A stretch of 64,000 nt of DNA from Corynebacterium hansenii (GTDB taxonomy: Bacteria > Actinomycetota > Actinomycetes > Mycobacteriales > Mycobacteriaceae), in NCBI RefSeq assembly GCF_030408795.1, contig NZ_CP047211.1, positions 434,001-498,000 of the forward strand. The letters are read 5' to 3'. Under the pieces are notes generated by a model. It was not told the origin of the DNA and ran no database searches. It saw only the letters and a list, made by a program, of their open reading frames with translations. This document shows, piece by piece, positions 1 through 64,000 of the stretch (position 1 is its first letter; the number at the start of each line of letters is the position of its first letter). A program made the position numbers and the translations under genes.

Positions 1-1244
1 TGCAGGCCATGGGCGTGCGGGCGGCGTCGGTCCGCACGGTGCCGGACACCGAAGTGCTGGCCGACGTGAAGTACGGGATGAACGATGGCCGCGACATCGT
101 CGTCGGCGATGCGGGAACGGGGTTGGCGTACAGCCGCCTGGGCATGCGTTCGGCCGACGGCGAGCCGCTGGCGGACGCCGTGGCGACGATGATCTCCGAC
201 GCCGGTTCCCTGTCGACGTGGGCCGTGCTGATCGGATCGGAAGAGGCGATCGCCGAGGCTCGGGACCGATTCCGTGGCACCCACGTGCGGCCCTTCGAAT
301 GCCGTTCGGCCGCCCTGGCGGCGGGGGCGCTGGATCCTGGACTGTTCCACCGGCTGGCAGATGCCGGGAACGGCGACGACGAAGACGACGAATACTGCCA
401 CTGCGATTGCGACGATTGCGATTGCGACGACGGTGATTGCCATGACGATGCGGTGGCCGGGCACGGTGCCGCATCGTGGAAACCCTCGCGAGCGGCCGTG
501 ATCCTCCCCCTTGCCGTGGGCGCGATCCTCGCGCTCGCCTCAATCGGAGGGAGCGTGCTGGGATTGTTCGGCGAGGACGGGAAACTCGGGGGCAGCGTGA
601 TCACCGGGGAGTTTTCCTTCGAAGTGCGACGTGGCGAGAATCCCGCCGAAGCCGCCGCGGAGGCCGCCGCAGCAGGCCGTGATTCGGAGGAGAAGCCGTT
701 CCGGCCGGCGCCCCCGCCGGTGCCCGACGGGGTGCCGGTGCCGGAGGCCGTGGCCCGCGTCTTCGATCTTTTCGACCCCGCGCCGTTGTTCGCGGCCCAT
801 TCCAACTGCGACCGCAACGGCGGCCCCGGGTACGAGAACCTGAACTACTACTGCCTCGACTATGGCGCGGCGACGAACCGGTTCGCCGAGGCGAATGGCC
901 TGCCGGAACTGGCCTATCCCGGGGACGTCGTCCAGGTCCACTTCTCCACGACGGGCCCGCCGGATCGCCGCCTGTTCGAACCGCCGCGGTGCGGCGAAAC
1001 GTTCAAGCGGGTCTACGAAACGCCCGGGGACACGTTCGCCTTCATCGAGGAACCCTGCGACGCGAACAACCGGCCATACGAGGGGGAGTGGCCCGCCGAC
1101 GGGCGAGCGGACGTGTACATCGTCGACATGAGGAACGTGTACCGGAGCCAAGCGGGTGCCCAATATCCCCTGATCCGCATCCACGGGCTCAAGGACCGGG
1201 CCGCCGGAGAAGCACTGCTGCGGCACTACGGTCTAATCAAGTGA
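1..1244 (+). CDS. Membrane protein with Hsp70-like fragment, Cys/Asp/His-rich linker and exported domain (5' truncated by window)
   Basis: The reading frame is open to the left window edge (an in-frame ATG lies at position 9), so the start is probably outside the window. Residues 1-110 look like the last part of an Hsp70/actin-fold ATPase, with a pattern near residues 70-110 resembling the nucleotide-domain end of Hsp70 proteins; this is my inference and not certain. Residues about 122-145 form an acidic run with eight Cys and two His in alternating C-D/C-H spacing. One hydrophobic segment (about 163-190) follows, then an extracytoplasmic region with four Cys that could form two disulfides. 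The last codons lie in the first unit of a 17-bp tandem repeat. Function unknown. Confidence 0.6.
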   Translation, partial: QAMGVRAASVRTVPDTEVLADVKYGMNDGRDIVVGDAGTGLAYSRLGMRSADGEPLADAVATMISDAGSLSTWAVLIGSEEAIAEARDRFRGTHVRPFECRSAALAAGALDPGLFHRLADAGNGDDEDDEYCHCDCDDCDCDDGDCHDDAVAGHGAASWKPSRAAVILPLAVGAILALASIGGSVLGLFGEDGKLGGSVITGEFSFEVRRGENPAEAAAEAAAAGRDSEEKPFRPAPPPVPDGVPVPEAVARVFDLFDPAPLFAAHSNCDRNGGPGYENLNYYCLDYGAATNRFAEANGLPELAYPGDVVQVHFSTTGPPDRRLFEPPRCGETFKRVYETPGDTFAFIEEPCDANNRPYEGEWPADGRADVYIVDMRNVYRSQAGAQYPLIRIHGLKDRAAGEALLRHYGLIK

Positions 1245-1423
1245 GCGGCCTAATCAAGTGAGCGGTCCGATCAAGTGAGCGGCTCAGCCGGCTGAGCGGC
1301 TCGATCATCCGAGCGGCTCGAGCACCCGAGCGGTCCGATTGGGTTCAGCGGCCCGGCTCCCGGACCGCCCGCCCCGGAGGCCCCGCAACCGCAGACCGCA
1401 ACCGCAGACCGCAGCCGCAGACC
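1230..1423. repeat. Two tandem repeat arrays between the membrane-protein gene and infA
   Basis: Positions 1230-1349 hold seven head-to-tail copies of a 17-bp unit (first copy GGTCTAATCAAGTGAGC, later copies diverging, the last 18 bp long); the first copy contains the stop codon of the upstream gene. Positions 1385-1423 hold three copies of a 13-bp unit (GCAACCGCAGACC). Apart from the infA promoter, nothing else is seen in the 366-bp gap 1245-1610. Confidence 0.8.
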
Positions 1424-1471
1424 GCGAGCGCGGGACGCTCCAGGTGCGGCGCGGGTCACGCCAGCGGGCAT

Positions 1472-1500
1472 TTGGCGTTTGCGCAGCTCGGGGGTAAACT
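1472..1500 (+). promoter_or_regulatory. SigA-type promoter of infA
   Basis: A -35 box TTGGCG (1472-1477) and a -10 box TAAACT (1495-1500) are separated by exactly 17 bp and lie about 110 bp upstream of infA. The boxes are seen in the sequence; use by the housekeeping sigma factor is inferred. Confidence 0.6.
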
Positions 1501-1610
1501 GGGCCGCTGGCGAGGGACACGTGTACCCGAGCCGCTCCGCGGCATTGCCGTGGAACGTAGCAGAGACATCAGCCAACGGGCCCGGATCGGGTCCGAGAAA
1601 CGTGGAGGAC

Positions 1611-1829
1611 ATGGCTAAGGAAGGCGCAATCGAGGTTGAGGGCCGCGTCGTCGAGCCCTTGCCGAACGCGATGTTCCGAGTGGAGCTGGACAACGGGCAC
1701 AGGGTGCTCGCCCACATCAGTGGGAAGATGCGCCAGCACTACATCCGCATTCTCCCGGAGGACCGGGTCGTCGTGGAGCTTTCCCCGTACGACCTGGAAC
1801 GCGGCCGAATCGTCTACCGCTACAAGTAA
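1611..1829 (+). CDS. infA: Translation initiation factor IF-1
   Basis: This 72-residue cytosolic protein has the usual length and sequence of bacterial IF-1, a single S1/OB-fold domain that binds the ribosomal A site during initiation with IF-2 and IF-3. The whole length matches the family: it begins [13 protein letters not shown] and has the conserved stretch [18 protein letters not shown] 1611 follows GGAGG at 1604-1608 with unusually short spacing (2 nt); longer upstream extensions of the frame lack family similarity. It precedes the rpsM ribosomal operon as in other actinobacteria, but no rpmJ (bL36) gene lies in the 251-bp gap to rpsM, where mycobacteria have it. Confidence 0.97.
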
Positions 1830-2080
1830 GACACCACAACTCCACCGTCCTAGCGGAACGGGCGCCCGTCATCGGCGGGCGCGGGGGAGGAATCACCAGA
1901 CCCGGCTCGGCGCCGGGTCCGCGCCCTTTTCCGACGTTCCGTCAGTTCACCTCCGGCAACGGTGGCCGGAGCCCCGCGCTTTTCACCCCGCCCACCCGGC
2001 GTCCGACCGGGCCACGGCGGGATCTCGGGCGGGGACGGCAGTGGAGCAAACCACCGCACCAACCGGAAGGAAAATGCCTA

Positions 2081-2449
2081 ATGGCACGCCTTGCTGGAGT
2101 TGACCTGCCGCGCAACAAGCGCATGCAGGTCGCTCTCACCTACATCTACGGCATCGGGCCCGCCCGTGCCTCCGAGCTGCTGGAGAAGACCGGCATCTCC
2201 CCGGATCTGCGCACCGACGATCTGTCGGACGAGCAGGTCTCGTCCCTGCGCGACGTCATCGAGGCCACCTGGAAGGTGGAGGGCGACCTCCGCCGCGAGG
2301 TGCAGGCCGACATCCGCCGCAAGATCGAGATCGGCTGCTACCAGGGCCTGCGCCACCGTCGTGGCCTGCCCGTCCGTGGCCAGCGCACCAAGACCAACGC
2401 TCGTACCCGCAAGGGTCCGAAGAAGACGATCGCCGGGAAGAAGAAGTAA
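2081..2449 (+). CDS. rpsM: 30S ribosomal protein uS13
   Basis: A 122-residue protein of the 30S head that contacts 16S rRNA and the P-site tRNA and forms inter-subunit bridges. It starts [19 protein letters not shown], has the family motif [13 protein letters not shown], and ends in a Lys/Arg-rich tail ([18 protein letters not shown]), all typical. The ribosome-binding site GGAAGGA lies at 2065-2071. It is the first gene of rpsM-rpsK-rpsD-rpoA-rplQ; rpsK begins 2 bp after its stop codon. The 251 bp upstream (1830-2080) contain GC-rich hairpins, including one near 1857-1890, but no recognisable gene. Confidence 0.97.
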
Positions 2450-2451
2450 AC

Positions 2452-2856
2452 ATGGCAGCTCCGAAGTCCGCCCGCGGCCGCCGTACCGGCCGTCGCGTCG
2501 CGAAGAAGAACGTGGCCCAGGGCCACGCCTACATCAAGTCCACCTTCAACAACACCATCGTGTCCATCACGGACCCGAAGGGTGCCGTCATCTCGTGGGC
2601 CTCCTCGGGCCACGTCGGGTTCAAGGGCTCCCGCAAGTCCACCCCGTTCGCCGCTCAGATGGCCGCCGAGAACGCTGCGCGCAAGGCGCAGGAGCACGGC
2701 ATGAAGAAGGTCGACGTGTTCGTCAAGGGCCCGGGTTCGGGCCGCGAAACCGCCATCCGTTCCCTCCAGGCCGCCGGCCTCGAGGTCAGCTCGATCTCCG
2801 ACGTGACGCCGCAGCCGCACAACGGCTGCCGTCCGCCGAAGCGTCGCCGCGTCTAA
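2452..2856 (+). CDS. rpsK: 30S ribosomal protein uS11
   Basis: A 134-residue protein of the 30S platform that binds 16S rRNA next to the mRNA exit and the anti-Shine-Dalgarno region. Characteristic segments are [16 protein letters not shown], the [21 protein letters not shown] block and the C-terminal [11 protein letters not shown]. Length and basic character match the family. It starts 2 bp after rpsM, so translation is probably coupled, and is followed 23 bp later by rpsD. Confidence 0.97.
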
Positions 2857-2879
2857 GAGAAGGGAAAGAGGAGAACAAA

Positions 2880-3485
2880 ATGGCCCGTTATACCGGACCC
2901 GCAACCCGCAAGTCCCGTCGTCTCCGCGTCGACCTCGTCGGCGGCGACATGTCCTTCGAGCGCCGCCCCTACCCGCCCGGGCAGGCCGGCCGCGCCCGCA
3001 TCAAGGAGTCGGAGTACCTGCTCCAGCTGCAGGAGAAGCAGAAGGCCCGCTTCACCTACGGCGTCATGGAGAAGCAGTTCCGCCGTTACTACGCCGAGGC
3101 GAACCGTCGCGCCGGCAAGACCGGCGACAACCTCGTCATCCTGCTCGAGTCGCGTCTCGACAACGTCATCTACCGCGCCGGCCTCGCGCGCACCCGCCGC
3201 CAGGCCCGTCAGCTGGTGTCGCACGGCCACTTCACCGTCAACGGCAAGAAGATCAACGTGCCGTCGTTCCAGGTGACGCAGTACGACATCATCGACGTGC
3301 GCCCGAAGTCGCGCAAGATGCTGTGGTTCGAGGAGGCCCAGGAGGGCCTGGTCGACGCCGTCGTCCCGGCCTGGCTGCAGGTCGTCCCCGAGACCCTGCG
3401 CATCCTCGTGCACCAGCTGCCCGAGCGCGCCCAGATCGACACCCCGCTGCAGGAGCAGCTCATCGTCGAGTTCTACTCGAAGTAA
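2880..3485 (+). CDS. rpsD: 30S ribosomal protein uS4
   Basis: A 201-residue primary 16S rRNA-binding protein that nucleates 30S body assembly and takes part in decoding fidelity. It has the N-terminal S4 region (MARYTGPATRKSRRL), then the S4 RNA-binding domain with LESRLDNVIYRAGLARTRRQ and the VSHGHFTVNGKKINVPS motif, and ends IVEFYSK. ATG 2880 is preceded by AAAGAGGAG. The frame is open far upstream into rpsM/rpsK, but that part is a shadow of those genes. A 159-bp gap with its own -10-like box follows before rpoA. Confidence 0.97.
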   Translation: MARYTGPATRKSRRLRVDLVGGDMSFERRPYPPGQAGRARIKESEYLLQLQEKQKARFTYGVMEKQFRRYYAEANRRAGKTGDNLVILLESRLDNVIYRAGLARTRRQARQLVSHGHFTVNGKKINVPSFQVTQYDIIDVRPKSRKMLWFEEAQEGLVDAVVPAWLQVVPETLRILVHQLPERAQIDTPLQEQLIVEFYSK

Positions 3486-3570
3486 GGCTCGGCGCGGCGC
3501 CCTTCCGGGCGTCCGCGCGGAACCCCTTCGACCCGGCTTTGCGACGGCCGCGTCAACCGCGGTTCGGCCG

Positions 3571-3576
3571 TAGAGT
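3571..3576 (+). promoter_or_regulatory. Possible internal promoter -10 box before rpoA
   Basis: TAGAGT at 3571-3576 in the 159-bp rpsD-rpoA gap fits an actinobacterial -10 box, but no convincing -35 box lies 16-18 bp upstream. The gap also carries one copy of the dispersed GCTTTGCGACG word at 3536-3546. Confidence 0.3.
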
Positions 3577-3644
3577 CGGGGCAACTTCGCATCCCCATTC
3601 CCCAAGGCGTCAAATAGCGGTCGCCACCAGGAGGATCACAGATC

Positions 3645-4661
3645 ATGCTCATTTCCCAGCGTCCCACGCTCACCGAGGATTTCATCGATTCCTCGCGCTC
3701 CCGGTTCGTCATCGAGCCGCTGGAGCCGGGTTTCGGCTACACCCTCGGCAATTCGCTTCGCCGTACGCTGCTGTCGTCCATTCCGGGCGCGGCGGTGACG
3801 AGCATCCGCATCGACGGCGTGCTGCATGAGTTCACCACCATCCCGGGCGTGAAGGAGGATGTCTCCGACATCATCCTGAACATCAAGGGCCTGGTGCTGA
3901 GCTCCGACTTCGACGAGCCGGCGACCGTGTACCTGCGCCGCGAGGGCGGCGGAGCCGTCACGGCCGGCGACATCGAGTGCCCGGCGGGCGTGGAGATCCA
4001 CAACCCGGATCACCACATCGCCACGCTCAACGAGTCGGGGCGCCTGGACATCGAGATGGTCGTCGAGCGCGGTCGCGGCTACGTTCCCGCCCAGCCGAAT
4101 TCCGGCGGCGAGATCGGCCGCATCCCGGTCGACCAGATCTACTCCCCGGTGCTGAAGGTCAGCTACAAGGTCGAGGCGACCCGCGTCGAGCAGCGCACCG
4201 ACTTCGACAAGCTGGTCATCGACGTGGAGACGAAGAACTCCATCTCCGCCCGCGACGCGATGGCGTCGGCCGGCAAGACCCTGGTGGAGCTCTTCGGCCT
4301 GGCCCGCGAGCTCAACGAGGCCGCCGAGGGCATCGAGATCGGCCCGTCCCCGCAGCAGAACGAGGACATCGCCGCCTACTCCATGCCCATCGAGGACCTG
4401 GACTTCTCCATGCGCTCCTACAACTGCCTGAAGCGCGAGGAGATCCACACGGTCGGCGAGCTCGCCGCCCGCACGGAGTCGGACCTGCTGGACATCCGGA
4501 ACTTCGGCGACAAGTCCATCAACGAGGTCAAGGTCAAGCTTTCGGAGCTGGGCCTGTCCCTGAAGGACTCGCCGAACGATTTCGACCCGTCCACCGTTGA
4601 GGGCTACGACGCCGAGACCGGCGAATGGACCGAGGACGCGGAGGTCGGCTACGACGAGTAG
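3645..4661 (+). CDS. rpoA: DNA-directed RNA polymerase alpha subunit
   Basis: A 338-residue protein that dimerises to start RNA polymerase assembly. The N-terminal domain (about 1-230) has the family signature [18 protein letters not shown]; the C-terminal domain (about 255-320) has the helix-hairpin-helix-like [20 protein letters not shown] region that binds UP elements and activators. A short acidic tail ends the protein. The ribosome-binding site AGGAGG is just upstream. It lies between rpsD and rplQ, the normal order for the alpha operon. Confidence 0.97.
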
Positions 4662-4702
4662 CCGCTACAGCGCACGCGACTTAAAAACACGAGGAGAATC
4701 CC

Positions 4703-5284
4703 ATGCCCAAGCCCAAGAAGGGCGCCCGTCTCGGCGGCTCCGCTTCCCACCAGAAGAAGATTCTGGCGAACCTGGCGAAGCAGCTGTTCGAGCACGGCCA
4801 GATCAAGACCACCGACACCAAGGCCAAGCTGCTGCGCCCCTACGCGGAGAAGCTGATCACGAAGGCCAAGGGCGGCACCCTGGCGGATCGCCGCAACGCC
4901 GCGAAGCTGCTGAACGACAACTACGTCGTCCAGGTGCTTTTCGACGAGCTGGCGCCGAAGTTCGCCAACCGCGAGGGCGGCTACACCCGCATCATCAAGC
5001 TGGGTAACCGCAAGGGCGACAACGCGCCGATCTCGCTGATCCAGCTGGTCACCGAGGAGACCGCTTCCGCCGAGGCGACCCGCGCCACCCGCGCCGCCGC
5101 GTCGAAGCAGGCCGAGGAGGCCAAGGCGGAGGACGCCGACGCCAAGGCCGCCGAGGAGGCTCCGGAGGTCGAGGCCGAGGAGTCGACCGACGCCGAGGCA
5201 GAGGCCGAGGCCAAGGACGCCGACGCCGACGCCGACGCCGAGGCTGAGGCCGACGCCGACGCCGAGAAGGCCGACGAGAAGTAA
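4703..5284 (+). CDS. rplQ: 50S ribosomal protein bL17 with long acidic tail
   Basis: Residues 1-120 are a complete bL17 ([19 protein letters not shown] start, [40 protein letters not shown]), a protein near the peptide exit tunnel. The remaining about 70 residues are almost only Ala, Glu, Asp and Lys, with repeated Asp-Ala and Glu-Ala dipeptides, so the protein (193 aa) is much longer than the 120-130 residues usual elsewhere; actinobacterial L17 proteins often carry such tails. It is the last gene of the alpha operon and is followed directly by a strong hairpin terminator. Confidence 0.96.
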
Positions 5285-5308
5285 ACCCCCGCGGTCGCTT
5301 TTCGCTCG

Positions 5309-5350
5309 AGCGCCCCGCCACCCGTCGTTTCGGGTGGCGGGGCGCTTTTG
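5309..5350 (+). terminator. Rho-independent terminator of the rpsM-rplQ operon
   Basis: A perfect 14-bp GC-rich stem (5310-5323 with 5332-5345, extendable by one A-T pair at the base and one G-C pair at the top) is followed by TTTT at 5346-5349. It starts 25 bp after the rplQ stop codon. Confidence 0.9.
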
Positions 5351-5376
5351 CGTTTTCCCCGGAAGACGGGGGATCA

Positions 5377-6426
5377 TTGCCTTCCGTGAACGACCTTGAC
5401 GTGAATGCCCCGCGCGAAGGGGACGCGAATGCCCCGAGTGGCGCCGGTGCGAGCGACGCCGGTGCCGGCGCCCCGAGTGGTGCCGGTGCCGGCGATTCGG
5501 CGGACCTCGTGCGGCTGCGCCTGGACATCGCCTACGACGGCACCGATTTCCACGGGTGGGCCGCGCAGGGCGGGCCGGGCGGGGCGTCGCTGCGCACGGT
5601 CCAGGGCGTGATCGAGGACGCCCTGGCCAAGATCCTGCGCCAGGAGGCGCGCCTGACGGTCGCCGGCCGCACGGACGCGGGGGTGCATGCGCTGGCGCAG
5701 GTCGCCCACGTCGACGTCACCCGCCAGTCGCTGGACACGAGGTCCATCGCCGGCGATCCGGCGCGGCTGGTGCGGCGGCTGGCGCGCCTGTTGCCCGACG
5801 ACGTCTCCATCCGGGCCTGCTCCTTCGCCCCGGAGGGCTTCGACGCCAGGTTCTCGGCTTTGCGACGCCACTACGTCTACCGCATCACCACCTCCGACGC
5901 GGGCCCGCTGCCCACGCGTGCGCGCGATACGGCGACGTGGACGCGAAAGGTCGATCTGGACGTGCTGCGCGAGTCCGCGGAGATGCTCGTCGGCCTGAAC
6001 GATTTCGCCGCGTTCTGCCGCCACCGCGAAAACGCGACCACCATCCGCGACCTGCAGCTGTTCGAGTGGCACGACATTTCCACGGCCGCGGAGCCGGAGC
6101 TGTACGAGGCCCGGGTCACCGCCGACGCTTTCTGCTGGTCGATGGTGCGGTCGCTGGTGGGCGCCTGCCTGGCGACGGCGGAGGGCCGCCGCCCCCGCGG
6201 CTTCACCGGCGGGCTGCTCGACGAGCGCGAACGCTCGCCGCTCGTGCCCGTGGCGCCCGCCAAGGGCCTGGCGCTGGCGGGGGTGGATTACCCGGATGAC
6301 GGCGAATTGGCCGCCCGCGCCGCCAAGACCCGGGACATCCGCGTCCTGCCCGGCGAGGAGCACCGCGCCGTCGGCAAGGGCTGCCCCGACACCAACCCGT
6401 GGTTCGACGGAATGCCCGACCGCTAG
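5377..6426 (+). CDS. truA: tRNA pseudouridine(38-40) synthase TruA
   Basis: TruA isomerises uridines 38-40 in the anticodon stem-loop of tRNAs. The catalytic aspartate lies in AGRTDAGVHALAQ; other family blocks are LDIAYDGTDFHGWA, RFSALRRHYVYRI, DFAAFCRH and FCWSMVRSLVGAC. The chosen start is TTG 5377; GTG 5386 is also possible. The first about 40 residues form an Ala/Gly/Pro/Ser-rich extension with a duplicated APSGAGA unit that is not part of the enzyme fold, so the true start could be later. It follows rplQ after the terminator, as in mycobacteria. Confidence 0.93.
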   Translation: MPSVNDLDVNAPREGDANAPSGAGASDAGAGAPSGAGAGDSADLVRLRLDIAYDGTDFHGWAAQGGPGGASLRTVQGVIEDALAKILRQEARLTVAGRTDAGVHALAQVAHVDVTRQSLDTRSIAGDPARLVRRLARLLPDDVSIRACSFAPEGFDARFSALRRHYVYRITTSDAGPLPTRARDTATWTRKVDLDVLRESAEMLVGLNDFAAFCRHRENATTIRDLQLFEWHDISTAAEPELYEARVTADAFCWSMVRSLVGACLATAEGRRPRGFTGGLLDERERSPLVPVAPAKGLALAGVDYPDDGELAARAAKTRDIRVLPGEEHRAVGKGCPDTNPWFDGMPDR

Positions 6427-6512
6427 ACTGACGCCGGTCGGAACCATTCGTTCCACTCTCACCGACCCATCGAATCGACCTGGGTCCCTAGTTTCCCCGG
6501 AGGCGCTTCACC

Positions 6513-8882
6513 GTGATCTGGCCCGCCATCGTGTTGGTCCTGCTGCTCGTCGTCCCCGGAGCCATCCTGGCCGTAGCGTCGGGCCTCCGGCTCGGCTGGG
6601 CGCTCGCGCTCGGCCCGGCGCTCACCTTCGCGGTCACGGGCCTCGCCGGGTGGTTGTTCGGCGCGGTCGGCATCGGCTACTCGACGCTCACCGTCGCCCT
6701 GGCGTGGCTCGTCATGGTCGCCGTCGCGCTGGTGTGGCGCCGCTTCGCGCCCAAGCGGGAGGATGCGGCGGGGCGGGCGTCGTCAAGCGAGGAGCCCCGC
6801 GGCCGCGCACGGGCCCTCATGGCGTTGCCCGCCGTGGCGGGATTGGCGGTCGCGGTGGTGACCCTGGGGTGGGCCGCGCTGTCCCGGCTCGCCCGCGCCA
6901 CCGAGGGCATCGAGGCCATCCAGCAGTCGTGGGACGTGCACTGGCACGCCTCGGTGATCAAGTACGCGCTGGACACCGGGATGGTGTCGTCGACGCGGAT
7001 GGGCGAGATCCAGAACCTGGAGACCTCCGGCGACATGTACTACCCGGCGGCCTGGCACGCGTTCGGCGCGACGGTCGTCGAGGTCACGGGCCTGAGCGTG
7101 CCGGCCACCGTCAACATCCTCGGCCTGGTCGCCCCCGCCCTGCTGCTGCCGCTGGGCGCGGCCGCGCTGGGCTGGCGGATGATCGACCGCGGCGGCTGGA
7201 CCGCCTCCATCGCGGCGGGCCTGGCCGCGGTGCTGACCACCGCCGTGCCCGTGATGGCGCCCATCGGCGTCTACGTCGGCGCATGGCCCTACCTGCTGGG
7301 CATCGCCCTCACCGGCGTCACCTTCGCCGTGCTGTCGTCGGTGCCGCACGCGCCGATCCGCATGTTCGCCGGCGCGCTGGCGCTGATCGGCATCGGCCAG
7401 CTCCACCCCTCCGCCGTGCCGTCGACCGTGCTGCTGCTCGCCGCCTGGTGGCTGTTCGGCCGGCTCTGGCGGCCCGTGCGCCCGGAGCTGGGGGCCGCGA
7501 AGTCCCGGCTGCGCGACATCGGGCTGATGGCCCTGCCCGGCGTCGTCTCCGCCGCGTTCCTGCTGCCGCAGTGGCTCTCCGGCGAGCAGCAGGCCCAGGA
7601 AATCCGCGCCGAGAGCGCCACGGTCGACGTCAACCGCTTCGAATCCTGGTACCGCGCCGCGACGATGCTCACCCGCCACGCGGAGGACTACGGGTCGGTC
7701 AAGCCGGTGATCATCGTCGGCGTCATCGGCCTGGCGGTCCTGGCGCTGCTGCTGCGGCGCTACTGGCCGGCGGTCGCGTGGGCGGTGTCGGTGCTGTACA
7801 CCACGCACGCCATCAACACCTTCGACGGGGTCTTCGGCAAATTGCTCGGCGTCTACACCGGCCTGCACTACTCCACGCCGCACCGCCTGGTCCTGCAGAC
7901 CGCGCTGTTGATCACGGCGGCCGGCGGCGCGGGCGTGGCCCTGCTCATCGCCGCTGCGGCGGCGTACGCGGCGCGTCGCAAAGCCCGGAGCGCGGCCACC
8001 GCGAGCGACGCACCGGCGAGCGATGCAACGGCGTGTGACGCACCGGCGGGCACAGGTAACGCGAGCACCGCCCCCGCAGGCGAGGATGCCGCTCCCGTGC
8101 CCTTCGCCGACCGGCTCGCGCGCCCCAACCCGGCACCCGCCCCGGTCGCGGGCATGCTCGTCGCGGCGTTGCTGGTGGCCGGGTTCGTCCCGTGGGCGGT
8201 GCACCGCATGGCGCCGGTCAACGACCACTCGTACCTGGACATCCGCGACCACCGGTTGGTCAGCGAGCGCGACCTGCGCGCCTTCGACTGGCTGGCGCAA
8301 CAGCCCGAGGCCCACGAGCACCGGGTGTTCACCAACCCCAACGAGGGCTCGGCGTGGATGTACATGCGCAACGACATCCCCACCGTGTTCCGCCACTTCG
8401 TGTGGCCGGACGCCGACAAGCACTCGGCGACGTCGATGATCTACTGGCACACCGACAAGATCGGCTGGGGCGAACCGTGGAACCCGACGGCCGCCAACCA
8501 GGTGGACCTGGCGCTGAAGAAGCTCGACGTCGGCTTCATCTACGTTTCGCCGCCGTACTTCTGGGCGGACCAGCGCATCAACATGCGCATGCAGGAGGGC
8601 GCCTGGTGGTCGCGCGGCCTGACGCCGGTGTACCGCGACGAGGAAGTCACCATCTACGCCGTCAACGCCGTGATCGACCCCGAGCGCATCGAAGAGATGC
8701 GCAAGGGCTCGCCGATGGAGATGCCGCCGATGACCACCCGCGGCCAGGCGGGCGCGGCCAAGCCGGGCGACGCCGACTACGACGCCCCGCACGCCTGGGT
8801 GCCGGACTTCTCTACCGGTTACCGCGGGGAGGGCTCGGTGTTCCCGGAGGGGCAGGAGCCGCTGACGGTGCGCCCCAAGTAG
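6513..8882 (+). CDS. Large polytopic membrane protein (DUF6541-like)
   Basis: A 789-residue protein with many hydrophobic helices. Residues 1-75 contain two or three, residues about 100-460 most of the rest with GATVVEV and HPSAVPSTVLLL segments, then an Ala/Ser/Thr/Asp-rich linker (about 485-530), one more helix (about 545-565) and a C-terminal soluble region of about 220 residues, probably outside the membrane. The architecture resembles GT-C-type glycosyltransferases and the actinobacterial DUF6541 family, but I see no catalytic motif I would assign. GTG 6513 follows GGAGG (6499-6503). Two copies of the dispersed 11-bp word fall in its hydrophilic linkers (6778, 7974). Confidence 0.8.
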   Translation: MIWPAIVLVLLLVVPGAILAVASGLRLGWALALGPALTFAVTGLAGWLFGAVGIGYSTLTVALAWLVMVAVALVWRRFAPKREDAAGRASSSEEPRGRARALMALPAVAGLAVAVVTLGWAALSRLARATEGIEAIQQSWDVHWHASVIKYALDTGMVSSTRMGEIQNLETSGDMYYPAAWHAFGATVVEVTGLSVPATVNILGLVAPALLLPLGAAALGWRMIDRGGWTASIAAGLAAVLTTAVPVMAPIGVYVGAWPYLLGIALTGVTFAVLSSVPHAPIRMFAGALALIGIGQLHPSAVPSTVLLLAAWWLFGRLWRPVRPELGAAKSRLRDIGLMALPGVVSAAFLLPQWLSGEQQAQEIRAESATVDVNRFESWYRAATMLTRHAEDYGSVKPVIIVGVIGLAVLALLLRRYWPAVAWAVSVLYTTHAINTFDGVFGKLLGVYTGLHYSTPHRLVLQTALLITAAGGAGVALLIAAAAAYAARRKARSAATASDAPASDATACDAPAGTGNASTAPAGEDAAPVPFADRLARPNPAPAPVAGMLVAALLVAGFVPWAVHRMAPVNDHSYLDIRDHRLVSERDLRAFDWLAQQPEAHEHRVFTNPNEGSAWMYMRNDIPTVFRHFVWPDADKHSATSMIYWHTDKIGWGEPWNPTAANQVDLALKKLDVGFIYVSPPYFWADQRINMRMQEGAWWSRGLTPVYRDEEVTIYAVNAVIDPERIEEMRKGSPMEMPPMTTRGQAGAAKPGDADYDAPHAWVPDFSTGYRGEGSVFPEGQEPLTVRPK

Positions 8883-9020
8883 GCGCACGATCCCCCTCCG
8901 GCCCGCGCCCCGCGCGCCCTGGGCCGTTTCGCCCGCCGCACCGGTGACATCGATCACGGGCGGCGGGCATCTGCGCGATTGGGTGGGTTCGACCGGCCCG
9001 AGCACGTAGGGTGAGGGACC

Positions 9021-9707
9021 ATGCGCAAGTTCACCACGTTCGCCGCCCTCGCCGCCTCGACCCTTCTGCTGGCCGGGTGCTCGGGCGGCGGGGTCGATTC
9101 CGAGTCCGAGACGATCGCCGACACCTCGTCGAATACGCCGACCAGCGCGGCGCCGCTCAACGACGGCGGCGCCAATCAGGGGCAGTCCGGCCAGAAGGTC
9201 ACGGACGTCCCGGACTCGCGCTTCATGCCGCCGGGGGCCACGGGCTCGCGCATCTTCCGCCTCGCCGATGGTGCGACGGAGTGCTTCGCCAATTCGCTCG
9301 GCCCGGATTCCTTCCTGACGTGCCGCACGAACTTCGCCAATCCGCCGATGGTGCAGTCCTACGGCGGCGAGCAGGTCCCGGCCAACGCGGTGACGTGGTC
9401 GCCGGGCGCGGCGCCCGTGTACGCCCACATGAACTTCCCGGACACCGGCCATCAGCCGGCGACCCTGAACGCCTACGAGCGCGTCAAGATGTTCGGTTTC
9501 ACCTGCACGGCCTATGGCCCCGCGACGGTCGAGTGCGGCGGCCCGGGCGGCAGCGCATCGCTCGACGCCGGCAACGTCACGGGCGCGACCGTCCCGGCGC
9601 CGACCGAGGCCCCCGCGCCGCCGTCGGAGGGGCTGCCCGCCCCGTCGCTGCCGAACATCGAGGTCCCCGACATGGGCGACATCATCGGCCCCAAGCCGGG
9701 CCAGTAG
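9021..9707 (+). CDS. Putative secreted lipoprotein
   Basis: A 228-residue protein with a lipoprotein signal peptide: a basic start, a hydrophobic core and the lipobox LLAGC with the lipidated cysteine at residue 20. The mature part starts Ser/Gly/Thr-rich, has two Cys pairs (around 95/104 and 165/175) that could be disulfides, and ends in a Pro/Ala-rich tail. No enzymatic motif is recognised. It lies tail to tail with the EccE-like gene at the edge of the ESX locus; an envelope role is inferred only from the signal peptide. TAGGGT 8 nt upstream of the start may be its -10 box. Confidence 0.8.
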   Translation: MRKFTTFAALAASTLLLAGCSGGGVDSESETIADTSSNTPTSAAPLNDGGANQGQSGQKVTDVPDSRFMPPGATGSRIFRLADGATECFANSLGPDSFLTCRTNFANPPMVQSYGGEQVPANAVTWSPGAAPVYAHMNFPDTGHQPATLNAYERVKMFGFTCTAYGPATVECGGPGGSASLDAGNVTGATVPAPTEAPAPPSEGLPAPSLPNIEVPDMGDIIGPKPGQ

Positions 9708-9725
9708 CGCCCCCGCTTCACGACG

Positions 9726-9777
9726 ACGCCCGTCAGACCTTCGCCGACATGATCGGCAGGGGCCTGACGGGCGTTTT
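9726..9777 (+). terminator. Hairpin terminator after the lipoprotein gene
   Basis: An 11-bp perfect stem (9726-9736 with 9764-9774) ends in TTTT; an inner GCCGA/TCGGC stem sits in the loop. A copy of the dispersed word (GCTTCACGACG, 9715-9725) forms the foot. The right part overlaps the 3' end of the convergent EccE-like gene. Confidence 0.75.
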
Positions 9778-10758
9778 CGCGTCCCCGATGCGCAGGTGCC
9801 AGGCGTGGGCGCCGATGATCAGGCGCGGGACGTCCGCGCGGGCGGGGCCGGATGGTTCGGGCGGCGGGGCGTCGTGAAGCATGATCGCCGCGGTGCGCGG
9901 GGACCCGTCCGCCGTGGCACCGCGATCGAGGACGAGCAGGTCGACGGTCGGGTCGCCGGCGGCGGTGACGGGCACGGCCCCGTGGTCGAGGAGAATGCCG
10001 AAAGCGCGGGGGCGGTGCGTGCGGATGCCGATGCGGGCGCCGGTGATGAGCGTGGGCACGAGGAGTTCGGCTAGGCGGGCGGGGTCGGCGACGACGTCGA
10101 GGCGCTCGAGGGACGGCAGCGACATCACCAGCGGGCCGCCGTCGCGGGAGGTGCCCACCAGCTGCGCCGGAGCGTGCGGCACGTCGAAGTCGTGCGCCGG
10201 GGTGAACCACAGGTGCGGGCGGCGGACGTGGCCCCGGCCCGGGGCGCGGGCGAGGAGACGCTCGGGCTCGGTGGCGGCGTCGAGGTCGAATTCGCCGGGG
10301 GAGAGGGGCCGGGCGCGCAGACCGAGCAGTCCCAACCGGTGGATGAAGAAGTCCAGGCGCGCGCGATCGTGCTCCGCGGGGCCGCCGACGAGCACCGACG
10401 CCCACTCGGGTTCGGCTACCCCGAGCTGATCGGCGAAACCCCGGTAGCGGTGGGCGGCTTCGCCCGTGGCGCGGACCGGGCGGCGGTGCACCGAGACCAC
10501 GTCGACGGGCACCGGGCACTCGGCGACGGCATCGACCAGGGCCGGCATCGGCAGCACGTCACGGTCGGCGGAGACGATTCGGGCGCCCGCCGTGGGAACC
10601 GGATTCGGTCCGCGCCATCGGTCGCGCAGCGCCCGGCCGCGCACCGGGACGTGTACCCCGGCGACGACGAGCGCCGACGCCCCCACCAGCAAAGGGGCCG
10701 CGTTGTCCGCGAGAAACCCCGGCATGCCAGACCAATCCAACTGCGCCACCCCCGGCAA
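9733..10758 (-). CDS. EccE-like type VII secretion protein
   Basis: A 341-residue protein with one N-terminal hydrophobic segment (about 20-40) followed by a soluble region. The stretch around residues 65-100 (LPMPALVDAVAECPVPVDVVSVHRR) resembles the conserved EccE core. Position next to eccB also fits the EccE component, which sits at the rim of the ESX membrane complex. Similarity is weak by eye, so another ESX-associated membrane protein is possible. The start is unclear: TTG 10758, GTG 10749 or ATG 10725, none with a strong ribosome-binding site. It is divergent from eccB, with 124 bp between them. Confidence 0.55.
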   Translation of the reverse strand: MPGVAQLDWSGMPGFLADNAAPLLVGASALVVAGVHVPVRGRALRDRWRGPNPVPTAGARIVSADRDVLPMPALVDAVAECPVPVDVVSVHRRPVRATGEAAHRYRGFADQLGVAEPEWASVLVGGPAEHDRARLDFFIHRLGLLGLRARPLSPGEFDLDAATEPERLLARAPGRGHVRRPHLWFTPAHDFDVPHAPAQLVGTSRDGGPLVMSLPSLERLDVVADPARLAELLVPTLITGARIGIRTHRPRAFGILLDHGAVPVTAAGDPTVDLLVLDRGATADGSPRTAAIMLHDAPPPEPSGPARADVPRLIIGAHAWHLRIGDAKTPVRPLPIMSAKV

Positions 10759-10882
10759 ATGATCGGCGCACCCCCGCGCCTCGGGCCACCCGTCCGGCGG
10801 CCGTCGACGGGCAGCCTAGCGGCGGCTGGCCTAGGCTGCCGTGCGAAGAACATGGGTGACGACGATTCGGGGGGAACGTCAC

Positions 10883-12181
10883 ATGCCTCGCACTCCGACC
10901 ACGCCCGCGCAGATCAGCGGGCACAGGTTCCTGGTCCGCCGCGTGGAACACGCGCTGGTCAGGGCCGATGCCCGGATGCTCCACGATCCGCTGCGGACCC
11001 GGGGCCGGGCGGTGGCCGCGGGGGCGGCGCTGCTGGTGCTCGTGCTTGCGGGGACGGTGATCTTCGGGCTGATCCGGCCCCGCGATGGCACGGCCGACGC
11101 GGATCTGCTCCTGGTGCGCGACACGGGGGCGCTGCACGTGCGCATCGACGACCGCGTCCACCCGGTGGCGAACCTGGCGTCCGCGCGGCTGGTGCTGGGG
11201 CAGCCGGCCGAACCGGTCCGCGTCGGGGGAGGGGCGCTGGGCGACGTGCCCGCGGGGCACCCCATCGGCATCGCGGGGGCGCCGGCCATCGCCGCCTCCG
11301 ACCCGCCCGGCGCGCCTGCCGCGGTGGGCGTGTGCGAAAACGCCGAGCCCGCCCTGCATGAGCCGGTCGCGGTCCGGTCCACCGTGGCCCGCACCGGGGG
11401 CCTGCCCGCCGACGACGGCGTGGCGGCCCTGCTCGGCGACGGGGAGCGGCTGTGGTTGGTCCACGGCGGGCGCCGGGCGCTGATCGACGCCGCCGATCCC
11501 GCGCTGGCGCGGTCGCTCGGGCTGGCCGGGGCGCCGGTTCGCCCCGCCGGGCCGGCCCTGTTGCGGGCGCTGCCCGAGGCGCCGCCGGTGACGGTCCCCG
11601 AGGTGCCCCGGGTGGGGGAGGCGACCGCATGGCCCGCGCCGTTCGACCTGGTCGGACGGGTCGTCGAGGTGGCGGACCGGCGCGTGGCGGTGCTTTCCGA
11701 CGGCGCCGTCGAAGTCCCTCCGGTGCTCGCCGACGTCTTCGCGGCCCGGTTCGGTTCCGCCTCGGCGACGGAGCCGGAGCTGGCCGCGGTTCCCGTCGCC
11801 GCCGCACCCGACGCCGGTTCGCTGCCCGGCGAGATCACCGAATGGGCCCCGGCCGACGGCTGGTTGTGCGTCGACGCCGATGCACGGGACACGTCGGTCA
11901 CCGTCGGCAAGCCACCCGCCGGAGTCGTGCCCTACCCGGGGGCCGACGGGCCGGGGCCCGCGATGGACGGGTTTTCCGGCGGCGCGCCCGGCACCGTCGC
12001 CGTGGACACCGGAGCGGGCGTGCACCTGGTCACCGTCGATGGCACGCGGCACCAGGTGGAGAACCGCCGCGCGCTGGCCGTGCTGGGCTACCACTCGGCG
12101 GTGCCCGTGCCGTGGCGGGTGCTGGCGTCGCTTCGCGAGGGGCCGGAGCTGACGCGCGCCGCCGCACTGGCCCCGGCGTGA
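10883..12181 (+). CDS. eccB: Type VII secretion protein EccB
   Basis: EccB is a core ESX membrane component with one transmembrane helix and a large periplasmic domain. This 432-residue protein begins with the family signature PAQISGHRFLVRRVEHALVR and RMLHDPLR, followed by a single hydrophobic helix (about 42-64). A repeat-containing periplasmic domain follows with conserved Cys residues. ATG 10883 is chosen because GGGGGAA lies just upstream and the signature starts right after it. A TAGGCT -10-like box lies at 10832-10837. It opens the ESX locus, but downstream is an ABC exporter rather than another ecc gene. Confidence 0.9.
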   Translation: MPRTPTTPAQISGHRFLVRRVEHALVRADARMLHDPLRTRGRAVAAGAALLVLVLAGTVIFGLIRPRDGTADADLLLVRDTGALHVRIDDRVHPVANLASARLVLGQPAEPVRVGGGALGDVPAGHPIGIAGAPAIAASDPPGAPAAVGVCENAEPALHEPVAVRSTVARTGGLPADDGVAALLGDGERLWLVHGGRRALIDAADPALARSLGLAGAPVRPAGPALLRALPEAPPVTVPEVPRVGEATAWPAPFDLVGRVVEVADRRVAVLSDGAVEVPPVLADVFAARFGSASATEPELAAVPVAAAPDAGSLPGEITEWAPADGWLCVDADARDTSVTVGKPPAGVVPYPGADGPGPAMDGFSGGAPGTVAVDTGAGVHLVTVDGTRHQVENRRALAVLGYHSAVPVPWRVLASLREGPELTRAAALAPA

Positions 12182-12300
12182 CGGGCGGTCGGCAGCGGGC
12201 GGTGTGGTGGGGCGCCCGGTGCCGGGGCGACGGGTACGACTCACCTTCGCGGCGATCGGTGCGGGTGACGGGCGCGCGAAAAGGTAAAATAAGTCAAACC

Positions 12301-12332
12301 TTGCCGGGTGATGTGAGGTAAGGCTACGGTTC
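12301..12332 (+). promoter_or_regulatory. Possible promoter with DtxR-type iron-box half site
   Basis: TGAGGTAAGGCTACGGTTC at 12314-12332 matches 11 of 19 positions of the DtxR/IdeR consensus, mainly in the left half. TTGCCG (12301-12306) and a weak TAAGGCT could be -35/-10 boxes overlapping it. It is the only A/T-richer patch in the 195-bp gap before the ABC operon. Iron control is a guess. Confidence 0.3.
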
Positions 12333-12376
12333 GCCGTAATGGATCGCAGACGGAATTCTTCTCGGAAGGAACGCGC

Positions 12377-13387
12377 ATGAATCAACCCACGGAGGGGGCG
12401 CCGCCGGATGATGTGGTGCTCGATGTCCGGGACCTCTGCAAGACCTACGGAAACGGCCCCCGGGCCAAACGGGTGCTGGACGGGGTGAGCTTCCGCGTTC
12501 GCCGCGGGCAAACGGTCGCCCTGCTCGGCGCCAACGGCGCCGGCAAGACCACGCTGGTGAACATCGCCACCACCCTGCTGATGCCGAGCTCCGGGACGGT
12601 TCTGGTGTGCGGGGCCGACGTCGTCGCCCGCGCCCGCGAGGTCCGCGAGCACATCTCGCTCACCGGGCAGTTCGCCGCGGTGGACGGGGAACTGACCGGG
12701 CGGGAGAACCTGATCTTCTTCGCCCGGATCAACGGCTTCGGCAGGGCGGGAGCCGCCGCCCGCGCGGATGAGCTGCTGAAGCGATTCCGGCTTGACGACG
12801 CCGGCGATCAGCGGGTTTCCGCGTATTCCGGGGGCATGCGGCGGCGGCTGGACATCGCGGCGTCGATGATCGTCGAAACCGAGCTGCTGTTCCTCGATGA
12901 ACCCACCACCGGTCTCGACCCCCTGTCGCGCCGGGAGCTGTGGGCGATGGTCGACGAACTGCGCGGCCGCGGCGTGGCCATCCTGTTGACCACCCAATAC
13001 CTCGACGAAGCCGAGCGGCTGGCCGACGACGTCGTCCTGCTGAGGGACGGGCGCACCGTGGCGCAGGGTTCCCCGTCGGAGCTTCGCCGGAAATTCGGCG
13101 CCCCGCGGTGTTGCCTCGGTTTCGACGATGAGGCATCGGCGCGGCGCGCGGCGTCGCACACCCTGCCGGAGAGCCTGGGCCGCCCGCGGGAGGACTTCAC
13201 CGTCGATGCCCTGGAAGTCTCCTTCATCGCCCACGATGGGACGGAGGATCTGATCGGGGCGACCCGCGCGCTCGGGTCCACCGGGCCGGAGATCGTCTCC
13301 GCCGCGATCACCCCGCCCTCGCTGGACGACGTCTTCCTCGGCACCGCCTTCGCCGGCGGCGGAGCGGGCGGAGAGAACCGGCCGTGA
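12377..13387 (+). CDS. ABC transporter ATP-binding protein, DrrA-like
   Basis: A 336-residue ATPase of the daunorubicin-resistance (DrrA) type that powers ABC-2 exporters. Walker A GANGAGKTT (about residue 55), Q-loop region LTGQFAAVDGELTGRENL, signature YSGGMRRRLD, Walker B LLFLDEP and the H-loop replaced by a Gln in LLTTQYLDEAERLADD, as is usual for DrrA proteins. The C-terminal 100 residues are the regulatory extension of this subfamily. GGAAGGA precedes ATG 12377. Its stop overlaps the start of the next gene (GTGA), so the three genes 12377-14954 are one operon. Substrate unknown: drug, lipid or siderophore export are possible. Confidence 0.93.
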   Translation: MNQPTEGAPPDDVVLDVRDLCKTYGNGPRAKRVLDGVSFRVRRGQTVALLGANGAGKTTLVNIATTLLMPSSGTVLVCGADVVARAREVREHISLTGQFAAVDGELTGRENLIFFARINGFGRAGAAARADELLKRFRLDDAGDQRVSAYSGGMRRRLDIAASMIVETELLFLDEPTTGLDPLSRRELWAMVDELRGRGVAILLTTQYLDEAERLADDVVLLRDGRTVAQGSPSELRRKFGAPRCCLGFDDEASARRAASHTLPESLGRPREDFTVDALEVSFIAHDGTEDLIGATRALGSTGPEIVSAAITPPSLDDVFLGTAFAGGGAGGENRP

Positions 13388-14175
13388 CCCACCCCGCAGG
13401 AACCCTGACCGGCCGGAGGCCCCCGGCCGCCCACGCCCTGGCCGGCGCCGTCACGCGCAACAACCTGCGGCTGTTCCGCAACTCCGCGTCACTGGTGTCG
13501 GCCCTGGTGATCCCCGGCATGATGATGCTCGCGTTCTGGGTCGTATTCGGGCACGCGGCCAAGGAATCCGGATTCGACTACGCGCTGTTCCTGATGGCCG
13601 GATCGATGTTCCAGGCCGTCATGTTCACCGCCGGCGGGTCCTGCATGGCCCTGGCCGTGGACGTGGAAAGCGGGCTGATCGGAAGGCTGCGCGCGATGCC
13701 GATCCCCGCTTTGGTGGCCGTCGGCGCGCGCATGATCACCGATCTGGTGCGCTCCCTGCTCTCCGTGCTGGCGGTCGTCGCCATCGGCCTGCTCTGCGGC
13801 GCGAAGCCCGCGGGCGTGATGGGGCTGCTGCTCGCATGCCTCCTGGCCTTGCTGATGGGGGAGGTTCTGGTGCTCGCGTTCTGCGGGCTGGCGCTGCGTT
13901 CGCGGCGGCATCCCGTGCAAATGGCGGGGCTGATCCAGGGCGTGGAAATGCCGCTGCTGATGCTCTCCAGCGCCTTCATCCCGTTGTCGGCCCTCCCCGA
14001 GTGGATCGAACCCGTCATCGCGCACATGCCGTTCACGGTGATGATCGAGACCAACCGCGCCTTCCTCATGGGGCGGGGCCCGGGCAGCGAAGGCTGGGAG
14101 GCCCTGGCGTGGCTGGTGCTGGGACTGGTCCTCGGCGGCTGGTGGGTCGCCGCGGCATTCAGGAGGCAGCGATGA
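13384..14175 (+). CDS. ABC-2 type permease, first subunit
   Basis: A 263-residue integral membrane protein with about six hydrophobic helices and the ABC-2/DrrB layout: a cytosolic N-terminal amphipathic part (TRNNLRLFRNSASL), helices with IPGMMMLAFWVVFG and the LSSAFIPLSALPEWI loop typical of the family before the last helices. GTG 13384 overlaps the ATPase stop and ATG of the next permease overlaps its own stop (ATGA), so translation is coupled. With the next gene it should form a heterodimeric exporter driven by the 12377 ATPase. Confidence 0.9.
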   Translation: MTHPAGTLTGRRPPAAHALAGAVTRNNLRLFRNSASLVSALVIPGMMMLAFWVVFGHAAKESGFDYALFLMAGSMFQAVMFTAGGSCMALAVDVESGLIGRLRAMPIPALVAVGARMITDLVRSLLSVLAVVAIGLLCGAKPAGVMGLLLACLLALLMGEVLVLAFCGLALRSRRHPVQMAGLIQGVEMPLLMLSSAFIPLSALPEWIEPVIAHMPFTVMIETNRAFLMGRGPGSEGWEALAWLVLGLVLGGWWVAAAFRRQR

Positions 14176-14954
14176 GCACGAGGGAAGGATTGCACATCGG
14201 CTGGGCCGGCGCCGTCGGCGTCCACGCCGGGCGCCTGCTGAAGCGCTGGCGCCGATCCCCCGCATCGGTCTTCTCCACCGTGATGATGCCGATAGTCATG
14301 CTCGTGATCATGAAGATCATGTTCTCCGGGATGGTCGAGCAGTTCAGCGGCGTCCCGATGAACATGGCGTCGATCTCGGTGATGATCGCGGTGTCCCAGG
14401 CGTTCACGGTCGCCCTGATCGGAGCCGGCGGCATCGTGCAGGAACGCCATGACGGCCTGCCGGACAGGTTGGCGACGGTCCCGGGCCCCCGCTTCGCGGG
14501 CATGGCCGGGCGCATCCTCGCCTCGTCGGTGATCTCCTGGCTGTCGATGCTCTCGGCGGTCGCGGTTGGCCTGGTCCTCGGCGCCGATTTCGGTTCTCCG
14601 GCGGCGCTGGCGGGGACTCTCGCGATTCTGATGGCGGTGGCCCTGGCGTCCGGTTCCATCGGCGTGATGCTCGGCTTCATGGTCGACACCCCGCAGGGGG
14701 CGATGAGCTTCGTTCCCCTGGTCATGGTCGCGATGTTCCTCAATCCCGGAATGATGCCGCGGGAGCTGTACGCCGAACCTCTGCGGCCGATGGTCGACTT
14801 CTCCCCGGTGACTGCGGTGCTCGAGCTGATGAACGCGTTCATGGACGGTGACGTCACCGCCGCGGCGGTCATTCCGTTCGTCGCCTGGTTCGCCGCGCTC
14901 ACGGCGCTGGGTCTTCTGATCCTCGCCCGCAAGACCACCTCCACCCGGCGCTGA
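14172..14954 (+). CDS. ABC-2 type permease, second subunit
   Basis: A 260-residue polytopic membrane protein of the same fold as its neighbour (RWRRSPASVFSTVMMPIVML near the N-terminus, GGIVQERHDGLPDRL cytosolic loop, FLNPGMMPRELY before the last helices). AGGAGG at 14160-14165 precedes ATG 14172. It ends only 4 bp from the stop codon of the convergent mycP gene, with no terminator visible between them. The pair of permeases and the ATPase make a complete exporter lodged between eccB and mycP. Confidence 0.9.
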   Translation: MSTREGLHIGWAGAVGVHAGRLLKRWRRSPASVFSTVMMPIVMLVIMKIMFSGMVEQFSGVPMNMASISVMIAVSQAFTVALIGAGGIVQERHDGLPDRLATVPGPRFAGMAGRILASSVISWLSMLSAVAVGLVLGADFGSPAALAGTLAILMAVALASGSIGVMLGFMVDTPQGAMSFVPLVMVAMFLNPGMMPRELYAEPLRPMVDFSPVTAVLELMNAFMDGDVTAAAVIPFVAWFAALTALGLLILARKTTSTRR

Positions 14955-14958
14955 AAAG

Positions 14959-16104
14959 TCACTGCCGTCCGCCCCGGTTCGCGGAACGGGCCGATCCCGC
15001 GGCCCACAGCGCGGAAGCGGCCAGTGAAACCACCGCGCCAAGGAAGAGGATCCGCACCCTCGACCCCGGAACCGGGTCGGGACGGGGCGGCGGGTGCGGG
15101 GGCGCGGCGCCCGCCGGGGCCCCGGGGCTTGCGGCGCCCGCCCAGTTGACGGCGGCGACCGGGTCGACCACGCCGATGCCGATGCCCGGCGTCGACGCCA
15201 CGGGCGAGGACGTCGCGGCGATGATCTCCCGGACCTCGGCGGGCGACAGCGCCGGATGGCGCGACAGGATCAGCGCCGCCGTGCCCGACACCAGCGGCGC
15301 GGCGAAGCTCGTGCCGACGATCGGCGCCGCCCGGGAACCCGTCACCCGGAGGTCCGCCATCGTCTCGCCATCCGGCGCGGGCCCGGCGACGGGACCGCCG
15401 GGTGCCGCGACGTCGACCCACTCCGCGGTCACCGCGTAGCCGGCGGCAACGGCCTCTCCGTCGTTGCCCGCCGCCGGGGCCGCGCCCGAACCCGCACCGT
15501 TTGCGCCGGTCACCGCCGCACCCGAACCGGCATCGTCCGCACCGCGCACCGCCTCGGCGACGTCCGGGGCACCGGGCGGCACGGCCCCCGGCGGGGCGCA
15601 CGAGGTCAGCGAGATGTTGATCACCCGCGCCCCCTGCGCCACCGCCGAATCGATCGCCGTGGCCAGCGACAGCAGGGTGCCCTCGTCTCCCGTGGTGTGG
15701 CGGATGCTCAGCACGGTCGCCCCCGGCGCGACGCCCGCAATGGAATCCGCGCCGGGCCGACCCGCCGCCAACCCCGCGACGAAGGTCCCGTGGGCGTCGC
15801 AATCGTGGAACGCGCCCTCCCCGCCGGTGACGTCGCCGCCGTCGACGACGCCTCCCAACCGCGGGTGATCCGCCACTCCGGTGTCGATGATCGCGATGGT
15901 GATGCCCGCGCCGTCGGCCAGGGGCCACGCATCCCGGAACCGCAGCGCCCGTTCGGCGCCGGTCGGTTCGGACAGGATCGCCGTCGATGACGCCGCGGCC
16001 TCCGTGCACCGGGTCTGGGCGGCCGGCTGAGGGGCGCCGACGATGGCCGTCGCAAAGCACAGGAGCCCCGCCGACCAGGCGGCGGCGCGCAGGCGCCGGC
16101 TCAC
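14959..16104 (-). CDS. mycP: Mycosin, type VII secretion subtilisin-like protease
   Basis: MycP is a membrane-anchored subtilase that stabilises the ESX complex and can process substrates outside the membrane. The 381-residue protein has an N-terminal signal peptide (about 1-30), the catalytic triad Asp74 (AIIDTGVADHP), His105 (DAHGTFVAGL) and Ser266 (GTSFAAPLVSG), the oxyanion Asn in AAGND, a Pro-rich linker and a C-terminal transmembrane helix (about 350-368). GTG 16104 is chosen because it overlaps the eccD stop (GTGA) and starts right at the signal peptide; the frame is open further upstream only as a shadow of eccD. An Ala/Gly/Ser-rich insert lies about residues 175-195. Confidence 0.93.
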   Translation of the reverse strand: MSRRLRAAAWSAGLLCFATAIVGAPQPAAQTRCTEAAASSTAILSEPTGAERALRFRDAWPLADGAGITIAIIDTGVADHPRLGGVVDGGDVTGGEGAFHDCDAHGTFVAGLAAGRPGADSIAGVAPGATVLSIRHTTGDEGTLLSLATAIDSAVAQGARVINISLTSCAPPGAVPPGAPDVAEAVRGADDAGSGAAVTGANGAGSGAAPAAGNDGEAVAAGYAVTAEWVDVAAPGGPVAGPAPDGETMADLRVTGSRAAPIVGTSFAAPLVSGTAALILSRHPALSPAEVREIIAATSSPVASTPGIGIGVVDPVAAVNWAGAASPGAPAGAAPPHPPPRPDPVPGSRVRILFLGAVVSLAASALWAAGSARSANRGGRQ

Positions 16105-17477
16105 CGGACCAGCCCCGCCGCCAGCTCGGGGATCCCCGCCACCACGGCCGCGAGCGGCAGGGACACGGCGATGGACACGGCCTCGACGAGCTCGAGCACG
16201 CGCCGCATGGTCGGGGTGACGCGCGCGGCGGGCACGGCGGCGACGGCCGTCGCCGCCAGGGGCGGGGCGATGAGGAGCAACGCGATCGGCCAGCGGCCCG
16301 CGTCCCATTGCGCCAGCGCGAGACCGATGAGCAGTGCGGCGCCGGCGCAGCCCAGGGCCGCCGACGGGATCAGCCGGGCATGGCCCCGGGACTGGATCAG
16401 GCACAGCACCGTCGCCGCCGCGAGCAGCCCCGTCGACCAGCCGTCCGGCGATCCCGCGGCGATCGGCGCGGCCGCCGCGACGAGGACCGCCGCCCACCCC
16501 GCGACCATGCCGTCGAGAAGCCGGCCCGCCCGCGAGGCGACGGCGTCGACGGGGTCATCGGGGTCGGGGTCGTCCGGGAAGGGCTCTCCCGCGGCGGGGA
16601 TGCGCGGCACCCGCACCCCGGCCGCCGCGACGGCGAGACCCGGGGCCGCCGCCACGCCGATCACGGCCAGGGCGATGGTCAACGCGGCGGCGGGGAGGAC
16701 CTCGCCGGACCAGGCCAGCGCCGCCGCGTACCCGGAGGCGCCGACGGCCATCGCGGCCCCGCCCGCACCGGCCGCGGTCAGCGCCGCGGAGACGTCACGC
16801 CGGGCGGGCCACGGCACCAGCAGCGCCGACGACGCGACCAGCGCACCCGGGACCAGGCCCGCGGCGAACCGCCAATCCGCGCCGACGTCGGCGGCGCGGA
16901 TGCCGGTCAGCACCGCACCGGCCACCGACGCGAACACCAGAACCTGGCAGGCCAGGAACAGCGCCGTCGCGGCGGAACCGCCCCGGCGCAGCGCGATGCG
17001 CAGGCCCCCGCCCGCCGCCAGCGCGATCGCGCCCGCCACCCCGGCGGCGAGCACCGGATCCTGCGGCGACATCGCCAGCACCCCGGCCACGGTGGCGACG
17101 GTCGCCGCGGACGCCGCGGACAGGCCGACGGCGGCATCTGCGACCCCGACCCCGGGCGCGCCGTCGGCGAGCACGTCGGCGACGTCGATCACCATCGGCG
17201 GCGGCGCGGGCCCGGGATCGTCGACGATGACGATGCGGTCGCCGTCGCGCACCCCCGCCCCGGCCAGGCCGGACTCGGGATCGGCGATGGTCCCGTCGGG
17301 CAGCCGGGCCCGCCACGACGCCCCCGGCGCGGCGCCGGAGCCGAACATGTCGAGCATCTCGGGCAGCACGGCGGCCACCGGCGCCTCCGCCGGGACGAGC
17401 AGATCCGCCCTCCGCGCAGGTCCGTCCCCGGGCAGCAAATCGACCCGGATCCGCAGCATCGACGCCGTCGGCGACAT
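16101..17477 (-). CDS. eccD: Type VII secretion integral membrane protein EccD
   Basis: EccD forms the membrane vestibule of the ESX complex. Residues 1-95 are the ubiquitin-like (YukD-type) cytosolic domain, with strands such as LRIRVDLLPGD and VRDGDRIVIVDDP; the rest (about 115-455) holds about eleven hydrophobic helices. Length (458 aa) is normal for the family. It is transcribed with mycP, which starts on its stop codon, and is divergent from eccC with 146 bp between the two starts. Confidence 0.92.
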   Translation of the reverse strand: MSPTASMLRIRVDLLPGDGPARRADLLVPAEAPVAAVLPEMLDMFGSGAAPGASWRARLPDGTIADPESGLAGAGVRDGDRIVIVDDPGPAPPPMVIDVADVLADGAPGVGVADAAVGLSAASAATVATVAGVLAMSPQDPVLAAGVAGAIALAAGGGLRIALRRGGSAATALFLACQVLVFASVAGAVLTGIRAADVGADWRFAAGLVPGALVASSALLVPWPARRDVSAALTAAGAGGAAMAVGASGYAAALAWSGEVLPAAALTIALAVIGVAAAPGLAVAAAGVRVPRIPAAGEPFPDDPDPDDPVDAVASRAGRLLDGMVAGWAAVLVAAAAPIAAGSPDGWSTGLLAAATVLCLIQSRGHARLIPSAALGCAGAALLIGLALAQWDAGRWPIALLLIAPPLAATAVAAVPAARVTPTMRRVLELVEAVSIAVSLPLAAVVAGIPELAAGLVR

Positions 17478-17623
17478 GATTCCCCCAACCCGCGGTGGCC
17501 GTCCGCCCCCGCGTCTCCCGTGCGCCCGCTCCCCCGTTGGCCGGGCGCGCCCATCCAGGGTGGCCTATGCTCTGCGTCGCGTCCAGCCGAAGAGGCTGGG
17601 TCACTCGGGGGAGGGCTTCGACG

Positions 17624-20600
17624 ATGGGGGATGCGCGCACGCGCTTGACGACGGCCGACGGCGGCACCGCCGCGGCCACGGCACGGGGTGCCGCGGGGAC
17701 TGCGGTGGCGGGAGCGGCGGCGGGGATGCCGGGGGTGGCGGGGATGGCCGTGGCGATGGAGCCGCGGCCGGCGCCGGAACGCCCGCCGAGGGTGCCCGGG
17801 CCGCAGCCGAGGCCGGGGGACATCCGGCCCGATGCGCCGCCGGAGGCGCCGGAAGCGAAGCCGGTGCCGCTGATGCGGGCGCTGCTGCCCGTGGTCATGC
17901 TCGTCGCGGTGGTGGGCATGGTCGCGGTGATGGTGGTGTCGGGCTCGGGGCGCAACCCGATCACGTTCATGTTTCCGCTGCTCATGGTGGTCTCGACGTT
18001 GGGCATGATGGCCGGCGGTGCGTCGGGCGCGGCCGATGCGGGGCCCGCCCGGCGCGACTACCAGCGGCACCTGGCCAGCGTGCGCCGGGCGGTGGCGGTG
18101 GCGGTGGCGGTGGGCATGCAGCGGGCCAGCGTGGTCCACGTCCACCCCGACCCCGCCGATGCCTGGACCTTCGCGGGCACGTGGCGCATGTGGGAGCGCG
18201 ACCCGGGCGACGATGATTTCGGCGCGGTGCGCATCGGCACCGGCCCCCACGGTCCGGCCACGCCGGTGACGCCGCCTGCGGTGGCCGCCCCGGAGAAGCT
18301 CGACCCGGTGTCGGCGGTGGCGCTGCGGCACGTGGTGAGGTCGGCGCGGTCGGTGCCGGATCTGCCCATCGCCGTCGACGTCCGGGCGTTCCCCCTGGTG
18401 GCGTTGGGCGGTGACGGGGATGCGGCCCTGGCGCTGGCGCGGGCGATGATCGCGCAGTTGGCGGTGGCCCATCACCCGGAGGACCTGGCCATCGCCGTCG
18501 TCGGCGTCGGCCCGGAGTGGGAGTGGGCGAAGTGGCTGCCCCACAACGCCCATCCGCGCCGGGCGGATGCGTCGGGGCCGGCGAGGCTGCGCGCATCGAC
18601 GGTGCCGGAGCTCGCCGACGCCCTGGCCGGCGTCGATGTGCCGCTGCTCGTGATCGTCGCCGATGGCCGGGACCTGGATCGGGAACCCGGGCACCTGGAC
18701 GCGCTGCTCGGGATGCGCCCCGCGGCGGATGGCATCGTGTCCGTCCTCGCCGTGCCGGTGGGCGGTGCGGGAGGTGATGGCGGTTCGGGCGGGACGGGCG
18801 GTGCCCACGTCGCGGGAGGTGCGGGCGGAGCGGGTGGCCGGACCATGGCCGCCGCCGTCGCGTCGGGTCTCGCGTTGACCGTCTCCGGGGGCCGGGTGCG
18901 CGCGACCACCGCCGCGGGTGAGGAGGACATCGCCGCCGCCGACGCGCTCGGCGCGGGCGCGGCGGAGGCGCTCGCCCGGAGGCTGTCGCCGCATGCCCCG
19001 AAGCGGGCCAATCGCGATGGCGCCGTGGAACGCGACCCCGTGCTGGCGGAGCTGGATCTGGCGCCGCCGCCGGCGGTGCTGCGCTTCCGCGAGCGCCTCG
19101 GTCCCGAGCGCCTGCGCATCCCGGTCGGGCTCGGCGCGGACGGGTCGGTGCTGCACCTGGACCTGAAGGAATCCGCCGAGGGCGGCGTCGGCCCGCACGG
19201 TCTGTGCATCGGCGCGACGGGGTCGGGCAAGTCGGAGTTCCTCAAGTCGGCGGTGCTCGCGCTGGCCGCCACGCATGGCCCGGACCAGCTCAACCTGGTG
19301 CTCGTGGACTTCAAGGGCGGTGCGACGTTCCTGGGACTGGAGGGTCTGCCGCACGTGTCGGCGGTGATCACCAACCTCGCCGACGAGCTCGTCCTCGTCG
19401 ACCGCATGCAGGACGCCATCCGCGGCGAGATGACCCGCCGCCAGGAGCTGCTGCGTTCCTCGGGCAACTTCCCGGGCGTCGCCGAGTACGAGGCCGCGCG
19501 CCGGGCCGGCCGCACGGACCTGAAGCCGCTGCCGGCGCTGGTCATCGTGGTCGACGAGTTCTCGGAGCTGCTGGGCCACCGTCCGGAGTTCGCCGAGCTC
19601 TTCGTGGCCGTCGGCCGCCTGGGCCGTTCGCTGCACATGCATCTGCTGTTGGCCAGCCAGCGTCTGGAGGAGGGCCGCCTGCGCGGGCTGGACAGCCACC
19701 TGTCCTACCGGGTGGGCCTGAAGACCTTCTCCGCCGCCGAATCCCGCAGCGTCCTCGGCGTCCCCGACGCCCACCACCTGCCGGCCACGCCGGGCGCGGG
19801 TTTCCTCAAGACCGACGCGGGCGCGCCCGTCCGCTTCCACTCCGCCTACGTGTCCGGGCCGGTGCCCGCGGTCGCCGCGGCCGGGCGGCACGGCCCCGGG
19901 GCGGCTGCGGGTGCGCGGGTGTCGGCGTTCGCGGCCTCGGGCGGGCCGGCGGTCGACGGCGCCGGCGGCGTGACGACGCATCGGAGACGGCGCGGAACCG
20001 GGGGCCGTCGCACAGCATCCTGGATGCCACGGTCGCCGCGATGGCCGGGCACCCGCATGCCGCGCACCGGGTGTGGCTGCCGCCGCTGCCCGCCCGCACC
20101 GCTTTGGCCGACGCCGTCGATTCGTCGCTGCCGCCGCTGACGGCATCGGTGGGGCTCATCGACCGGCCGCTGGAGCAGCGCCAGGACCCGTACGTCGTGG
20201 ATCTGTCGGGCCCCGGCGGGCATGCCGCGATCGTCGGCGCGCCGCGGTCGGGAAAATCTACGGCGGTGCGCACGCTCGTGGCCTCGCTGGCGCTGACGAC
20301 GCCGCCGGAAAAGCTCCACGTCCACGTCATCGACTACGGCGCGGGTGGCCTGGCGGATCTCGCGGAACTGCCCCACGTGGCGTCGGTGACGCACCGCGGC
20401 GACGTCGACAAGCTCAACCGCGTGGTGTCGGCGATGTCGTCGGAGGTCGCCGAACGCGAGGAACGGCACCGCGAACGGGGCTGGCGCACCATCGCCGAGG
20501 CGCGGGCCGGCGGGGAACCGGATGTGCTGCTCGTCGTCGACGGGTGGCCGGCGCTGCGGCAGGAACACCAGAACCTCGGCGACCGTGTGCAGGCGATCCT

Positions 20601-21691
20601 GTCGGACGGCCTGGCCGTCGGCGTGCACGTGGCGCTGACCGCGCACCGGTGGACCGAGCTGCGGCCGGCGGTGCGCGACCTGCTGGGCACCCGCATCGAA
20701 CTGCGGCAGGCCGAGGCCATCGACTCCGTCATCGACCGCAAGGCCGCGAAACTCGTGCCGGACGCGCCGGGCCGGGGGCTGTCGCCGGACGGATGCGGTG
20801 CGCTGATCGCGCTGTGCGGGCCCGACGACGTCGCCGAAGTGGCCCGATCGTGCGGCGCGCGGGGCGACGCCCGGGTCCCGCAGTTGAAGCTCCTGCCAGC
20901 GCGGGTCGGCTGGGACGCCGTCGAAGCGGCCGTGGCGTCGGGTGCCGTGGCCGCGGGCCTGGACGAGGACGCCCTGGCGCCCGTGACCTTCGACGCCGAC
21001 CGTGACCGCCACCTGCTGATCTTCGGGTCCGCGGGCTCCGGGCGCACCACCGCGCTGCGCACCATGATCGCCGGGCTGCTGCGGACGCGGCCGACGCTGA
21101 AGCTCCTGGTGGTCGATTACCGCCGCGGACTGCTCGACGCCGTGCCCGCGGACCGCCTGGCGGGATACGCGGGATCGCCGGCGGTGGCCGAACCGATGGT
21201 CGCCGAACTGGCCGCGGCGCTGCGCGGGCGGCTGCCGGGCCCGGACGTCACCCCGGAGCGGCTGCGGGCGCGCGACTGGTGGACCGGGCCGGACATCGCG
21301 GTGGTGGTGGACGACTACGACCTCGTGTCGGGTTCGCGGGGGTCGCCGCTGACGCCGCTTGGGGGAGTTCATCCCGCACGCCGCGGACATCGGCCTGCAC
21401 GTGGTGCTGGCCCGGCGCACCGGTGCCGCGACCCGGTCGCTGCATGACCCGGTGCTCGGGGCGGCGAAGGACCAGGGCGCGACGGGACTGGTGCTCGACG
21501 GCTCCCGCGACGACGGGCCGCTGATGGGCGTGGCCCTGCGGCAGCGCCCGCCCGGCCGCGGCACGTGGGTCGAACACGGCAAGCCGCCGCGCGTGATGCA
21601 GGTGGCGCTGCCGCCGGAGGAAAAGGTCGCGCTGCCGTCAAAGGAAAAGGTGGCGCCGCCGGAGGGGAACGGAGATGCCGATGAACGCTGA
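17624..21691 (+). pseudogene. eccC: EccC-type ESX ATPase gene, broken by two frameshifts
   Basis: EccC is the FtsK/SpoIIIE-like motor of type VII secretion. Read with two frame corrections it gives about 1355 residues: two N-terminal helices (about 86-135), then three ATPase domains with Walker A GATGSGKS (about 530), GAPRSGKST (about 871) and GSAGSGRTT (about 1135). The first part is in frame 2 and ends at a stop at 20140; family similarity switches to frame 1 between about 19975 and 20010 (one base missing) and back to frame 2 at a G5 run, 21361-21365 (one base extra). Both shifts touch G5 runs, so sequencing error is plausible. The first lies between ATPases 1 and 2, where ESX-1 EccC is naturally split, so a real two-protein form is not excluded. 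ATG 17624 follows GGGGAGGG. Confidence 0.85.
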
Positions 21692-23045
21692 AGCCCATCC
21701 CGGCCCGCGGGTGCTCCACGCCTGGGGTCCGGCGGCGCGGGGACCGGAGGGGGATGCGGCGACGATCGACGGGTTCGACGCTGCCCCGGATGTCGTGATC
21801 ACCCCGTCGTACTGGGGCGGCAGGCGCCGCGAGCTGTTCGCGGAGGAGCTGGTCCGGCGCGGTTTCGACCCCCGGATCGGGGATGTCGCCACCGAGCTGA
21901 TGGGACTGGAGCGCCCCGCCGTGGGGCACAGTTTCCTCGTGGAGGTCGAGCCCGGCCGCATCTGCGTCTCGCGCCTCGACTTCGACTCCGGGCTCGCCGA
22001 TTCGAGGTTGTCCTTCCGAGGCGGCGACGCGATCGAGATCATCCGCGACGTGGCCGCGGAGTTGCTCGGGGCCGCCGGGGATGCGGTGGGTGATGTGGGC
22101 GGCGGGCATGCCGTGGGAATCGGGGACGCCGCCGGCATCGATGACGTGCTCGACCGTTCGGATGCGGAGTTCATCGTCGCCGCGGACGACGACCGCCTTC
22201 TTTCGGACATGCGCCGGCGAGGTTGGCTGGCGTTCCCCGTGCCGGTTGAACTGCTGGGGGCGCGGAGGCACGGCTCCGATGGAGACTCCGGCGACGGGAG
22301 GGTGGTCGATGGCCCGCCCGCGGTCGAAGACGTTCCCGATGGCCTGGACATCGCCGCTCTGCGCCGCCGCGCCCGCGACCTTTCACGAGCGCCCCGACGG
22401 CCGCGCCACCGGCTCCTTCCCGTGCCGTCGCTGGCCGCAGCCGCTCTGGCCTGCGTCATCGCCGCGGTCGCGATCGTCCTCATCGTCGACGGTCCGGTCG
22501 GGGCGGCGTGGCGCGACGAAACGGTGGTGGCCGCCGCGGCGGAAGAACCCGACGGAGCCGCGCGCCCGGCGCCGGAAGCGGAGCCCGCGCCGACCGATCC
22601 CGCGGCGCCGAAGGCCGGCACGAAACCTCCGGTGCGGGAGCTGGCGGGCAAGGGCGTCCGCGTCGAAATGCCGGAGGGATGGCGCATCGACGCCGCCGCC
22701 GGGGCCGATGCACTGGTCCTCGTCGACGGCGGCACCATGCGCGTGCTCGTGTCGGCCGGCCGGTTGCCGGCGGGAACGGACGTCGACGCGCTGGCCGCCG
22801 GCCTCGCCGAACACGCGGAGGGAACACCGGGGATGGACGCGGTGCGCCGGGAGGTCCTCGAGGGCCTCGATGTCGTGGTCCACGAGGAACGTCCAGCCGA
22901 CGGGTCCGTCGTCCTGTGGCAGCACCGGGTGGTCGACGGGTGGCAGATCTCCGTCGGCTGCCAATTCCGCGGCGCGACGATCCCGCAGGTCCGCCCGATC
23001 TGCGGCGAAGCAGTGCGCACCGCCGCAGTGGACGAGCGCCGGTGA
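21675..23045 (+). CDS. Type VII secretion-associated protein (Rv3446c-like)
   Basis: A 456-residue protein in the position of M. tuberculosis Rv3446c (type VII secretion-associated family). Residues 1-250 are a soluble domain with repeated strand patterns (VVITPSYWGGRRRELFAEEL), followed by a basic stretch (RRPRHR), one transmembrane helix (about 252-275), an Ala/Pro linker and a C-terminal domain (about 315-450) likely outside the membrane, with two Cys near residues 425 and 439. ATG 21675 overlaps the eccC 3' end by 17 bp; ATG 21681 is an alternative. The role is not known; the position points to ESX-4. Confidence 0.82.
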   Translation: MPMNAEAHPGPRVLHAWGPAARGPEGDAATIDGFDAAPDVVITPSYWGGRRRELFAEELVRRGFDPRIGDVATELMGLERPAVGHSFLVEVEPGRICVSRLDFDSGLADSRLSFRGGDAIEIIRDVAAELLGAAGDAVGDVGGGHAVGIGDAAGIDDVLDRSDAEFIVAADDDRLLSDMRRRGWLAFPVPVELLGARRHGSDGDSGDGRVVDGPPAVEDVPDGLDIAALRRRARDLSRAPRRPRHRLLPVPSLAAAALACVIAAVAIVLIVDGPVGAAWRDETVVAAAAEEPDGAARPAPEAEPAPTDPAAPKAGTKPPVRELAGKGVRVEMPEGWRIDAAAGADALVLVDGGTMRVLVSAGRLPAGTDVDALAAGLAEHAEGTPGMDAVRREVLEGLDVVVHEERPADGSVVLWQHRVVDGWQISVGCQFRGATIPQVRPICGEAVRTAAVDERR

Positions 23046-23079
23046 CGGGGGTGGCCCGGGGGAGGGGCGGAAAAAAGAT

Positions 23080-23105
23080 GGAACCGATCGGCGCCGGGGC
23101 GCGTC
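23080..23105 (+). promoter_or_regulatory. ECF-type promoter element GGAAC-N17-CGTC before the WXG100 pair
   Basis: GGAAC (23080-23084) and CGTC (23102-23105) are separated by 17 bp, about 135 bp before the first WXG100 gene. About 33 bp around it are nearly repeated at 31080-31105 with identical spacing. The layout matches ECF sigma promoters, for example what I recall for mycobacterial SigM, reported to control esxU-esxT. Confidence 0.55.
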
Positions 23106-23239
23106 CAATCATGTGGCGGCCGGGGAACGCACACCGGCCACCTGACCCGGTGCGGGGACCTCCGCACCGGAACCCGCGCCCGCGGCAGACGACGCGGGCG
23201 ACACGATGGGCACGACACGAGAAATAGAGGGGGAATCAC

Positions 23240-23569
23240 ATGACCGACGGAATCTTCACCACCGAATCCGGCACGATGAAAACGACGGCGGGGGACGTCG
23301 ACGGGGTCAACCAGGAAGTCTCCGGCGAGCTGAGCCGGCTCCGCGGCGTCGTCGACGGCCTGGCGGGGGAGTGGAAGGGCCAGGCCAAGCAGGCCTTCGA
23401 CGACCTCATGATCCGGTGGGACGAGGCCGCGGCGAAGCTGTCCGGCGCGCTCACCGACATCGCCGAGAACATCCGCGCCAACGCCGGCTCCTTCGACGAC
23501 GGCGAGGAAACCGGCGTGGCGGACCTCAACCGCGTCAGCGCCTCCGGCGGCGGGCTGCTGAACCTGTGA
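23240..23569 (+). CDS. WXG100 family protein, EsxU-like
   Basis: A 109-residue helical-hairpin protein of the WXG100 family, secreted by ESX systems as a heterodimer with the adjacent gene. The turn motif W-K-G is at residues 45-47 between two long helices. The C-terminal tail (FDDGEETGVADLN) lacks a clear YxxxD/E secretion signal, with Phe at the Tyr-like position. By order it corresponds to EsxU of M. tuberculosis ESX-4. It lies 195 bp after the previous gene behind the GGAAC-N17-CGTC element, so it may be transcribed separately from eccC. GGGGG before ATG 23240 is the probable ribosome-binding site. Confidence 0.9.
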   Translation: MTDGIFTTESGTMKTTAGDVDGVNQEVSGELSRLRGVVDGLAGEWKGQAKQAFDDLMIRWDEAAAKLSGALTDIAENIRANAGSFDDGEETGVADLNRVSASGGGLLNL

Positions 23570-23648
23570 CGCCGGCGCCCCACCGGGCACCGCACCGGCC
23601 GCCGAGCGGCCACCGAACACCACGACCAACCATCACGAGGGGGACCAC

Positions 23649-23939
23649 ATGACCGACACCATCCGCTACCAATTCGGCTCCATCGCCGCCGGCGCAGCCG
23701 ACATCCGCGCCACCTCCGGGCACATCCAGACGCTGCTCGGCGACCTGAAGTCCCGCATCGCCCCGATGACCGCCACCTGGGAGGGCGATTCGGCGGTCGC
23801 GTACGAGGAAGCCCAGCGCAAGTGGGACGACTCCGCCACCGACCTCAACCAGATCCTGGACACCATCGCCCGCACCGTCGAAGAGGGCAACGACCGCATG
23901 TCCGACATCAACCGCCGCGCCGCCGCCAGCTGGGGCTGA
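23649..23939 (+). CDS. WXG100 family protein, EsxT-like
   Basis: A 96-residue WXG100 protein with W-E-G at residues 44-46 between two amphipathic helices, the expected length and shape of an ESAT-6-like partner. By order it corresponds to EsxT. It is 79 bp downstream of the EsxU-like gene with a GAGGGGG ribosome-binding site, and followed by a strong hairpin. The pair likely forms the secreted heterodimer of the neighbouring ESX-4-type machine; the family function is well established, while this pair's role is inferred. Confidence 0.92.
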   Translation: MTDTIRYQFGSIAAGAADIRATSGHIQTLLGDLKSRIAPMTATWEGDSAVAYEEAQRKWDDSATDLNQILDTIARTVEEGNDRMSDINRRAAASWG

Positions 23940-24001
23940 CCGGCCACCGCGCAGCCGTTTCACGAACCGCTGCGCGAACTGCTCGACGGACTGCTTTACG
24001 A

Positions 24002-24045
24002 CGGCCGATGCCACCGCCCCGCACCCGGGGCGGATGCATCGGCCG
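24002..24045 (+). terminator. Long hairpin after the WXG100 pair
   Basis: Two 20-bp arms (24002-24021 and 24026-24045) pair with only two mismatches around a CACC loop. There is no T run, so it may be a Rho-dependent or bidirectional stop. A copy of the dispersed word (GCTTTACGACG, 23993-24003) runs into its left foot. The 332-bp gap 23940-24271 otherwise holds the rplM promoter and no gene. Confidence 0.7.
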
Positions 24046-24071
24046 CACCCGTTCACCGGCGCCGACGCGTT

Positions 24072-24100
24072 TTGGATTGCAGCGGCCGCACCGGTAAAGT
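24072..24100 (+). promoter_or_regulatory. Promoter of rplM-rpsI
   Basis: TTGGAT (24072-24077) and TAAAGT (24095-24100) are spaced by 17 bp. They leave a leader of about 165 nt before rplM, room for the autogenous control known for L13 operons elsewhere, though no specific structure is claimed here. Confidence 0.6.
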
Positions 24101-24271
24101 AGGCCGCCTGTGTGCACCCCACTCCCGCACGCGCGACGAAACACGCCCCACGCCGGGCGTCGTCAAGCGAAAAAGCGGCGAGCACAACCTCCCCGGGTCT
24201 CCACCGGCCGCCGGGGGCAGGGCACGCGGCGCACACCGGCCGGCAGAATCACACGGACCCGTAAAGGAGTC

Positions 24272-24718
24272 ATGTTGTCTACTTTCCACCCCAAGGACGG
24301 TGACATCGAGCGCAAGTGGTACGTCATCGACGCCACTGACGTCGTGCTCGGTCGCCTCGCCACCCACGCCGCCGACCTGCTGCGCGGCAAGGGCAAGGCC
24401 TACTTCGCCCCCAACGTCGACTGCGGCGACCACGTCATCGTGATCAACGCCGACAAGATCCACATCTCCTCCAACAAGCGGGACCGCGAGATGCGCTACC
24501 GCCACTCCGGCTTCCCGGGCGGCCTCAAGTCGATGACCCTGGGACGCTCCCTCGAGCTGCACCCCGAGCGCGTCGTCGCCGAGGCCATCGAGGGCATGAT
24601 GCCGCACAACAAGCTGTCGCGTCAGTCCATCAAGAAGCTTCACGTCTACGCCGGCTCCGAGCACCCCTACGCCGGCCAGAAGCCCGAGAACTACGAGATC
24701 AAGGCGGTGGCGCAGTGA
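24272..24718 (+). CDS. rplM: 50S ribosomal protein uL13
   Basis: An early-assembling 23S rRNA-binding protein of 148 residues. Family blocks include [43 protein letters not shown] and [14 protein letters not shown] 24272 is 2 nt from AAAGGAG; the next codon, TTG 24275, has better spacing and would give the usual 147-residue length, so the start may be there. The stop overlaps the GTG of rpsI (GTGA), the standard rplM-rpsI operon. Confidence 0.96.
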
Positions 24719-25284
24719 CCAACCCCCAGGACACCAACGAGGCCCAGGTCGAGAACACCGAGGCCACCTACGACGACGTCCAGGCTGCGGCGGAAGCCGC
24801 CACCGAGGACTTCACCTCGACCATCGGCGAGGCCCTCGTCGATGAGACCGCCGAGGTCGAGGCCGACGACGCCGTCGTCGCCGAGCCCGCCGCCCTGGAT
24901 CGCCCGATCCAGACCGTCGGTCGCCGCAAGCGCGCCATCGCCCGCGTCAACGTGACCGCCGGCACCGGCAAGATCACCTGCAACGGCCGCGACATCGAGG
25001 ACTACTTCCCGAACAAGCTGCACCAGCAGGAGATCAAGGACCCGCTGGTCCTGCTCGAGCGCGAGAACCAGTTCGACATCGCCGCCAACATCAACGGCGG
25101 CGGCCCGTCCGGCCAGGCCGGCGCCCTGCGCCTGGCCATCGCCCGCGCCCTCAACGAGTACAACCCGGAGGAGCGCGGCCAGCTGAAGAAGGCCGGCTTC
25201 CTCACCCGCGACGCCCGCGCCGTCGAGCGCAAGAAGGCCGGTCTGCACAAGGCCCGCCGCGCGCCGCAGTACTCCAAGCGCTAA
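24715..25284 (+). CDS. rpsI: 30S ribosomal protein uS9 with acidic N-terminal extension
   Basis: The C-terminal about 128 residues are a complete uS9 ([40 protein letters not shown], ending [17 protein letters not shown]), whose tail contacts P-site tRNA. The first about 60 residues are an acidic Ala/Glu/Asp-rich extension typical of actinobacterial S9 but absent from E. coli. GTG 24715 overlaps the rplM stop. A 28-bp repeat array and a UUCG-loop terminator follow. Confidence 0.96.
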
Positions 25285-25307
25285 ACCGAAGCTTCGGCTT
25301 CGGGTGC

Positions 25308-25384
25308 CGCCGCCGGTTCGCCGGTGGTGGTGCGGTGCCGCCGGTTCGCCGGTGGTGGTGCGGTGCCGCCGGTTCGCCGGTGGA
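25308..25384. repeat. 28-bp tandem repeat downstream of rpsI
   Basis: Three near-identical copies of a 28-bp unit carrying CCGGTTCGCCGG (at 25313, 25341 and 25369) lie just after rpsI. The end of the third unit is also the left boundary of the direct repeat flanking hicAB. Confidence 0.85.
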
Positions 25385-25396
25385 GTGCTTCACCGA

Positions 25397-25440
25397 AACG
25401 CCCCATCCCGGGTTCGCCCGGGGTGGGGCGTTTTCGCGTT
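25397..25440 (+). terminator. Terminator of rplM-rpsI with UUCG loop
   Basis: A 14-bp stem with one mismatch (25399-25412 with 25417-25430) closes on a TTCG tetraloop and is followed by TTTTCGCGTTTTC. A decayed copy lies at about 26489-26530 in the second direct repeat. Confidence 0.9.
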
Positions 25441-25491
25441 TTCGGGGGTTCGGCGATGCTCGGGTGCGCCCGTTCCCGCCAGCCGGCCTCG

Positions 25492-25559
25492 CAGATGCGC
25501 CAGTTACATGCAGATGCGCCAGTTGCAACGGGCGCATCTGCATGTAACTGGCGCATCTG
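25492..25559. repeat. Perfect 29-bp inverted repeat (palindrome family 1, copy A)
   Basis: Arms 25492-25520 and 25531-25559 are perfect reverse complements with a 10-nt spacer. Each arm contains two copies of the word GATGCGCC, giving a nested structure. A copy with a few mismatches lies at 26614-26681. Confidence 0.9.
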
Positions 25560-25650
25560 GAGGAGTGGGGCGCCGGGGCGGGAGCGGGCGCCCGGAGCCG
25601 GGGTGTGGAAGGAGGGGTGGGGCGCCGGGGCGCGGGGCGTCGCCTACGCC

Positions 25651-25736
25651 CCACTGATTTCGCCAGGTGCTCGCCGGTGATCGTCCCGTGGCCGTCCCGT
25701 GCGGCGGCGACGAGGTCGGCCGGCGTGGACTCGTCG
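25651..25736 (-). pseudogene. Fragment of the uvrA-like 3' end
   Basis: Read on the minus strand this encodes TPADLVAAARDGHGTITGEH and a following LAKSVG, nearly identical to the last residues of the uvrA-like protein encoded at 26792-29401. Only about 28 codons exist, without a start or an intact end. It is a by-product of the duplication that brackets hicAB. Confidence 0.8.
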
Positions 25737-25812
25737 AGCAATGGAACAAGCTTTCTTCCGCGACGATGAAACCGGCGGTGGTGGCTCGAATCGCATCGAC
25801 TCGCCGCACGCC

Positions 25813-25834
25813 ATGGTGCCAATAGTGGTACCAT
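25813..25834 (+). promoter_or_regulatory. Probable HicB operator upstream of hicA
   Basis: ATGGTGCCA (25813-25821) and TGGTACCAT (25826-25834) form an imperfect dyad 7 bp before the hicA start, in an A/T-richer patch. HicB antitoxins usually repress their own operon through such sites; binding here is inferred. Confidence 0.5.
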
Positions 25835-25841
25835 AAACGGT

Positions 25842-26108
25842 GTGATCGAAACGCCGCAGGCCGTCGAAAAGCGGCTTCGGAGAATCAGGAGACGTCCGGA
25901 TTCCGTCTCGTTCGACGACCTTCGGATCGTGTGCGACCACTTCTTCGAGCGCAGGCCGGGGAAAGGGTCGCACGTGGCCGTCTACAAAATGCCGTGGATC
26001 GGAGATCCCCGCATCAACCTGCAACGGGGCGAAGGCGGAAACGCCAAGCCGTACCAAGTCCGCCAGGCGTTGAAGGCGATCGACCGGTTGTTGGACGAAA
26101 AACAGTGA
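25842..26108 (+). CDS. hicA: HicA-family toxin (mRNA interferase)
   Basis: An 88-residue basic protein with a double-stranded-RNA-binding-like fold that cleaves mRNA when not bound by HicB. The catalytic His44 lies in the G-S-H motif (RRPGKGSHVAVYKMP), the hallmark of HicA, though the protein is a little longer than classical 60-residue HicA. GTG 25842 starts 7 bp after the operator dyad. The G+C content and codon use look lower than in neighbouring genes, a sign of transfer. It is followed 11 bp later by hicB. Confidence 0.82.
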   Translation: MIETPQAVEKRLRRIRRRPDSVSFDDLRIVCDHFFERRPGKGSHVAVYKMPWIGDPRINLQRGEGGNAKPYQVRQALKAIDRLLDEKQ

Positions 26109-26119
26109 GGAGCGACATC

Positions 26120-26446
26120 ATGCGCAGCGATCACTACACCTATCAGGTCGCCTGGTCACCGGAGGATCAGGAGTACGTGGGCACCGTCCTCGAGTTCCGC
26201 TCGTTGTCGTGGCTCGCCCCCAATCGCGATGCGGCGCTGAATGGGATCACGTCGCTGGTGGAGGACGTGATAGAGGACATGCTTGAAACCGGCGAGGAGA
26301 TCCCGACCCCCTACGGCGAACGAACGTATTCGGGCAAACTCCAACTGCGGATGCCGGTGGAGGTTCACCGACGATTGGCTATGGAAGCCGCGAGAGAGGG
26401 AGTGTCGTTGAACCGCCTGATCAACAGTCGGTTGACATCCGCGTGA
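26120..26446 (+). CDS. hicB: HicB-family antitoxin
   Basis: A 108-residue partner of HicA. The N-terminal part (YQVAWSPEDQEYVGTVLEF) is the partial RNase-H-like HicB fold that blocks the toxin; the C-terminal part (MPVEVHRRLAMEAAREGVSLN) is a ribbon-helix-helix DNA-binding domain, so it should also repress the operon. ATG 26120 follows GAGGAG from the end of hicA. The module lies between direct repeats with no integrase or transposase in sight. Confidence 0.85.
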   Translation: MRSDHYTYQVAWSPEDQEYVGTVLEFRSLSWLAPNRDAALNGITSLVEDVIEDMLETGEEIPTPYGERTYSGKLQLRMPVEVHRRLAMEAAREGVSLNRLINSRLTSA

Positions 26447-26613
26447 GGCGTCGGCGCAGCTGGTTCGCCGGTGGAGTGCTTCACCGAAACGCCCCATCCC
26501 TGGTTCGCTCGGGGTGGGGGCGTTTTCGCGTTTTCGGGGTTCGGCGAGGCTCGGGTGAGTCCTTTCCCGCCAGCCTGCCTCGCAGATGCGCCCGTTTCAG
26601 TCGCTTGATCTCG

Positions 26614-26681
26614 CAAATGCGCCAGTTACATGCAGATGCGCCAGTTGCAACGGGTGCATCTGCATGTAACTGGCGCATCTG
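26614..26681. repeat. Palindrome family 1, copy B
   Basis: Arms 26614-26642 and 26653-26681 repeat the 29-bp inverted repeat of 25492-25559 with two mismatches between the arms. The loop AGTTGCAACG is identical in both copies. Confidence 0.85.
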
Positions 26682-26791
26682 GAGGGGTGGGGCGCCGGGG
26701 CGTGGAAGGAGGGGTGGGGCGCCGGGGCGGGAGGGGGCGCCGGAGCCGAGGGGAGGGGATGGAGGGCGCGGGGTGTGGCGCGCGGTGCGGC

Positions 26792-29401
<2,610 letters not shown>

Positions 29402-29579
29402 GGCGGCCTTCGGGGTCGGGGAGGGCGAGCCCCCATTGTCCTCCGGTCGGGGGTGGGCGGGCAACGGTCGGTGCGGGCCGCTGATGTGGGCGGGGGCGGG
29501 GGGTGGCACAATGTCGGGATACGGAAATCGGCCCCTTGACCGGGAGGTCGGCACCCGACGATCAGGAGATGCATCTGAC

Positions 29580-30923
29580 ATGGCCCGTCTCTTCGGCACC
29601 GACGGTGTCCGCGGACTCGCGAACAAGACCCTCACCGCGCCTTTGGCGATGAAGCTGGGGGCCGCGGCCGCCACCGTCCTGACCCGGGGGTCGAACCCTG
29701 CCAAGCGCCGCCCGACGGCGATCATCGGCCGCGATCCGCGCGTGTCGGGCGAGATGCTCGCCGCCGCGATGGCCGCGGGTATGGCGTCGAAGGGCGTCGA
29801 CGTGCTGCGCGTCGGGGTGCTGCCGACTCCGGCGGTGGCGTACCTGACGGACGATTACGGCGCCGACATGGGCGTGATGATCTCCGCGTCGCACAACCCG
29901 ATGCCCGACAACGGCATCAAGTTCTTCGCCGCCGGCGGCACGAAGCTCGACGACGCCGTGGAGAAGGAGATCGAGCGGGCGCTGCTGGACCTGGAGGAGG
30001 GCGGCCCGACGGGCACCGGCGTCGGCCGGGTCATCGAGGAGGCCCCGGACGGGCTGGACCGGTACCTGTTCCACCTGGCCAAGGCGGTGCCGGCGAAGCT
30101 CGACGGCATCCGCGTGGTGGTCGACTGCGCCAACGGCGCCGCGTCCGAGGCAGCGCCGCTGGCCTACGCCGCCGCGGGCGCGGATGTGGTGGCCATCCAC
30201 AATTCGCCGAATTCCTACAACATCAACGACGGCTGCGGGTCGACGCACATCGACGTGCTGCAGAAGGCCGTCGTCGAGCATGGCGCGGATCTGGGCCTGG
30301 CCCACGACGGCGACGCCGACCGTTGCCTGGCCGTCGATTCGGAGGGCAACATCGTCGACGGCGACCAGATCATGGCCGTGCTGGCGCTGGCGATGAAGGA
30401 GCAGGGCCTGCTGCACCACAACACGCTGGTGGCGACGGTCATGTCGAACCTGGGCCTGAAGCTGGCGATGCAGGACAACGGCATCGAGCTGCGCACCACG
30501 AAGGTCGGCGACCGGTACGTGCTGGCGGACCTCAACGCGGGCGGGTATTCGCTGGGCGGGGAGCAGTCCGGCCACGTGGTCATCCCGGATTTCGCCACGA
30601 CGGGCGATGGCACGCTGACGGGCCTGTACCTGATGGCGCGGATGGCGACGACCGGCAAGTCCCTGTCGGAGCTGGCCGCGGTGATGAAGGTGCTGCCGCA
30701 GACGCTGATCAACGTGCCGGTGGCGGACAAGGCCGCCATCGCGGATGCCCCGGCGGTCAAGGAGGCCATCGCGCGGGCGGAGGAGGCGCTGGGCGACACC
30801 GGCCGGGTGCTGCTGCGCCCGTCGGGCACCGAGGAACTGTTCCGCGTGATGGTGGAGGCCCCCGACGCCGAAACCGCCCGCCGCATCGCGGGCGAGCTGT
30901 CCGCGGTGGTCGCGGCGGTGTAG
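29580..30923 (+). CDS. glmM: Phosphoglucosamine mutase
   Basis: GlmM converts glucosamine-6-phosphate to glucosamine-1-phosphate for UDP-GlcNAc and peptidoglycan synthesis. The 447-residue protein begins [18 protein letters not shown], carries the phosphoserine loop [16 protein letters not shown] (Ser about 102), the metal-binding DGDADR loop and the C-terminal phosphate-binding [17 protein letters not shown] lies 11 nt before ATG 29580. It works in the same pathway as glmS 3.7 kb downstream. A motif-based terminator follows. Confidence 0.96.
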
Positions 30924-30968
30924 CTTCCGCGGCCGCGCCCCGGAATCCGGGTTCGCGGGCTGCTTTTC

Positions 30969-31014
30969 GCTTGACGACGTCCCATGTGCGCGTGGGGCGT
31001 CGTCAAGCTTTTTT
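30969..31014 (+). terminator. Terminator of glmM built from two copies of the dispersed 11-bp word
   Basis: Arms 30969-30983 and 30994-31008 pair over 15 bp with one G-T wobble and are followed by six Ts. Each arm is a copy of GCTTGACGACG in opposite orientation, so here the dispersed word serves as terminator stem. Confidence 0.9.
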
Positions 31015-31079
31015 CATGCTCTTTTCCGTGGGCGCGGTGGGGGCGGCCACCCCCGGACCGGGGCGGCGGGGAATCGGAT

Positions 31080-31105
31080 GGAACCGATGGGGGCCGGGGC
31101 GCGTC
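31080..31105 (+). promoter_or_regulatory. ECF-type promoter element GGAAC-N17-CGTC, second copy
   Basis: GGAAC (31080-31084) and CGTC (31102-31105) with 17 bp between, followed by TAAAC. The surrounding about 33 bp nearly repeat 23080-23105. It lies about 145 bp upstream of the 31251 gene. It shares the 327-bp gap 30924-31250 with the glmM terminator and a 15-bp repeat. Confidence 0.55.
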
Positions 31106-31152
31106 TAAACGGGGTGCCAGGCGGATGATGCGGATGGCGCGTGCCGCGTGGG

Positions 31153-31197
31153 GGAATCGAACGCAAGGGAATCGAACGCAGCGGAATCGAGCGAAGG
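31153..31197. repeat. 15-bp tandem repeat, three copies
   Basis: GGAATCGAACGCAAG and two variants run head to tail between the ECF-type promoter and the start of the 31251 gene, thus in its likely 5' untranslated region. Confidence 0.8.
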
Positions 31198-31250
31198 GAA
31201 AACAGGAGTGGGGGACGTGAGAGTGGGCGCAGCGGAGATGGGGGAGCGTC

Positions 31251-31580
31251 GTGGTTGAGTTCGGCGATGGCATGCGGATGTCGGACGATCGGGTGGTGCG
31301 CGTCGCGTCGGAGGTGACGGGGCGGGCCGGCGACGGCGATGGCCGGTGGGTCGCGGTGCCGGGGTTCCGGCCGTTCGCGGCGGGCCTGGCCTTCTTCGAT
31401 CGCGGCGCGCGGTTGGAGGCCGCGGTGGAGGCGATGCGCGGGCGCGGGCGCCGGGCGCACGGCGAGTTGGCGGAGTACGCGCCGGCGGTGGCCGCGCAGT
31501 TTGCGGCGCTGGAGGACGCCGATTCGGCGTCGCGCGACGCCGTGGGCCGGATCGATGTGAGCGGAGGGGATTCTGCGTGA
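31251..31580 (+). CDS. Small helical protein (position of Rv3440c)
   Basis: A 109-residue protein, mostly Ala/Arg/Glu/Asp-rich helices (LEAAVEAMRGRGRRAHGEL), without signal peptide, membrane segment or W-x-G motif. It sits where M. tuberculosis has Rv3440c, between glmM and glmS; homology is inferred from position and size. GTG 31251 follows GGGGGAG. Its stop overlaps the GTG of the next gene (GTGA), so the two are translationally coupled. The shared GGAAC-N17-CGTC element with the WXG100 genes hints at co-regulation with the ESX system. Function unknown. Confidence 0.65.
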   Translation: MVEFGDGMRMSDDRVVRVASEVTGRAGDGDGRWVAVPGFRPFAAGLAFFDRGARLEAAVEAMRGRGRRAHGELAEYAPAVAAQFAALEDADSASRDAVGRIDVSGGDSA

Positions 31581-33163
31581 ACGGGGGATTCATCAGTTCG
31601 GGCGCGGCGGGGCTCGGTCCGGTGCTCGGCGCGGCGGATGCGTGCGCCGTGCCGTACGGGGCGCCGCCGCTGGCACCGGTCGCGGTGCCGGAGGTGACCG
31701 CGGCCGCGGCGGCCGTCGACGGGTTCGATTCCGGGGCGTTCGGGGCGGTGGCCGATGGCGTGAACGTGGGCTGCGCCGATGCCGCGGGCAACGGTGCCGT
31801 GGACTTCGCCGGTTTGGGCGGTGCGGCGGCCGATGCCATGGCCGGTGCGGTGGGCGGCGCCGATGCGGCGTGCCTGGGGCAGTGGACATCGGCGGCGGGC
31901 GCCGGGTTCGGCATGAGGTGCGCCGGCGATGCCGCGGCGACCGTGGCCGCGGCGGCGGATGCGTCGATGACGGGCGCGATCGGTGCGGCCGGCGGCGTGA
32001 TCGCGGCGTGCGAGGGCGCTTCGGCGTTGCCCGGGGCCGGTCCCGGGGCGGCGCAGGTGGCGAGCCAGGTTTCGGCGTCGCTGGTCGACTGCGTCCACGG
32101 CATCATCGGGGCGCGGGACGTGTGCGTCGGCGAGCTGCTCGACTGCGCCATCGCGGACGTGGAGGCGTGCGTGGCGGAGTCCGATGCCGCGCCGGTTCCG
32201 GAGTGCCCCGAGGTCGTCGCCGACTGTGAACCGGTTGCGTCGCCGGTGCCGTTCGCGCCCGAATCTCCGGCGCCCGTGCCCGGGCCTTCGGTGCCTCCCG
32301 CGGGAATGACGCCCGTGTCCGACGGGGCGACGGGTTCGGCCGGCTCCGGTGGTGGTGCGGGGGTCGGCTCCGGCGGCGGTACGGCCGGCGGTGGCGGTGG
32401 TGGTTCGGCGGGTGGTTCCGCGGGCGGTGCTGCGGCGGGGCAGCCGATCGCGAACGTGGTCGGCGGAGTGGTCGGATCGATCGCGGCGCAGGTCACGGGT
32501 GCCCTGGTCGGTGGCATCGAGGCTGCAGTCAACGGCGGCGGAATGTTGGATCTGTGCATGCCGCCGCAGACGGGCGACTGCGTTCCCGCGCCCGCTCCGA
32601 CCGAATGCGCGGAGCCCGCGCCTGCTCCAGTGGAATGCGCGGAGCCCGCGCCCGCACCCGCCGAATGCGCGGAACCCGCGCCTGCTCCGGTTGAATGCGA
32701 GGAGCCCGCGCCTGCTCCGGTTGCATGCGAGGAGCCGGAACCTCTGCCCGAACCCGAGCCCGCACCTGCACCTGCTCCGGAGCCGGAACCCGAGCCCGAG
32801 CCAGAGCCGGAGCCCTGGGAGCCGCCTCCTCCCGCAGGGAAGCTGGAGCACATGAATCTGGGTGACGGCGGGGTCAACAGCGCAGGTGGCGCGGGTGCGC
32901 CGGTCGACGCTGCGGGCGGGAACGACGGCGGTGCCGTTTCGACGGCGCCCGCTCCCGGAACCGAACCGGCGCCGAAGCCTGCGCCCGAACCGGCCCCGGA
33001 ACCCGCCACACCGCCGGCACCGGAGGCCGCTGCCCCTGCCACGGATGAACCGGCGGCGGACTCCGCTTCTGGACTGGGCTCCGAACCGGGCTCTGAATCG
33101 GGAGCTGAACCGCGCGCCGGATCCGGAGCGGTGCATGCGCCGTCGGCGGGCGAGTGGTCATGA
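31577..33163 (+). CDS. Ala/Pro/Cys-rich low-complexity protein (position of Rv3439c)
   Basis: A 528-residue protein with no recognised domain. The first about 220 residues are Ala/Gly-rich with more than ten spaced Cys; a Gly/Ser stretch follows, then a hydrophobic-amphipathic segment (about 288-315, IANVVGGVVGSIAAQV). Residues about 335-405 are a repeat of the type ECAEPAPAP, five units with a Cys in each, passing into Glu-Pro dipeptides; the tail is Pro/Ala-rich. It corresponds by place and composition to the alanine/proline-rich Rv3439c. No N-terminal signal peptide is visible. A surface or secreted role is a guess. Confidence 0.7.
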   Translation: MNGGFISSGAAGLGPVLGAADACAVPYGAPPLAPVAVPEVTAAAAAVDGFDSGAFGAVADGVNVGCADAAGNGAVDFAGLGGAAADAMAGAVGGADAACLGQWTSAAGAGFGMRCAGDAAATVAAAADASMTGAIGAAGGVIAACEGASALPGAGPGAAQVASQVSASLVDCVHGIIGARDVCVGELLDCAIADVEACVAESDAAPVPECPEVVADCEPVASPVPFAPESPAPVPGPSVPPAGMTPVSDGATGSAGSGGGAGVGSGGGTAGGGGGGSAGGSAGGAAAGQPIANVVGGVVGSIAAQVTGALVGGIEAAVNGGGMLDLCMPPQTGDCVPAPAPTECAEPAPAPVECAEPAPAPAECAEPAPAPVECEEPAPAPVACEEPEPLPEPEPAPAPAPEPEPEPEPEPEPWEPPPPAGKLEHMNLGDGGVNSAGGAGAPVDAAGGNDGGAVSTAPAPGTEPAPKPAPEPAPEPATPPAPEAAAPATDEPAADSASGLGSEPGSESGAEPRAGSGAVHAPSAGEWS

Positions 33164-33546
33164 TGGACCCGCTCGCGGGCATGGACCCGCTGCAGCGAGC
33201 ACGTTACGACGCTGCGGTCCAGCGCTACCACGACACCGTCGCCGCGCACCGCGCGAGGCTCGAATCGGAACTGCGCAAAGCGAAGGACGCCATCGCCGAA
33301 CTCAACCGCCGGCACGACCCGAAACGGCGGGCCGCGAACACCGGCGAGAGTGCGGGAGCCAATGGCGCCATTGCCGGGGATGCCATGGCCGAGGGTGCCT
33401 TTGCCGTGGACGTGGCCTCAGAGAACACCGCTGCAGGGAACACCATGGCGAGGGACACCGTAGCCGGGGAACGCGACCGGCGGACCCGCGACGGGAGTCG
33501 AATCGCCGGTGGCCCGGTGCGGTCGATCCTGAACAAGGGCGGCTGA
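33160..33546 (+). CDS. Small protein with helical N-terminus and variable tail
   Basis: A 128-residue protein. Residues 5-50 form a charged helix likely to be a coiled coil (ARYDAAVQRYHDTVAAHRAR, then ESELRKAKDAIAELNRR). The rest is Ala/Gly/Thr-rich with repeated Asn-Thr and Ala-Gly steps, ending in a basic tail (GGPVRSILNKGG). ATG 33160 overlaps the preceding stop (ATGA); GTG 33154 and ATG 33163 are alternatives. It completes the three-gene unit after glmM. Function unknown. Confidence 0.6.
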   Translation: MMDPLAGMDPLQRARYDAAVQRYHDTVAAHRARLESELRKAKDAIAELNRRHDPKRRAANTGESAGANGAIAGDAMAEGAFAVDVASENTAAGNTMARDTVAGERDRRTRDGSRIAGGPVRSILNKGG

Positions 33547-33604
33547 CCGGGATCGGGTGGGCGTCGCAAAGCAAAAGGCACGGGATCAACCGGAGCGGAG
33601 CAGG

Positions 33605-33643
33605 CGAAAAACAAGAACCGCCGCCCGGGAGGCCGGGCGGCGG
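33605..33643 (-). terminator. Minus-strand terminator of the hydrolase-fold gene
   Basis: Arms 33618-33628 and 33633-33643 pair perfectly over 11 GC-rich bp. On the minus strand the hairpin is followed by TTCTTGTTTTTCG, so it ends transcripts from the 33676-34566 gene. Confidence 0.8.
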
Positions 33644-33675
33644 GAAAAGTGGAATCCGAAAACGGAATCCGAAAA

Positions 33676-34566
33676 CTAGGAGCGCGGCTGGCCGGGCAGC
33701 GGCATGTACTCGGTCTCCGGCAGCTGATCGCGCAGCCACTCCAAGCTGCGGTTGGTGATGCCCTTGATCTTCGTGTCCGGCTCCGCGAAGGCGGCATACT
33801 TCTTGTCGTCGCCCACGGTCGCGAGAATGAAGCCCGTCAGCGCCGAACGGGTGATCTCCTGCTGCTTCACGTTCGACTTGGAGAAGCCCAGCAGACGCTC
33901 GCCGAGCGACGTCTCGGAGAAATCCTCCTGCTCCGCGCGATCGACCTCGCGGAAGATGACGTCATCCGCCCAATTCACCGCCAGCCGCTTCGGGTTGCCG
34001 CGGTCGAGCCACTGATTCTCGCCGGGGCCGAGCACCAGGCCCGGGCACCGCACGTTCGTCGCGGCGGCCTCGGCCGACGGCGACGTATCCGCCGGGAACA
34101 CGCAGGACACTGACCTGATGTTGTCGCGGCCCGCCGCGGCCAGCACCGCCGCGCCCGCGCCCATGCCGTGACCGGCCAACCCCAGCTTCGCCGGGGACAC
34201 CGTCACCTCGCCCTCGCCCAACCGGACGCCGCCGAGGATCTGCAGGGCCGACTCCAGATCGTTGGCCAGCCCGCGGTGATCGGCCACGAAACCGATCTCG
34301 GTGTTCGGGGCGGCCACCGCGATTCCCCACGACGCCAGATGGCGCAGCGTCGCGTGGTAATGCTCCACCGGCGCGCGCCAGTCATGGCCGAACGCGATGC
34401 CGGGAACGCCCTTGCCCTTCGCCGGCGTGTAGACGACGCCGGGCAACCCGACGTAGGACAGATCGCCGACGAGGACGCGGTGCGGGCCGCGCTTCGACAG
34501 ATTGGAGACGAGGGTCTTCAGATTCTCAGCCACGAAAACCAGCATATCGGCAATGCCGAAACCCAT
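33676..34566 (-). CDS. Alpha/beta-hydrolase-fold protein lacking the nucleophile (Rv3438-like)
   Basis: A 296-residue cytosolic protein of the dienelactone-hydrolase-like alpha/beta fold, in the position of Rv3438. Fold landmarks are GLPGVVYTPAKGKGVPGIAF, the HxxxxxHLASWGIAVAAP segment and the elbow LGLAGHGMGAGAAVLAA. The elbow reads G-H-G-M-G, so the catalytic serine of G-x-S-x-G is a glycine here and a normal hydrolase mechanism is unlikely. ATG 34566 is used; ATG 34545 is equally possible. It is divergent from glmS, with 84 bp between, and its role is unknown. Confidence 0.78.
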   Translation of the reverse strand: MGFGIADMLVFVAENLKTLVSNLSKRGPHRVLVGDLSYVGLPGVVYTPAKGKGVPGIAFGHDWRAPVEHYHATLRHLASWGIAVAAPNTEIGFVADHRGLANDLESALQILGGVRLGEGEVTVSPAKLGLAGHGMGAGAAVLAAAGRDNIRSVSCVFPADTSPSAEAAATNVRCPGLVLGPGENQWLDRGNPKRLAVNWADDVIFREVDRAEQEDFSETSLGERLLGFSKSNVKQQEITRSALTGFILATVGDDKKYAAFAEPDTKIKGITNRSLEWLRDQLPETEYMPLPGQPRS

Positions 34567-34637
34567 GTGTGCCAGCGACGGAAACGCGAGCGCGAATTTC
34601 CCCTTTTCTCGATGCGGGCAACGCGGCCCCGCCCGGT

Positions 34638-34643
34638 TATCCT
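34638..34643 (+). promoter_or_regulatory. -10 box of glmS, leaderless arrangement
   Basis: TATCCT lies 7 nt before the glmS ATG and no Shine-Dalgarno sequence is present, so the transcript probably starts at the start codon itself. Confidence 0.5.
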
Positions 34644-34650
34644 GTACGGC

Positions 34651-36525
<1,875 letters not shown>

Positions 36526-36544
36526 TTCACCTGCGGCCTTGCGG

Positions 36545-36592
36545 GGGCCGGGTCGCGGATCGCTTTACGACGGTCCGTGTCCCGGCCCTTCG
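36545..36592. terminator. Hairpin between glmS and the convergent acyltransferase gene
   Basis: Outer arms GGGCCGGG (36545-36552) and CCCGGCCC (36581-36588) enclose a second CGGATCG/CGGTCCG stem; the loop is a copy of the dispersed word (GCTTTACGACG, 36562-36572). The right side is followed by TTCGCCGTTT, a weak T tract. Confidence 0.65.
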
Positions 36593-36615
36593 CCGTTTCG
36601 CGTCGTATGCGCCGT

Positions 36616-38724
36616 TTACGCCGTGCCGCCGGTGACGGTGGCGTCGGTGGCGGCGGCCGGGCCGGTTCCTGCGCCGCCGGTGCCCGTGCCGGCTGAATCC
36701 GAGCCGCCCGAGCCCGAGGCCGGTCCGGTGAGCGAGGTGGAGATGTCCCGGTCCTTGGTCGAGACGATCCGCGACTTCGGCGCCGAGCCGGTTTCCGGGA
36801 ACGCCTGGGCCAGGGCGTCGGCGAACCGGGCGGAGCGTTCGGCGTTGCCGGTGGCGTTGTAGTGCACCAGGTCGCCTTCGAGGAACCACTCCGGCCGGGC
36901 GTCGGCGGCCCAGTCGTAGATGTGCAGGTTCGGGTTCTTCTTCTGCGCCTCGCGCAGGGCCCGGTTGAACGGGTCCATGTTGGCGACGTCCCACGGCCCG
37001 AAGTCGCGGCCGGTGGCGGCGGTCGCCCAGAGGATCCGCTCGCCTTCGAGCTGGTCGAGCATCGCCCGGATGCGGTCGGGGTGGGGGTAGCCGTGGCCGA
37101 CGGCCTCGTTGGCGGCGTCGTTGACGCCGGTGGCGATGACCCAGCAGGTGCCCTCGGGCATGCCCTGCGCCCGCAACTCCGCCACGGAGGCCACGGCGCT
37201 GGGATACTCCTGCCACCCTTCGGCGGTCGCCCGGGCGCCGAAGACGGAGGTGATCACGTCCTCCGCGCCCACTTCGAGGTAGCGCAGCACGGCGTTGTCG
37301 GCGGGGTCGGGCAGCTGGGCCTCGGAGAACATGCCGATCGACGTCGAATCGCCCACGTGGACCACCGTCGTGCACGAGGTGGCGGCGGGGCCCCGCGCGC
37401 CCTTGTCCGCCTCCATCGCGGCGACGGAGTCGGCGTCTACGAGGGGGCGTTCGTCCACGGCCATGGACTGGTCGATCGAGGGCGAAGCGGGCGCGCCGGT
37501 CAGCGAGTGCGGCAGTCCCATCACGGCCACCGCCGCCAGCGTCACCGTGGCGCCGGCGAGGACGGGGCGGGGGAAGCCGGGCCCGGCCACCAGGTCGCGG
37601 CGGGCGCGGCGGTGGGCGGCCAGCCACGCCTTGACCGGCTCGACCACGCCGTTGCGGCGGATGGGGTCCTCCACCAGCGACCACGACACCGCGGCGAGGA
37701 AGAACGACAGCGCAATGATGATCGCCCCGCGCCACAGCTCGCCGCCCCCGGCGTCGGCCGGCAGGAACACCGTCACGGGCAGGTGCCACAGGTAGATGCC
37801 GTACGAGCGCTCGCCGACCCACCGCATCGGCGCGGTGGCCAAAATGCGTCCCACGAGCGTGCGTCCGTGGAGGATGCCGTGGATGACGGCCATCGTCGCC
37901 AAGCTGAGCACCGCCAGCCCGCCGCCGAAGAGGAAGGGGGAGTGGTCGGGCAGGGTCGCGATGAGCGCGATGATGACGGCGACGCCCGCCAGCGAGGCGA
38001 CTTCGGCGGTGAACCTGCCGGGCATCGCGCGGCCCGTGCGGCGGACCAGGAAGATCGCCAGCGCCGCGCCGAGGAGCAGGCCGCCCGCGCGGGTGTCGGT
38101 GCCCTCGTAGATGCGGGTCGCGTCGACGGCGGCGTCGGCCAGGTGGCGCATCCACGCGAAGCTCGCGGCGGACAGGGCGACGGCGGCGCCGCCGATGATC
38201 CACCGCGCCTTCCGGTGCCTACCGAACAGCGCGAAGAGCAGGGCGAGCACCAGCGGCCAGGCGAGGTAGAACTGCTCCTCGATGGACAGCGACCACATGT
38301 GGTCCAACGGGCCCGGGCCGGCGAATTGGTCGAAGTAGGACTGCTCCTGCGCGATGACCCACCAGTTGTTCACGTAGAGCAGGGCGCTGAGCGCTTCGCC
38401 GGTCCGCTCGCCGACCAGCTCCGGCGTGCTCAGGGCCGTGACCAGCATGACCGCGATGACGGTGACCACCACCGCGGGCACCAGTCTGCGGAAGCGCCGC
38501 AGCCAGAAGGTGAGCAGTCCGAAGGAATCCCGGCGGTACTTCGACTTCAGCAGGTTGGCGGTGATCAGGTAGCCGGACAACGTGAAGAACACCGCCACTC
38601 CCAGCAGCCCGCCCGGCGCCCACGAGGCCCCGAGGTGGTAGAAGATGACCGCCATCACGGCGATGGTCCGCAGCCCGTCGAGCGCCGGGATGTACGTGGT
38701 GCGGGAATCTACGGGTTTGGGCAT
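36616..38724 (-). CDS. OatA-type membrane acyltransferase with SGNH domain, paralogue 1
   Basis: A 702-residue envelope enzyme. Residues about 1-390 are the acyltransferase-3 domain with ten or so helices (start TYIPALDGLRTIAVMAVIFY, GVAVFFTLSGYLIT, WSLSIEEQFYLAWP, SYGIYLWHLPV). After a linker the C-terminal SGNH-hydrolase-like domain has HVGDSTSIGM (about 458), ATGVNDAAN and GDLVHYN. Such proteins transfer acetyl or other acyl groups to cell-wall polymers, glycolipids or exported glycans; the acceptor is unknown. ATG 38724 starts just before the conserved domain. A second paralogue lies 640 bp upstream on the same strand. The tail is Gly/Ser/Thr/Ala-rich. Confidence 0.9.
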   Translation of the reverse strand: MPKPVDSRTTYIPALDGLRTIAVMAVIFYHLGASWAPGGLLGVAVFFTLSGYLITANLLKSKYRRDSFGLLTFWLRRFRRLVPAVVVTVIAVMLVTALSTPELVGERTGEALSALLYVNNWWVIAQEQSYFDQFAGPGPLDHMWSLSIEEQFYLAWPLVLALLFALFGRHRKARWIIGGAAVALSAASFAWMRHLADAAVDATRIYEGTDTRAGGLLLGAALAIFLVRRTGRAMPGRFTAEVASLAGVAVIIALIATLPDHSPFLFGGGLAVLSLATMAVIHGILHGRTLVGRILATAPMRWVGERSYGIYLWHLPVTVFLPADAGGGELWRGAIIIALSFFLAAVSWSLVEDPIRRNGVVEPVKAWLAAHRRARRDLVAGPGFPRPVLAGATVTLAAVAVMGLPHSLTGAPASPSIDQSMAVDERPLVDADSVAAMEADKGARGPAATSCTTVVHVGDSTSIGMFSEAQLPDPADNAVLRYLEVGAEDVITSVFGARATAEGWQEYPSAVASVAELRAQGMPEGTCWVIATGVNDAANEAVGHGYPHPDRIRAMLDQLEGERILWATAATGRDFGPWDVANMDPFNRALREAQKKNPNLHIYDWAADARPEWFLEGDLVHYNATGNAERSARFADALAQAFPETGSAPKSRIVSTKDRDISTSLTGPASGSGGSDSAGTGTGGAGTGPAAATDATVTGGTA

Positions 38725-39363
38725 GGCGGAGCTTTCGGGGGTATTCGGGGCTGGCTGCGAGGGGGCACGGGGCGTGCCGGGGTGAGGGCGGGCGTCCATG
38801 CGGAGTCGCGCCCGGGCGAGGCCGGACGCGCACATGGAGTCGCGCCGGGATAATAGTGTTCTCCTCGGCCTATCGGGGCCAGCCGCCAGTTACGGGGTGT
38901 TTGCTCCGCCGCCGTCTCCCGGGCGTCAATTGCCCGCCGGGAGAGGGGTTTTGGCTGCAAAACACCGCCATTTCCCCAAAAGTAGAATCTGAGGAGCTTG
39001 TGAGAATGGGCTCTTTTTACCCCGAGAACGGGGGTGTCCTTCGCTCGCGGGCACGGTCGAGGACGCGGTCGAGGGCGCGGGGGCCCGGCCACTGCACTCT
39101 CCCCGGCCGCCGAGACGTCCTCTGCTAACCCACCCCGAATCGGCCAACCCACCTGTTACAGCGGGTGGGTTTGCGCATTCGGGGTGGGTTAACGAAGGGG
39201 AGGCTGCGCGGGGTGGGTTTGCGCATTCGGGGTGGGTTAACGTTCGGGACCGCTCCGCCGGGTGGGGTCAACGCGCGGGGGGCTCCACTGGGCGGGCGCG
39301 GGGTGGGTTTGCGAGCGGTGTCGGGTTGGCGCGTGTTCGCGGGAGCACCCCGTCACCCGCACC
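38725..39363. other. 639-bp gene-poor gap with palindrome family 2 copies
   Basis: No gene is supported. A TATTAT-like -10 box for the minus strand lies near 38850-38856. The stretch 38930-39030 is A/T-richer than the surroundings and contains a TAGAAT box on the plus strand without a credible gene behind it. Repeats of the CCCACCCCGAAT family occupy 39126-39243, and a decayed half copy lies at about 39298-39314. Confidence 0.6.
39126..39243. repeat. Palindrome family 2: one imperfect inverted repeat plus an extra right arm
   Basis: The left arm 39126-39158 (AACCCACCCCGAAT...AACCCACC) and the right arm 39160-39194 (GGGTGGGTTTGCGCATTCGG, then GGTGGGTT) pair imperfectly. The right arm is repeated at 39208-39243. 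A perfect member of the family lies at 52469-52532. Confidence 0.8.
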
Positions 39364-41202
39364 TCAGCACTCGGAGAGCACGCCGTCCTTGCCCTCGGCC
39401 CATTGCTTCAGCGCATCGCGGACCGCACCGGCGTAGGCGCCGGCACCCGAAGGAGTCGGGTGGATGTAGTCGTCGCGAAGCAGCGTCGGGTCCGCCGTGG
39501 CCGCCTGGCACCATCCGGCGCCGTAGACGTTGTCGTGCTCGCGCGCGAACTTTATGATCTGCTCCTTGGCCTCCGGCATGTACCAGCGGTCGCCGTAGGG
39601 CATGACCACGATGATCACGCGGTCCTCGCCGAGCTGGTCGACGATCTGCTCGAACTCGCCCTCGCGGGCCGCGCCGTTGGTGCCGAAGCCCAGGACCACG
39701 AACTGGTCGAGCGTGCCGGCGGCCTCCATGTTCGCGATGATCTCCGGCAGCGACCCGTAGTGGCGCGACACCGCGCCGTCGACGTAGATGCCGGGGAACT
39801 CGGCGTCCATCGCCTCGGAGCTGGCCAGCAGCACGGAATCGCCCAGGGCGGTGATGCGGTCGCCGGTGGGCATGGTCCGGTCGGGTTGCGCCGGGGCGGC
39901 GGCTTGGGCGGCTTCGCGGCTCTGGGCCAGGGACTCGAGGTCCTTTTCCAGCGAATCGCCCGGCCGCGCGCCGCCGGTGACGCCGGCGGGCAGACCCATC
40001 ATCGCCACCGCCGCGAGCACCACCGTCGCACCGGCGAAGACGGTGCGGGGGATGCCCGGCCCGGGGACGCGGTCGCGGCGGGCGCGGCGGCGGGCGGCCC
40101 GCCACGCGCGCAGCGGCTCGACGACGCCGTTGCGTCGGATCGGATCCTCCACCAGCGCCCACGACATCGCCGCCAGCAGGAACGACAGCGCGATGACGGC
40201 CGCGCCGCGCGCCAGCGGCATGTCGTCGAGTTCCCTGGGCAGGTACACGGTCACCGGCAGGTGCCACAGGTAAATGCCGTAGGACCGTTCGCCGATCCAC
40301 CGCATCGGCGCGACCGCCAGAACCCGCGACACCACCGTGCGCTGATCCAGGATGGAAAGGATGGCGGCCATCGTCGCCAAGCTGAGCACCGCCAGCCCGC
40401 CGCCGAAGAGGAACGGCGAGTCGTCGGGCATGACGGCGACGAGCACGACGATGACGGCGATGCCAGCCAGCCCCGCGGCCTCGCGGAACAGGCGCTTCGG
40501 CACGGCCCGCCCGCTGCGGCGCACCAGCAGGATCGCCAGCAGCGCGCCGATCAGCAGGCCGCCTGCGCGGGTGTCGGTGCCCTCGTAGACGCGGGTCGAG
40601 TCGGCGCCGGCGGAGGCCAGGTGCGCCATCCACGCGAAGCTCGCGGCGGCCAGCGCCAGCGTCGCGCCGCCGATGAGCCACCGCGCCTTCCGCCGCCGCC
40701 CGAACAGCGCGAACAGCAGGGCGAGCACCAGCGGCCACACCAGGTAGAACTGCTCCTCGATGGACAGCGACCACATGTGGTCCAAAGGCCCGGTCGACTC
40801 GAACTGGTCGAAGTAGGACTGCCCCTGCGCGATGACCCACCAGTTGTTCACGTAGAGCAGCGAGCTGATCGATTCGCCGACCCGCTCGCCGAGCTCCCCG
40901 GGCGTCGACAGCGCGGTGACCAGGAACACGGCGGCGACGGTGGCCACGACGGCGGGTACGAGCCTGCGGAATCTGCGCAGCCAGAAGGTGCTCAGCCGGA
41001 AGGAATCGTGGCGGTGCTTGGCCCGCAGCAGGTTCGCGGTGATCAGGTACCCGGACAGGGTGAAGAACACCGCGACGCCCAGCAGCCCGCCCGGCGCCCA
41101 CGGCGCCCCGAGATGGTAGAACAGCACGGCCATCACGGCGATGGTCCGCAGGCCATCGAGCGCCGGGATGTACGTGGTGCGGGAATCTGCGGGCTTCGGC
41201 AT
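39364..41202 (-). CDS. OatA-type membrane acyltransferase with SGNH domain, paralogue 2
   Basis: A 612-residue protein with the same acyltransferase-3 domain as the 36616-38724 gene, nearly identical in its first 380 residues (TTYIPALDGLRTIAVMAVLF, WSLSIEEQFYLVWP, SYGIYLWHLPV). The SGNH domain differs strongly: ALGDSVLLASSE (about 452), GFGTNGA and DYIHPTPSG, a complete Ser-Asp-His set. ATG 41202 is used as in the paralogue. Tandem duplication with divergence of the exported domain suggests different acyl acceptors. Expected in the plasma membrane with the SGNH domain outside. Confidence 0.9.
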   Translation of the reverse strand: MPKPADSRTTYIPALDGLRTIAVMAVLFYHLGAPWAPGGLLGVAVFFTLSGYLITANLLRAKHRHDSFRLSTFWLRRFRRLVPAVVATVAAVFLVTALSTPGELGERVGESISSLLYVNNWWVIAQGQSYFDQFESTGPLDHMWSLSIEEQFYLVWPLVLALLFALFGRRRKARWLIGGATLALAAASFAWMAHLASAGADSTRVYEGTDTRAGGLLIGALLAILLVRRSGRAVPKRLFREAAGLAGIAVIVVLVAVMPDDSPFLFGGGLAVLSLATMAAILSILDQRTVVSRVLAVAPMRWIGERSYGIYLWHLPVTVYLPRELDDMPLARGAAVIALSFLLAAMSWALVEDPIRRNGVVEPLRAWRAARRRARRDRVPGPGIPRTVFAGATVVLAAVAMMGLPAGVTGGARPGDSLEKDLESLAQSREAAQAAAPAQPDRTMPTGDRITALGDSVLLASSEAMDAEFPGIYVDGAVSRHYGSLPEIIANMEAAGTLDQFVVLGFGTNGAAREGEFEQIVDQLGEDRVIIVVMPYGDRWYMPEAKEQIIKFAREHDNVYGAGWCQAATADPTLLRDDYIHPTPSGAGAYAGAVRDALKQWAEGKDGVLSEC

Positions 41203-41332
41203 TCGGGCGGGGCTTTCGTCGGGGTCGGGGCTGTCGGTGGCGACGGCGCGGGGCCGGCACACGAAGGCAACATAGCCGCCGACCCCGGTGCCGTGGTGCC
41301 GGGCTCCGCGGATCGCCCGACTATGAGGGTGC

Positions 41333-42931
41333 CTACCCGACCAGATCCCGCTTTCCGACGGCCACCGCCCCGAGCATCATGCCCAGCATCCCGATTGCGG
41401 CGAGCACCAGCGAGCCGGTCCAATCGACCGTGCCGTCGGCGGCGTGCGGGGCGTGGGCGAAGAGGGAGGCGTCCAGGAGCCAGTCGGGGAAGGAGAAGAT
41501 CCCGCCGAAGAAGGAGGCCACGCCGGACCAGGCGACGGGCAGCCACGCCAGCCAGGCGACCTTCGGCAGCGTCGCGGCGAAGAAGATGGCGATGCCGGCG
41601 GCGGCGAACGCGGCCGGCCATTGCCCGGCGATGGACCACAGGGCACCGGAGCCGACGCCGGGGGAACCCGACGACGCTTCGGCCGCGGCGGCGCCGAGCG
41701 GGGCGGCGACGGCCAGGATCGCGGTCACGGCGGTCATCGCCACGGCCCAGGCCACCAGGTGGGGCGTCCGGCGCCGCACGCCGGCGGCGAGTTCGGGCGC
41801 CAACCGCCCGGCGATTTCGTCGCCGCGGACGGACAGCGTGGCCTGCACCGCCGCGCAGACGACGAGCACCCCGAGCAGGACCGCGGTCATTTCCGTGAAT
41901 GCGTCCTCCATCGTCGCCCCGCCCGTCATCTGGCGGGCGAGGTCGGCGGTGCCCGGCGACGATTCCAGCAGCGACGTCATTTCGCCCGTCATGGACATGA
42001 AGAAGACGGTGAGCAGGATGATCGCGGTGGCCCAGCCCAGCAGGGCGGGCCGTTCCAGGCGCGCCCGCAGCCTCCATGGGCCGAGGCCGCGCCATTCGGC
42101 GTCGCGCCGCGCCCCGCGGCCGGCGGACCGCACGGGCCATGTCGCGCCGAGGTCGCGCCGGGCGGCGACGGCGATGGCGAGCCAGGCCAGGGCGAGCACC
42201 GCCGCGGCCATGGGGAGCAGCGCCCACGCACGGTCCCCGCTGTACGGCGCCACCACGTCGCGCCAGCCCAGGGGCGACGCCGGGCGCAGCCAGTCGAGTT
42301 CGCGGACGTCGGCGAAGGCGCGCACGGCGTACGCGACGCCCAGGAAGGCCAGGCCCAGGCCGCGGGCGCCGCGGGCGGTGGCGGCGACGTTCCCGGCGAG
42401 CAGCCCCACCGCACCGGCCGCCGACGTCGATGCGGCGACCACGGCACCGGTGAGCACGCAGCCGACGGCGGACATGCCCTCGATGGAGATCGAGCACGCC
42501 AGCAGCGCGAGCGCCGAACCGGCGCCCAGGGCGGCGCAGGCGCCGAAGACGACGATGGCGGCGGACAGGGCGTGGGTGCGCGTCGTCAAGCCGGAGGATC
42601 GCAGGACTTCCGCGATGCCGTCGTCCTCGGCGGCCCGCGTCAGGCGGACGGCCAGCAGGATCGCCATGACGGAGCCGAGGATGGACGCCCACATGCCCAC
42701 CTCCCACTGGGCGAAGGCGCCGAAGGTGAACGGTTCGGGGACGATCCCGTACATCGCGCGCAGGGCGAGGTTGACGCGCATCGGCCCGGCCAGGAGCTCG
42801 AGTTCGCCCGGGTTGGGGTAGGTCGCGCGGTAGGCGGGCGGGGTGAGCGCCATGAGCGCGATCAGCGGTGCGAGCCACGCGATGAGGAAGCCGCGGCGGG
42901 TGCGCAGGTGCAGGCGCAGCAGGGTGGTCAT
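41333..42931 (-). CDS. ABC exporter permease
   Basis: A 532-residue polytopic membrane protein with about twelve hydrophobic helices in two halves (TTLLRLHLRTRRGFLIAWLA start; second half from GWATAIILLTVFFMS). The two-times-six layout matches fused ABC-2-type exporter permeases of actinobacteria that pair with a single ATPase. ATG 42931 overlaps the ATPase stop (ATGA). Probably a drug or antimicrobial-peptide exporter under the MerR gene of the same strand. Confidence 0.85.
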   Translation of the reverse strand: MTTLLRLHLRTRRGFLIAWLAPLIALMALTPPAYRATYPNPGELELLAGPMRVNLALRAMYGIVPEPFTFGAFAQWEVGMWASILGSVMAILLAVRLTRAAEDDGIAEVLRSSGLTTRTHALSAAIVVFGACAALGAGSALALLACSISIEGMSAVGCVLTGAVVAASTSAAGAVGLLAGNVAATARGARGLGLAFLGVAYAVRAFADVRELDWLRPASPLGWRDVVAPYSGDRAWALLPMAAAVLALAWLAIAVAARRDLGATWPVRSAGRGARRDAEWRGLGPWRLRARLERPALLGWATAIILLTVFFMSMTGEMTSLLESSPGTADLARQMTGGATMEDAFTEMTAVLLGVLVVCAAVQATLSVRGDEIAGRLAPELAAGVRRRTPHLVAWAVAMTAVTAILAVAAPLGAAAAEASSGSPGVGSGALWSIAGQWPAAFAAAGIAIFFAATLPKVAWLAWLPVAWSGVASFFGGIFSFPDWLLDASLFAHAPHAADGTVDWTGSLVLAAIGMLGMMLGAVAVGKRDLVG

Positions 42932-43938
42932 CGCGCGTCACCGGCTTCGCGGGAACGGCGGGCGGCGCGGGCATGGCGGGTTCCGTGGGCAGCGCGGGTT
43001 TCGCTTGACGACGGCCCGGCGGGCGCATCGTCGGCCCCGCTGCCCGGCGCCGAGGTGCCGGAATAGTGGTCGAGGAAGATGTCCTCCAGGCCGGCGTCGG
43101 TGCAGGAGATGTCGGCCGCGCCGCGGGCCAGCAGGTCCGACAGCGCGGCGGGGACGTCGTCGCGGGGGAGCAGGCGGTCGACGCGCGAACCGTCGGGCAG
43201 CGTCGCCTGGAGCCGGGATCCGCGCAGGTGGGTGAGGTCCTTCAGCGAACCGGATTCGACCAGGCGGCCATCGCGGATGATGGTGATGTCGTCGGCCAGG
43301 TCCTGGACCTCCGACAGGATGTGGCTGGACAGCAGCACCGACGCGCCCTCCGCGACGCGCTCGCGCACGCAGGCCGCGAACTCGCGTTCCATCAGGGGGT
43401 CGAGGCCCGACGTCGGCTCGTCGAGGACCAGCACGTCGACGTCGGCGGCCAGCCCCGCGACGAGCATGACCTTCTGCCGGTTGCCCTTGGAGTAGTCGCG
43501 GATCCTCTTCGACGTGTCCAGCCGGAAACGCTCGATGAGCTCGGCGCGCCGGGCGGGGTCGTCGCCTGCCGATCCCCGGGATGTGCCCGCGCCGCCGGCC
43601 CGGAGTTTGGCCATCGTGGCCAGCGCCTCCCCGCCGGTCAGCTGCGGCCACAGGGCGACGTCGCCGGGCACGTAGGCCACCCTGGCGGTGGCCGACGCCG
43701 GATCGCGCACCGGATCGTGGCCCAGGACGCCGATCGTCCCGGCGTCGGGGCGCAGCATGCCCAGGATGGCGCGGATGGTCGTGGACTTGCCGGCGCCGTT
43801 GGGCCCCAGGAAGCCGTGGACGGTGCCGCGGCGCACCGTGAGGTCCAGGTCGTCGACGGCGGTGACCGACCCGAAGCGCTTGGTCAGGCCCCGCACGGTG
43901 ATGGCGGGGGCGGGGGCGTCGTGAAGCGAAGCGGTCAT
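42928..43938 (-). CDS. ABC transporter ATP-binding protein
   Basis: A 336-residue ATPase with Walker A GPNGAGKSTT, Q-loop YVPGDVALWPQLTGGE, signature YSKGNRQKVML, Walker B VLVLDEPTSGLDP and H-loop SSHILSEV. The signature has K-G-N in place of G-G, as in many exporter ATPases of this type. The last about 30 residues are a low-complexity basic tail, and both termini contain copies of the dispersed 11-bp word (43003, 43917). AAAGGA precedes ATG 43938. Operon with the 41333-42931 permease; the MerR gene lies 13 bp upstream. Confidence 0.92.
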   Translation of the reverse strand: MTASLHDAPAPAITVRGLTKRFGSVTAVDDLDLTVRRGTVHGFLGPNGAGKSTTIRAILGMLRPDAGTIGVLGHDPVRDPASATARVAYVPGDVALWPQLTGGEALATMAKLRAGGAGTSRGSAGDDPARRAELIERFRLDTSKRIRDYSKGNRQKVMLVAGLAADVDVLVLDEPTSGLDPLMEREFAACVRERVAEGASVLLSSHILSEVQDLADDITIIRDGRLVESGSLKDLTHLRGSRLQATLPDGSRVDRLLPRDDVPAALSDLLARGAADISCTDAGLEDIFLDHYSGTSAPGSGADDAPAGPSSSETRAAHGTRHARAARRSREAGDAR

Positions 43939-43951
43939 TTTCTGCGGTCCT

Positions 43952-44809
43952 TTATCGGGTGGCCGATGAATCGGGGCGGGAGGAATCGGAGGGGTCGGAA
44001 TCGGGGCCGGCCGGTGTGGCGCGGGCGGCCGCGAAACGTTTGGGGAGCTCCTCGAACGCCATGTCGACGTACATCCGCTGCGAAGGGGCGGGGAACGCCG
44101 CGACCACGAGCGCATGGGCGAAACGGTCGATGGCGAAGACCTCGAGCGCCATGGTCAGCGCCCGCGGGAGCGGGCCGAAGGTCTCGATCAGTGCGAACCC
44201 CTCCTCGACGAGCGCGGCGCATTCCTCCCGGGTTATCGGGCCTTCCGTCAGCCGGGCGAACTTCGAGAAATGATCGGCGATGTCGGACGGGTCGACGTGG
44301 TTGAACGGGCCGTCCACGTCGTCGCCGAGCAGACCGATGCGCACCGCGATTTCCGTCAGCCGGCGCTTTCTGCGCAGCAGCGTCAGCGCCCGGGCGTCGC
44401 CGCGCTCGATGATCGCCGCCTCTATGCGCGTGAACGTGGCATTCAGCGTCGGAGGCAGCGATGTCCACGCCCCCGAGCCATCGGCGGCGGTGCCCGCCCG
44501 CCGCAGTTCTTCCAGCCGCGCCCGGTGTTCCTCGAGCTCGGCGATGCGCTCGTCGATGGAGGCGATCGCGGCGTCGAGGCCGTCGGCGTCGGGCACGGGG
44601 GCGTCGCCGTCGAGGTGGGCGGGCATGTCGGACAGTGCGATGCCGGCGTCTGCGAGCGCTCGAATGCGCAGCAGGCGGGCGGCGTCGTCGACGCCGTAGT
44701 CCCGCCACGCGCCGACCCTCGGCGGCACGGGCATCAACCCGATCGCGTGGTAATGCCGGATGGTGCGCACGGAAACCCCGGCGACTCCGGCGAGCTCTGA
44801 AACCCTCAT
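43952..44809 (-). CDS. MerR-family transcriptional regulator
   Basis: A 285-residue regulator. The N-terminal winged helix (MRVSELAGVAGVSVRTIRHY, then HAIGLMPVPPR and WRDYG) is typical MerR; a coiled coil (DERIAELEEHRARLEEL) follows, and a C-terminal helical domain of about 150 residues may sense a ligand, resembling drug-binding MerR proteins in size. ATG 44809 is preferred over GTG 44824. It is first in a unit with the ABC exporter, so it probably controls it, together with itself, through the dyad at 44823-44843. Confidence 0.88.
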   Translation of the reverse strand: MRVSELAGVAGVSVRTIRHYHAIGLMPVPPRVGAWRDYGVDDAARLLRIRALADAGIALSDMPAHLDGDAPVPDADGLDAAIASIDERIAELEEHRARLEELRRAGTAADGSGAWTSLPPTLNATFTRIEAAIIERGDARALTLLRRKRRLTEIAVRIGLLGDDVDGPFNHVDPSDIADHFSKFARLTEGPITREECAALVEEGFALIETFGPLPRALTMALEVFAIDRFAHALVVAAFPAPSQRMYVDMAFEELPKRFAAARATPAGPDSDPSDSSRPDSSATR

Positions 44810-44822
44810 GGGGCGATCATCC

Positions 44823-44843
44823 ACTGTTACGTTGCGTCGCAGT
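44823..44843 (-). promoter_or_regulatory. Dyad in the MerR gene promoter
   Basis: ACTGTTACG-TTG-CGTCGCAGT is an imperfect inverted repeat (6 of 9 positions match), and TTGACT (44841-44846, minus strand) could be the -35 box. A dyad between or next to the boxes is the classic MerR operator position; binding is inferred. Confidence 0.4.
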
Positions 44844-44981
44844 CAAGGGCGGTTTTCGCGGGGTTGGGTCGGGCGTCGCGGACGCGTCGCCGTGGCGGCC
44901 GGGATGTTTACGGATGCCCGTTCCGCGCATCGTTTCCGCGCGGCCGGGGCACGTTCGCGCGGCCCGACGTAGCCTCGGGTC

Positions 44982-46850
44982 ATGGAAGCCGTTTTCACCG
45001 TCGACCAGATCCGCCGCGCCGAACAGCCCCTGCTGGGGGCGCAGGATGAACCAGATGAATTGATGCGGCACGCGGCCAAGGCCGTCGCCGACGCGGCGAA
45101 GGTGATGCTCGCCGCCCCGAAACCGTATTTCCTGGGTCGCCACGCCACGCGGGTGCTGCTGCTGGTCGGTTCCGGGGGCAATGGCGGTGACGCGCTGTAC
45201 GCGGGGTCGCTGCTGGCCGCCGAGGGCGTCGGCGTCGACGCCGTGTTGCTTGGCGACGCTCCGAACGAGCGGGCGCTGGCCACGTTCCGCCGCCGCGGCG
45301 GGGTGGTCCTCGTCGACGGGTTGCCGGATTTCCCGGCGGGCCTGCGCGGCGACGGCAACCCGGAGCCTCTTGATCCCGCGCACCCGGAGTCGGTGCGGCC
45401 GTGGGGCCATTCCCTGGTCATCGATGGCATCGCCGGGTTGGGCGGGTCGGGGCCGCTGCGGGAGAAGGCCGCGCGGATCGTGCGGGTGGCCGCGAAGAAC
45501 CACGCCCGTTTCCTGGCCATCGACGTGCCTTCGGGCATTTCGGCGGACACGGGTCTGGTGGAGCCGGGGGCGTCGATCGCCGATCCGGAGTGGGAGCCGG
45601 GCGACCCGGATGAGCCGTCGCCAAGCGTCATCGAGTTGCCGGGCCACGTCACGGCGGACGTCACCGTGACCTTCGGTGGCCTGCGCTTCGCCCATGCGCT
45701 GTCGGACCAGTGCGGCGAGGTCGTCGTCGCGGACATCGCGCTCGACGGAGACAGCCCCGAGCTGTACCTGCGGCCGAAGGAGAAGTGGCCCGCCGGTGCG
45801 GAGGCCGGCCGCAGCCTGCATGGCCAGCTGCACCGCAACCTGGCGCGCGATGCGGCGGAGGGGGCGACCCCGACGTGGACGTATTACAGGTCTTTGGCGG
45901 TGCCGCCGCGCAATGCGTTCACGTGGCCGACGGTGTACGACGGCGATCCGGGCGACGTCTGGACGTCCGTCGGCGACCATCCGCGCCCGCCCCGCCCGGG
46001 TTTCCCGCGGGATCTGGAGCCCGCCGCGGACGACGACAAGTATTCCGGCGGCGTCGTCGGCATCTGCGCCGGTGGCGAGCGGTACCCGGGCGCGGGCGTG
46101 CTGGCCACGACGGCCGCGGTGCGCGCGACGTCGGCGATGGTCCGCTACGTCGGGTCGGGGTCGGCGGAGGTGGTGCGCGCGCTGCCGGAGGTGGTCGCGC
46201 ATCCCTCGCTTGACGACGCCGCCCGGGTCGACGCGTGGGTGGTCGGTTCGGGACGGGGGACCGATGATGCGGCGGCCGCGGAGCTGTCGGAGTTGCTGGG
46301 CCGCGATGAGCCGCTGCTCGTCGACGCGGACGCGATCACTCTTCTGGCGCAGCGCCCGGAGCTGCGGGACAGGCTCGTCGCCCGCGAAGCGGAGACGTTG
46401 CTGACCCCGCATGCGGGGGAGTTCCGCCGCCTTGCCGATGCGCTCGACCAGGAGATCCCCGACCCCGTCGGCCACCCGATCGACGCCGCTAAGGCACTGG
46501 CCATGGCGTTGCGTTGCGCGGTGCTGCTCAAGGGGCGGCGGACGATCGTCGCCATGCCGTCGGGCGGCGGCCATCACGCGGGCACGGTGCGGATCATCGA
46601 CGCGGGCACGTCGTGGGCGGCGACGCCCGGCAGCGGCGACGTGCTGTCGGGGCTGATCGGGGCGTGGCTGGCGAAGGATGGCATGGCCGGCGTCGCCCCC
46701 GCCGTCACCGTCCACGCCCGCGCGGCGGAAATCGCGGCGCGCACGCCCGCCGGGTACGCCCCGACCTCGGCGTCGCTCATCGCCGAGGCGATCCGCGAAG
46801 CGACTGCGGCACTCGCCGCCGAAACGGAGTGGCCCTCGGTGGCAGAATGA
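44982..46850 (+). CDS. nnr: Bifunctional NAD(P)H-hydrate epimerase / ADP-dependent dehydratase
   Basis: This 622-residue enzyme repairs hydrated NAD(P)H. The N-terminal epimerase domain (about 1-230) has the Rossmann-type motif LLLVGSGGNGGDALYAG and FLAIDVPSGISADTG; the C-terminal ADP-dependent dehydratase domain (about 340-620) has a ribokinase-like fold with DADAITLL, LTPHAGEF, LLKGRRTIV and AATPGSGDVLSG. TAGCCT lies 6 nt before ATG 44982 and there is no Shine-Dalgarno sequence, so it is probably leaderless. The stop overlaps the ATG of alr, as expected from the mycobacterial neighbourhood. Confidence 0.93.
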   Translation: MEAVFTVDQIRRAEQPLLGAQDEPDELMRHAAKAVADAAKVMLAAPKPYFLGRHATRVLLLVGSGGNGGDALYAGSLLAAEGVGVDAVLLGDAPNERALATFRRRGGVVLVDGLPDFPAGLRGDGNPEPLDPAHPESVRPWGHSLVIDGIAGLGGSGPLREKAARIVRVAAKNHARFLAIDVPSGISADTGLVEPGASIADPEWEPGDPDEPSPSVIELPGHVTADVTVTFGGLRFAHALSDQCGEVVVADIALDGDSPELYLRPKEKWPAGAEAGRSLHGQLHRNLARDAAEGATPTWTYYRSLAVPPRNAFTWPTVYDGDPGDVWTSVGDHPRPPRPGFPRDLEPAADDDKYSGGVVGICAGGERYPGAGVLATTAAVRATSAMVRYVGSGSAEVVRALPEVVAHPSLDDAARVDAWVVGSGRGTDDAAAAELSELLGRDEPLLVDADAITLLAQRPELRDRLVAREAETLLTPHAGEFRRLADALDQEIPDPVGHPIDAAKALAMALRCAVLLKGRRTIVAMPSGGGHHAGTVRIIDAGTSWAATPGSGDVLSGLIGAWLAKDGMAGVAPAVTVHARAAEIAARTPAGYAPTSASLIAEAIREATAALAAETEWPSVAE

Positions 46851-48064
46851 CCGCCATGGACGCCGCACACGGAGACACCTCACCGGAACACCGGGACCCG
46901 GAAACCGCCGATCCCACGTTCCCCGGCCTGCTCGCGCAGACCGTCGACCTGGCCGCGGTGCGGCACAACGTGGACACCATCAAGACCATCTCCGGCGCGC
47001 AGCGCCTCATGGCCGTGGTCAAGGCGGACGGCTACTCCCAGGGGGCGACCGACGTCGCCCGCGCCGCGCTGGACGGCGGTGCCGACCAGCTGGGCGTGGC
47101 CACCCTCCAGGAATCGCTGGACCTGCGCGAATCCCTGGAACTGCGCGGCACGTCCGCGACGATCCTGGCCTGGCTGTGGCACCCCGACGAGGCCCTCGAG
47201 CTGGAGGCGGCCGTCGCCTCCGGCATCCACCTGGGCATCCCCTCGGAGGACCACCTCGCCGCGGTCATCGCCGCCGGGCGCCGCGCGGGTGTCCGCCCGC
47301 GGGTCACCGCGATGGCCGACACCGGCCTCAACCGCTCCGGCATCTCCGTCGTCGACGGCACCTTCGGGCGCCTCTCCCCCGAGTTCGGCGAAGCCCACGC
47401 ACGCGGCGACATCGACTGCACCGGAGTGTTCTCGCACCTCGCCTGCGCCGACGAACCCGAAAATCCCGCAAATGACATGCAGGCCGCCAGATTCCGCGAG
47501 GCGGCCGAACTGCTGGCGCGGGCGGGCGTCGCAAAGCAACTCAACCACCTGTCCAACTCGCCCGGTGCCCTGTCGCGGCCCGACCTGTCCTTCGACATGG
47601 TCCGGCCGGGCCTGTCCATCTACGGCCTCGAACCCATCGCCGACCGCACCCACGGGCTGCGACCCGTCATGCGCTGGGAAGCGCGGATCCCCGTGATCAA
47701 ACACGTCCCCGCCGGCGAAGCCGTCAGCTACGGGCGCACCTGGACCACCGACCGCGACACCCGCACCGCCGTCATCCCCTGCGGCTACGCCGACGGCATG
47801 CCGCGATCGGCGTCCGGGAAATTCGAGGTCAGCATCAACGGCGTCCGCTACCCGCAGGTCGGGCGCGTGTGCATGGACCAATTCGTCGTCGACCTCGGCC
47901 CCGACGCCCCGGTGCGCCCCGGCGACGTCGCGGTCATCGTCGGCACCCGCGACGGCGAGCCCACCGCCGACGAACTCGCCGCAGCCGCGGGCACCATCAA
48001 CTACGAAATTCTGACGGCGCCGCGCGGCCGCACGCGCAGGCGGCACGTGGGGGCCGTTGGCTAA
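46847..48064 (+). CDS. alr: Alanine racemase
   Basis: Alr makes D-alanine for peptidoglycan with pyridoxal phosphate. In this 405-residue protein the PLP lysine is Lys59 (MAVVKADGYSQGA); the second catalytic residue is the Tyr in CGYADGMPRSASG, and VCMDQFVVDLG and the HLSNSPG segment are further family marks. ATG 46847 overlaps the nnr stop; ATG 46856, 7 nt after CAGAAT, is an alternative start. The N-terminal about 28 residues are a polar extension. Confidence 0.94.
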   Translation: MTAMDAAHGDTSPEHRDPETADPTFPGLLAQTVDLAAVRHNVDTIKTISGAQRLMAVVKADGYSQGATDVARAALDGGADQLGVATLQESLDLRESLELRGTSATILAWLWHPDEALELEAAVASGIHLGIPSEDHLAAVIAAGRRAGVRPRVTAMADTGLNRSGISVVDGTFGRLSPEFGEAHARGDIDCTGVFSHLACADEPENPANDMQAARFREAAELLARAGVAKQLNHLSNSPGALSRPDLSFDMVRPGLSIYGLEPIADRTHGLRPVMRWEARIPVIKHVPAGEAVSYGRTWTTDRDTRTAVIPCGYADGMPRSASGKFEVSINGVRYPQVGRVCMDQFVVDLGPDAPVRPGDVAVIVGTRDGEPTADELAAAAGTINYEILTAPRGRTRRRHVGAVG

Positions 48065-48073
48065 GGTTGGCAT

Positions 48074-49144
48074 ATGGCTGGAAATGGCGGCGATCGCTCG
48101 AGCCGGGGCCTGGGCGGCATACCCGGGTGGGGGATCGTCGCGGGCGCCGGCGCGCTGGCCACCGCCGCCGGAGCCGGCCTCATCGGCTGGCGCGAACACT
48201 GGCTCGCCCGCAACGCCCCGCTGATCCCGCCGGAACTGCTGACCCTCGGCGACGCCACCTGGTCCGGCACCGTGACATCCGCCGACGGCATCGACCTGCG
48301 CGTCGTCGAACGCGGATTCCAGACCGCCCCCGTCACCATCGTGTTCACCCACGGCTACTGCCAGCGCAAGGACTGCTGGTGCCTGCTGTCCCACCGATTC
48401 CGCAAAAGCTTCGGCGACGACGCGCGCCTGCTGTTCTGGGACCAGCGCGGCCACGGCGACTCCGGCGACCCCGACGCCGAGGCCTGCACCATCGCCGACA
48501 CCGCCTCCGACCTGGCGTGCATCATCCGCGAACGCATCCCCGCAGGGCGGATCTTCCTGGTCGGCCACTCCATGGGCGGCATGACCGTCATGTCCTTCGC
48601 ACGCCGGTACCCGGAACTGATGGAACGGGTGTCGGGCGTGGCGCTGGTGGCGACGGCATCGGCGGGACTGTCCGAAGGCGGGATCCCGCAGATGATGCTC
48701 GGCCCCGTCGGGCAGACCCTGACCCGGACCGCGCGTTCGCTGCCGCAACTGGCCAACCAGGTCCGGCAACTGGCCACCATCGGCGAGATGCCGTTCATCC
48801 GCGGCGCGTCCTTCGGCGACCAGCGCACCCCGCACGCCATCGTGCAGCTCAACGAGAAGATGATCGACGACACCGACGCGACGACCATCCTCAACTTCTT
48901 CGGCGCCCTGCAGCTCCACGACGAATCCGAGGGCCTCGCCGCCCTGGCGGGCTTCCCCGGCGTCGTCATCGCCGGCGACCGCGACCGCATGATCCCCTTC
49001 GAGCGGTCGGTGGAGATCATCGAGGACTGGCCCGGTGCGCGACTCGTCCGCGCCCCCGGCGCCGGCCACATGGTCCAGCTGGAGCAGCCGGAGATCGTCG
49101 GCGACGCGATCGAAACCCTCGTGCGCGAGAACTGGCCGGTGTAG
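48074..49144 (+). CDS. Alpha/beta hydrolase with N-terminal membrane segment
   Basis: A 356-residue serine hydrolase. Residues about 18-40 are hydrophobic and may anchor or export the protein. The hydrolase core has the HG oxyanion motif (FTHGYCQRKDCW), WDQRGHGDSG, the nucleophile elbow LVGHSMGGMTVM, the acid in VVIAGDRDRMIP and the histidine in GAGHMVQLE, a complete triad. Substrate unknown; lipid or ester hydrolysis is likely. TAAGGT lies 6 nt before ATG 48074, suggesting a leaderless transcript. It sits between alr and tsaE, as in related genomes. Confidence 0.88.
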   Translation: MAGNGGDRSSRGLGGIPGWGIVAGAGALATAAGAGLIGWREHWLARNAPLIPPELLTLGDATWSGTVTSADGIDLRVVERGFQTAPVTIVFTHGYCQRKDCWCLLSHRFRKSFGDDARLLFWDQRGHGDSGDPDAEACTIADTASDLACIIRERIPAGRIFLVGHSMGGMTVMSFARRYPELMERVSGVALVATASAGLSEGGIPQMMLGPVGQTLTRTARSLPQLANQVRQLATIGEMPFIRGASFGDQRTPHAIVQLNEKMIDDTDATTILNFFGALQLHDESEGLAALAGFPGVVIAGDRDRMIPFERSVEIIEDWPGARLVRAPGAGHMVQLEQPEIVGDAIETLVRENWPV

Positions 49145-49243
49145 GGGCGAAGGGGGGCAAGGGGGCGTTGGCGGCCGGCTGCCAGCGTGGCTGCGCCGGT
49201 GGCACCGCCCCGCGGCATCCGCGGCCCGCATTACGATGTCCCC

Positions 49244-49750
49244 ATGACTTCCCGCCCCAGCACTTTCCCGGAATCAGGCGAACGTGTCCTGCCGACCGCC
49301 GAGGACATGCGGGCCTTCGGCGAAGAACTCGGAGCTGCCCTGGCAGCCGGTGACCTGGTCATCCTCGACGGCCCCCTCGGGGCGGGCAAGACCACCCTGA
49401 CGCAGGGCATCGCCGCGGGCATGAACGTCCGGGGCCGCGTGACCAGCCCGACGTTCACCATCGCCCGCCACCACCGCAACCCGGGCGGGGGTCCGGACCT
49501 GGTCCACGTCGACGCCTACCGCCTGTTCGGCGAGGAAGGGCCGGGCGGGGCCGACTCCGCGACCGGCGGGCTCGACGCCCTCGACGCGCTGGATTCCCTG
49601 GACCTGGACACCGACCTGGAGGAATGCGTCGTCGTCGCCGAGTGGGGCGCCGGCCTGGTCGAGCAATTGACGGACTCCCACCTGCTGGTGGGCATCGACC
49701 GCTCCGCCGCCGACGACTCCCGGCGGGTCACCTGGCGGCGGGTATCGTGA
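49244..49750 (+). CDS. tsaE: tRNA threonylcarbamoyladenosine biosynthesis ATPase TsaE
   Basis: TsaE is the small P-loop ATPase that drives the TsaB-TsaD complex in t6A37 modification of tRNA. The 168-residue protein has Walker A LDGPLGAGKTTLTQGIA, switch SPTFTIARHH, and the VHVDAYRL and VVAEWGAG segments of the family. An Asp/Leu/Ala-rich insert sits at about 105-128. ATG 49244 is 6 nt after TACGAT, without a ribosome-binding site; the open frame upstream is not conserved. First gene of the tsaE-tsaB-rimI-tsaD run. Confidence 0.94.
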   Translation: MTSRPSTFPESGERVLPTAEDMRAFGEELGAALAAGDLVILDGPLGAGKTTLTQGIAAGMNVRGRVTSPTFTIARHHRNPGGGPDLVHVDAYRLFGEEGPGGADSATGGLDALDALDSLDLDTDLEECVVVAEWGAGLVEQLTDSHLLVGIDRSAADDSRRVTWRRVS

Positions 49751-49755
49751 CGGGC

Positions 49756-50634
49756 ATGTTCGTTCTCGCCGTCGACACGTCCACGCAGCAGGTCACCGCC
49801 GGTCTCGTCCGCGTCGCGGAGTTGCCCGGGGCGCGGGGCGGCGCGGGGGCGTCGGCAAGCACGCGCCGCACGCCGATCATCGAGGAGCTCGCCGCCTCGG
49901 GCCACGTCGACGCACGCGCCCACAACGAGGTGCTCACGCCGCTGATCCGCCGCTGCCTGGATGAGGCGGGGCTCGAGGGCGGTGCGGCCCGGGCGGTCGC
50001 CGCGGTCGTCGTCGGCTGCGGGCCGGGGCCCTTCACGGGGCTGCGGGTGGGCATGGCCACCGCGGCCTCTTTCGCGGATGCGTGGGGCGTCCCCGCCCAC
50101 GGCGCCTGCTCCCTCGACGCGCTGGCGCACCCCGGCGGGGAGCGTTTGCGTGGCGACGTCCTGGCCGTCACCGATGCCCGCCGCCGCGAGGTGTACGCCG
50201 CCGCCTACCGCGATGGCCAGCGCGTATGGGGACCGGCGGTGCTGCCCGCGGCCGCCTGCGCCGAGGCGGTGTTCGAGGCGGTCCACGACTTCGAGCCGGC
50301 ACTGCTCGTCGGCGACGAAGCGAAGTGCGCCGACGTCCGCGCCGGACTTGAGGCTCTTGCGGAGGTCGATGGCGACGCGTCGGCACCGGACATCAGGGCC
50401 GCCTATCCGACGCCCGCCGGGCTCATCGCCGCCGCCATCGCGGAGCTCGAGCACGAGCACGACGAGGACGGACCCGATTCCGACGGCGACGGCGAACCGG
50501 ATCACGTGCCCTTCCGCGCCACCGCCGCGCTGAAGGCCCCGGCCGGGCCTTTGGTGCCGCTGTACCTCCGCCGGCCCGACGCCGTGCCGCCGAAGCCGAA
50601 GCCGAAGTCGCCCGCCATCCCGGACGTGCCGTGA
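49756..50634 (+). CDS. tsaB: tRNA threonylcarbamoyladenosine biosynthesis protein TsaB
   Basis: TsaB is an inactive paralogue and essential partner of TsaD. The 292-residue protein starts with the ASKHA phosphate loop VLAVDTSTQQVTAGLV and has HNEVLTPLIRRCLDEAG, the GPGPFTGLRVGMATA signature and VTDARRREVYAA. The last about 60 residues are acidic and Pro/Lys-rich. ATG 49756 lies 5 bp after tsaE; GTG 49747, overlapping the tsaE stop, is the alternative. Its stop overlaps rimI. Confidence 0.93.
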   Translation: MFVLAVDTSTQQVTAGLVRVAELPGARGGAGASASTRRTPIIEELAASGHVDARAHNEVLTPLIRRCLDEAGLEGGAARAVAAVVVGCGPGPFTGLRVGMATAASFADAWGVPAHGACSLDALAHPGGERLRGDVLAVTDARRREVYAAAYRDGQRVWGPAVLPAAACAEAVFEAVHDFEPALLVGDEAKCADVRAGLEALAEVDGDASAPDIRAAYPTPAGLIAAAIAELEHEHDEDGPDSDGDGEPDHVPFRATAALKAPAGPLVPLYLRRPDAVPPKPKPKSPAIPDVP

Positions 50635-51209
50635 CCGCCGTGGGGCCCGGGGCGAACCCGGAGGGGGAAAGCCCGGATGAGCAGAATCCGGATGAGCTGC
50701 TCGCCGCCGCGACGTTCGGGCGTCTGGCGGCGGGTGCCGCGCCCGGCTGCGCGGCGCTGGAGGCCGTGATCTTCGCCGGCGACGACCCGTGGCCCGAGTC
50801 GGCGTTCGCCTCCGAGCTGGCCAACCCGGGCAACCTGTACCTCGGCTGGGTCGTGCCGGGCGGTGGTGCGAGTGGCGGCGGGGGAAGCGGCGCGGGCGAC
50901 CGGGTGCTGGCCTACGGCGGCATCACGCGGCTGGGGCCGGAGTCGGCGCCCGAGTACGAGATCCACACCATCGCCGTCGACGAGGCCCTGCGCGGCCGCG
51001 GCCTGGGCCGGGAGCTGCTGGGGCATCTGCTGGCGGCGGCCGATGCGGCGCCGGGCCCGGTGTTCCTGGAGGTCCGCACGGACAACGAACCGGCGATCTC
51101 CATGTATTCGTCGCACGGCTTCGAGACGATGGGCGTGCGCAAGCGCTACTACCGGCAGTCGGGCGCCGACGCGTACACGATGTGCCGCCCGGCGGCGGGC
51201 GGGTCGTAG
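50631..51209 (+). CDS. rimI: Ribosomal-protein-alanine N-acetyltransferase RimI-like
   Basis: A 192-residue GNAT acetyltransferase in the RimI position between tsaB and tsaD. The acetyl-CoA loop reads RGRGLGRELLGHLL, preceded by EIHTIAVDEALR and followed by FLEVRTDNEPAISMYSSHGF and VRKRYY, all matching RimI. RimI acetylates S18 in E. coli; in actinobacteria the true targets may be broader. The first about 35 residues and a Gly/Ser-rich loop (about 82-92) are extra. GTG 50631 overlaps the tsaB stop. Confidence 0.92.
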   Translation: MTAVGPGANPEGESPDEQNPDELLAAATFGRLAAGAAPGCAALEAVIFAGDDPWPESAFASELANPGNLYLGWVVPGGGASGGGGSGAGDRVLAYGGITRLGPESAPEYEIHTIAVDEALRGRGLGRELLGHLLAAADAAPGPVFLEVRTDNEPAISMYSSHGFETMGVRKRYYRQSGADAYTMCRPAAGGS

Positions 51210-51218
51210 AATCCGGGC

Positions 51219-52376
51219 ATGACCTCCTCCGCGCCCGCCGCCGCCGACAGCAGCACGCACAGCCGCACGATCCTCGCCATCGAGAGTTCCTGTGACGAGA
51301 CCGGTGCCGCCGTGATGCGGGTGACCTGGTCGGATGATCTGCCCGCCGAGCGCGAGGGTTCCGCCGACCGCCCGCGCATCGAGGTCCTTTCCGACGTCGT
51401 GGCTTCCTCGATGGAGCAGCACGCCCGCTTCGGCGGCGTGGTCCCGGAGATCGCCTCGCGCGCGCACCTTGAGGCCCTGCAGCCCGTGGTCGGGGAGGCT
51501 TTGCGACGCGCCGGGGACGAGCTCGGCCGCGAACCGTCGGAGGGGCGTTTCATCCCGGATTGCGTCGCCGCCACCGTCGGCCCGGGTCTGGCGGGCGCAC
51601 TGCTGGTCGGTTCCGCGGGTGCGAAGGCGTACGCGGCGGCGTGGGGGGTGCCGTTCTACGGGGTCAACCATTTGGGCGGCCACGTGGCCATCGGCGCCCT
51701 CGTCGGCGCGGACCTGACCAACGCGGTGGCGCTGCTTGTGTCCGGCGGGCACACGCAGTTGCTGCACGTGCGCGGCGCGGGCCGCCCGATGACGGAGCTG
51801 GGGTCGACGCTCGACGACGCCGCCGGCGAGGCATACGACAAGGTGTCCCGGCTGTTGGGCCTGGGCTACCCCGGTGGTCCGGTCATCGACCGGTTGGCCA
51901 AGCAGGGTGATCCGGCGGCGGTGAAGTTCCCGCGGGGGATGATGCGCCCGCAAGATTCGCGCCACGACTTCTCCTTCTCGGGCCTGAAGACCGCCGTCGC
52001 CCGATACGTCGAGGCCGCCGAGCGGGAGGGCCGCGTCATCGACATGGCCGACACCTGCGCCTCGTTCCAGGAAGCGGTGTGTGACGTGCTGACGTTCAAG
52101 GCCGTCCGCGCCGCAAAGGACGTCGGCGCCACCACGCTGCTGCTCGGCGGGGGAGTGGCGGCCAATTCGAGGCTGCGCGAGCTCGCGGCGCAGCGGTGCG
52201 AGGAGGCCGGGCTGACCCTGCACGTGCCGCCGATGCGGCTGTGCACCGACAACGGGGTCATGATCGGCGCGATCGCAGCCCACCTCATCGCCGCCGGGGC
52301 CGAGCCCTCCGGCTACGGCTGCGCCACCGACCCGTCGATGCCGGTGGAAGAGCCGATCGCCGCAGCCGCGACCTGA
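51219..52376 (+). CDS. tsaD: tRNA N6-adenosine threonylcarbamoyltransferase TsaD
   Basis: TsaD transfers threonylcarbamoyl to A37 of ANN-decoding tRNAs. The 385-residue ASKHA protein has the phosphate loop [15 protein letters not shown], the metal-binding histidines in [40 protein letters not shown] and the C-terminal [15 protein letters not shown]. About 30 residues are inserted around residues 30-50, and one dispersed 11-bp word (51498) lies in another variable loop. TAGAAT sits 6 nt before ATG 51219, so a separate leaderless transcript is possible inside the operon. Confidence 0.95.
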
Positions 52377-52857
52377 GCGGGGTAGGTCGCCGCGCGCCGC
52401 ACTGTGCCGCGCCGCACCGTACCGTGCTGCGACGTGCCGCGACGCGCCGTGCCGCGATGTGCCTGCTTAACCCACCCCGAATGCGCAGACCCACCCGTTA
52501 TAAAGGGTGGGTCTGCGCATTCGGGGTGGGTTGGCGTGCGTGTGCGCTGCGCCAATCGGAAGGGTGGCAAGTACGGCGTCGTGATGTCCGGTAGCCGTAG
52601 GGCACGCGCGCGGATCGACCGGTCCTTCCCGTCGCCGTCCCATGGGCGGCGTTAGCTCCGGAATGCGGCCACTGGCCAGGTGAACGCCGGTATAACCCCA
52701 GGACGCAAAACTGAGTGGCTGCGCTTTCGCGCTACCGCGGCCCATGGGCCGGCCGTGACGGGGAGGGAAGGCCGACCGTGACAGGGAGGGCAAGGCGGGC
52801 TGCGACGGGGAGGGCAAAACCGGCTGCTACGGGGAGGGCATGTGCCGGCGGCGACGC
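52377..52857. other. 481-bp gap with palindrome, no gene supported
   Basis: Downstream of tsaD lies a run of GCCGCG/CGTGCCGC-type words (52385-52460), then a perfect palindrome (52469-52532). From about 52730 to 52845 follow short repeats of the type GGGAGGGCAAGGC/GTGACGGGGAGGG. Frames through it have no family look or ribosome-binding site. Confidence 0.6.
52469..52532. repeat. Perfect 28-bp inverted repeat (palindrome family 2)
   Basis: Arms 52469-52496 and 52505-52532 are exact reverse complements around GTTATAAA. Each arm has two ACCCACCC words flanking CGAATGCGCA. Related copies lie at 39126-39243. It is 92 bp after tsaD and could act as its terminator. Confidence 0.9.
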
Positions 52858-53028
52858 CTACCGGTGGCCGGCGTTCCTCTCGTCGGGTTCGCGGCCCTCT
52901 TCTTTCGCGCGGACGATTTCCTCGTCGTAGCCCTTCTGCTTGCCTATGAAGAGCCGCGCGACGACGGCGAAACCGATGATGAAGACGGCGATGGCGATCA
53001 TCGCGATGGCCATGACGGTCGAGGACAT
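52858..53028 (-). CDS. Small single-helix membrane protein
   Basis: A 56-residue protein: one transmembrane helix (about 5-28, [19 protein letters not shown]) and a charged cytosolic tail ([20 protein letters not shown]). AAGGAG lies just before ATG 53028 with good spacing, which supports a real gene despite the size. It is divergent from groES, sharing a 309-bp intergenic region. Function unknown; possible regulator or stabiliser of a membrane complex. Confidence 0.6.
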
Positions 53029-53160
53029 GTCTGCTCCTTGGCGGGCTGGACGGCCCTGCGGCGGGGGTGCCGCGGACTCCCTCCACGGTATCGGCGCCGA
53101 CCGGTTCGCGCGGTGAATGGGCCGTGCACGGGCCGTCGCAAAGCCCTGCACCCACTAATG

Positions 53161-53194
53161 TTGAGTGCTGGCACTCGCGAAGGTAGAGTGCCAA
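53161..53194 (+). promoter_or_regulatory. groESL promoter with CIRCE (HrcA) operator
   Basis: CTGGCACTC (53168-53176), 9 bp, GAGTGCCAA (53186-53194) is a CIRCE element, the target of the heat-shock repressor HrcA. A second, overlapping dyad GAGTGC-TG-GCACTC starts at 53163. TTGAGT (53161-53166) and TAGAGT (53184-53189) are -35/-10 boxes 17 bp apart, overlapped by the operator. The transcript would carry a leader of about 140 nt before groES. This accounts for the 309-bp gap 53029-53337, which also holds a copy of the dispersed word at 53134-53144. Confidence 0.85.
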
Positions 53195-53337
53195 CCAGGT
53201 TGTTTGACACACAGTTGTTCACCCGCGACGACGGCTGTGCACGGCAGACCAACCGGCACAAGAACATCAACCAGGCGCCCGCGCCCCGCCCGATGCTCCG
53301 GGCCGCGCCGGGTGCCCCGCTCATGGAGGAATTCATC

Positions 53338-53637
53338 GTGGCGAACGTCAACATCAAGCCGCTCGAGGACCGCGTCCTGGTCCAGATCAACGAGGCCGAG
53401 ACCACCACCGCTTCCGGCCTGGTCATCCCCGACTCCGCGAAGGAGAAGCCGCAGGAGGCCACCGTCATCGCCGTGGGCCCCGGCCGCTGGGCGGACGACG
53501 ACGAGCGCATTCCGATGGACGTCAAGGAGGGTGACGTCGTCATCTTCTCCAAGTACGGCGGCACCGAGCTGAAGTACCAGGGCGAGGAGTTCCTGCTCCT
53601 GTCCCAGCGCGACATCCTCGCGGTCATCGAGAAGTAA
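53338..53637 (+). CDS. groES: Co-chaperonin GroES
   Basis: A 99-residue cap of the GroEL folding chamber. It contains [16 protein letters not shown], the mobile-loop region [19 protein letters not shown] and the C-terminal [20 protein letters not shown], all characteristic. GTG 53338 is chosen: GGAGGAA lies 7 nt upstream. It is followed 12 bp later by groEL. Heat-inducible control through the CIRCE site upstream is expected. Confidence 0.96.
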
Positions 53638-55263
<1,626 letters not shown>

Positions 55264-55288
55264 TCGCGGGCCGGGTCCCCTGCTTCAC

Positions 55289-55324
55289 GACGCCTCATCC
55301 GACCGCATGGTCGGGTGGGGCGTC
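55289..55324 (+). terminator. Hairpin after groEL1
   Basis: Arms 55289-55304 and 55309-55324 pair over 16 bp with two wobble positions around GCAT. A copy of the dispersed word (GCTTCACGACG, 55282-55292) forms the left foot. There is no T run. Confidence 0.75.
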
Positions 55325-55429
55325 GTCCTCGTTCGGTCGGGGCGCAAACGGCTCGGCAGCCGCGCCGGTGAGGTGATGGGGCGCGGCGGGGAGGGTGCGT
55401 GGCCGGGAGCGTCAGACGAGGACGGTGCG

Positions 55430-55744
55430 TCAGACGAGGACGGTCTCGCGGGACTTGTCGCGGCGGCGCGGGCGGCTGCGGAGAATCTCCGAGCGCTCGG
55501 CCTCGCTCATGCCGCCCCAGATGCCGTAGGGCTCGCCGACCGCCAGCGCGTGCGCGCGGCACTGCTCCAGCACCGGGCAGGACTGGCAGATGGACTTGGC
55601 GCGCATCTCGCGCATCGCCCGGGCGCGGCCGCGCTCGCCCTCGGGGTGGAAGAACACCGAGGAGTCCGCGCCGCGGCAGGAACCGTGCAGCTGCCAGTCC
55701 CACAGGTCCGCGTTCGGTCCGGGAAGATGGTCGATGTGCGTCAT
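55430..55744 (-). CDS. WhiB-family iron-sulfur regulator (WhiB3 position)
   Basis: A 104-residue Wbl protein. The four cluster ligands are Cys23, Cys53, Cys56 and Cys62 (SICQSCPVLEQC), followed by the GIWGGMSEAERSEI turn and a basic C-terminal tail (RSRPRRRDKSRE) that contacts DNA. Such proteins bind a redox-sensitive 4Fe-4S cluster and act with the primary sigma factor. Placement between groEL1 and sigD equals mycobacterial whiB3, but subfamily assignment is by position. AGGAGA precedes ATG 55744. Confidence 0.93.
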   Translation of the reverse strand: MTHIDHLPGPNADLWDWQLHGSCRGADSSVFFHPEGERGRARAMREMRAKSICQSCPVLEQCRAHALAVGEPYGIWGGMSEAERSEILRSRPRRRDKSRETVLV

Positions 55745-56179
55745 GGCCTGGAATCTCCTAGAAAAGACACTCGTGCTTGTGCGTCGAGCGCGCTCCGGCC
55801 CGCCGGAACCGCCCGGGCGCATCGGCTCCCCGGTCGGGTCGCCCACGGCGGCCAGTGTGGGCGCGCATTGTGAACCGTTGGTTAAGTGCGGGGAACCAAC
55901 CGGCAGATTCGGGACGCAGTTTCGGAGAACTTCTTGCCCGCGCGGGATTTGAGGGCCGCCGGGTGTGGCGGGGATCACCGGCTCGCCGAATACGGCCAAC
56001 GCCGGACAACCTGAGAAAGCGGTGAGGTAGAATCGACGCGCATTGGCGACGATCATTGACGTCGAGTATCCGGTGTGCGGGGTGCGCGCCCCGCGGCGGC
56101 CGCCGCGCCGTCGATCGTGATGACCGCCCAGGCCGGCGGCCGATGACCCCCGTCGGCAAACGGGGAGGGAAGGAACGGC
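55745..56179. promoter_or_regulatory. Divergent control region between whiB and sigD
   Basis: This 435-bp gap holds no gene. An AACC-GTT-GGTT dyad (55871-55881) lies in an A/T-richer patch and may belong to the whiB promoter. On the plus strand TAGAAT (56028-56033), with a poor -35 region around 56005, is a candidate -10 box for sigD about 145 bp before its start. Confidence 0.45.
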
Positions 56180-56773
56180 ATGGCCGACGATGACGTGGTC
56201 CGCGAATGGGTGCGGCGTGCCATCGACGGCGACGCCGACGCCTTCGACTCCCTGATGCGCCACATCCACCCGCCGATCGTCCGGTACTGCCGCGCGCGCA
56301 TGGGCCAGGATGGCGCGGTGTCCGCGGACGACGTCGCCCAGGAGACCATGCTGGCCGTCGCCAAGTCCCTGGACCGCTACACCGACCGTGGCCGGCCCTT
56401 CATGGCCTACGTCTACGGGGTGGCGTCCCACAAGGTCGCGGACGCGCATCGGGCGGGCGCCAGGGACCTGTCCCACCCCTACGAAACGCTGCCGGATGCC
56501 CCCGTAGCGGGGGGCGGACCAGAGGAAGCGGCCCTTCTGGGCGACGCCGGTAACGAAGTGAGCGCATTGCTCGATTCATTGAGTGACAAGGCGCGGGACA
56601 TCATCATCCTGCGGGTGTTCGAGGGGCTGCCGGCCGAAGAGGTCGCGCGGCTCGTGGGAAGCACCCCGGGCGCGGTGCGGGTCGCGCAGCACCGTGCATT
56701 GGCCAAGCTTCGTGCGGTGGTAGAGGAAAAGGCGGCGCGGGACCAGTCCGGGGAAATCCGGAGGGCCCGGTGA
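56180..56773 (+). CDS. sigD: ECF RNA polymerase sigma factor SigD
   Basis: A 197-residue group IV sigma factor. Region 2 covers about 15-85 (AFDSLMRHIHPPIVRYCRAR, VAQETMLAVAKSLDRY, FMAYVYGVASHKVADAHR); region 4 covers about 125-180 (LSDKARDIIILRVFEGLPAEEVARLVGSTPGAVRVAQHRAL). GGAGGGAAGGA precedes ATG 56180. Its stop overlaps the start of the anti-sigma gene, a pairing known from mycobacterial sigD-rsdA. Confidence 0.92.
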   Translation: MADDDVVREWVRRAIDGDADAFDSLMRHIHPPIVRYCRARMGQDGAVSADDVAQETMLAVAKSLDRYTDRGRPFMAYVYGVASHKVADAHRAGARDLSHPYETLPDAPVAGGGPEEAALLGDAGNEVSALLDSLSDKARDIIILRVFEGLPAEEVARLVGSTPGAVRVAQHRALAKLRAVVEEKAARDQSGEIRRAR

Positions 56774-57849
56774 CGATGGACGACAGGCAGGAAAAGGAGG
56801 CGGCGATGGGCGATCAGCGCGACCCCCGGCGCGCCCGGTGGGATGACGCGGCGGCGGGCGTCGAAAAGATGCCCACCCCGCAGGAGTTGGCGGCGGACGA
56901 CCGCTTCCTCGACGCCCTCGCCTCCGGTCGCCGCGACGTGTGCGGCGCGGGCGTGTACGGCACCGACTCGTACCTCGCGTCGCTGATCACCGATGCCCGC
57001 GAGTCCATCGGGGCCGAGCTGCCGCCGCTGCCCGAGATCGACCCCTCGGTGGCCGTGCCGGACCGCGACGTCGTCGACGTCGAGGTCGTGGCCGCCGAAG
57101 AGGACGTCGAGTCGGAGCGGGAGTCGGCCGTGGCCCACGGATCCGGGAACGAGGCCCCGCTGGCGGGCGCCACCGAACCCCGGTCAGAGGCGGGCGGCGT
57201 CCTGCGCGGCCCCGCTACCTGGTGGAAGCCGTCGCGCCTGGGCAGCGCCCTGATCGGCGCGGCCGCGTCGCTGACGCTCGTCGCCGGCGGCCTGTCCGCG
57301 ATCCACTCCGCCGCCCCCGGCAGCGCGCTGTGGCCCGCCCGCGTGGCCATGTTCGGCGAACGTTCCGTGGAAATGGACCTGGCGGCGACCCTGCAGGAGG
57401 CCGATGCGGCGGGCAGGGCGGGCGACGTCGAGCGCGCCCGCGAACTGCTCGAGCACGCGGAGCGCCTGATGGCGAAGGTCGGCGAGTCCAACCGGCCCGC
57501 TCTGGAGTCCCAGATGCGCGAGACCGTGGAGCGCGTCCGCACCGTCACCCGCGCGCCGGAGACGGTGACCAACGAGCGCACCACCACGCAGCGCGAAACT
57601 CAGACTCTGGAGCCGGGGACGACCACGCGCACCGAGACCCGCACGGAAACGGTGACGGAGACCGTGACGCGTCCCAACGAGCCGACGCAGCCGACGCAGC
57701 CGACGACCACTTCCAATCCGGCGAGCGAGCCGCTGTCCAACGAGCGCCCGACGAAGCCGACCACCGACCCCGAGGCCGTCCGTTCGGCCCTGACGTCGGT
57801 GCCGGAGACGGTCGCCCCGGCGGCCGCGGCGGCGATCCAGCGGTTCTAG
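56770..57849 (+). CDS. rsdA: Anti-sigma-D factor RsdA
   Basis: A 359-residue membrane-spanning anti-sigma factor. The N-terminal cytosolic part (about 25-90, TPQELAADDRFLDALASG and YLASLITDARESI) matches the SigD-binding region of RsdA; one transmembrane helix follows (about 155-175, SALIGAAASLTLVAGGL). The outer part has a helical segment (about 200-250) and then Thr/Glu/Arg- and Pro/Thr-rich repeats. Release of SigD by proteolysis of RsdA is known in mycobacteria and likely here. GTG 56770 overlaps the sigD stop. Confidence 0.88.
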   Translation: MTMDDRQEKEAAMGDQRDPRRARWDDAAAGVEKMPTPQELAADDRFLDALASGRRDVCGAGVYGTDSYLASLITDARESIGAELPPLPEIDPSVAVPDRDVVDVEVVAAEEDVESERESAVAHGSGNEAPLAGATEPRSEAGGVLRGPATWWKPSRLGSALIGAAASLTLVAGGLSAIHSAAPGSALWPARVAMFGERSVEMDLAATLQEADAAGRAGDVERARELLEHAERLMAKVGESNRPALESQMRETVERVRTVTRAPETVTNERTTTQRETQTLEPGTTTRTETRTETVTETVTRPNEPTQPTQPTTTSNPASEPLSNERPTKPTTDPEAVRSALTSVPETVAPAAAAAIQRF

Positions 57850-57895
57850 GCGTACCCGAGCTTCCGGGCGCCCCCGGGGGACTTGCCCCGATGTA

Positions 57896-58273
57896 CTAGG
57901 GCCGGCGGCGCCCGTCGACGAACCCGGCGCAGTAATCCCACGGTGCGTAGCGGGTGGGGTCCGGATCGTACTGCGGCTCATGCACGGGGGACTGCTTGCC
58001 GCTGAGCAGCAGTTTGTAGTGCGTCTCCAGGACGTCCCAGTTGTAGTAGTGCATTTCGCCGCAGTCGTCGCACATCATGGACACGCCCCACAGGCCTTCG
58101 GGGCCGAGGACGGCACGGAATTCGCGGACCGCCTCCAGATCTTCCGCGACCTCGATGCGCTCCTGGTCCGACAGCGGCTCGAAGGGCTCGTCCGGGTCGA
58201 GCAGGTGCGATGGGTCGTCGGGATCGCCCTCGAAGGGGTCGCGCGGCATGGACGACCAAAAATCACGATTCAC
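57896..58273 (-). CDS. DUF5319-type small protein with CxxC motif
   Basis: A 125-residue acidic cytosolic protein in the position of Rv3412. Marks are NRDFWSSMPRDPFEGDPDDP near the start, MMCDDCGEMHYYNWDVL with a CxxC pair that could bind metal, and a C-terminal TRYAPWDYCAGFVDGRRRP. GTG 58273 is chosen because TACGGT lies 7 nt upstream (leaderless layout) and the similarity begins there; ATG 58249 is an alternative. Divergent from guaB2. Function unknown. Confidence 0.82.
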   Translation of the reverse strand: MNRDFWSSMPRDPFEGDPDDPSHLLDPDEPFEPLSDQERIEVAEDLEAVREFRAVLGPEGLWGVSMMCDDCGEMHYYNWDVLETHYKLLLSGKQSPVHEPQYDPDPTRYAPWDYCAGFVDGRRRP

Positions 58274-58343
58274 ACGGCCCACCGTAGCGGGGGCCGGGGG
58301 CAAGTTACTACCCGCCCGAGATTGGGATTACCCTGTACGGTGA

Positions 58344-59912
<1,569 letters not shown>

Positions 59913-59942
59913 CCAACCGCGCTACTAAGGAATCCATTACCC

Positions 59943-61082
59943 ATGCGTGACATGGTCGAAATCGGCATCGGCCGCGAGGCCCGCCGCACCTATGACCTCG
60001 AGCAGATCTCCATCGTCCCGTCGCGGCGCACGCGTTCGTCGAAGGACGTGGACACCCGGTGGAAGATCGACGCCTACGAGTTCGGCTTCCCGCTGATGAT
60101 GCACCCGACCGATTCCATTTCGGGCCCGGAGTCCGCGGCTGAGTTCGCGCGTCTCGGCGGCCTGGCGGTGCTCAACGCGGAGGGCATCTGGGCCCGGCAC
60201 GAGGACGGCGACGCCGCCATCGGCGAGGTGCTCGACGCGGTGTCGGGGGCCGAATGGCAGCTGAATTCCGCGGGCAACGAGGTGCTGCAGAAGCTCCACG
60301 CCGCCCCCATCGACGAGGAGCTGCTGGTCCGCCGGATCGCGGAGCTGCGCGAGTCCGGTGCGGTCACCGCCGCGCGCGTGAGCCCGCAGCGAGCCCGCGA
60401 GCTGACGCCGGTGCTGGTGAAGGCCGGCATCGATCTGCTGATCATCCAGGGCACCCTGATCTCCGCCGAGCACGTGACCTCCGACGGTGAGCCGCTGAAC
60501 CTGAAGGACTTCATCGGGTCGCTCGACGTGCCGGTCATCGTCGGCGGCGTGTGCGATTACCGCACGGCGCTGCACCTGATGCGCACGGGCGCCGCCGGCG
60601 TCATCGTCGGCCCGGGCACGACCACGTCGCCGGAGGCCCTGGGCCTCGACGTCCCGATGGCCACCGCCATCGCCGACGCCGCCGCGGCCCGCCGCGATTA
60701 CCTGGACGAGACCGGCGGCCGCTACGTGCACGTCATCGCCGACGCCGCGTTCGACTCGGCCGGCGACATCGCGAAGGCGATCGCGTGCGGCGCCGACGCG
60801 GTGGCGCTGTCGCGGGTCCTGGCCACCACGACGGAGGCCCCGGGCAAGGGCTGGCACTGGCCGTCGGCGGCCGCGCACCCGAAGTACCCGCGCGGCTACG
60901 TCGAGTTCGCCGACGTCGACGCGGACACCGATCCCGCCGTGCCCATGGAGCAGCTGCTGTTCGGGCCGACGTCGGATCCGTTCGGCAAGCGCAACATCGT
61001 CGGGGGCCTGCGCCGGGTGATGGCCAAGTGCGGCTTCACCGACGTGAAGTCCTTCCAGCGCGTGGAGCTCACCGTCCGCTAG
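59943..61082 (+). CDS. guaB3: GuaB3 family IMP dehydrogenase-related protein
   Basis: A 379-residue IMPDH-like barrel without CBS domains (start VEIGIGREARRTYDLEQISI, SRRTRSSKDVDTRW, HPTDSISGPESAAEFARLGG). The loop that carries the catalytic Cys in IMPDH reads GPGTTTSPEALG here (about residue 222), so the Cys is missing and classic IMPDH catalysis is not expected. GuaB3 proteins in actinobacteria have no settled function. In an operon with guaB2, 30 bp apart. Confidence 0.92.
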   Translation: MRDMVEIGIGREARRTYDLEQISIVPSRRTRSSKDVDTRWKIDAYEFGFPLMMHPTDSISGPESAAEFARLGGLAVLNAEGIWARHEDGDAAIGEVLDAVSGAEWQLNSAGNEVLQKLHAAPIDEELLVRRIAELRESGAVTAARVSPQRARELTPVLVKAGIDLLIIQGTLISAEHVTSDGEPLNLKDFIGSLDVPVIVGGVCDYRTALHLMRTGAAGVIVGPGTTTSPEALGLDVPMATAIADAAAARRDYLDETGGRYVHVIADAAFDSAGDIAKAIACGADAVALSRVLATTTEAPGKGWHWPSAAAHPKYPRGYVEFADVDADTDPAVPMEQLLFGPTSDPFGKRNIVGGLRRVMAKCGFTDVKSFQRVELTVR

Positions 61083-61398
61083 GACCCTTCCGGCCTTCGC
61101 TTGCGCCGAGGCCCGTTGCGGCGCCCGGGGTTTCCCCGGGCGCCGCTTCGTCGTCTGCGGCGCCTCCCCGCTCCGCCGCTCGCCCTGAGGCGCCTTCCCG
61201 CCCCCCTTCCTGCCCGGCCTCCCCGCGTCGCGGGGGCCTTCGCTTTGCGACGCCCCTCATTCGTTGGTTTCGCCCGCGAAAACCGGCATCGCGGTCCGGA
61301 AACGCTGCTAGCGTGACGTGCGTAACAAACGGGTTTCGCCGGGTGGAGTTCGCCCGGGCGCAGTCGATGCGCGCCCGCAGGAGGAAAGGTTGCGAATA
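61083..61398 (+). other. guaB3 terminator hairpin and leader of the ChoD-like gene
   Basis: This 316-bp gap has no gene. A perfect 13-bp hairpin (61118-61130 with 61134-61146, loop TTT) follows guaB3 and probably terminates it. Near 61309-61314 TAGCGT may be the -10 box of the next gene, giving a leader of about 78 nt. A copy of GCTTTGCGACG lies at 61242-61252. Confidence 0.65.
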
Positions 61399-63114
61399 AT
61401 GGCACGGGATTACGATGTGCTCGTCGTCGGCTCCGGCTTCGGCGGCTCCGTGGCGGCGCTGCGGTTGACGGAAAAGGGCTACCGCGTCGGCGTGATCGAG
61501 GCGGGACGGCGGTTCGAGGACCACGAGTTCGCCAAGACCAGCTGGCGCCTGAACAAGTACCTGTGGGCGCCGAAGCTCGGCCTGTTCGGCGTGCAGCGCG
61601 TGCACCTGCTCAAGGACGTCATGATCCTCGCCGGCGCCGGCGTCGGCGGCGGTTCCCTGAACTACGCCAACACCCTGTACAAGCCGCCGTCCCCCTTCTT
61701 CCGCGATGCCCAGTGGGGCCACATCACCGACTGGGAGAAGGAGCTGACCCCGTACTACGAGCAGGCGCGGAAGATGCTCGGCGTGGTCACCAACCCGTCG
61801 ATCACCCCGGCCGACCGGGTCATGCGCGAGGTCGCGGAGGACATGGGCGTCGGCGACACCTTCGTGCCCACCCCGGTGGGCGTGTTCTTCGGCGCCAAGA
61901 CCGGCGGCGAGGGCGAGCCGGGCGAGACCGTGCCCGACCCGTACTTCGGCGGCGCCGGCCCCGATCGCACCGCGTGCACCGAGTGCGGCGAGTGCATGAC
62001 GGGCTGCCGCCACAACGCCAAGAACACCCTGCTGAAGAACTACCTGCACCTGGCGGAGAAGGGCGGCGCGCACATCATCCCGCGCACCACCGTCCGCGAG
62101 CTGCACCCGCGCGCCGACGGCTCGTGGGACGTGGTCGTCGAGCGCACCGGCGCCTGGGTGAACAAGCGCCGCCGCACCTTCACCGCCGACCACGTCATCG
62201 TGGCGGCGGGCGCCTGGGGCAGCCAGAATCTGCTGCACCGCCAGAAGCAGGACGGCCACCTGCCCAACATCTCCGACCGCCTGGGCCACATGACCCGCAC
62301 CAACTCCGAGGCCATCGTCGGCGCCATGCGCCCGACCATCGACCCGAACGCGGATTACTCGGAGGGCGTGGCCATCACGTCGTCGTTCTTTCCCGAGCCG
62401 CACACGCACATCGAGCCGGTGCGCTACGGCAAGGGCTCCAACGCCATCGCGCTGCTGCAGACGCTGATGACCGACGGCGGCCCCGGTGGCCCGCGCTGGT
62501 GGAAGCTGATCAAGGGCCTCGCCGAGGACCCGAAGGTGCTGCTGCAGCTGGTCAACCTGCGCAAGTGGTCGCAGCGCACGGTGATCTCGCTGGTCATGCA
62601 GAACTCCAACAACAGCCTGACCACGCACCTGCGCAACTGGGGCCCGCTGCGGCTGCTGTCGTCGCGCCAGGGCGAGGGAGAGCCGAACCCGTCGTGGATC
62701 CCCGCCGGCAACGAGGCCACCCGCCGCGTGGCCGACAAGATCGGCGGCGTCGCCGGCGGCACGTGGGGCGAGATCTTCGACATCCCGCTGACCGCCCACT
62801 TCATCGGCGGCGCGCCGATCTCCGATTCCCCGGAGCGCGGCGTCGTCGACCCCTACAACCGCGTGTGGGGCCATCCGACGCTGCACATCACCGACGGCAC
62901 GGCGATGCCCGCCAACCCCGGCGTCAACCCGTCGCTGTCCATCACGGCCATCGCCGAGCGCGCCACCGCGCTGTGGCCGAACAAGGGCGAGGCCGACCCC
63001 CGCCCCTCCCAGGACGAGGCCTACCGCGACATCGCCCCCGTCGCGCCCGTCGCCCCGGTGGTGCCCGCCGATGCGCCCGCCGCACTGAATCTGGGCATGC
63101 CCGTCCGCAGGTGA
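61399..63114 (+). CDS. GMC oxidoreductase, cholesterol-oxidase-like (ChoD)
   Basis: A 571-residue flavoenzyme in the position of mycobacterial choD. The FAD-binding start is VLVVGSGFGGSVAALRLTEK, then MILAGAGVGGGSLNYANT and, near the end, HITDGTAMPANPGVNPSLSI with the active-site Asn/His region. A cluster CTECGECMTGCRHNAKNT (about 194-211) with four Cys resembles an iron-sulfur motif and is also in ChoD. The true substrate is uncertain; ChoD is not clearly a cholesterol oxidase in vivo. ATG 61399 follows AGGAGGAAAGG; GTG 61318 is a poorer start. The tail is Ala/Pro/Val-rich. Confidence 0.88.
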   Translation: MARDYDVLVVGSGFGGSVAALRLTEKGYRVGVIEAGRRFEDHEFAKTSWRLNKYLWAPKLGLFGVQRVHLLKDVMILAGAGVGGGSLNYANTLYKPPSPFFRDAQWGHITDWEKELTPYYEQARKMLGVVTNPSITPADRVMREVAEDMGVGDTFVPTPVGVFFGAKTGGEGEPGETVPDPYFGGAGPDRTACTECGECMTGCRHNAKNTLLKNYLHLAEKGGAHIIPRTTVRELHPRADGSWDVVVERTGAWVNKRRRTFTADHVIVAAGAWGSQNLLHRQKQDGHLPNISDRLGHMTRTNSEAIVGAMRPTIDPNADYSEGVAITSSFFPEPHTHIEPVRYGKGSNAIALLQTLMTDGGPGGPRWWKLIKGLAEDPKVLLQLVNLRKWSQRTVISLVMQNSNNSLTTHLRNWGPLRLLSSRQGEGEPNPSWIPAGNEATRRVADKIGGVAGGTWGEIFDIPLTAHFIGGAPISDSPERGVVDPYNRVWGHPTLHITDGTAMPANPGVNPSLSITAIAERATALWPNKGEADPRPSQDEAYRDIAPVAPVAPVVPADAPAALNLGMPVRR

Positions 63115-63151
63115 TGCGGGGGAGACGCGGGACGTCGCAAAGCGAGCGGGC

Positions 63152-63183
63152 GGGGCGGCCCGGAGCCGAAACCGGGCCGCCCC
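63152..63183 (+). terminator. Hairpin between the ChoD-like gene and guaA
   Basis: Perfect 12-bp GC-only arms (63152-63163 with 63172-63183) and an 8-nt loop AGCCGAAA, without T run. A copy of the dispersed word (63133-63143) precedes it. Confidence 0.7.
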
Positions 63184-63194
63184 CGCCGGTGCGC

Positions 63195-63200
63195 TAAGAT
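63195..63200 (+). promoter_or_regulatory. -10 box of guaA, leaderless arrangement
   Basis: TAAGAT lies 6 nt before the GTG start of guaA; no Shine-Dalgarno sequence is present, so transcription probably starts at the start codon. Confidence 0.5.
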
Positions 63201-63206
63201 CGCGGT

Positions 63207-64000
63207 GTGTCCGATCAGGTAAATCACCCCGTACTCGTCGTCGACTTCGGCGCGCAGTATGCGCAGCTCATCGCGCGCCGCGTCCGCGAGGCCAACATCT
63301 ACTCCGAGGTCGTGCCGCACACCGCCACGATCGAGGAAATCCGCGCCAAGAACCCGCGCGCGCTGGTGCTGTCCGGCGGCCCGTCCAGCGTCAACGAGGA
63401 CGGCGCCCCCGCGCTGGATCCGGAGCTGCTGGAACTGGGCATCCCGGTGTTCGGCATCTGCTACGGCTTCCAGGCCATGGCCCGCGCGCTGGGCGGCACC
63501 GTCGCCGCCACCGGCGACCGCGAATACGGCCGCACCACGCTGAACGTCGCGGGCGGGGACGTGCTCCACGCCGGCACCCCGGAAAGCCACGAAGTGTGGA
63601 TGAGCCACGGCGACGCCGTGTCCGAGGCCCCCGAGGGCTTCACCGTCACCGCGTCGACCAAGGGCGCGCCCGTCGCGGCCTTCGAGTGCCCCGAGCGGAA
63701 GATGGCCGGCGTGCAGTACCACCCGGAGGTCAACCACTCGCCGTACGGCCAGCAGGTGCTGCAGCGCTTCCTCACCGAAATCGCCGGCCTGGAGCAGAAC
63801 TGGACCGCCGCGAACATCGCCGAGGAGCTCATCGACGCCGTGCGCGAGCAGGTCGGCGAAGGCCGGGCGATCTGCGGCCTGTCCGGCGGCGTCGACTCCG
63901 CCGTCGCCGCGGCGCTGGTGCAGCGCGCCATCGGCGACCGCCTCACCTGCGTGTTCGTCGACCACGGGCTGCTGCGCCAGGGTGAGCGCGAGCAGGTCGA
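63207..64000 (+). CDS. guaA: GMP synthase (glutamine-hydrolysing), 3' end outside window
   Basis: GuaA aminates XMP to GMP. The visible 264 residues hold the class I glutamine amidotransferase domain ([18 protein letters not shown], nucleophile Cys in [11 protein letters not shown], His-Glu in [14 protein letters not shown]) and the start of the ATP-pyrophosphatase domain with the P-loop [15 protein letters not shown] and [11 protein letters not shown] 63207 begins directly at the conserved part and is 6 nt after TAAGAT. The gene runs off the window. It completes GMP synthesis with guaB2. Confidence 0.96.

Follow-up and report, generated by a model that had tools for sequence, protein, structure and literature searches.

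The dispersed 11-base word GCTTNNCGACG, a putative DNA-uptake sequence of Corynebacterium hansenii and most of its genus

The window analysed here, a stretch of 64,000 nt of the C. hansenii chromosome, carries dispersed copies of an 11-bp word, which an earlier note on this DNA had written as GCTT, T/G/C, A/G, CGACG. All 26 positions listed in that note proved to be real, but the full count of the pattern is 32. The form GCTTTGCGACG occurs 11 times instead of 10, the copy at 27739 having been overlooked, and two members of the pattern were absent from the tally, namely GCTTGGCGACG (4 copies) and GCTTCGCGACG (1 copy). Both strands are indeed used, with 15 copies on the plus and 17 on the minus strand, but the exact equality first given (13 and 13) does not hold for all 32. 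The estimate that chance would provide less than one copy was borne out by dinucleotide shuffling, which yielded 0.57 in the window (at most 3 in 100 shuffles). The looser form GCTTNNCGACG, which differs from this pattern at positions 5 and 6, is present in 41 copies. According to a rough gene finder, 15 of these 41 are intergenic; intergenic copies had been noted before, but they number 13 of the original 26 and not about 11. The observation of a dispersed word is confirmed, and it is larger than first described. The copies in the window are the following (coordinates, strand, form of the word, location).

3536..3546, plus, GCTTTGCGACG, intergenic
4936..4946, plus, GCTTNNCGACG outside the pattern of the earlier note, in gene
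5857..5867, plus, GCTTTGCGACG, in gene
6778..6788, minus, GCTTGACGACG, in gene
7974..7984, minus, GCTTTGCGACG, in gene
9715..9725, plus, GCTTCACGACG, intergenic
9870..9880, minus, GCTTCACGACG, in gene
11692..11702, plus, GCTTNNCGACG, in gene
11902..11912, minus, GCTTNNCGACG, in gene
12790..12800, plus, GCTTGACGACG, in gene
16048..16058, minus, GCTTTGCGACG, in gene
16511..16521, minus, GCTTNNCGACG, in gene
17643..17653, plus, GCTTGACGACG, intergenic
20403..20413, minus, GCTTNNCGACG, intergenic
23993..24003, plus, GCTTTACGACG, intergenic
24158..24168, minus, GCTTGACGACG, intergenic
25862..25872, minus, GCTTNNCGACG, intergenic
27739..27749, plus, GCTTTGCGACG, in gene; missed by the earlier note
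28795..28805, minus, GCTTTACGACG, in gene
30969..30979, plus, GCTTGACGACG, intergenic; inverted pair (hairpin) with 30998
30998..31008, minus, GCTTGACGACG, intergenic; other arm of the inverted pair with 30969
33562..33572, minus, GCTTTGCGACG, intergenic
36562..36572, plus, GCTTTACGACG, intergenic
37894..37904, minus, GCTTGGCGACG, in gene; flank identical to that of 40372 (duplicated gene)
39471..39481, minus, GCTTCGCGACG, in gene
40372..40382, minus, GCTTGGCGACG, in gene; flank identical to that of 37894 (duplicated gene)
41350..41360, plus, GCTTNNCGACG, in gene
42581..42591, minus, GCTTGACGACG, in gene
43003..43013, plus, GCTTGACGACG, in gene
43917..43927, minus, GCTTCACGACG, in gene
45248..45258, plus, GCTTGGCGACG, in gene
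45616..45626, minus, GCTTGGCGACG, in gene
46208..46218, plus, GCTTGACGACG, in gene
47527..47537, minus, GCTTTGCGACG, in gene
49850..49860, minus, GCTTNNCGACG, in gene
51498..51508, plus, GCTTTGCGACG, in gene
53134..53144, minus, GCTTTGCGACG, intergenic
55282..55292, plus, GCTTCACGACG, intergenic
59126..59136, plus, GCTTNNCGACG, in gene; sole site conserved at about 77-78% identity (G072, G001)
61242..61252, plus, GCTTTGCGACG, intergenic
63133..63143, minus, GCTTTGCGACG, intergenic

Over the 3.1-Mb chromosome, GCTTNNCGACG was found 1,889 times (952 and 937 by strand) against 118 (60 and 58) for the reversed control, and the narrower pattern gave 592+584 copies against 20+34. A 464-kb sample, composed of the window and 20 spaced stretches of 20 kb, contained 270 copies of GCTTNNCGACG. 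One-base variants at positions 1, 2, 7, 8, 10 and 11 amounted to 0-13 copies each versus 270 for the word itself, which is strict at 9 of its 11 bases and non-palindromic; A at position 5 was nearly missing (4 of the 270 copies). Conservation was limited to the 11-base core, the flanks showing weak C-richness only. When the codon-based check proposed in the earlier note was performed, the sampled genes held 192 copies, whereas shuffling among synonymous codons, done twice, gave 27.0 and 30.8; the first of the two refuting outcomes named in that note, a count close to such an expectation, was thus not obtained. The density of the word was high both in C. hansenii (70% G+C) and in genome G063, which carries 1,203 copies and in which the com locus is at 50% G+C.

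Within the 464-kb sample, 195 copies lay in predicted genes, 74 between genes and one at an edge, corresponding to densities per kb of 0.51 in genes, 0.97 in tandem gaps, 1.42 in convergent gaps and 0.58 in divergent gaps. The word was on the coding strand in 122 of the 195 coding copies and began in a single codon phase in 151 of them, indicating that codon and amino-acid context shapes where it can sit. With the origin taken near base 1, the site of dnaA, dnaN and gyrB, the replication strands carried 135 leading and 135 lagging copies, and under any assumed origin the leading strand received 129-141 of the 270. Forward and reverse copies were in a 1:1 ratio in 89 of 89 word-bearing genomes (none at p<0.05), a balance which by itself is compatible with replichore bias. 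Neighbouring pairs no more than 80 bp apart were in facing orientation in 10 of 15 cases (p=0.0008 versus one quarter). Spacing was more regular than random (CV 0.82, 249 gaps), and by inspection the sampled density displayed no obvious origin-terminus trend. A predicted stop codon was present within 150 bp upstream of 52 of 75 intergenic copies, and the local fold paired at least 8 of the 11 bases in 34 of 75, both figures being raw counts without control.

The two longest stretches devoid of the word in this sample were prophages. Seven hand-picked plasmids contained 7 copies in 298 kb (Markov expectation 3.9) and five phages, also hand-picked, 12 copies in 219 kb (expectation 5.8); in these mobile elements the word was at or slightly above chance, never below. 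Three C. xerosis phages had 1.67 copies per 20 kb, versus 14.2 for a stretch of the C. xerosis chromosome.

We found GCTTNNCGACG (word A) at least 3 times as often as its control in 89 of 121 Corynebacterium congeners, and many Corynebacterium chromosomes hold hundreds to thousands of copies. Among the named loci L085-L097, 11 of 13 carry the word. Sixty-seven further loci (1.21 Mb, none labelled Corynebacterium) gave 39 copies against 54 for the control, the other actinobacterial genera examined being at background. Six congeners use GCTTNNCGATG (word B) in place of GCTTNNCGACG, with 680-1,080 copies in five genomes and 213 in the sixth, GCTTNNCGACG being at background in all six. The two dialects, which differ by a one-base replacement, are mutually exclusive. 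Two further congeners probably use CGACGCCNCCA. When placed on a tree of GroEL from 41 genomes, the dialect labels clustered, requiring 7 changes versus 17.5 when shuffled; G004, which uses word A, is closely related to G006 and G121, which use word B. At the cut-offs used, 26 of the 121 genomes had neither word A nor word B. No clear other dialect emerged in G014, G100, G123 and G049, in the 39 kb sampled from G017, in G055 with its high-G+C background, or in G057, G136 and G078 (80 kb together); for G003 and G024 the sampled DNA did not suffice for this search. We rejected TGGNGGCGTCG as a genus-wide marker, since many genomes, C. hansenii among them (127 versus 45), contain more copies of it than of the reversed control; only G015 and G010, in which it had emerged from unbiased counting, were scored as having it as their dialect.

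A search for comEA and comEC, also proposed in the earlier note, detected ComEA in 121 of 121 genomes at E<=0.001 (115 of them above the cut-off) and ComEC in 61 of 61. The Tad-pilus ATPase was above the cut-off in 112 of 121 genomes, and DprA was found in 12 of the 12 examined. One locus of tadA-B-C-flp-tadE type is described here; TadE-family pilins and ComEA are candidates only for the receptor of the word. G014, G055 and G100, which are examples of congeners without a recognised word, all possess ComEA, ComEC, DprA and the Tad locus; machinery and word therefore do not come and go together, and the presence of the genes led us to discard uptake-gene loss as the cause of the word-poor state of these three.

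The main rival to an uptake sequence is a Chi-like or nucleoid signal. A Chi-like word would be read at a DNA break by a helicase-nuclease of the AdnAB/RecB type, which would then switch to RecA loading, so that self DNA is protected and repaired. The PDDEXK_1 nuclease domain (PF12705) was present in 12 of 12 genomes examined, and among the C. hansenii matches two long open frames lie side by side, the arrangement expected of AdnAB; the presence of such candidate enzymes makes Chi-like use possible. Chromosomal enrichment and phage scarcity also fit, and Chi sites are likewise overrepresented short chromosomal words that vary by lineage, as described in parts of PMC8022716. Chi sites are, however, polarised to the leading strand, whereas the Corynebacterium word is evenly divided between replication strands wherever the origin is placed. 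We know of no Chi feature resembling the facing pairs and the convergent-gene excess, and we regard this explanation as rather unlikely. Even spacing, occurrence on both strands, intergenic excess and scarcity in phages and plasmids could also reflect a chromosome-wide binding site of a chromosome-organising, nucleoid or partition protein. Against such a site stand the strictness of a non-palindromic word, its exclusive dialects and a sampled density without obvious origin-terminus trend. Nucleoid proteins of this group such as Lsr2/CgpS favour AT-rich DNA, which also counts against it, and we think it unlikely that the word serves this purpose.

The convergent-gene excess, together with facing pairs able to form hairpins and the uncontrolled counts of nearby stop codons and paired bases, would suit a spread transcription-terminator or RNA-end signal, but most copies (195/270) are inside predicted genes, on both strands, and facing pairs number only 10 among the 270 copies, so that we judge such a role very unlikely. 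The word might also lack any dedicated function and have arisen as a by-product of mutation, codon use or protein motifs, or as the remnant of a short mobile repeat. The single codon phase of most coding copies would agree with this, but the reading is already contradicted by the synonymous shuffles and by the one-base replacement between dialects; the word is moreover dense both in G063 (com locus at 50% G+C) and in C. hansenii (70%), and its conservation ends at the core, weak C-rich flanks aside. We consider an absence of dedicated function extremely improbable. Hardly any weight can be given to a restriction-modification or DNA-methylation site either: type I sites are similar in form, being bipartite and non-palindromic, but restriction-modification sites are usually avoided rather than enriched.

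The proposal that the word resembles an uptake sequence came through most of the computational tests and gained from the dialects, the scarcity of copies in mobile DNA, the lack of strand bias and the gene set. The features of uptake sequences observed here are overrepresentation, absence of replication-strand bias, dialects along the phylogeny, presence of the machinery, intergenic excess, to some extent through facing pairs at the ends of genes, and scarcity in foreign DNA. We conclude that GCTTNNCGACG is probably a DNA-uptake sequence of C. hansenii and most of the genus Corynebacterium. Double-stranded DNA carrying the word would be bound by an outer uptake component, probably a minor pilin or some other exposed part of the Tad/Flp pilus. 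The gene set suggests that it would then be pulled in, passed to ComEA and threaded through ComEC in single-stranded form, and that DprA and RecA would assist recombination of the imported strand. More frequent uptake and recombination of word-bearing alleles may have caused the observed accumulation of copies on either strand, and their excess between genes may arise because they are least harmful there. Phages, plasmids and prophages, which would spread by other routes, did not collect the word in the elements tested. The replacement of the old word by dialects such as GCTTNNCGATG could result from an occasional change of the reader protein.

The word looks like the tag by which Neisseria and Haemophilus recognise self DNA during uptake, although these belong to a branch of bacteria unrelated to Corynebacterium. 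Two families of Proteobacteria are known for uptake sequences, the Pasteurellaceae and the Neisseriaceae (PMC7811141). The Corynebacterium word is like the Neisseriaceae DUS in being short and non-palindromic, with copy numbers on the order of 10^3 in each genome. The DUS likewise has dialects, which share a conserved core and agree with the phylogeny of the core genome (PMC3630211), and facing DUS pairs in terminators are cited in part of PMC2346458. Density, lack of general strand bias, in-gene orientation bias and facing pairs are shared with the Pasteurellaceae USS (same part of PMC2346458). Unlike the DUS and the USS, to which it is unrelated in sequence, the word is known from sequence alone; its host belongs to a phylum other than that of the Pasteurellaceae and, in contrast to the Neisseriaceae, is Gram-positive with a Tad/Flp pilus. 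The actinobacterium Micrococcus luteus, whose transformation requires Tad pili, likewise has ComEA/ComEC and a tadA-B-C-flp-tadE type locus, with two Tad loci versus the one described in Corynebacterium (parts of PMC4322843). The terms 'uptake sequence' and 'uptake signal' are absent from the main text of that paper, and the available portion of a survey of spaced motifs (PMC5217627) names Corynebacterium for CRISPR repeats only. As far as our literature searches show, a candidate uptake sequence with dialects is new for Gram-positives. On balance, we favour the view that Gram-positive Actinobacteria have independently evolved an uptake-sequence system of their own, the third known, in which a Tad/Flp pilus or ComEA and not a type IVa minor pilin reads the word, and that its dialects divide Corynebacterium into groups by DNA preference. 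Whether uptake sequences belong to type IVa pili alone or to biased recombination in general could be tested on such an independent case, in which the pilus is a different one. If the word is an uptake sequence, natural transformation would be active and old in Corynebacterium, for which the literature matches listed contained no report of it. Gene exchange by transformation in this genus, with its industrial, skin and clinical species, would then be predictable from word counts, and the word would offer a practical handle on natural transformation of laboratory strains.

The earlier note had also suggested that density and positions be compared in sister species, and had named a lack of conservation in both as refuting; this outcome was obtained by half. 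Density was similar, but positions were not kept at about 77% identity: in five congeners 2 of 32 aligned sites were kept, both representing one site in two species, after exclusion of 173 of 205 site-by-genome cases that fell in unaligned stretches. Word sites at this distance were kept less than flanking control sites (7-17%), and positional conservation at genus distance is unsupported in these five congeners. In the C. xerosis-like loci L086-L088 (87% identity), 10 of 14 aligned sites were kept versus 15-37% of control sites, and in the more distant loci L089-L092 and L095, 4 of 9; aligned sites recur between these loci, so that few independent places lie behind the two figures. Within Corynebacterium, the C. 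hansenii host stands near C. xerosis.

The pattern GCTT[TGC][AG]CGACG was estimated at about 26 copies in the window by the earlier note. All 26 listed positions were correct; six copies had been missed, and the actual count is 32, against 0.57 expected from a dinucleotide shuffle. Relaxing positions 5 and 6 gives GCTTNNCGACG (the word), present 41 times in the window, 270 times in a 464-kb sample of the genome (the window and 20 spaced 20-kb stretches) and 1,889 times in the whole 3,098,017-bp contig (952 forward and 937 reverse), where the same word read backwards, used as control, occurs 118 times. The earlier note had proposed a codon-shuffled model, and the excess withstood it: the 402 predicted genes contained 192 copies, whereas synonymous-codon shuffling within genes gave 27.0 (sd 3.8, maximum 38 in 200 runs), or 30.8 when neighbouring bases were also kept (maximum 40 in 50 runs). 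One-base variants were found in 0-13 copies in the 464-kb sample at positions 1, 2, 7, 8, 10 and 11, in 9-31 copies at positions 3 and 9, and in 5-152 copies at position 4, the high counts arising because C or G there gives a CG-rich word frequent by chance.

The density of the word in the 464-kb sample was 0.51 per kb in genes, 0.97 in tandem gaps, 1.42 in convergent gaps and 0.58 in divergent gaps; these coding and intergenic labels are approximate, since the genes were predicted by a simple script of our own that misses some of them. Coding copies lay on the coding strand in 122 cases and on the opposite strand in 73. The words were spaced more regularly than chance would give: the 249 gaps had a CV of 0.82, with a median of 1,332 and a mean of 1,557. 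Neighbouring words with starts less than 80 bp apart formed 15 pairs, ten of them facing, for a chance expectation of a quarter (p=0.0008).

Window 30969/30998: one of the ten facing word pairs

The words at 37894 and 40372 have the same flanks and do not count as independent: they belong to neighbouring genes that appear to be near-duplicates (36616-38724 and 39364-41202), almost alike at their start and acyltransferase-like by eye. The presence of dnaA, dnaN and gyrB at the contig start places the origin near base 1, the window covering positions 434,001-498,000 of this single contig. With the terminus taken half-way round, the 270 words of the sample were divided 135/135 between leading and lagging strands, and under any assumed origin 129-141 were leading; the G+C skew across the samples was weak and not clean.

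When named genomes were scanned with the GuaB3 protein of the window, the genus indicated was Corynebacterium, a strain labelled C. halotolerans 307_CHAL coming first (protein identity 100%; DNA 98.7% over 13.9 kb), followed by C. xerosis and others. Eleven of the 13 top named loci (one, L088, labelled only as an Actinomycetales MAG) carried 5-15 words in 9-21 kb; the word-poor ones were C. falsenii (0 copies) and C. suicordis (1). No excess was seen in 67 lower-ranking loci, with 39 copies against 54 of the control; these loci total 1.21 Mb, and Corynebacterium is not among their labels, several of which give a higher rank only. In 16 whole genomes representing the order's other families, the initial pattern did not exceed 1.7 times its control. 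Among 121 Corynebacterium genomes, assigned to the genus by the database's own grouping, 89 had the word at three times the control or more (280-1,891 copies, median 1,090). None of the 89 departed from a 1:1 orientation at p<0.05, and together they held 48,069 forward and 47,869 reverse copies.

Conservation of both positions and density in sister species had been named as a test of the word. At the nearest locus (98.7% identity) 6/6 word sites were kept; in three C. xerosis-like loci (87%), 10/14 aligned sites persisted, compared with 15-37% of control sites close by, and in five more distant named loci, 4/9. Density was similar in four of five congeners, where 80 kb held 41-46 words (the 64-kb window holds 41). 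In these five congeners, at about 77% identity, 2/32 aligned sites were kept, below the control sites (7-17%). Either the number of words would be maintained while the sites move, or the test is too blunt at genus distance because 173/205 cases were unalignable. The fifth congener, G055 (L171-L174, L251-L254), among the nearest of those compared by groEL DNA (86%; G+C 75-76%), has lost the word (32 copies; 1 per 80 kb) and retains ComEA, ComEC, the Tad ATPase and DprA, making it a natural comparison for word loss.

Unbiased word counts in congeners lacking GCTTNNCGACG (dialect A, C form) revealed GCTTNNCGATG (dialect B, T form) in G069, G006, G127 and G110. Over the 121 genomes it reached 680-1,080 copies in these four and G121, and 213 in G089; these six have only 28-97 copies of the C form, and the 89 dialect-A genomes 12-159 of the T form. 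G100 may be a weak dialect-B case (T form 159, control 10). When the 41 genomes of a GroEL tree were labelled A, B or neither, 7 changes sufficed, against 17.5 when the labels were shuffled. At the cut-offs used 26/121 genomes were neither, and in most of these no word was recognised. Two congeners of a presumably jeikeium-like clade, so named after the word-poor C. falsenii and C. suicordis, have CGACGCC(A/G)CC with T-rich flanks (TGGNGGCGTCG: 164 copies in G010, 357 in G015), and a third, G070, has a TATTGACGCC word. Their common GACG and C-rich tail suggest a relation to GCTTNNCGACG, third codon positions accounting for part of the tail in coding copies. In G016, A was favoured just after the word (61/79). 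The residual dialect-A word of G121 was strand-skewed (26 forward, 64 reverse).

Scarcity in mobile DNA would be expected of an uptake sequence. In seven Corynebacterium plasmids, chosen from 51 records by size, host and availability irrespective of host dialect and totalling 298 kb (first 50 kb only for two), the word occurred 7 times, where a Markov model predicts 3.9. Five phages, chosen from lists of 21 and 13 records by size, host and availability and totalling 219 kb, contained 12 for 5.8 predicted. Three phages isolated on C. xerosis had 11 copies in 131.5 kb; a 21-kb stretch of C. xerosis chromosome had 15. The two longest word-free stretches of the 464-kb sample, the first 14.1 kb of L005 and the last 8.2 kb of L013 (minimum values, as both reach a sample end), fall in prophages; the third (L009, 6.9 kb) had no obvious phage gene by eye.

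L005:1-14120: prophage, nearly word-free; terminase, RecT, RecE, RusA; phage-family matches for 4/5 proteins tested
L013:11310-20000: prophage, nearly word-free; tail, tape-measure, endolysin; phage-family matches for 5/5 proteins tested

The search for comEA and comEC suggested by the earlier note found both, as a pair, in the C. hansenii genome, which also has a Tad locus.

Tad locus: ATPase (TIGR03819), two T2SSF membrane proteins, Flp-like pilin (DUF4244)
Further members: TadE-family minor pilin (NF041390), TIGR03816 protein

At E<=0.001, ComEA was detected in 121/121 Corynebacterium genomes, 115 of which also passed the curated cut-off, and the Tad ATPase in 118/121 (112 above cut-off; two very weak matches, and three draft genomes without match). 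ComEC was detected in 61/61 and DprA in 12/12 of the genomes tested. Transformation of Micrococcus luteus requires Tad genes, and Tad with ComEA/ComEC is frequent in Actinobacteria according to the authors (PMC4322843). As these genes also occur in word-poor species, their presence speaks for the possibility of uptake and not for a part of the word in it. At the end of the Tad locus lies a small protein with a conserved cysteine pair flanking an asparagine-containing motif, the strict pattern being found in 5/10 species (L209, L213, L219, L221, L225) and similar proteins visible in two more; it is a possible candidate for a DNA-contacting minor pilin.

Taken together, the unbiased orientation, the dispersed sites with an excess in convergent gaps, the core-keeping dialects and the scarcity in mobile DNA are all as expected of an uptake sequence, and we consider it probable that the word is one, as had been proposed. 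Unbiased orientation, dispersed placement and core-keeping dialects are likewise described for Neisseriaceae and Pasteurellaceae uptake sequences (PMC3630211, PMC2346458), where facing pairs stand in place of the convergent-gap excess of the Corynebacterium word. A Chi-like role could draw on the AdnAB-like pair present in the C. hansenii genome; however, Chi sites are polarised (PMC8022716) and the word is not, which leaves that role unlikely. A nucleoid role appears slightly less likely still. If the word does serve uptake, a surface component of the machinery, probably a minor pilin or another outer part of the Tad/Flp pilus, would bind word-bearing double-stranded DNA, which would be pulled in via ComEA and ComEC, then recombined with DprA and RecA. 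Among the matches listed (open-access titles and abstract starts), no such word or natural transformation was reported for Corynebacterium, and those for four spellings of the word included no title on a genomic repeat.

Other repeated elements were observed. The DnaA-box-like TGTGGATAA was strongly overrepresented in G010 (L024, L035-L039; 10 copies in 120 kb, 0.43 expected) and G016 (L033, L050-L054; 9 in 120 kb, 0.27 expected). A second dispersed repeat of C. hansenii is a REP/BIME-like nested palindrome, about 65 bases long and with arms TAACCCACCCCGAATGCGCA and ACCCACCCG, whose core had 40 matches in the 464-kb sample.

Window 39129-39226: REP/BIME-like palindrome
Window 52471-52520: REP/BIME-like palindrome
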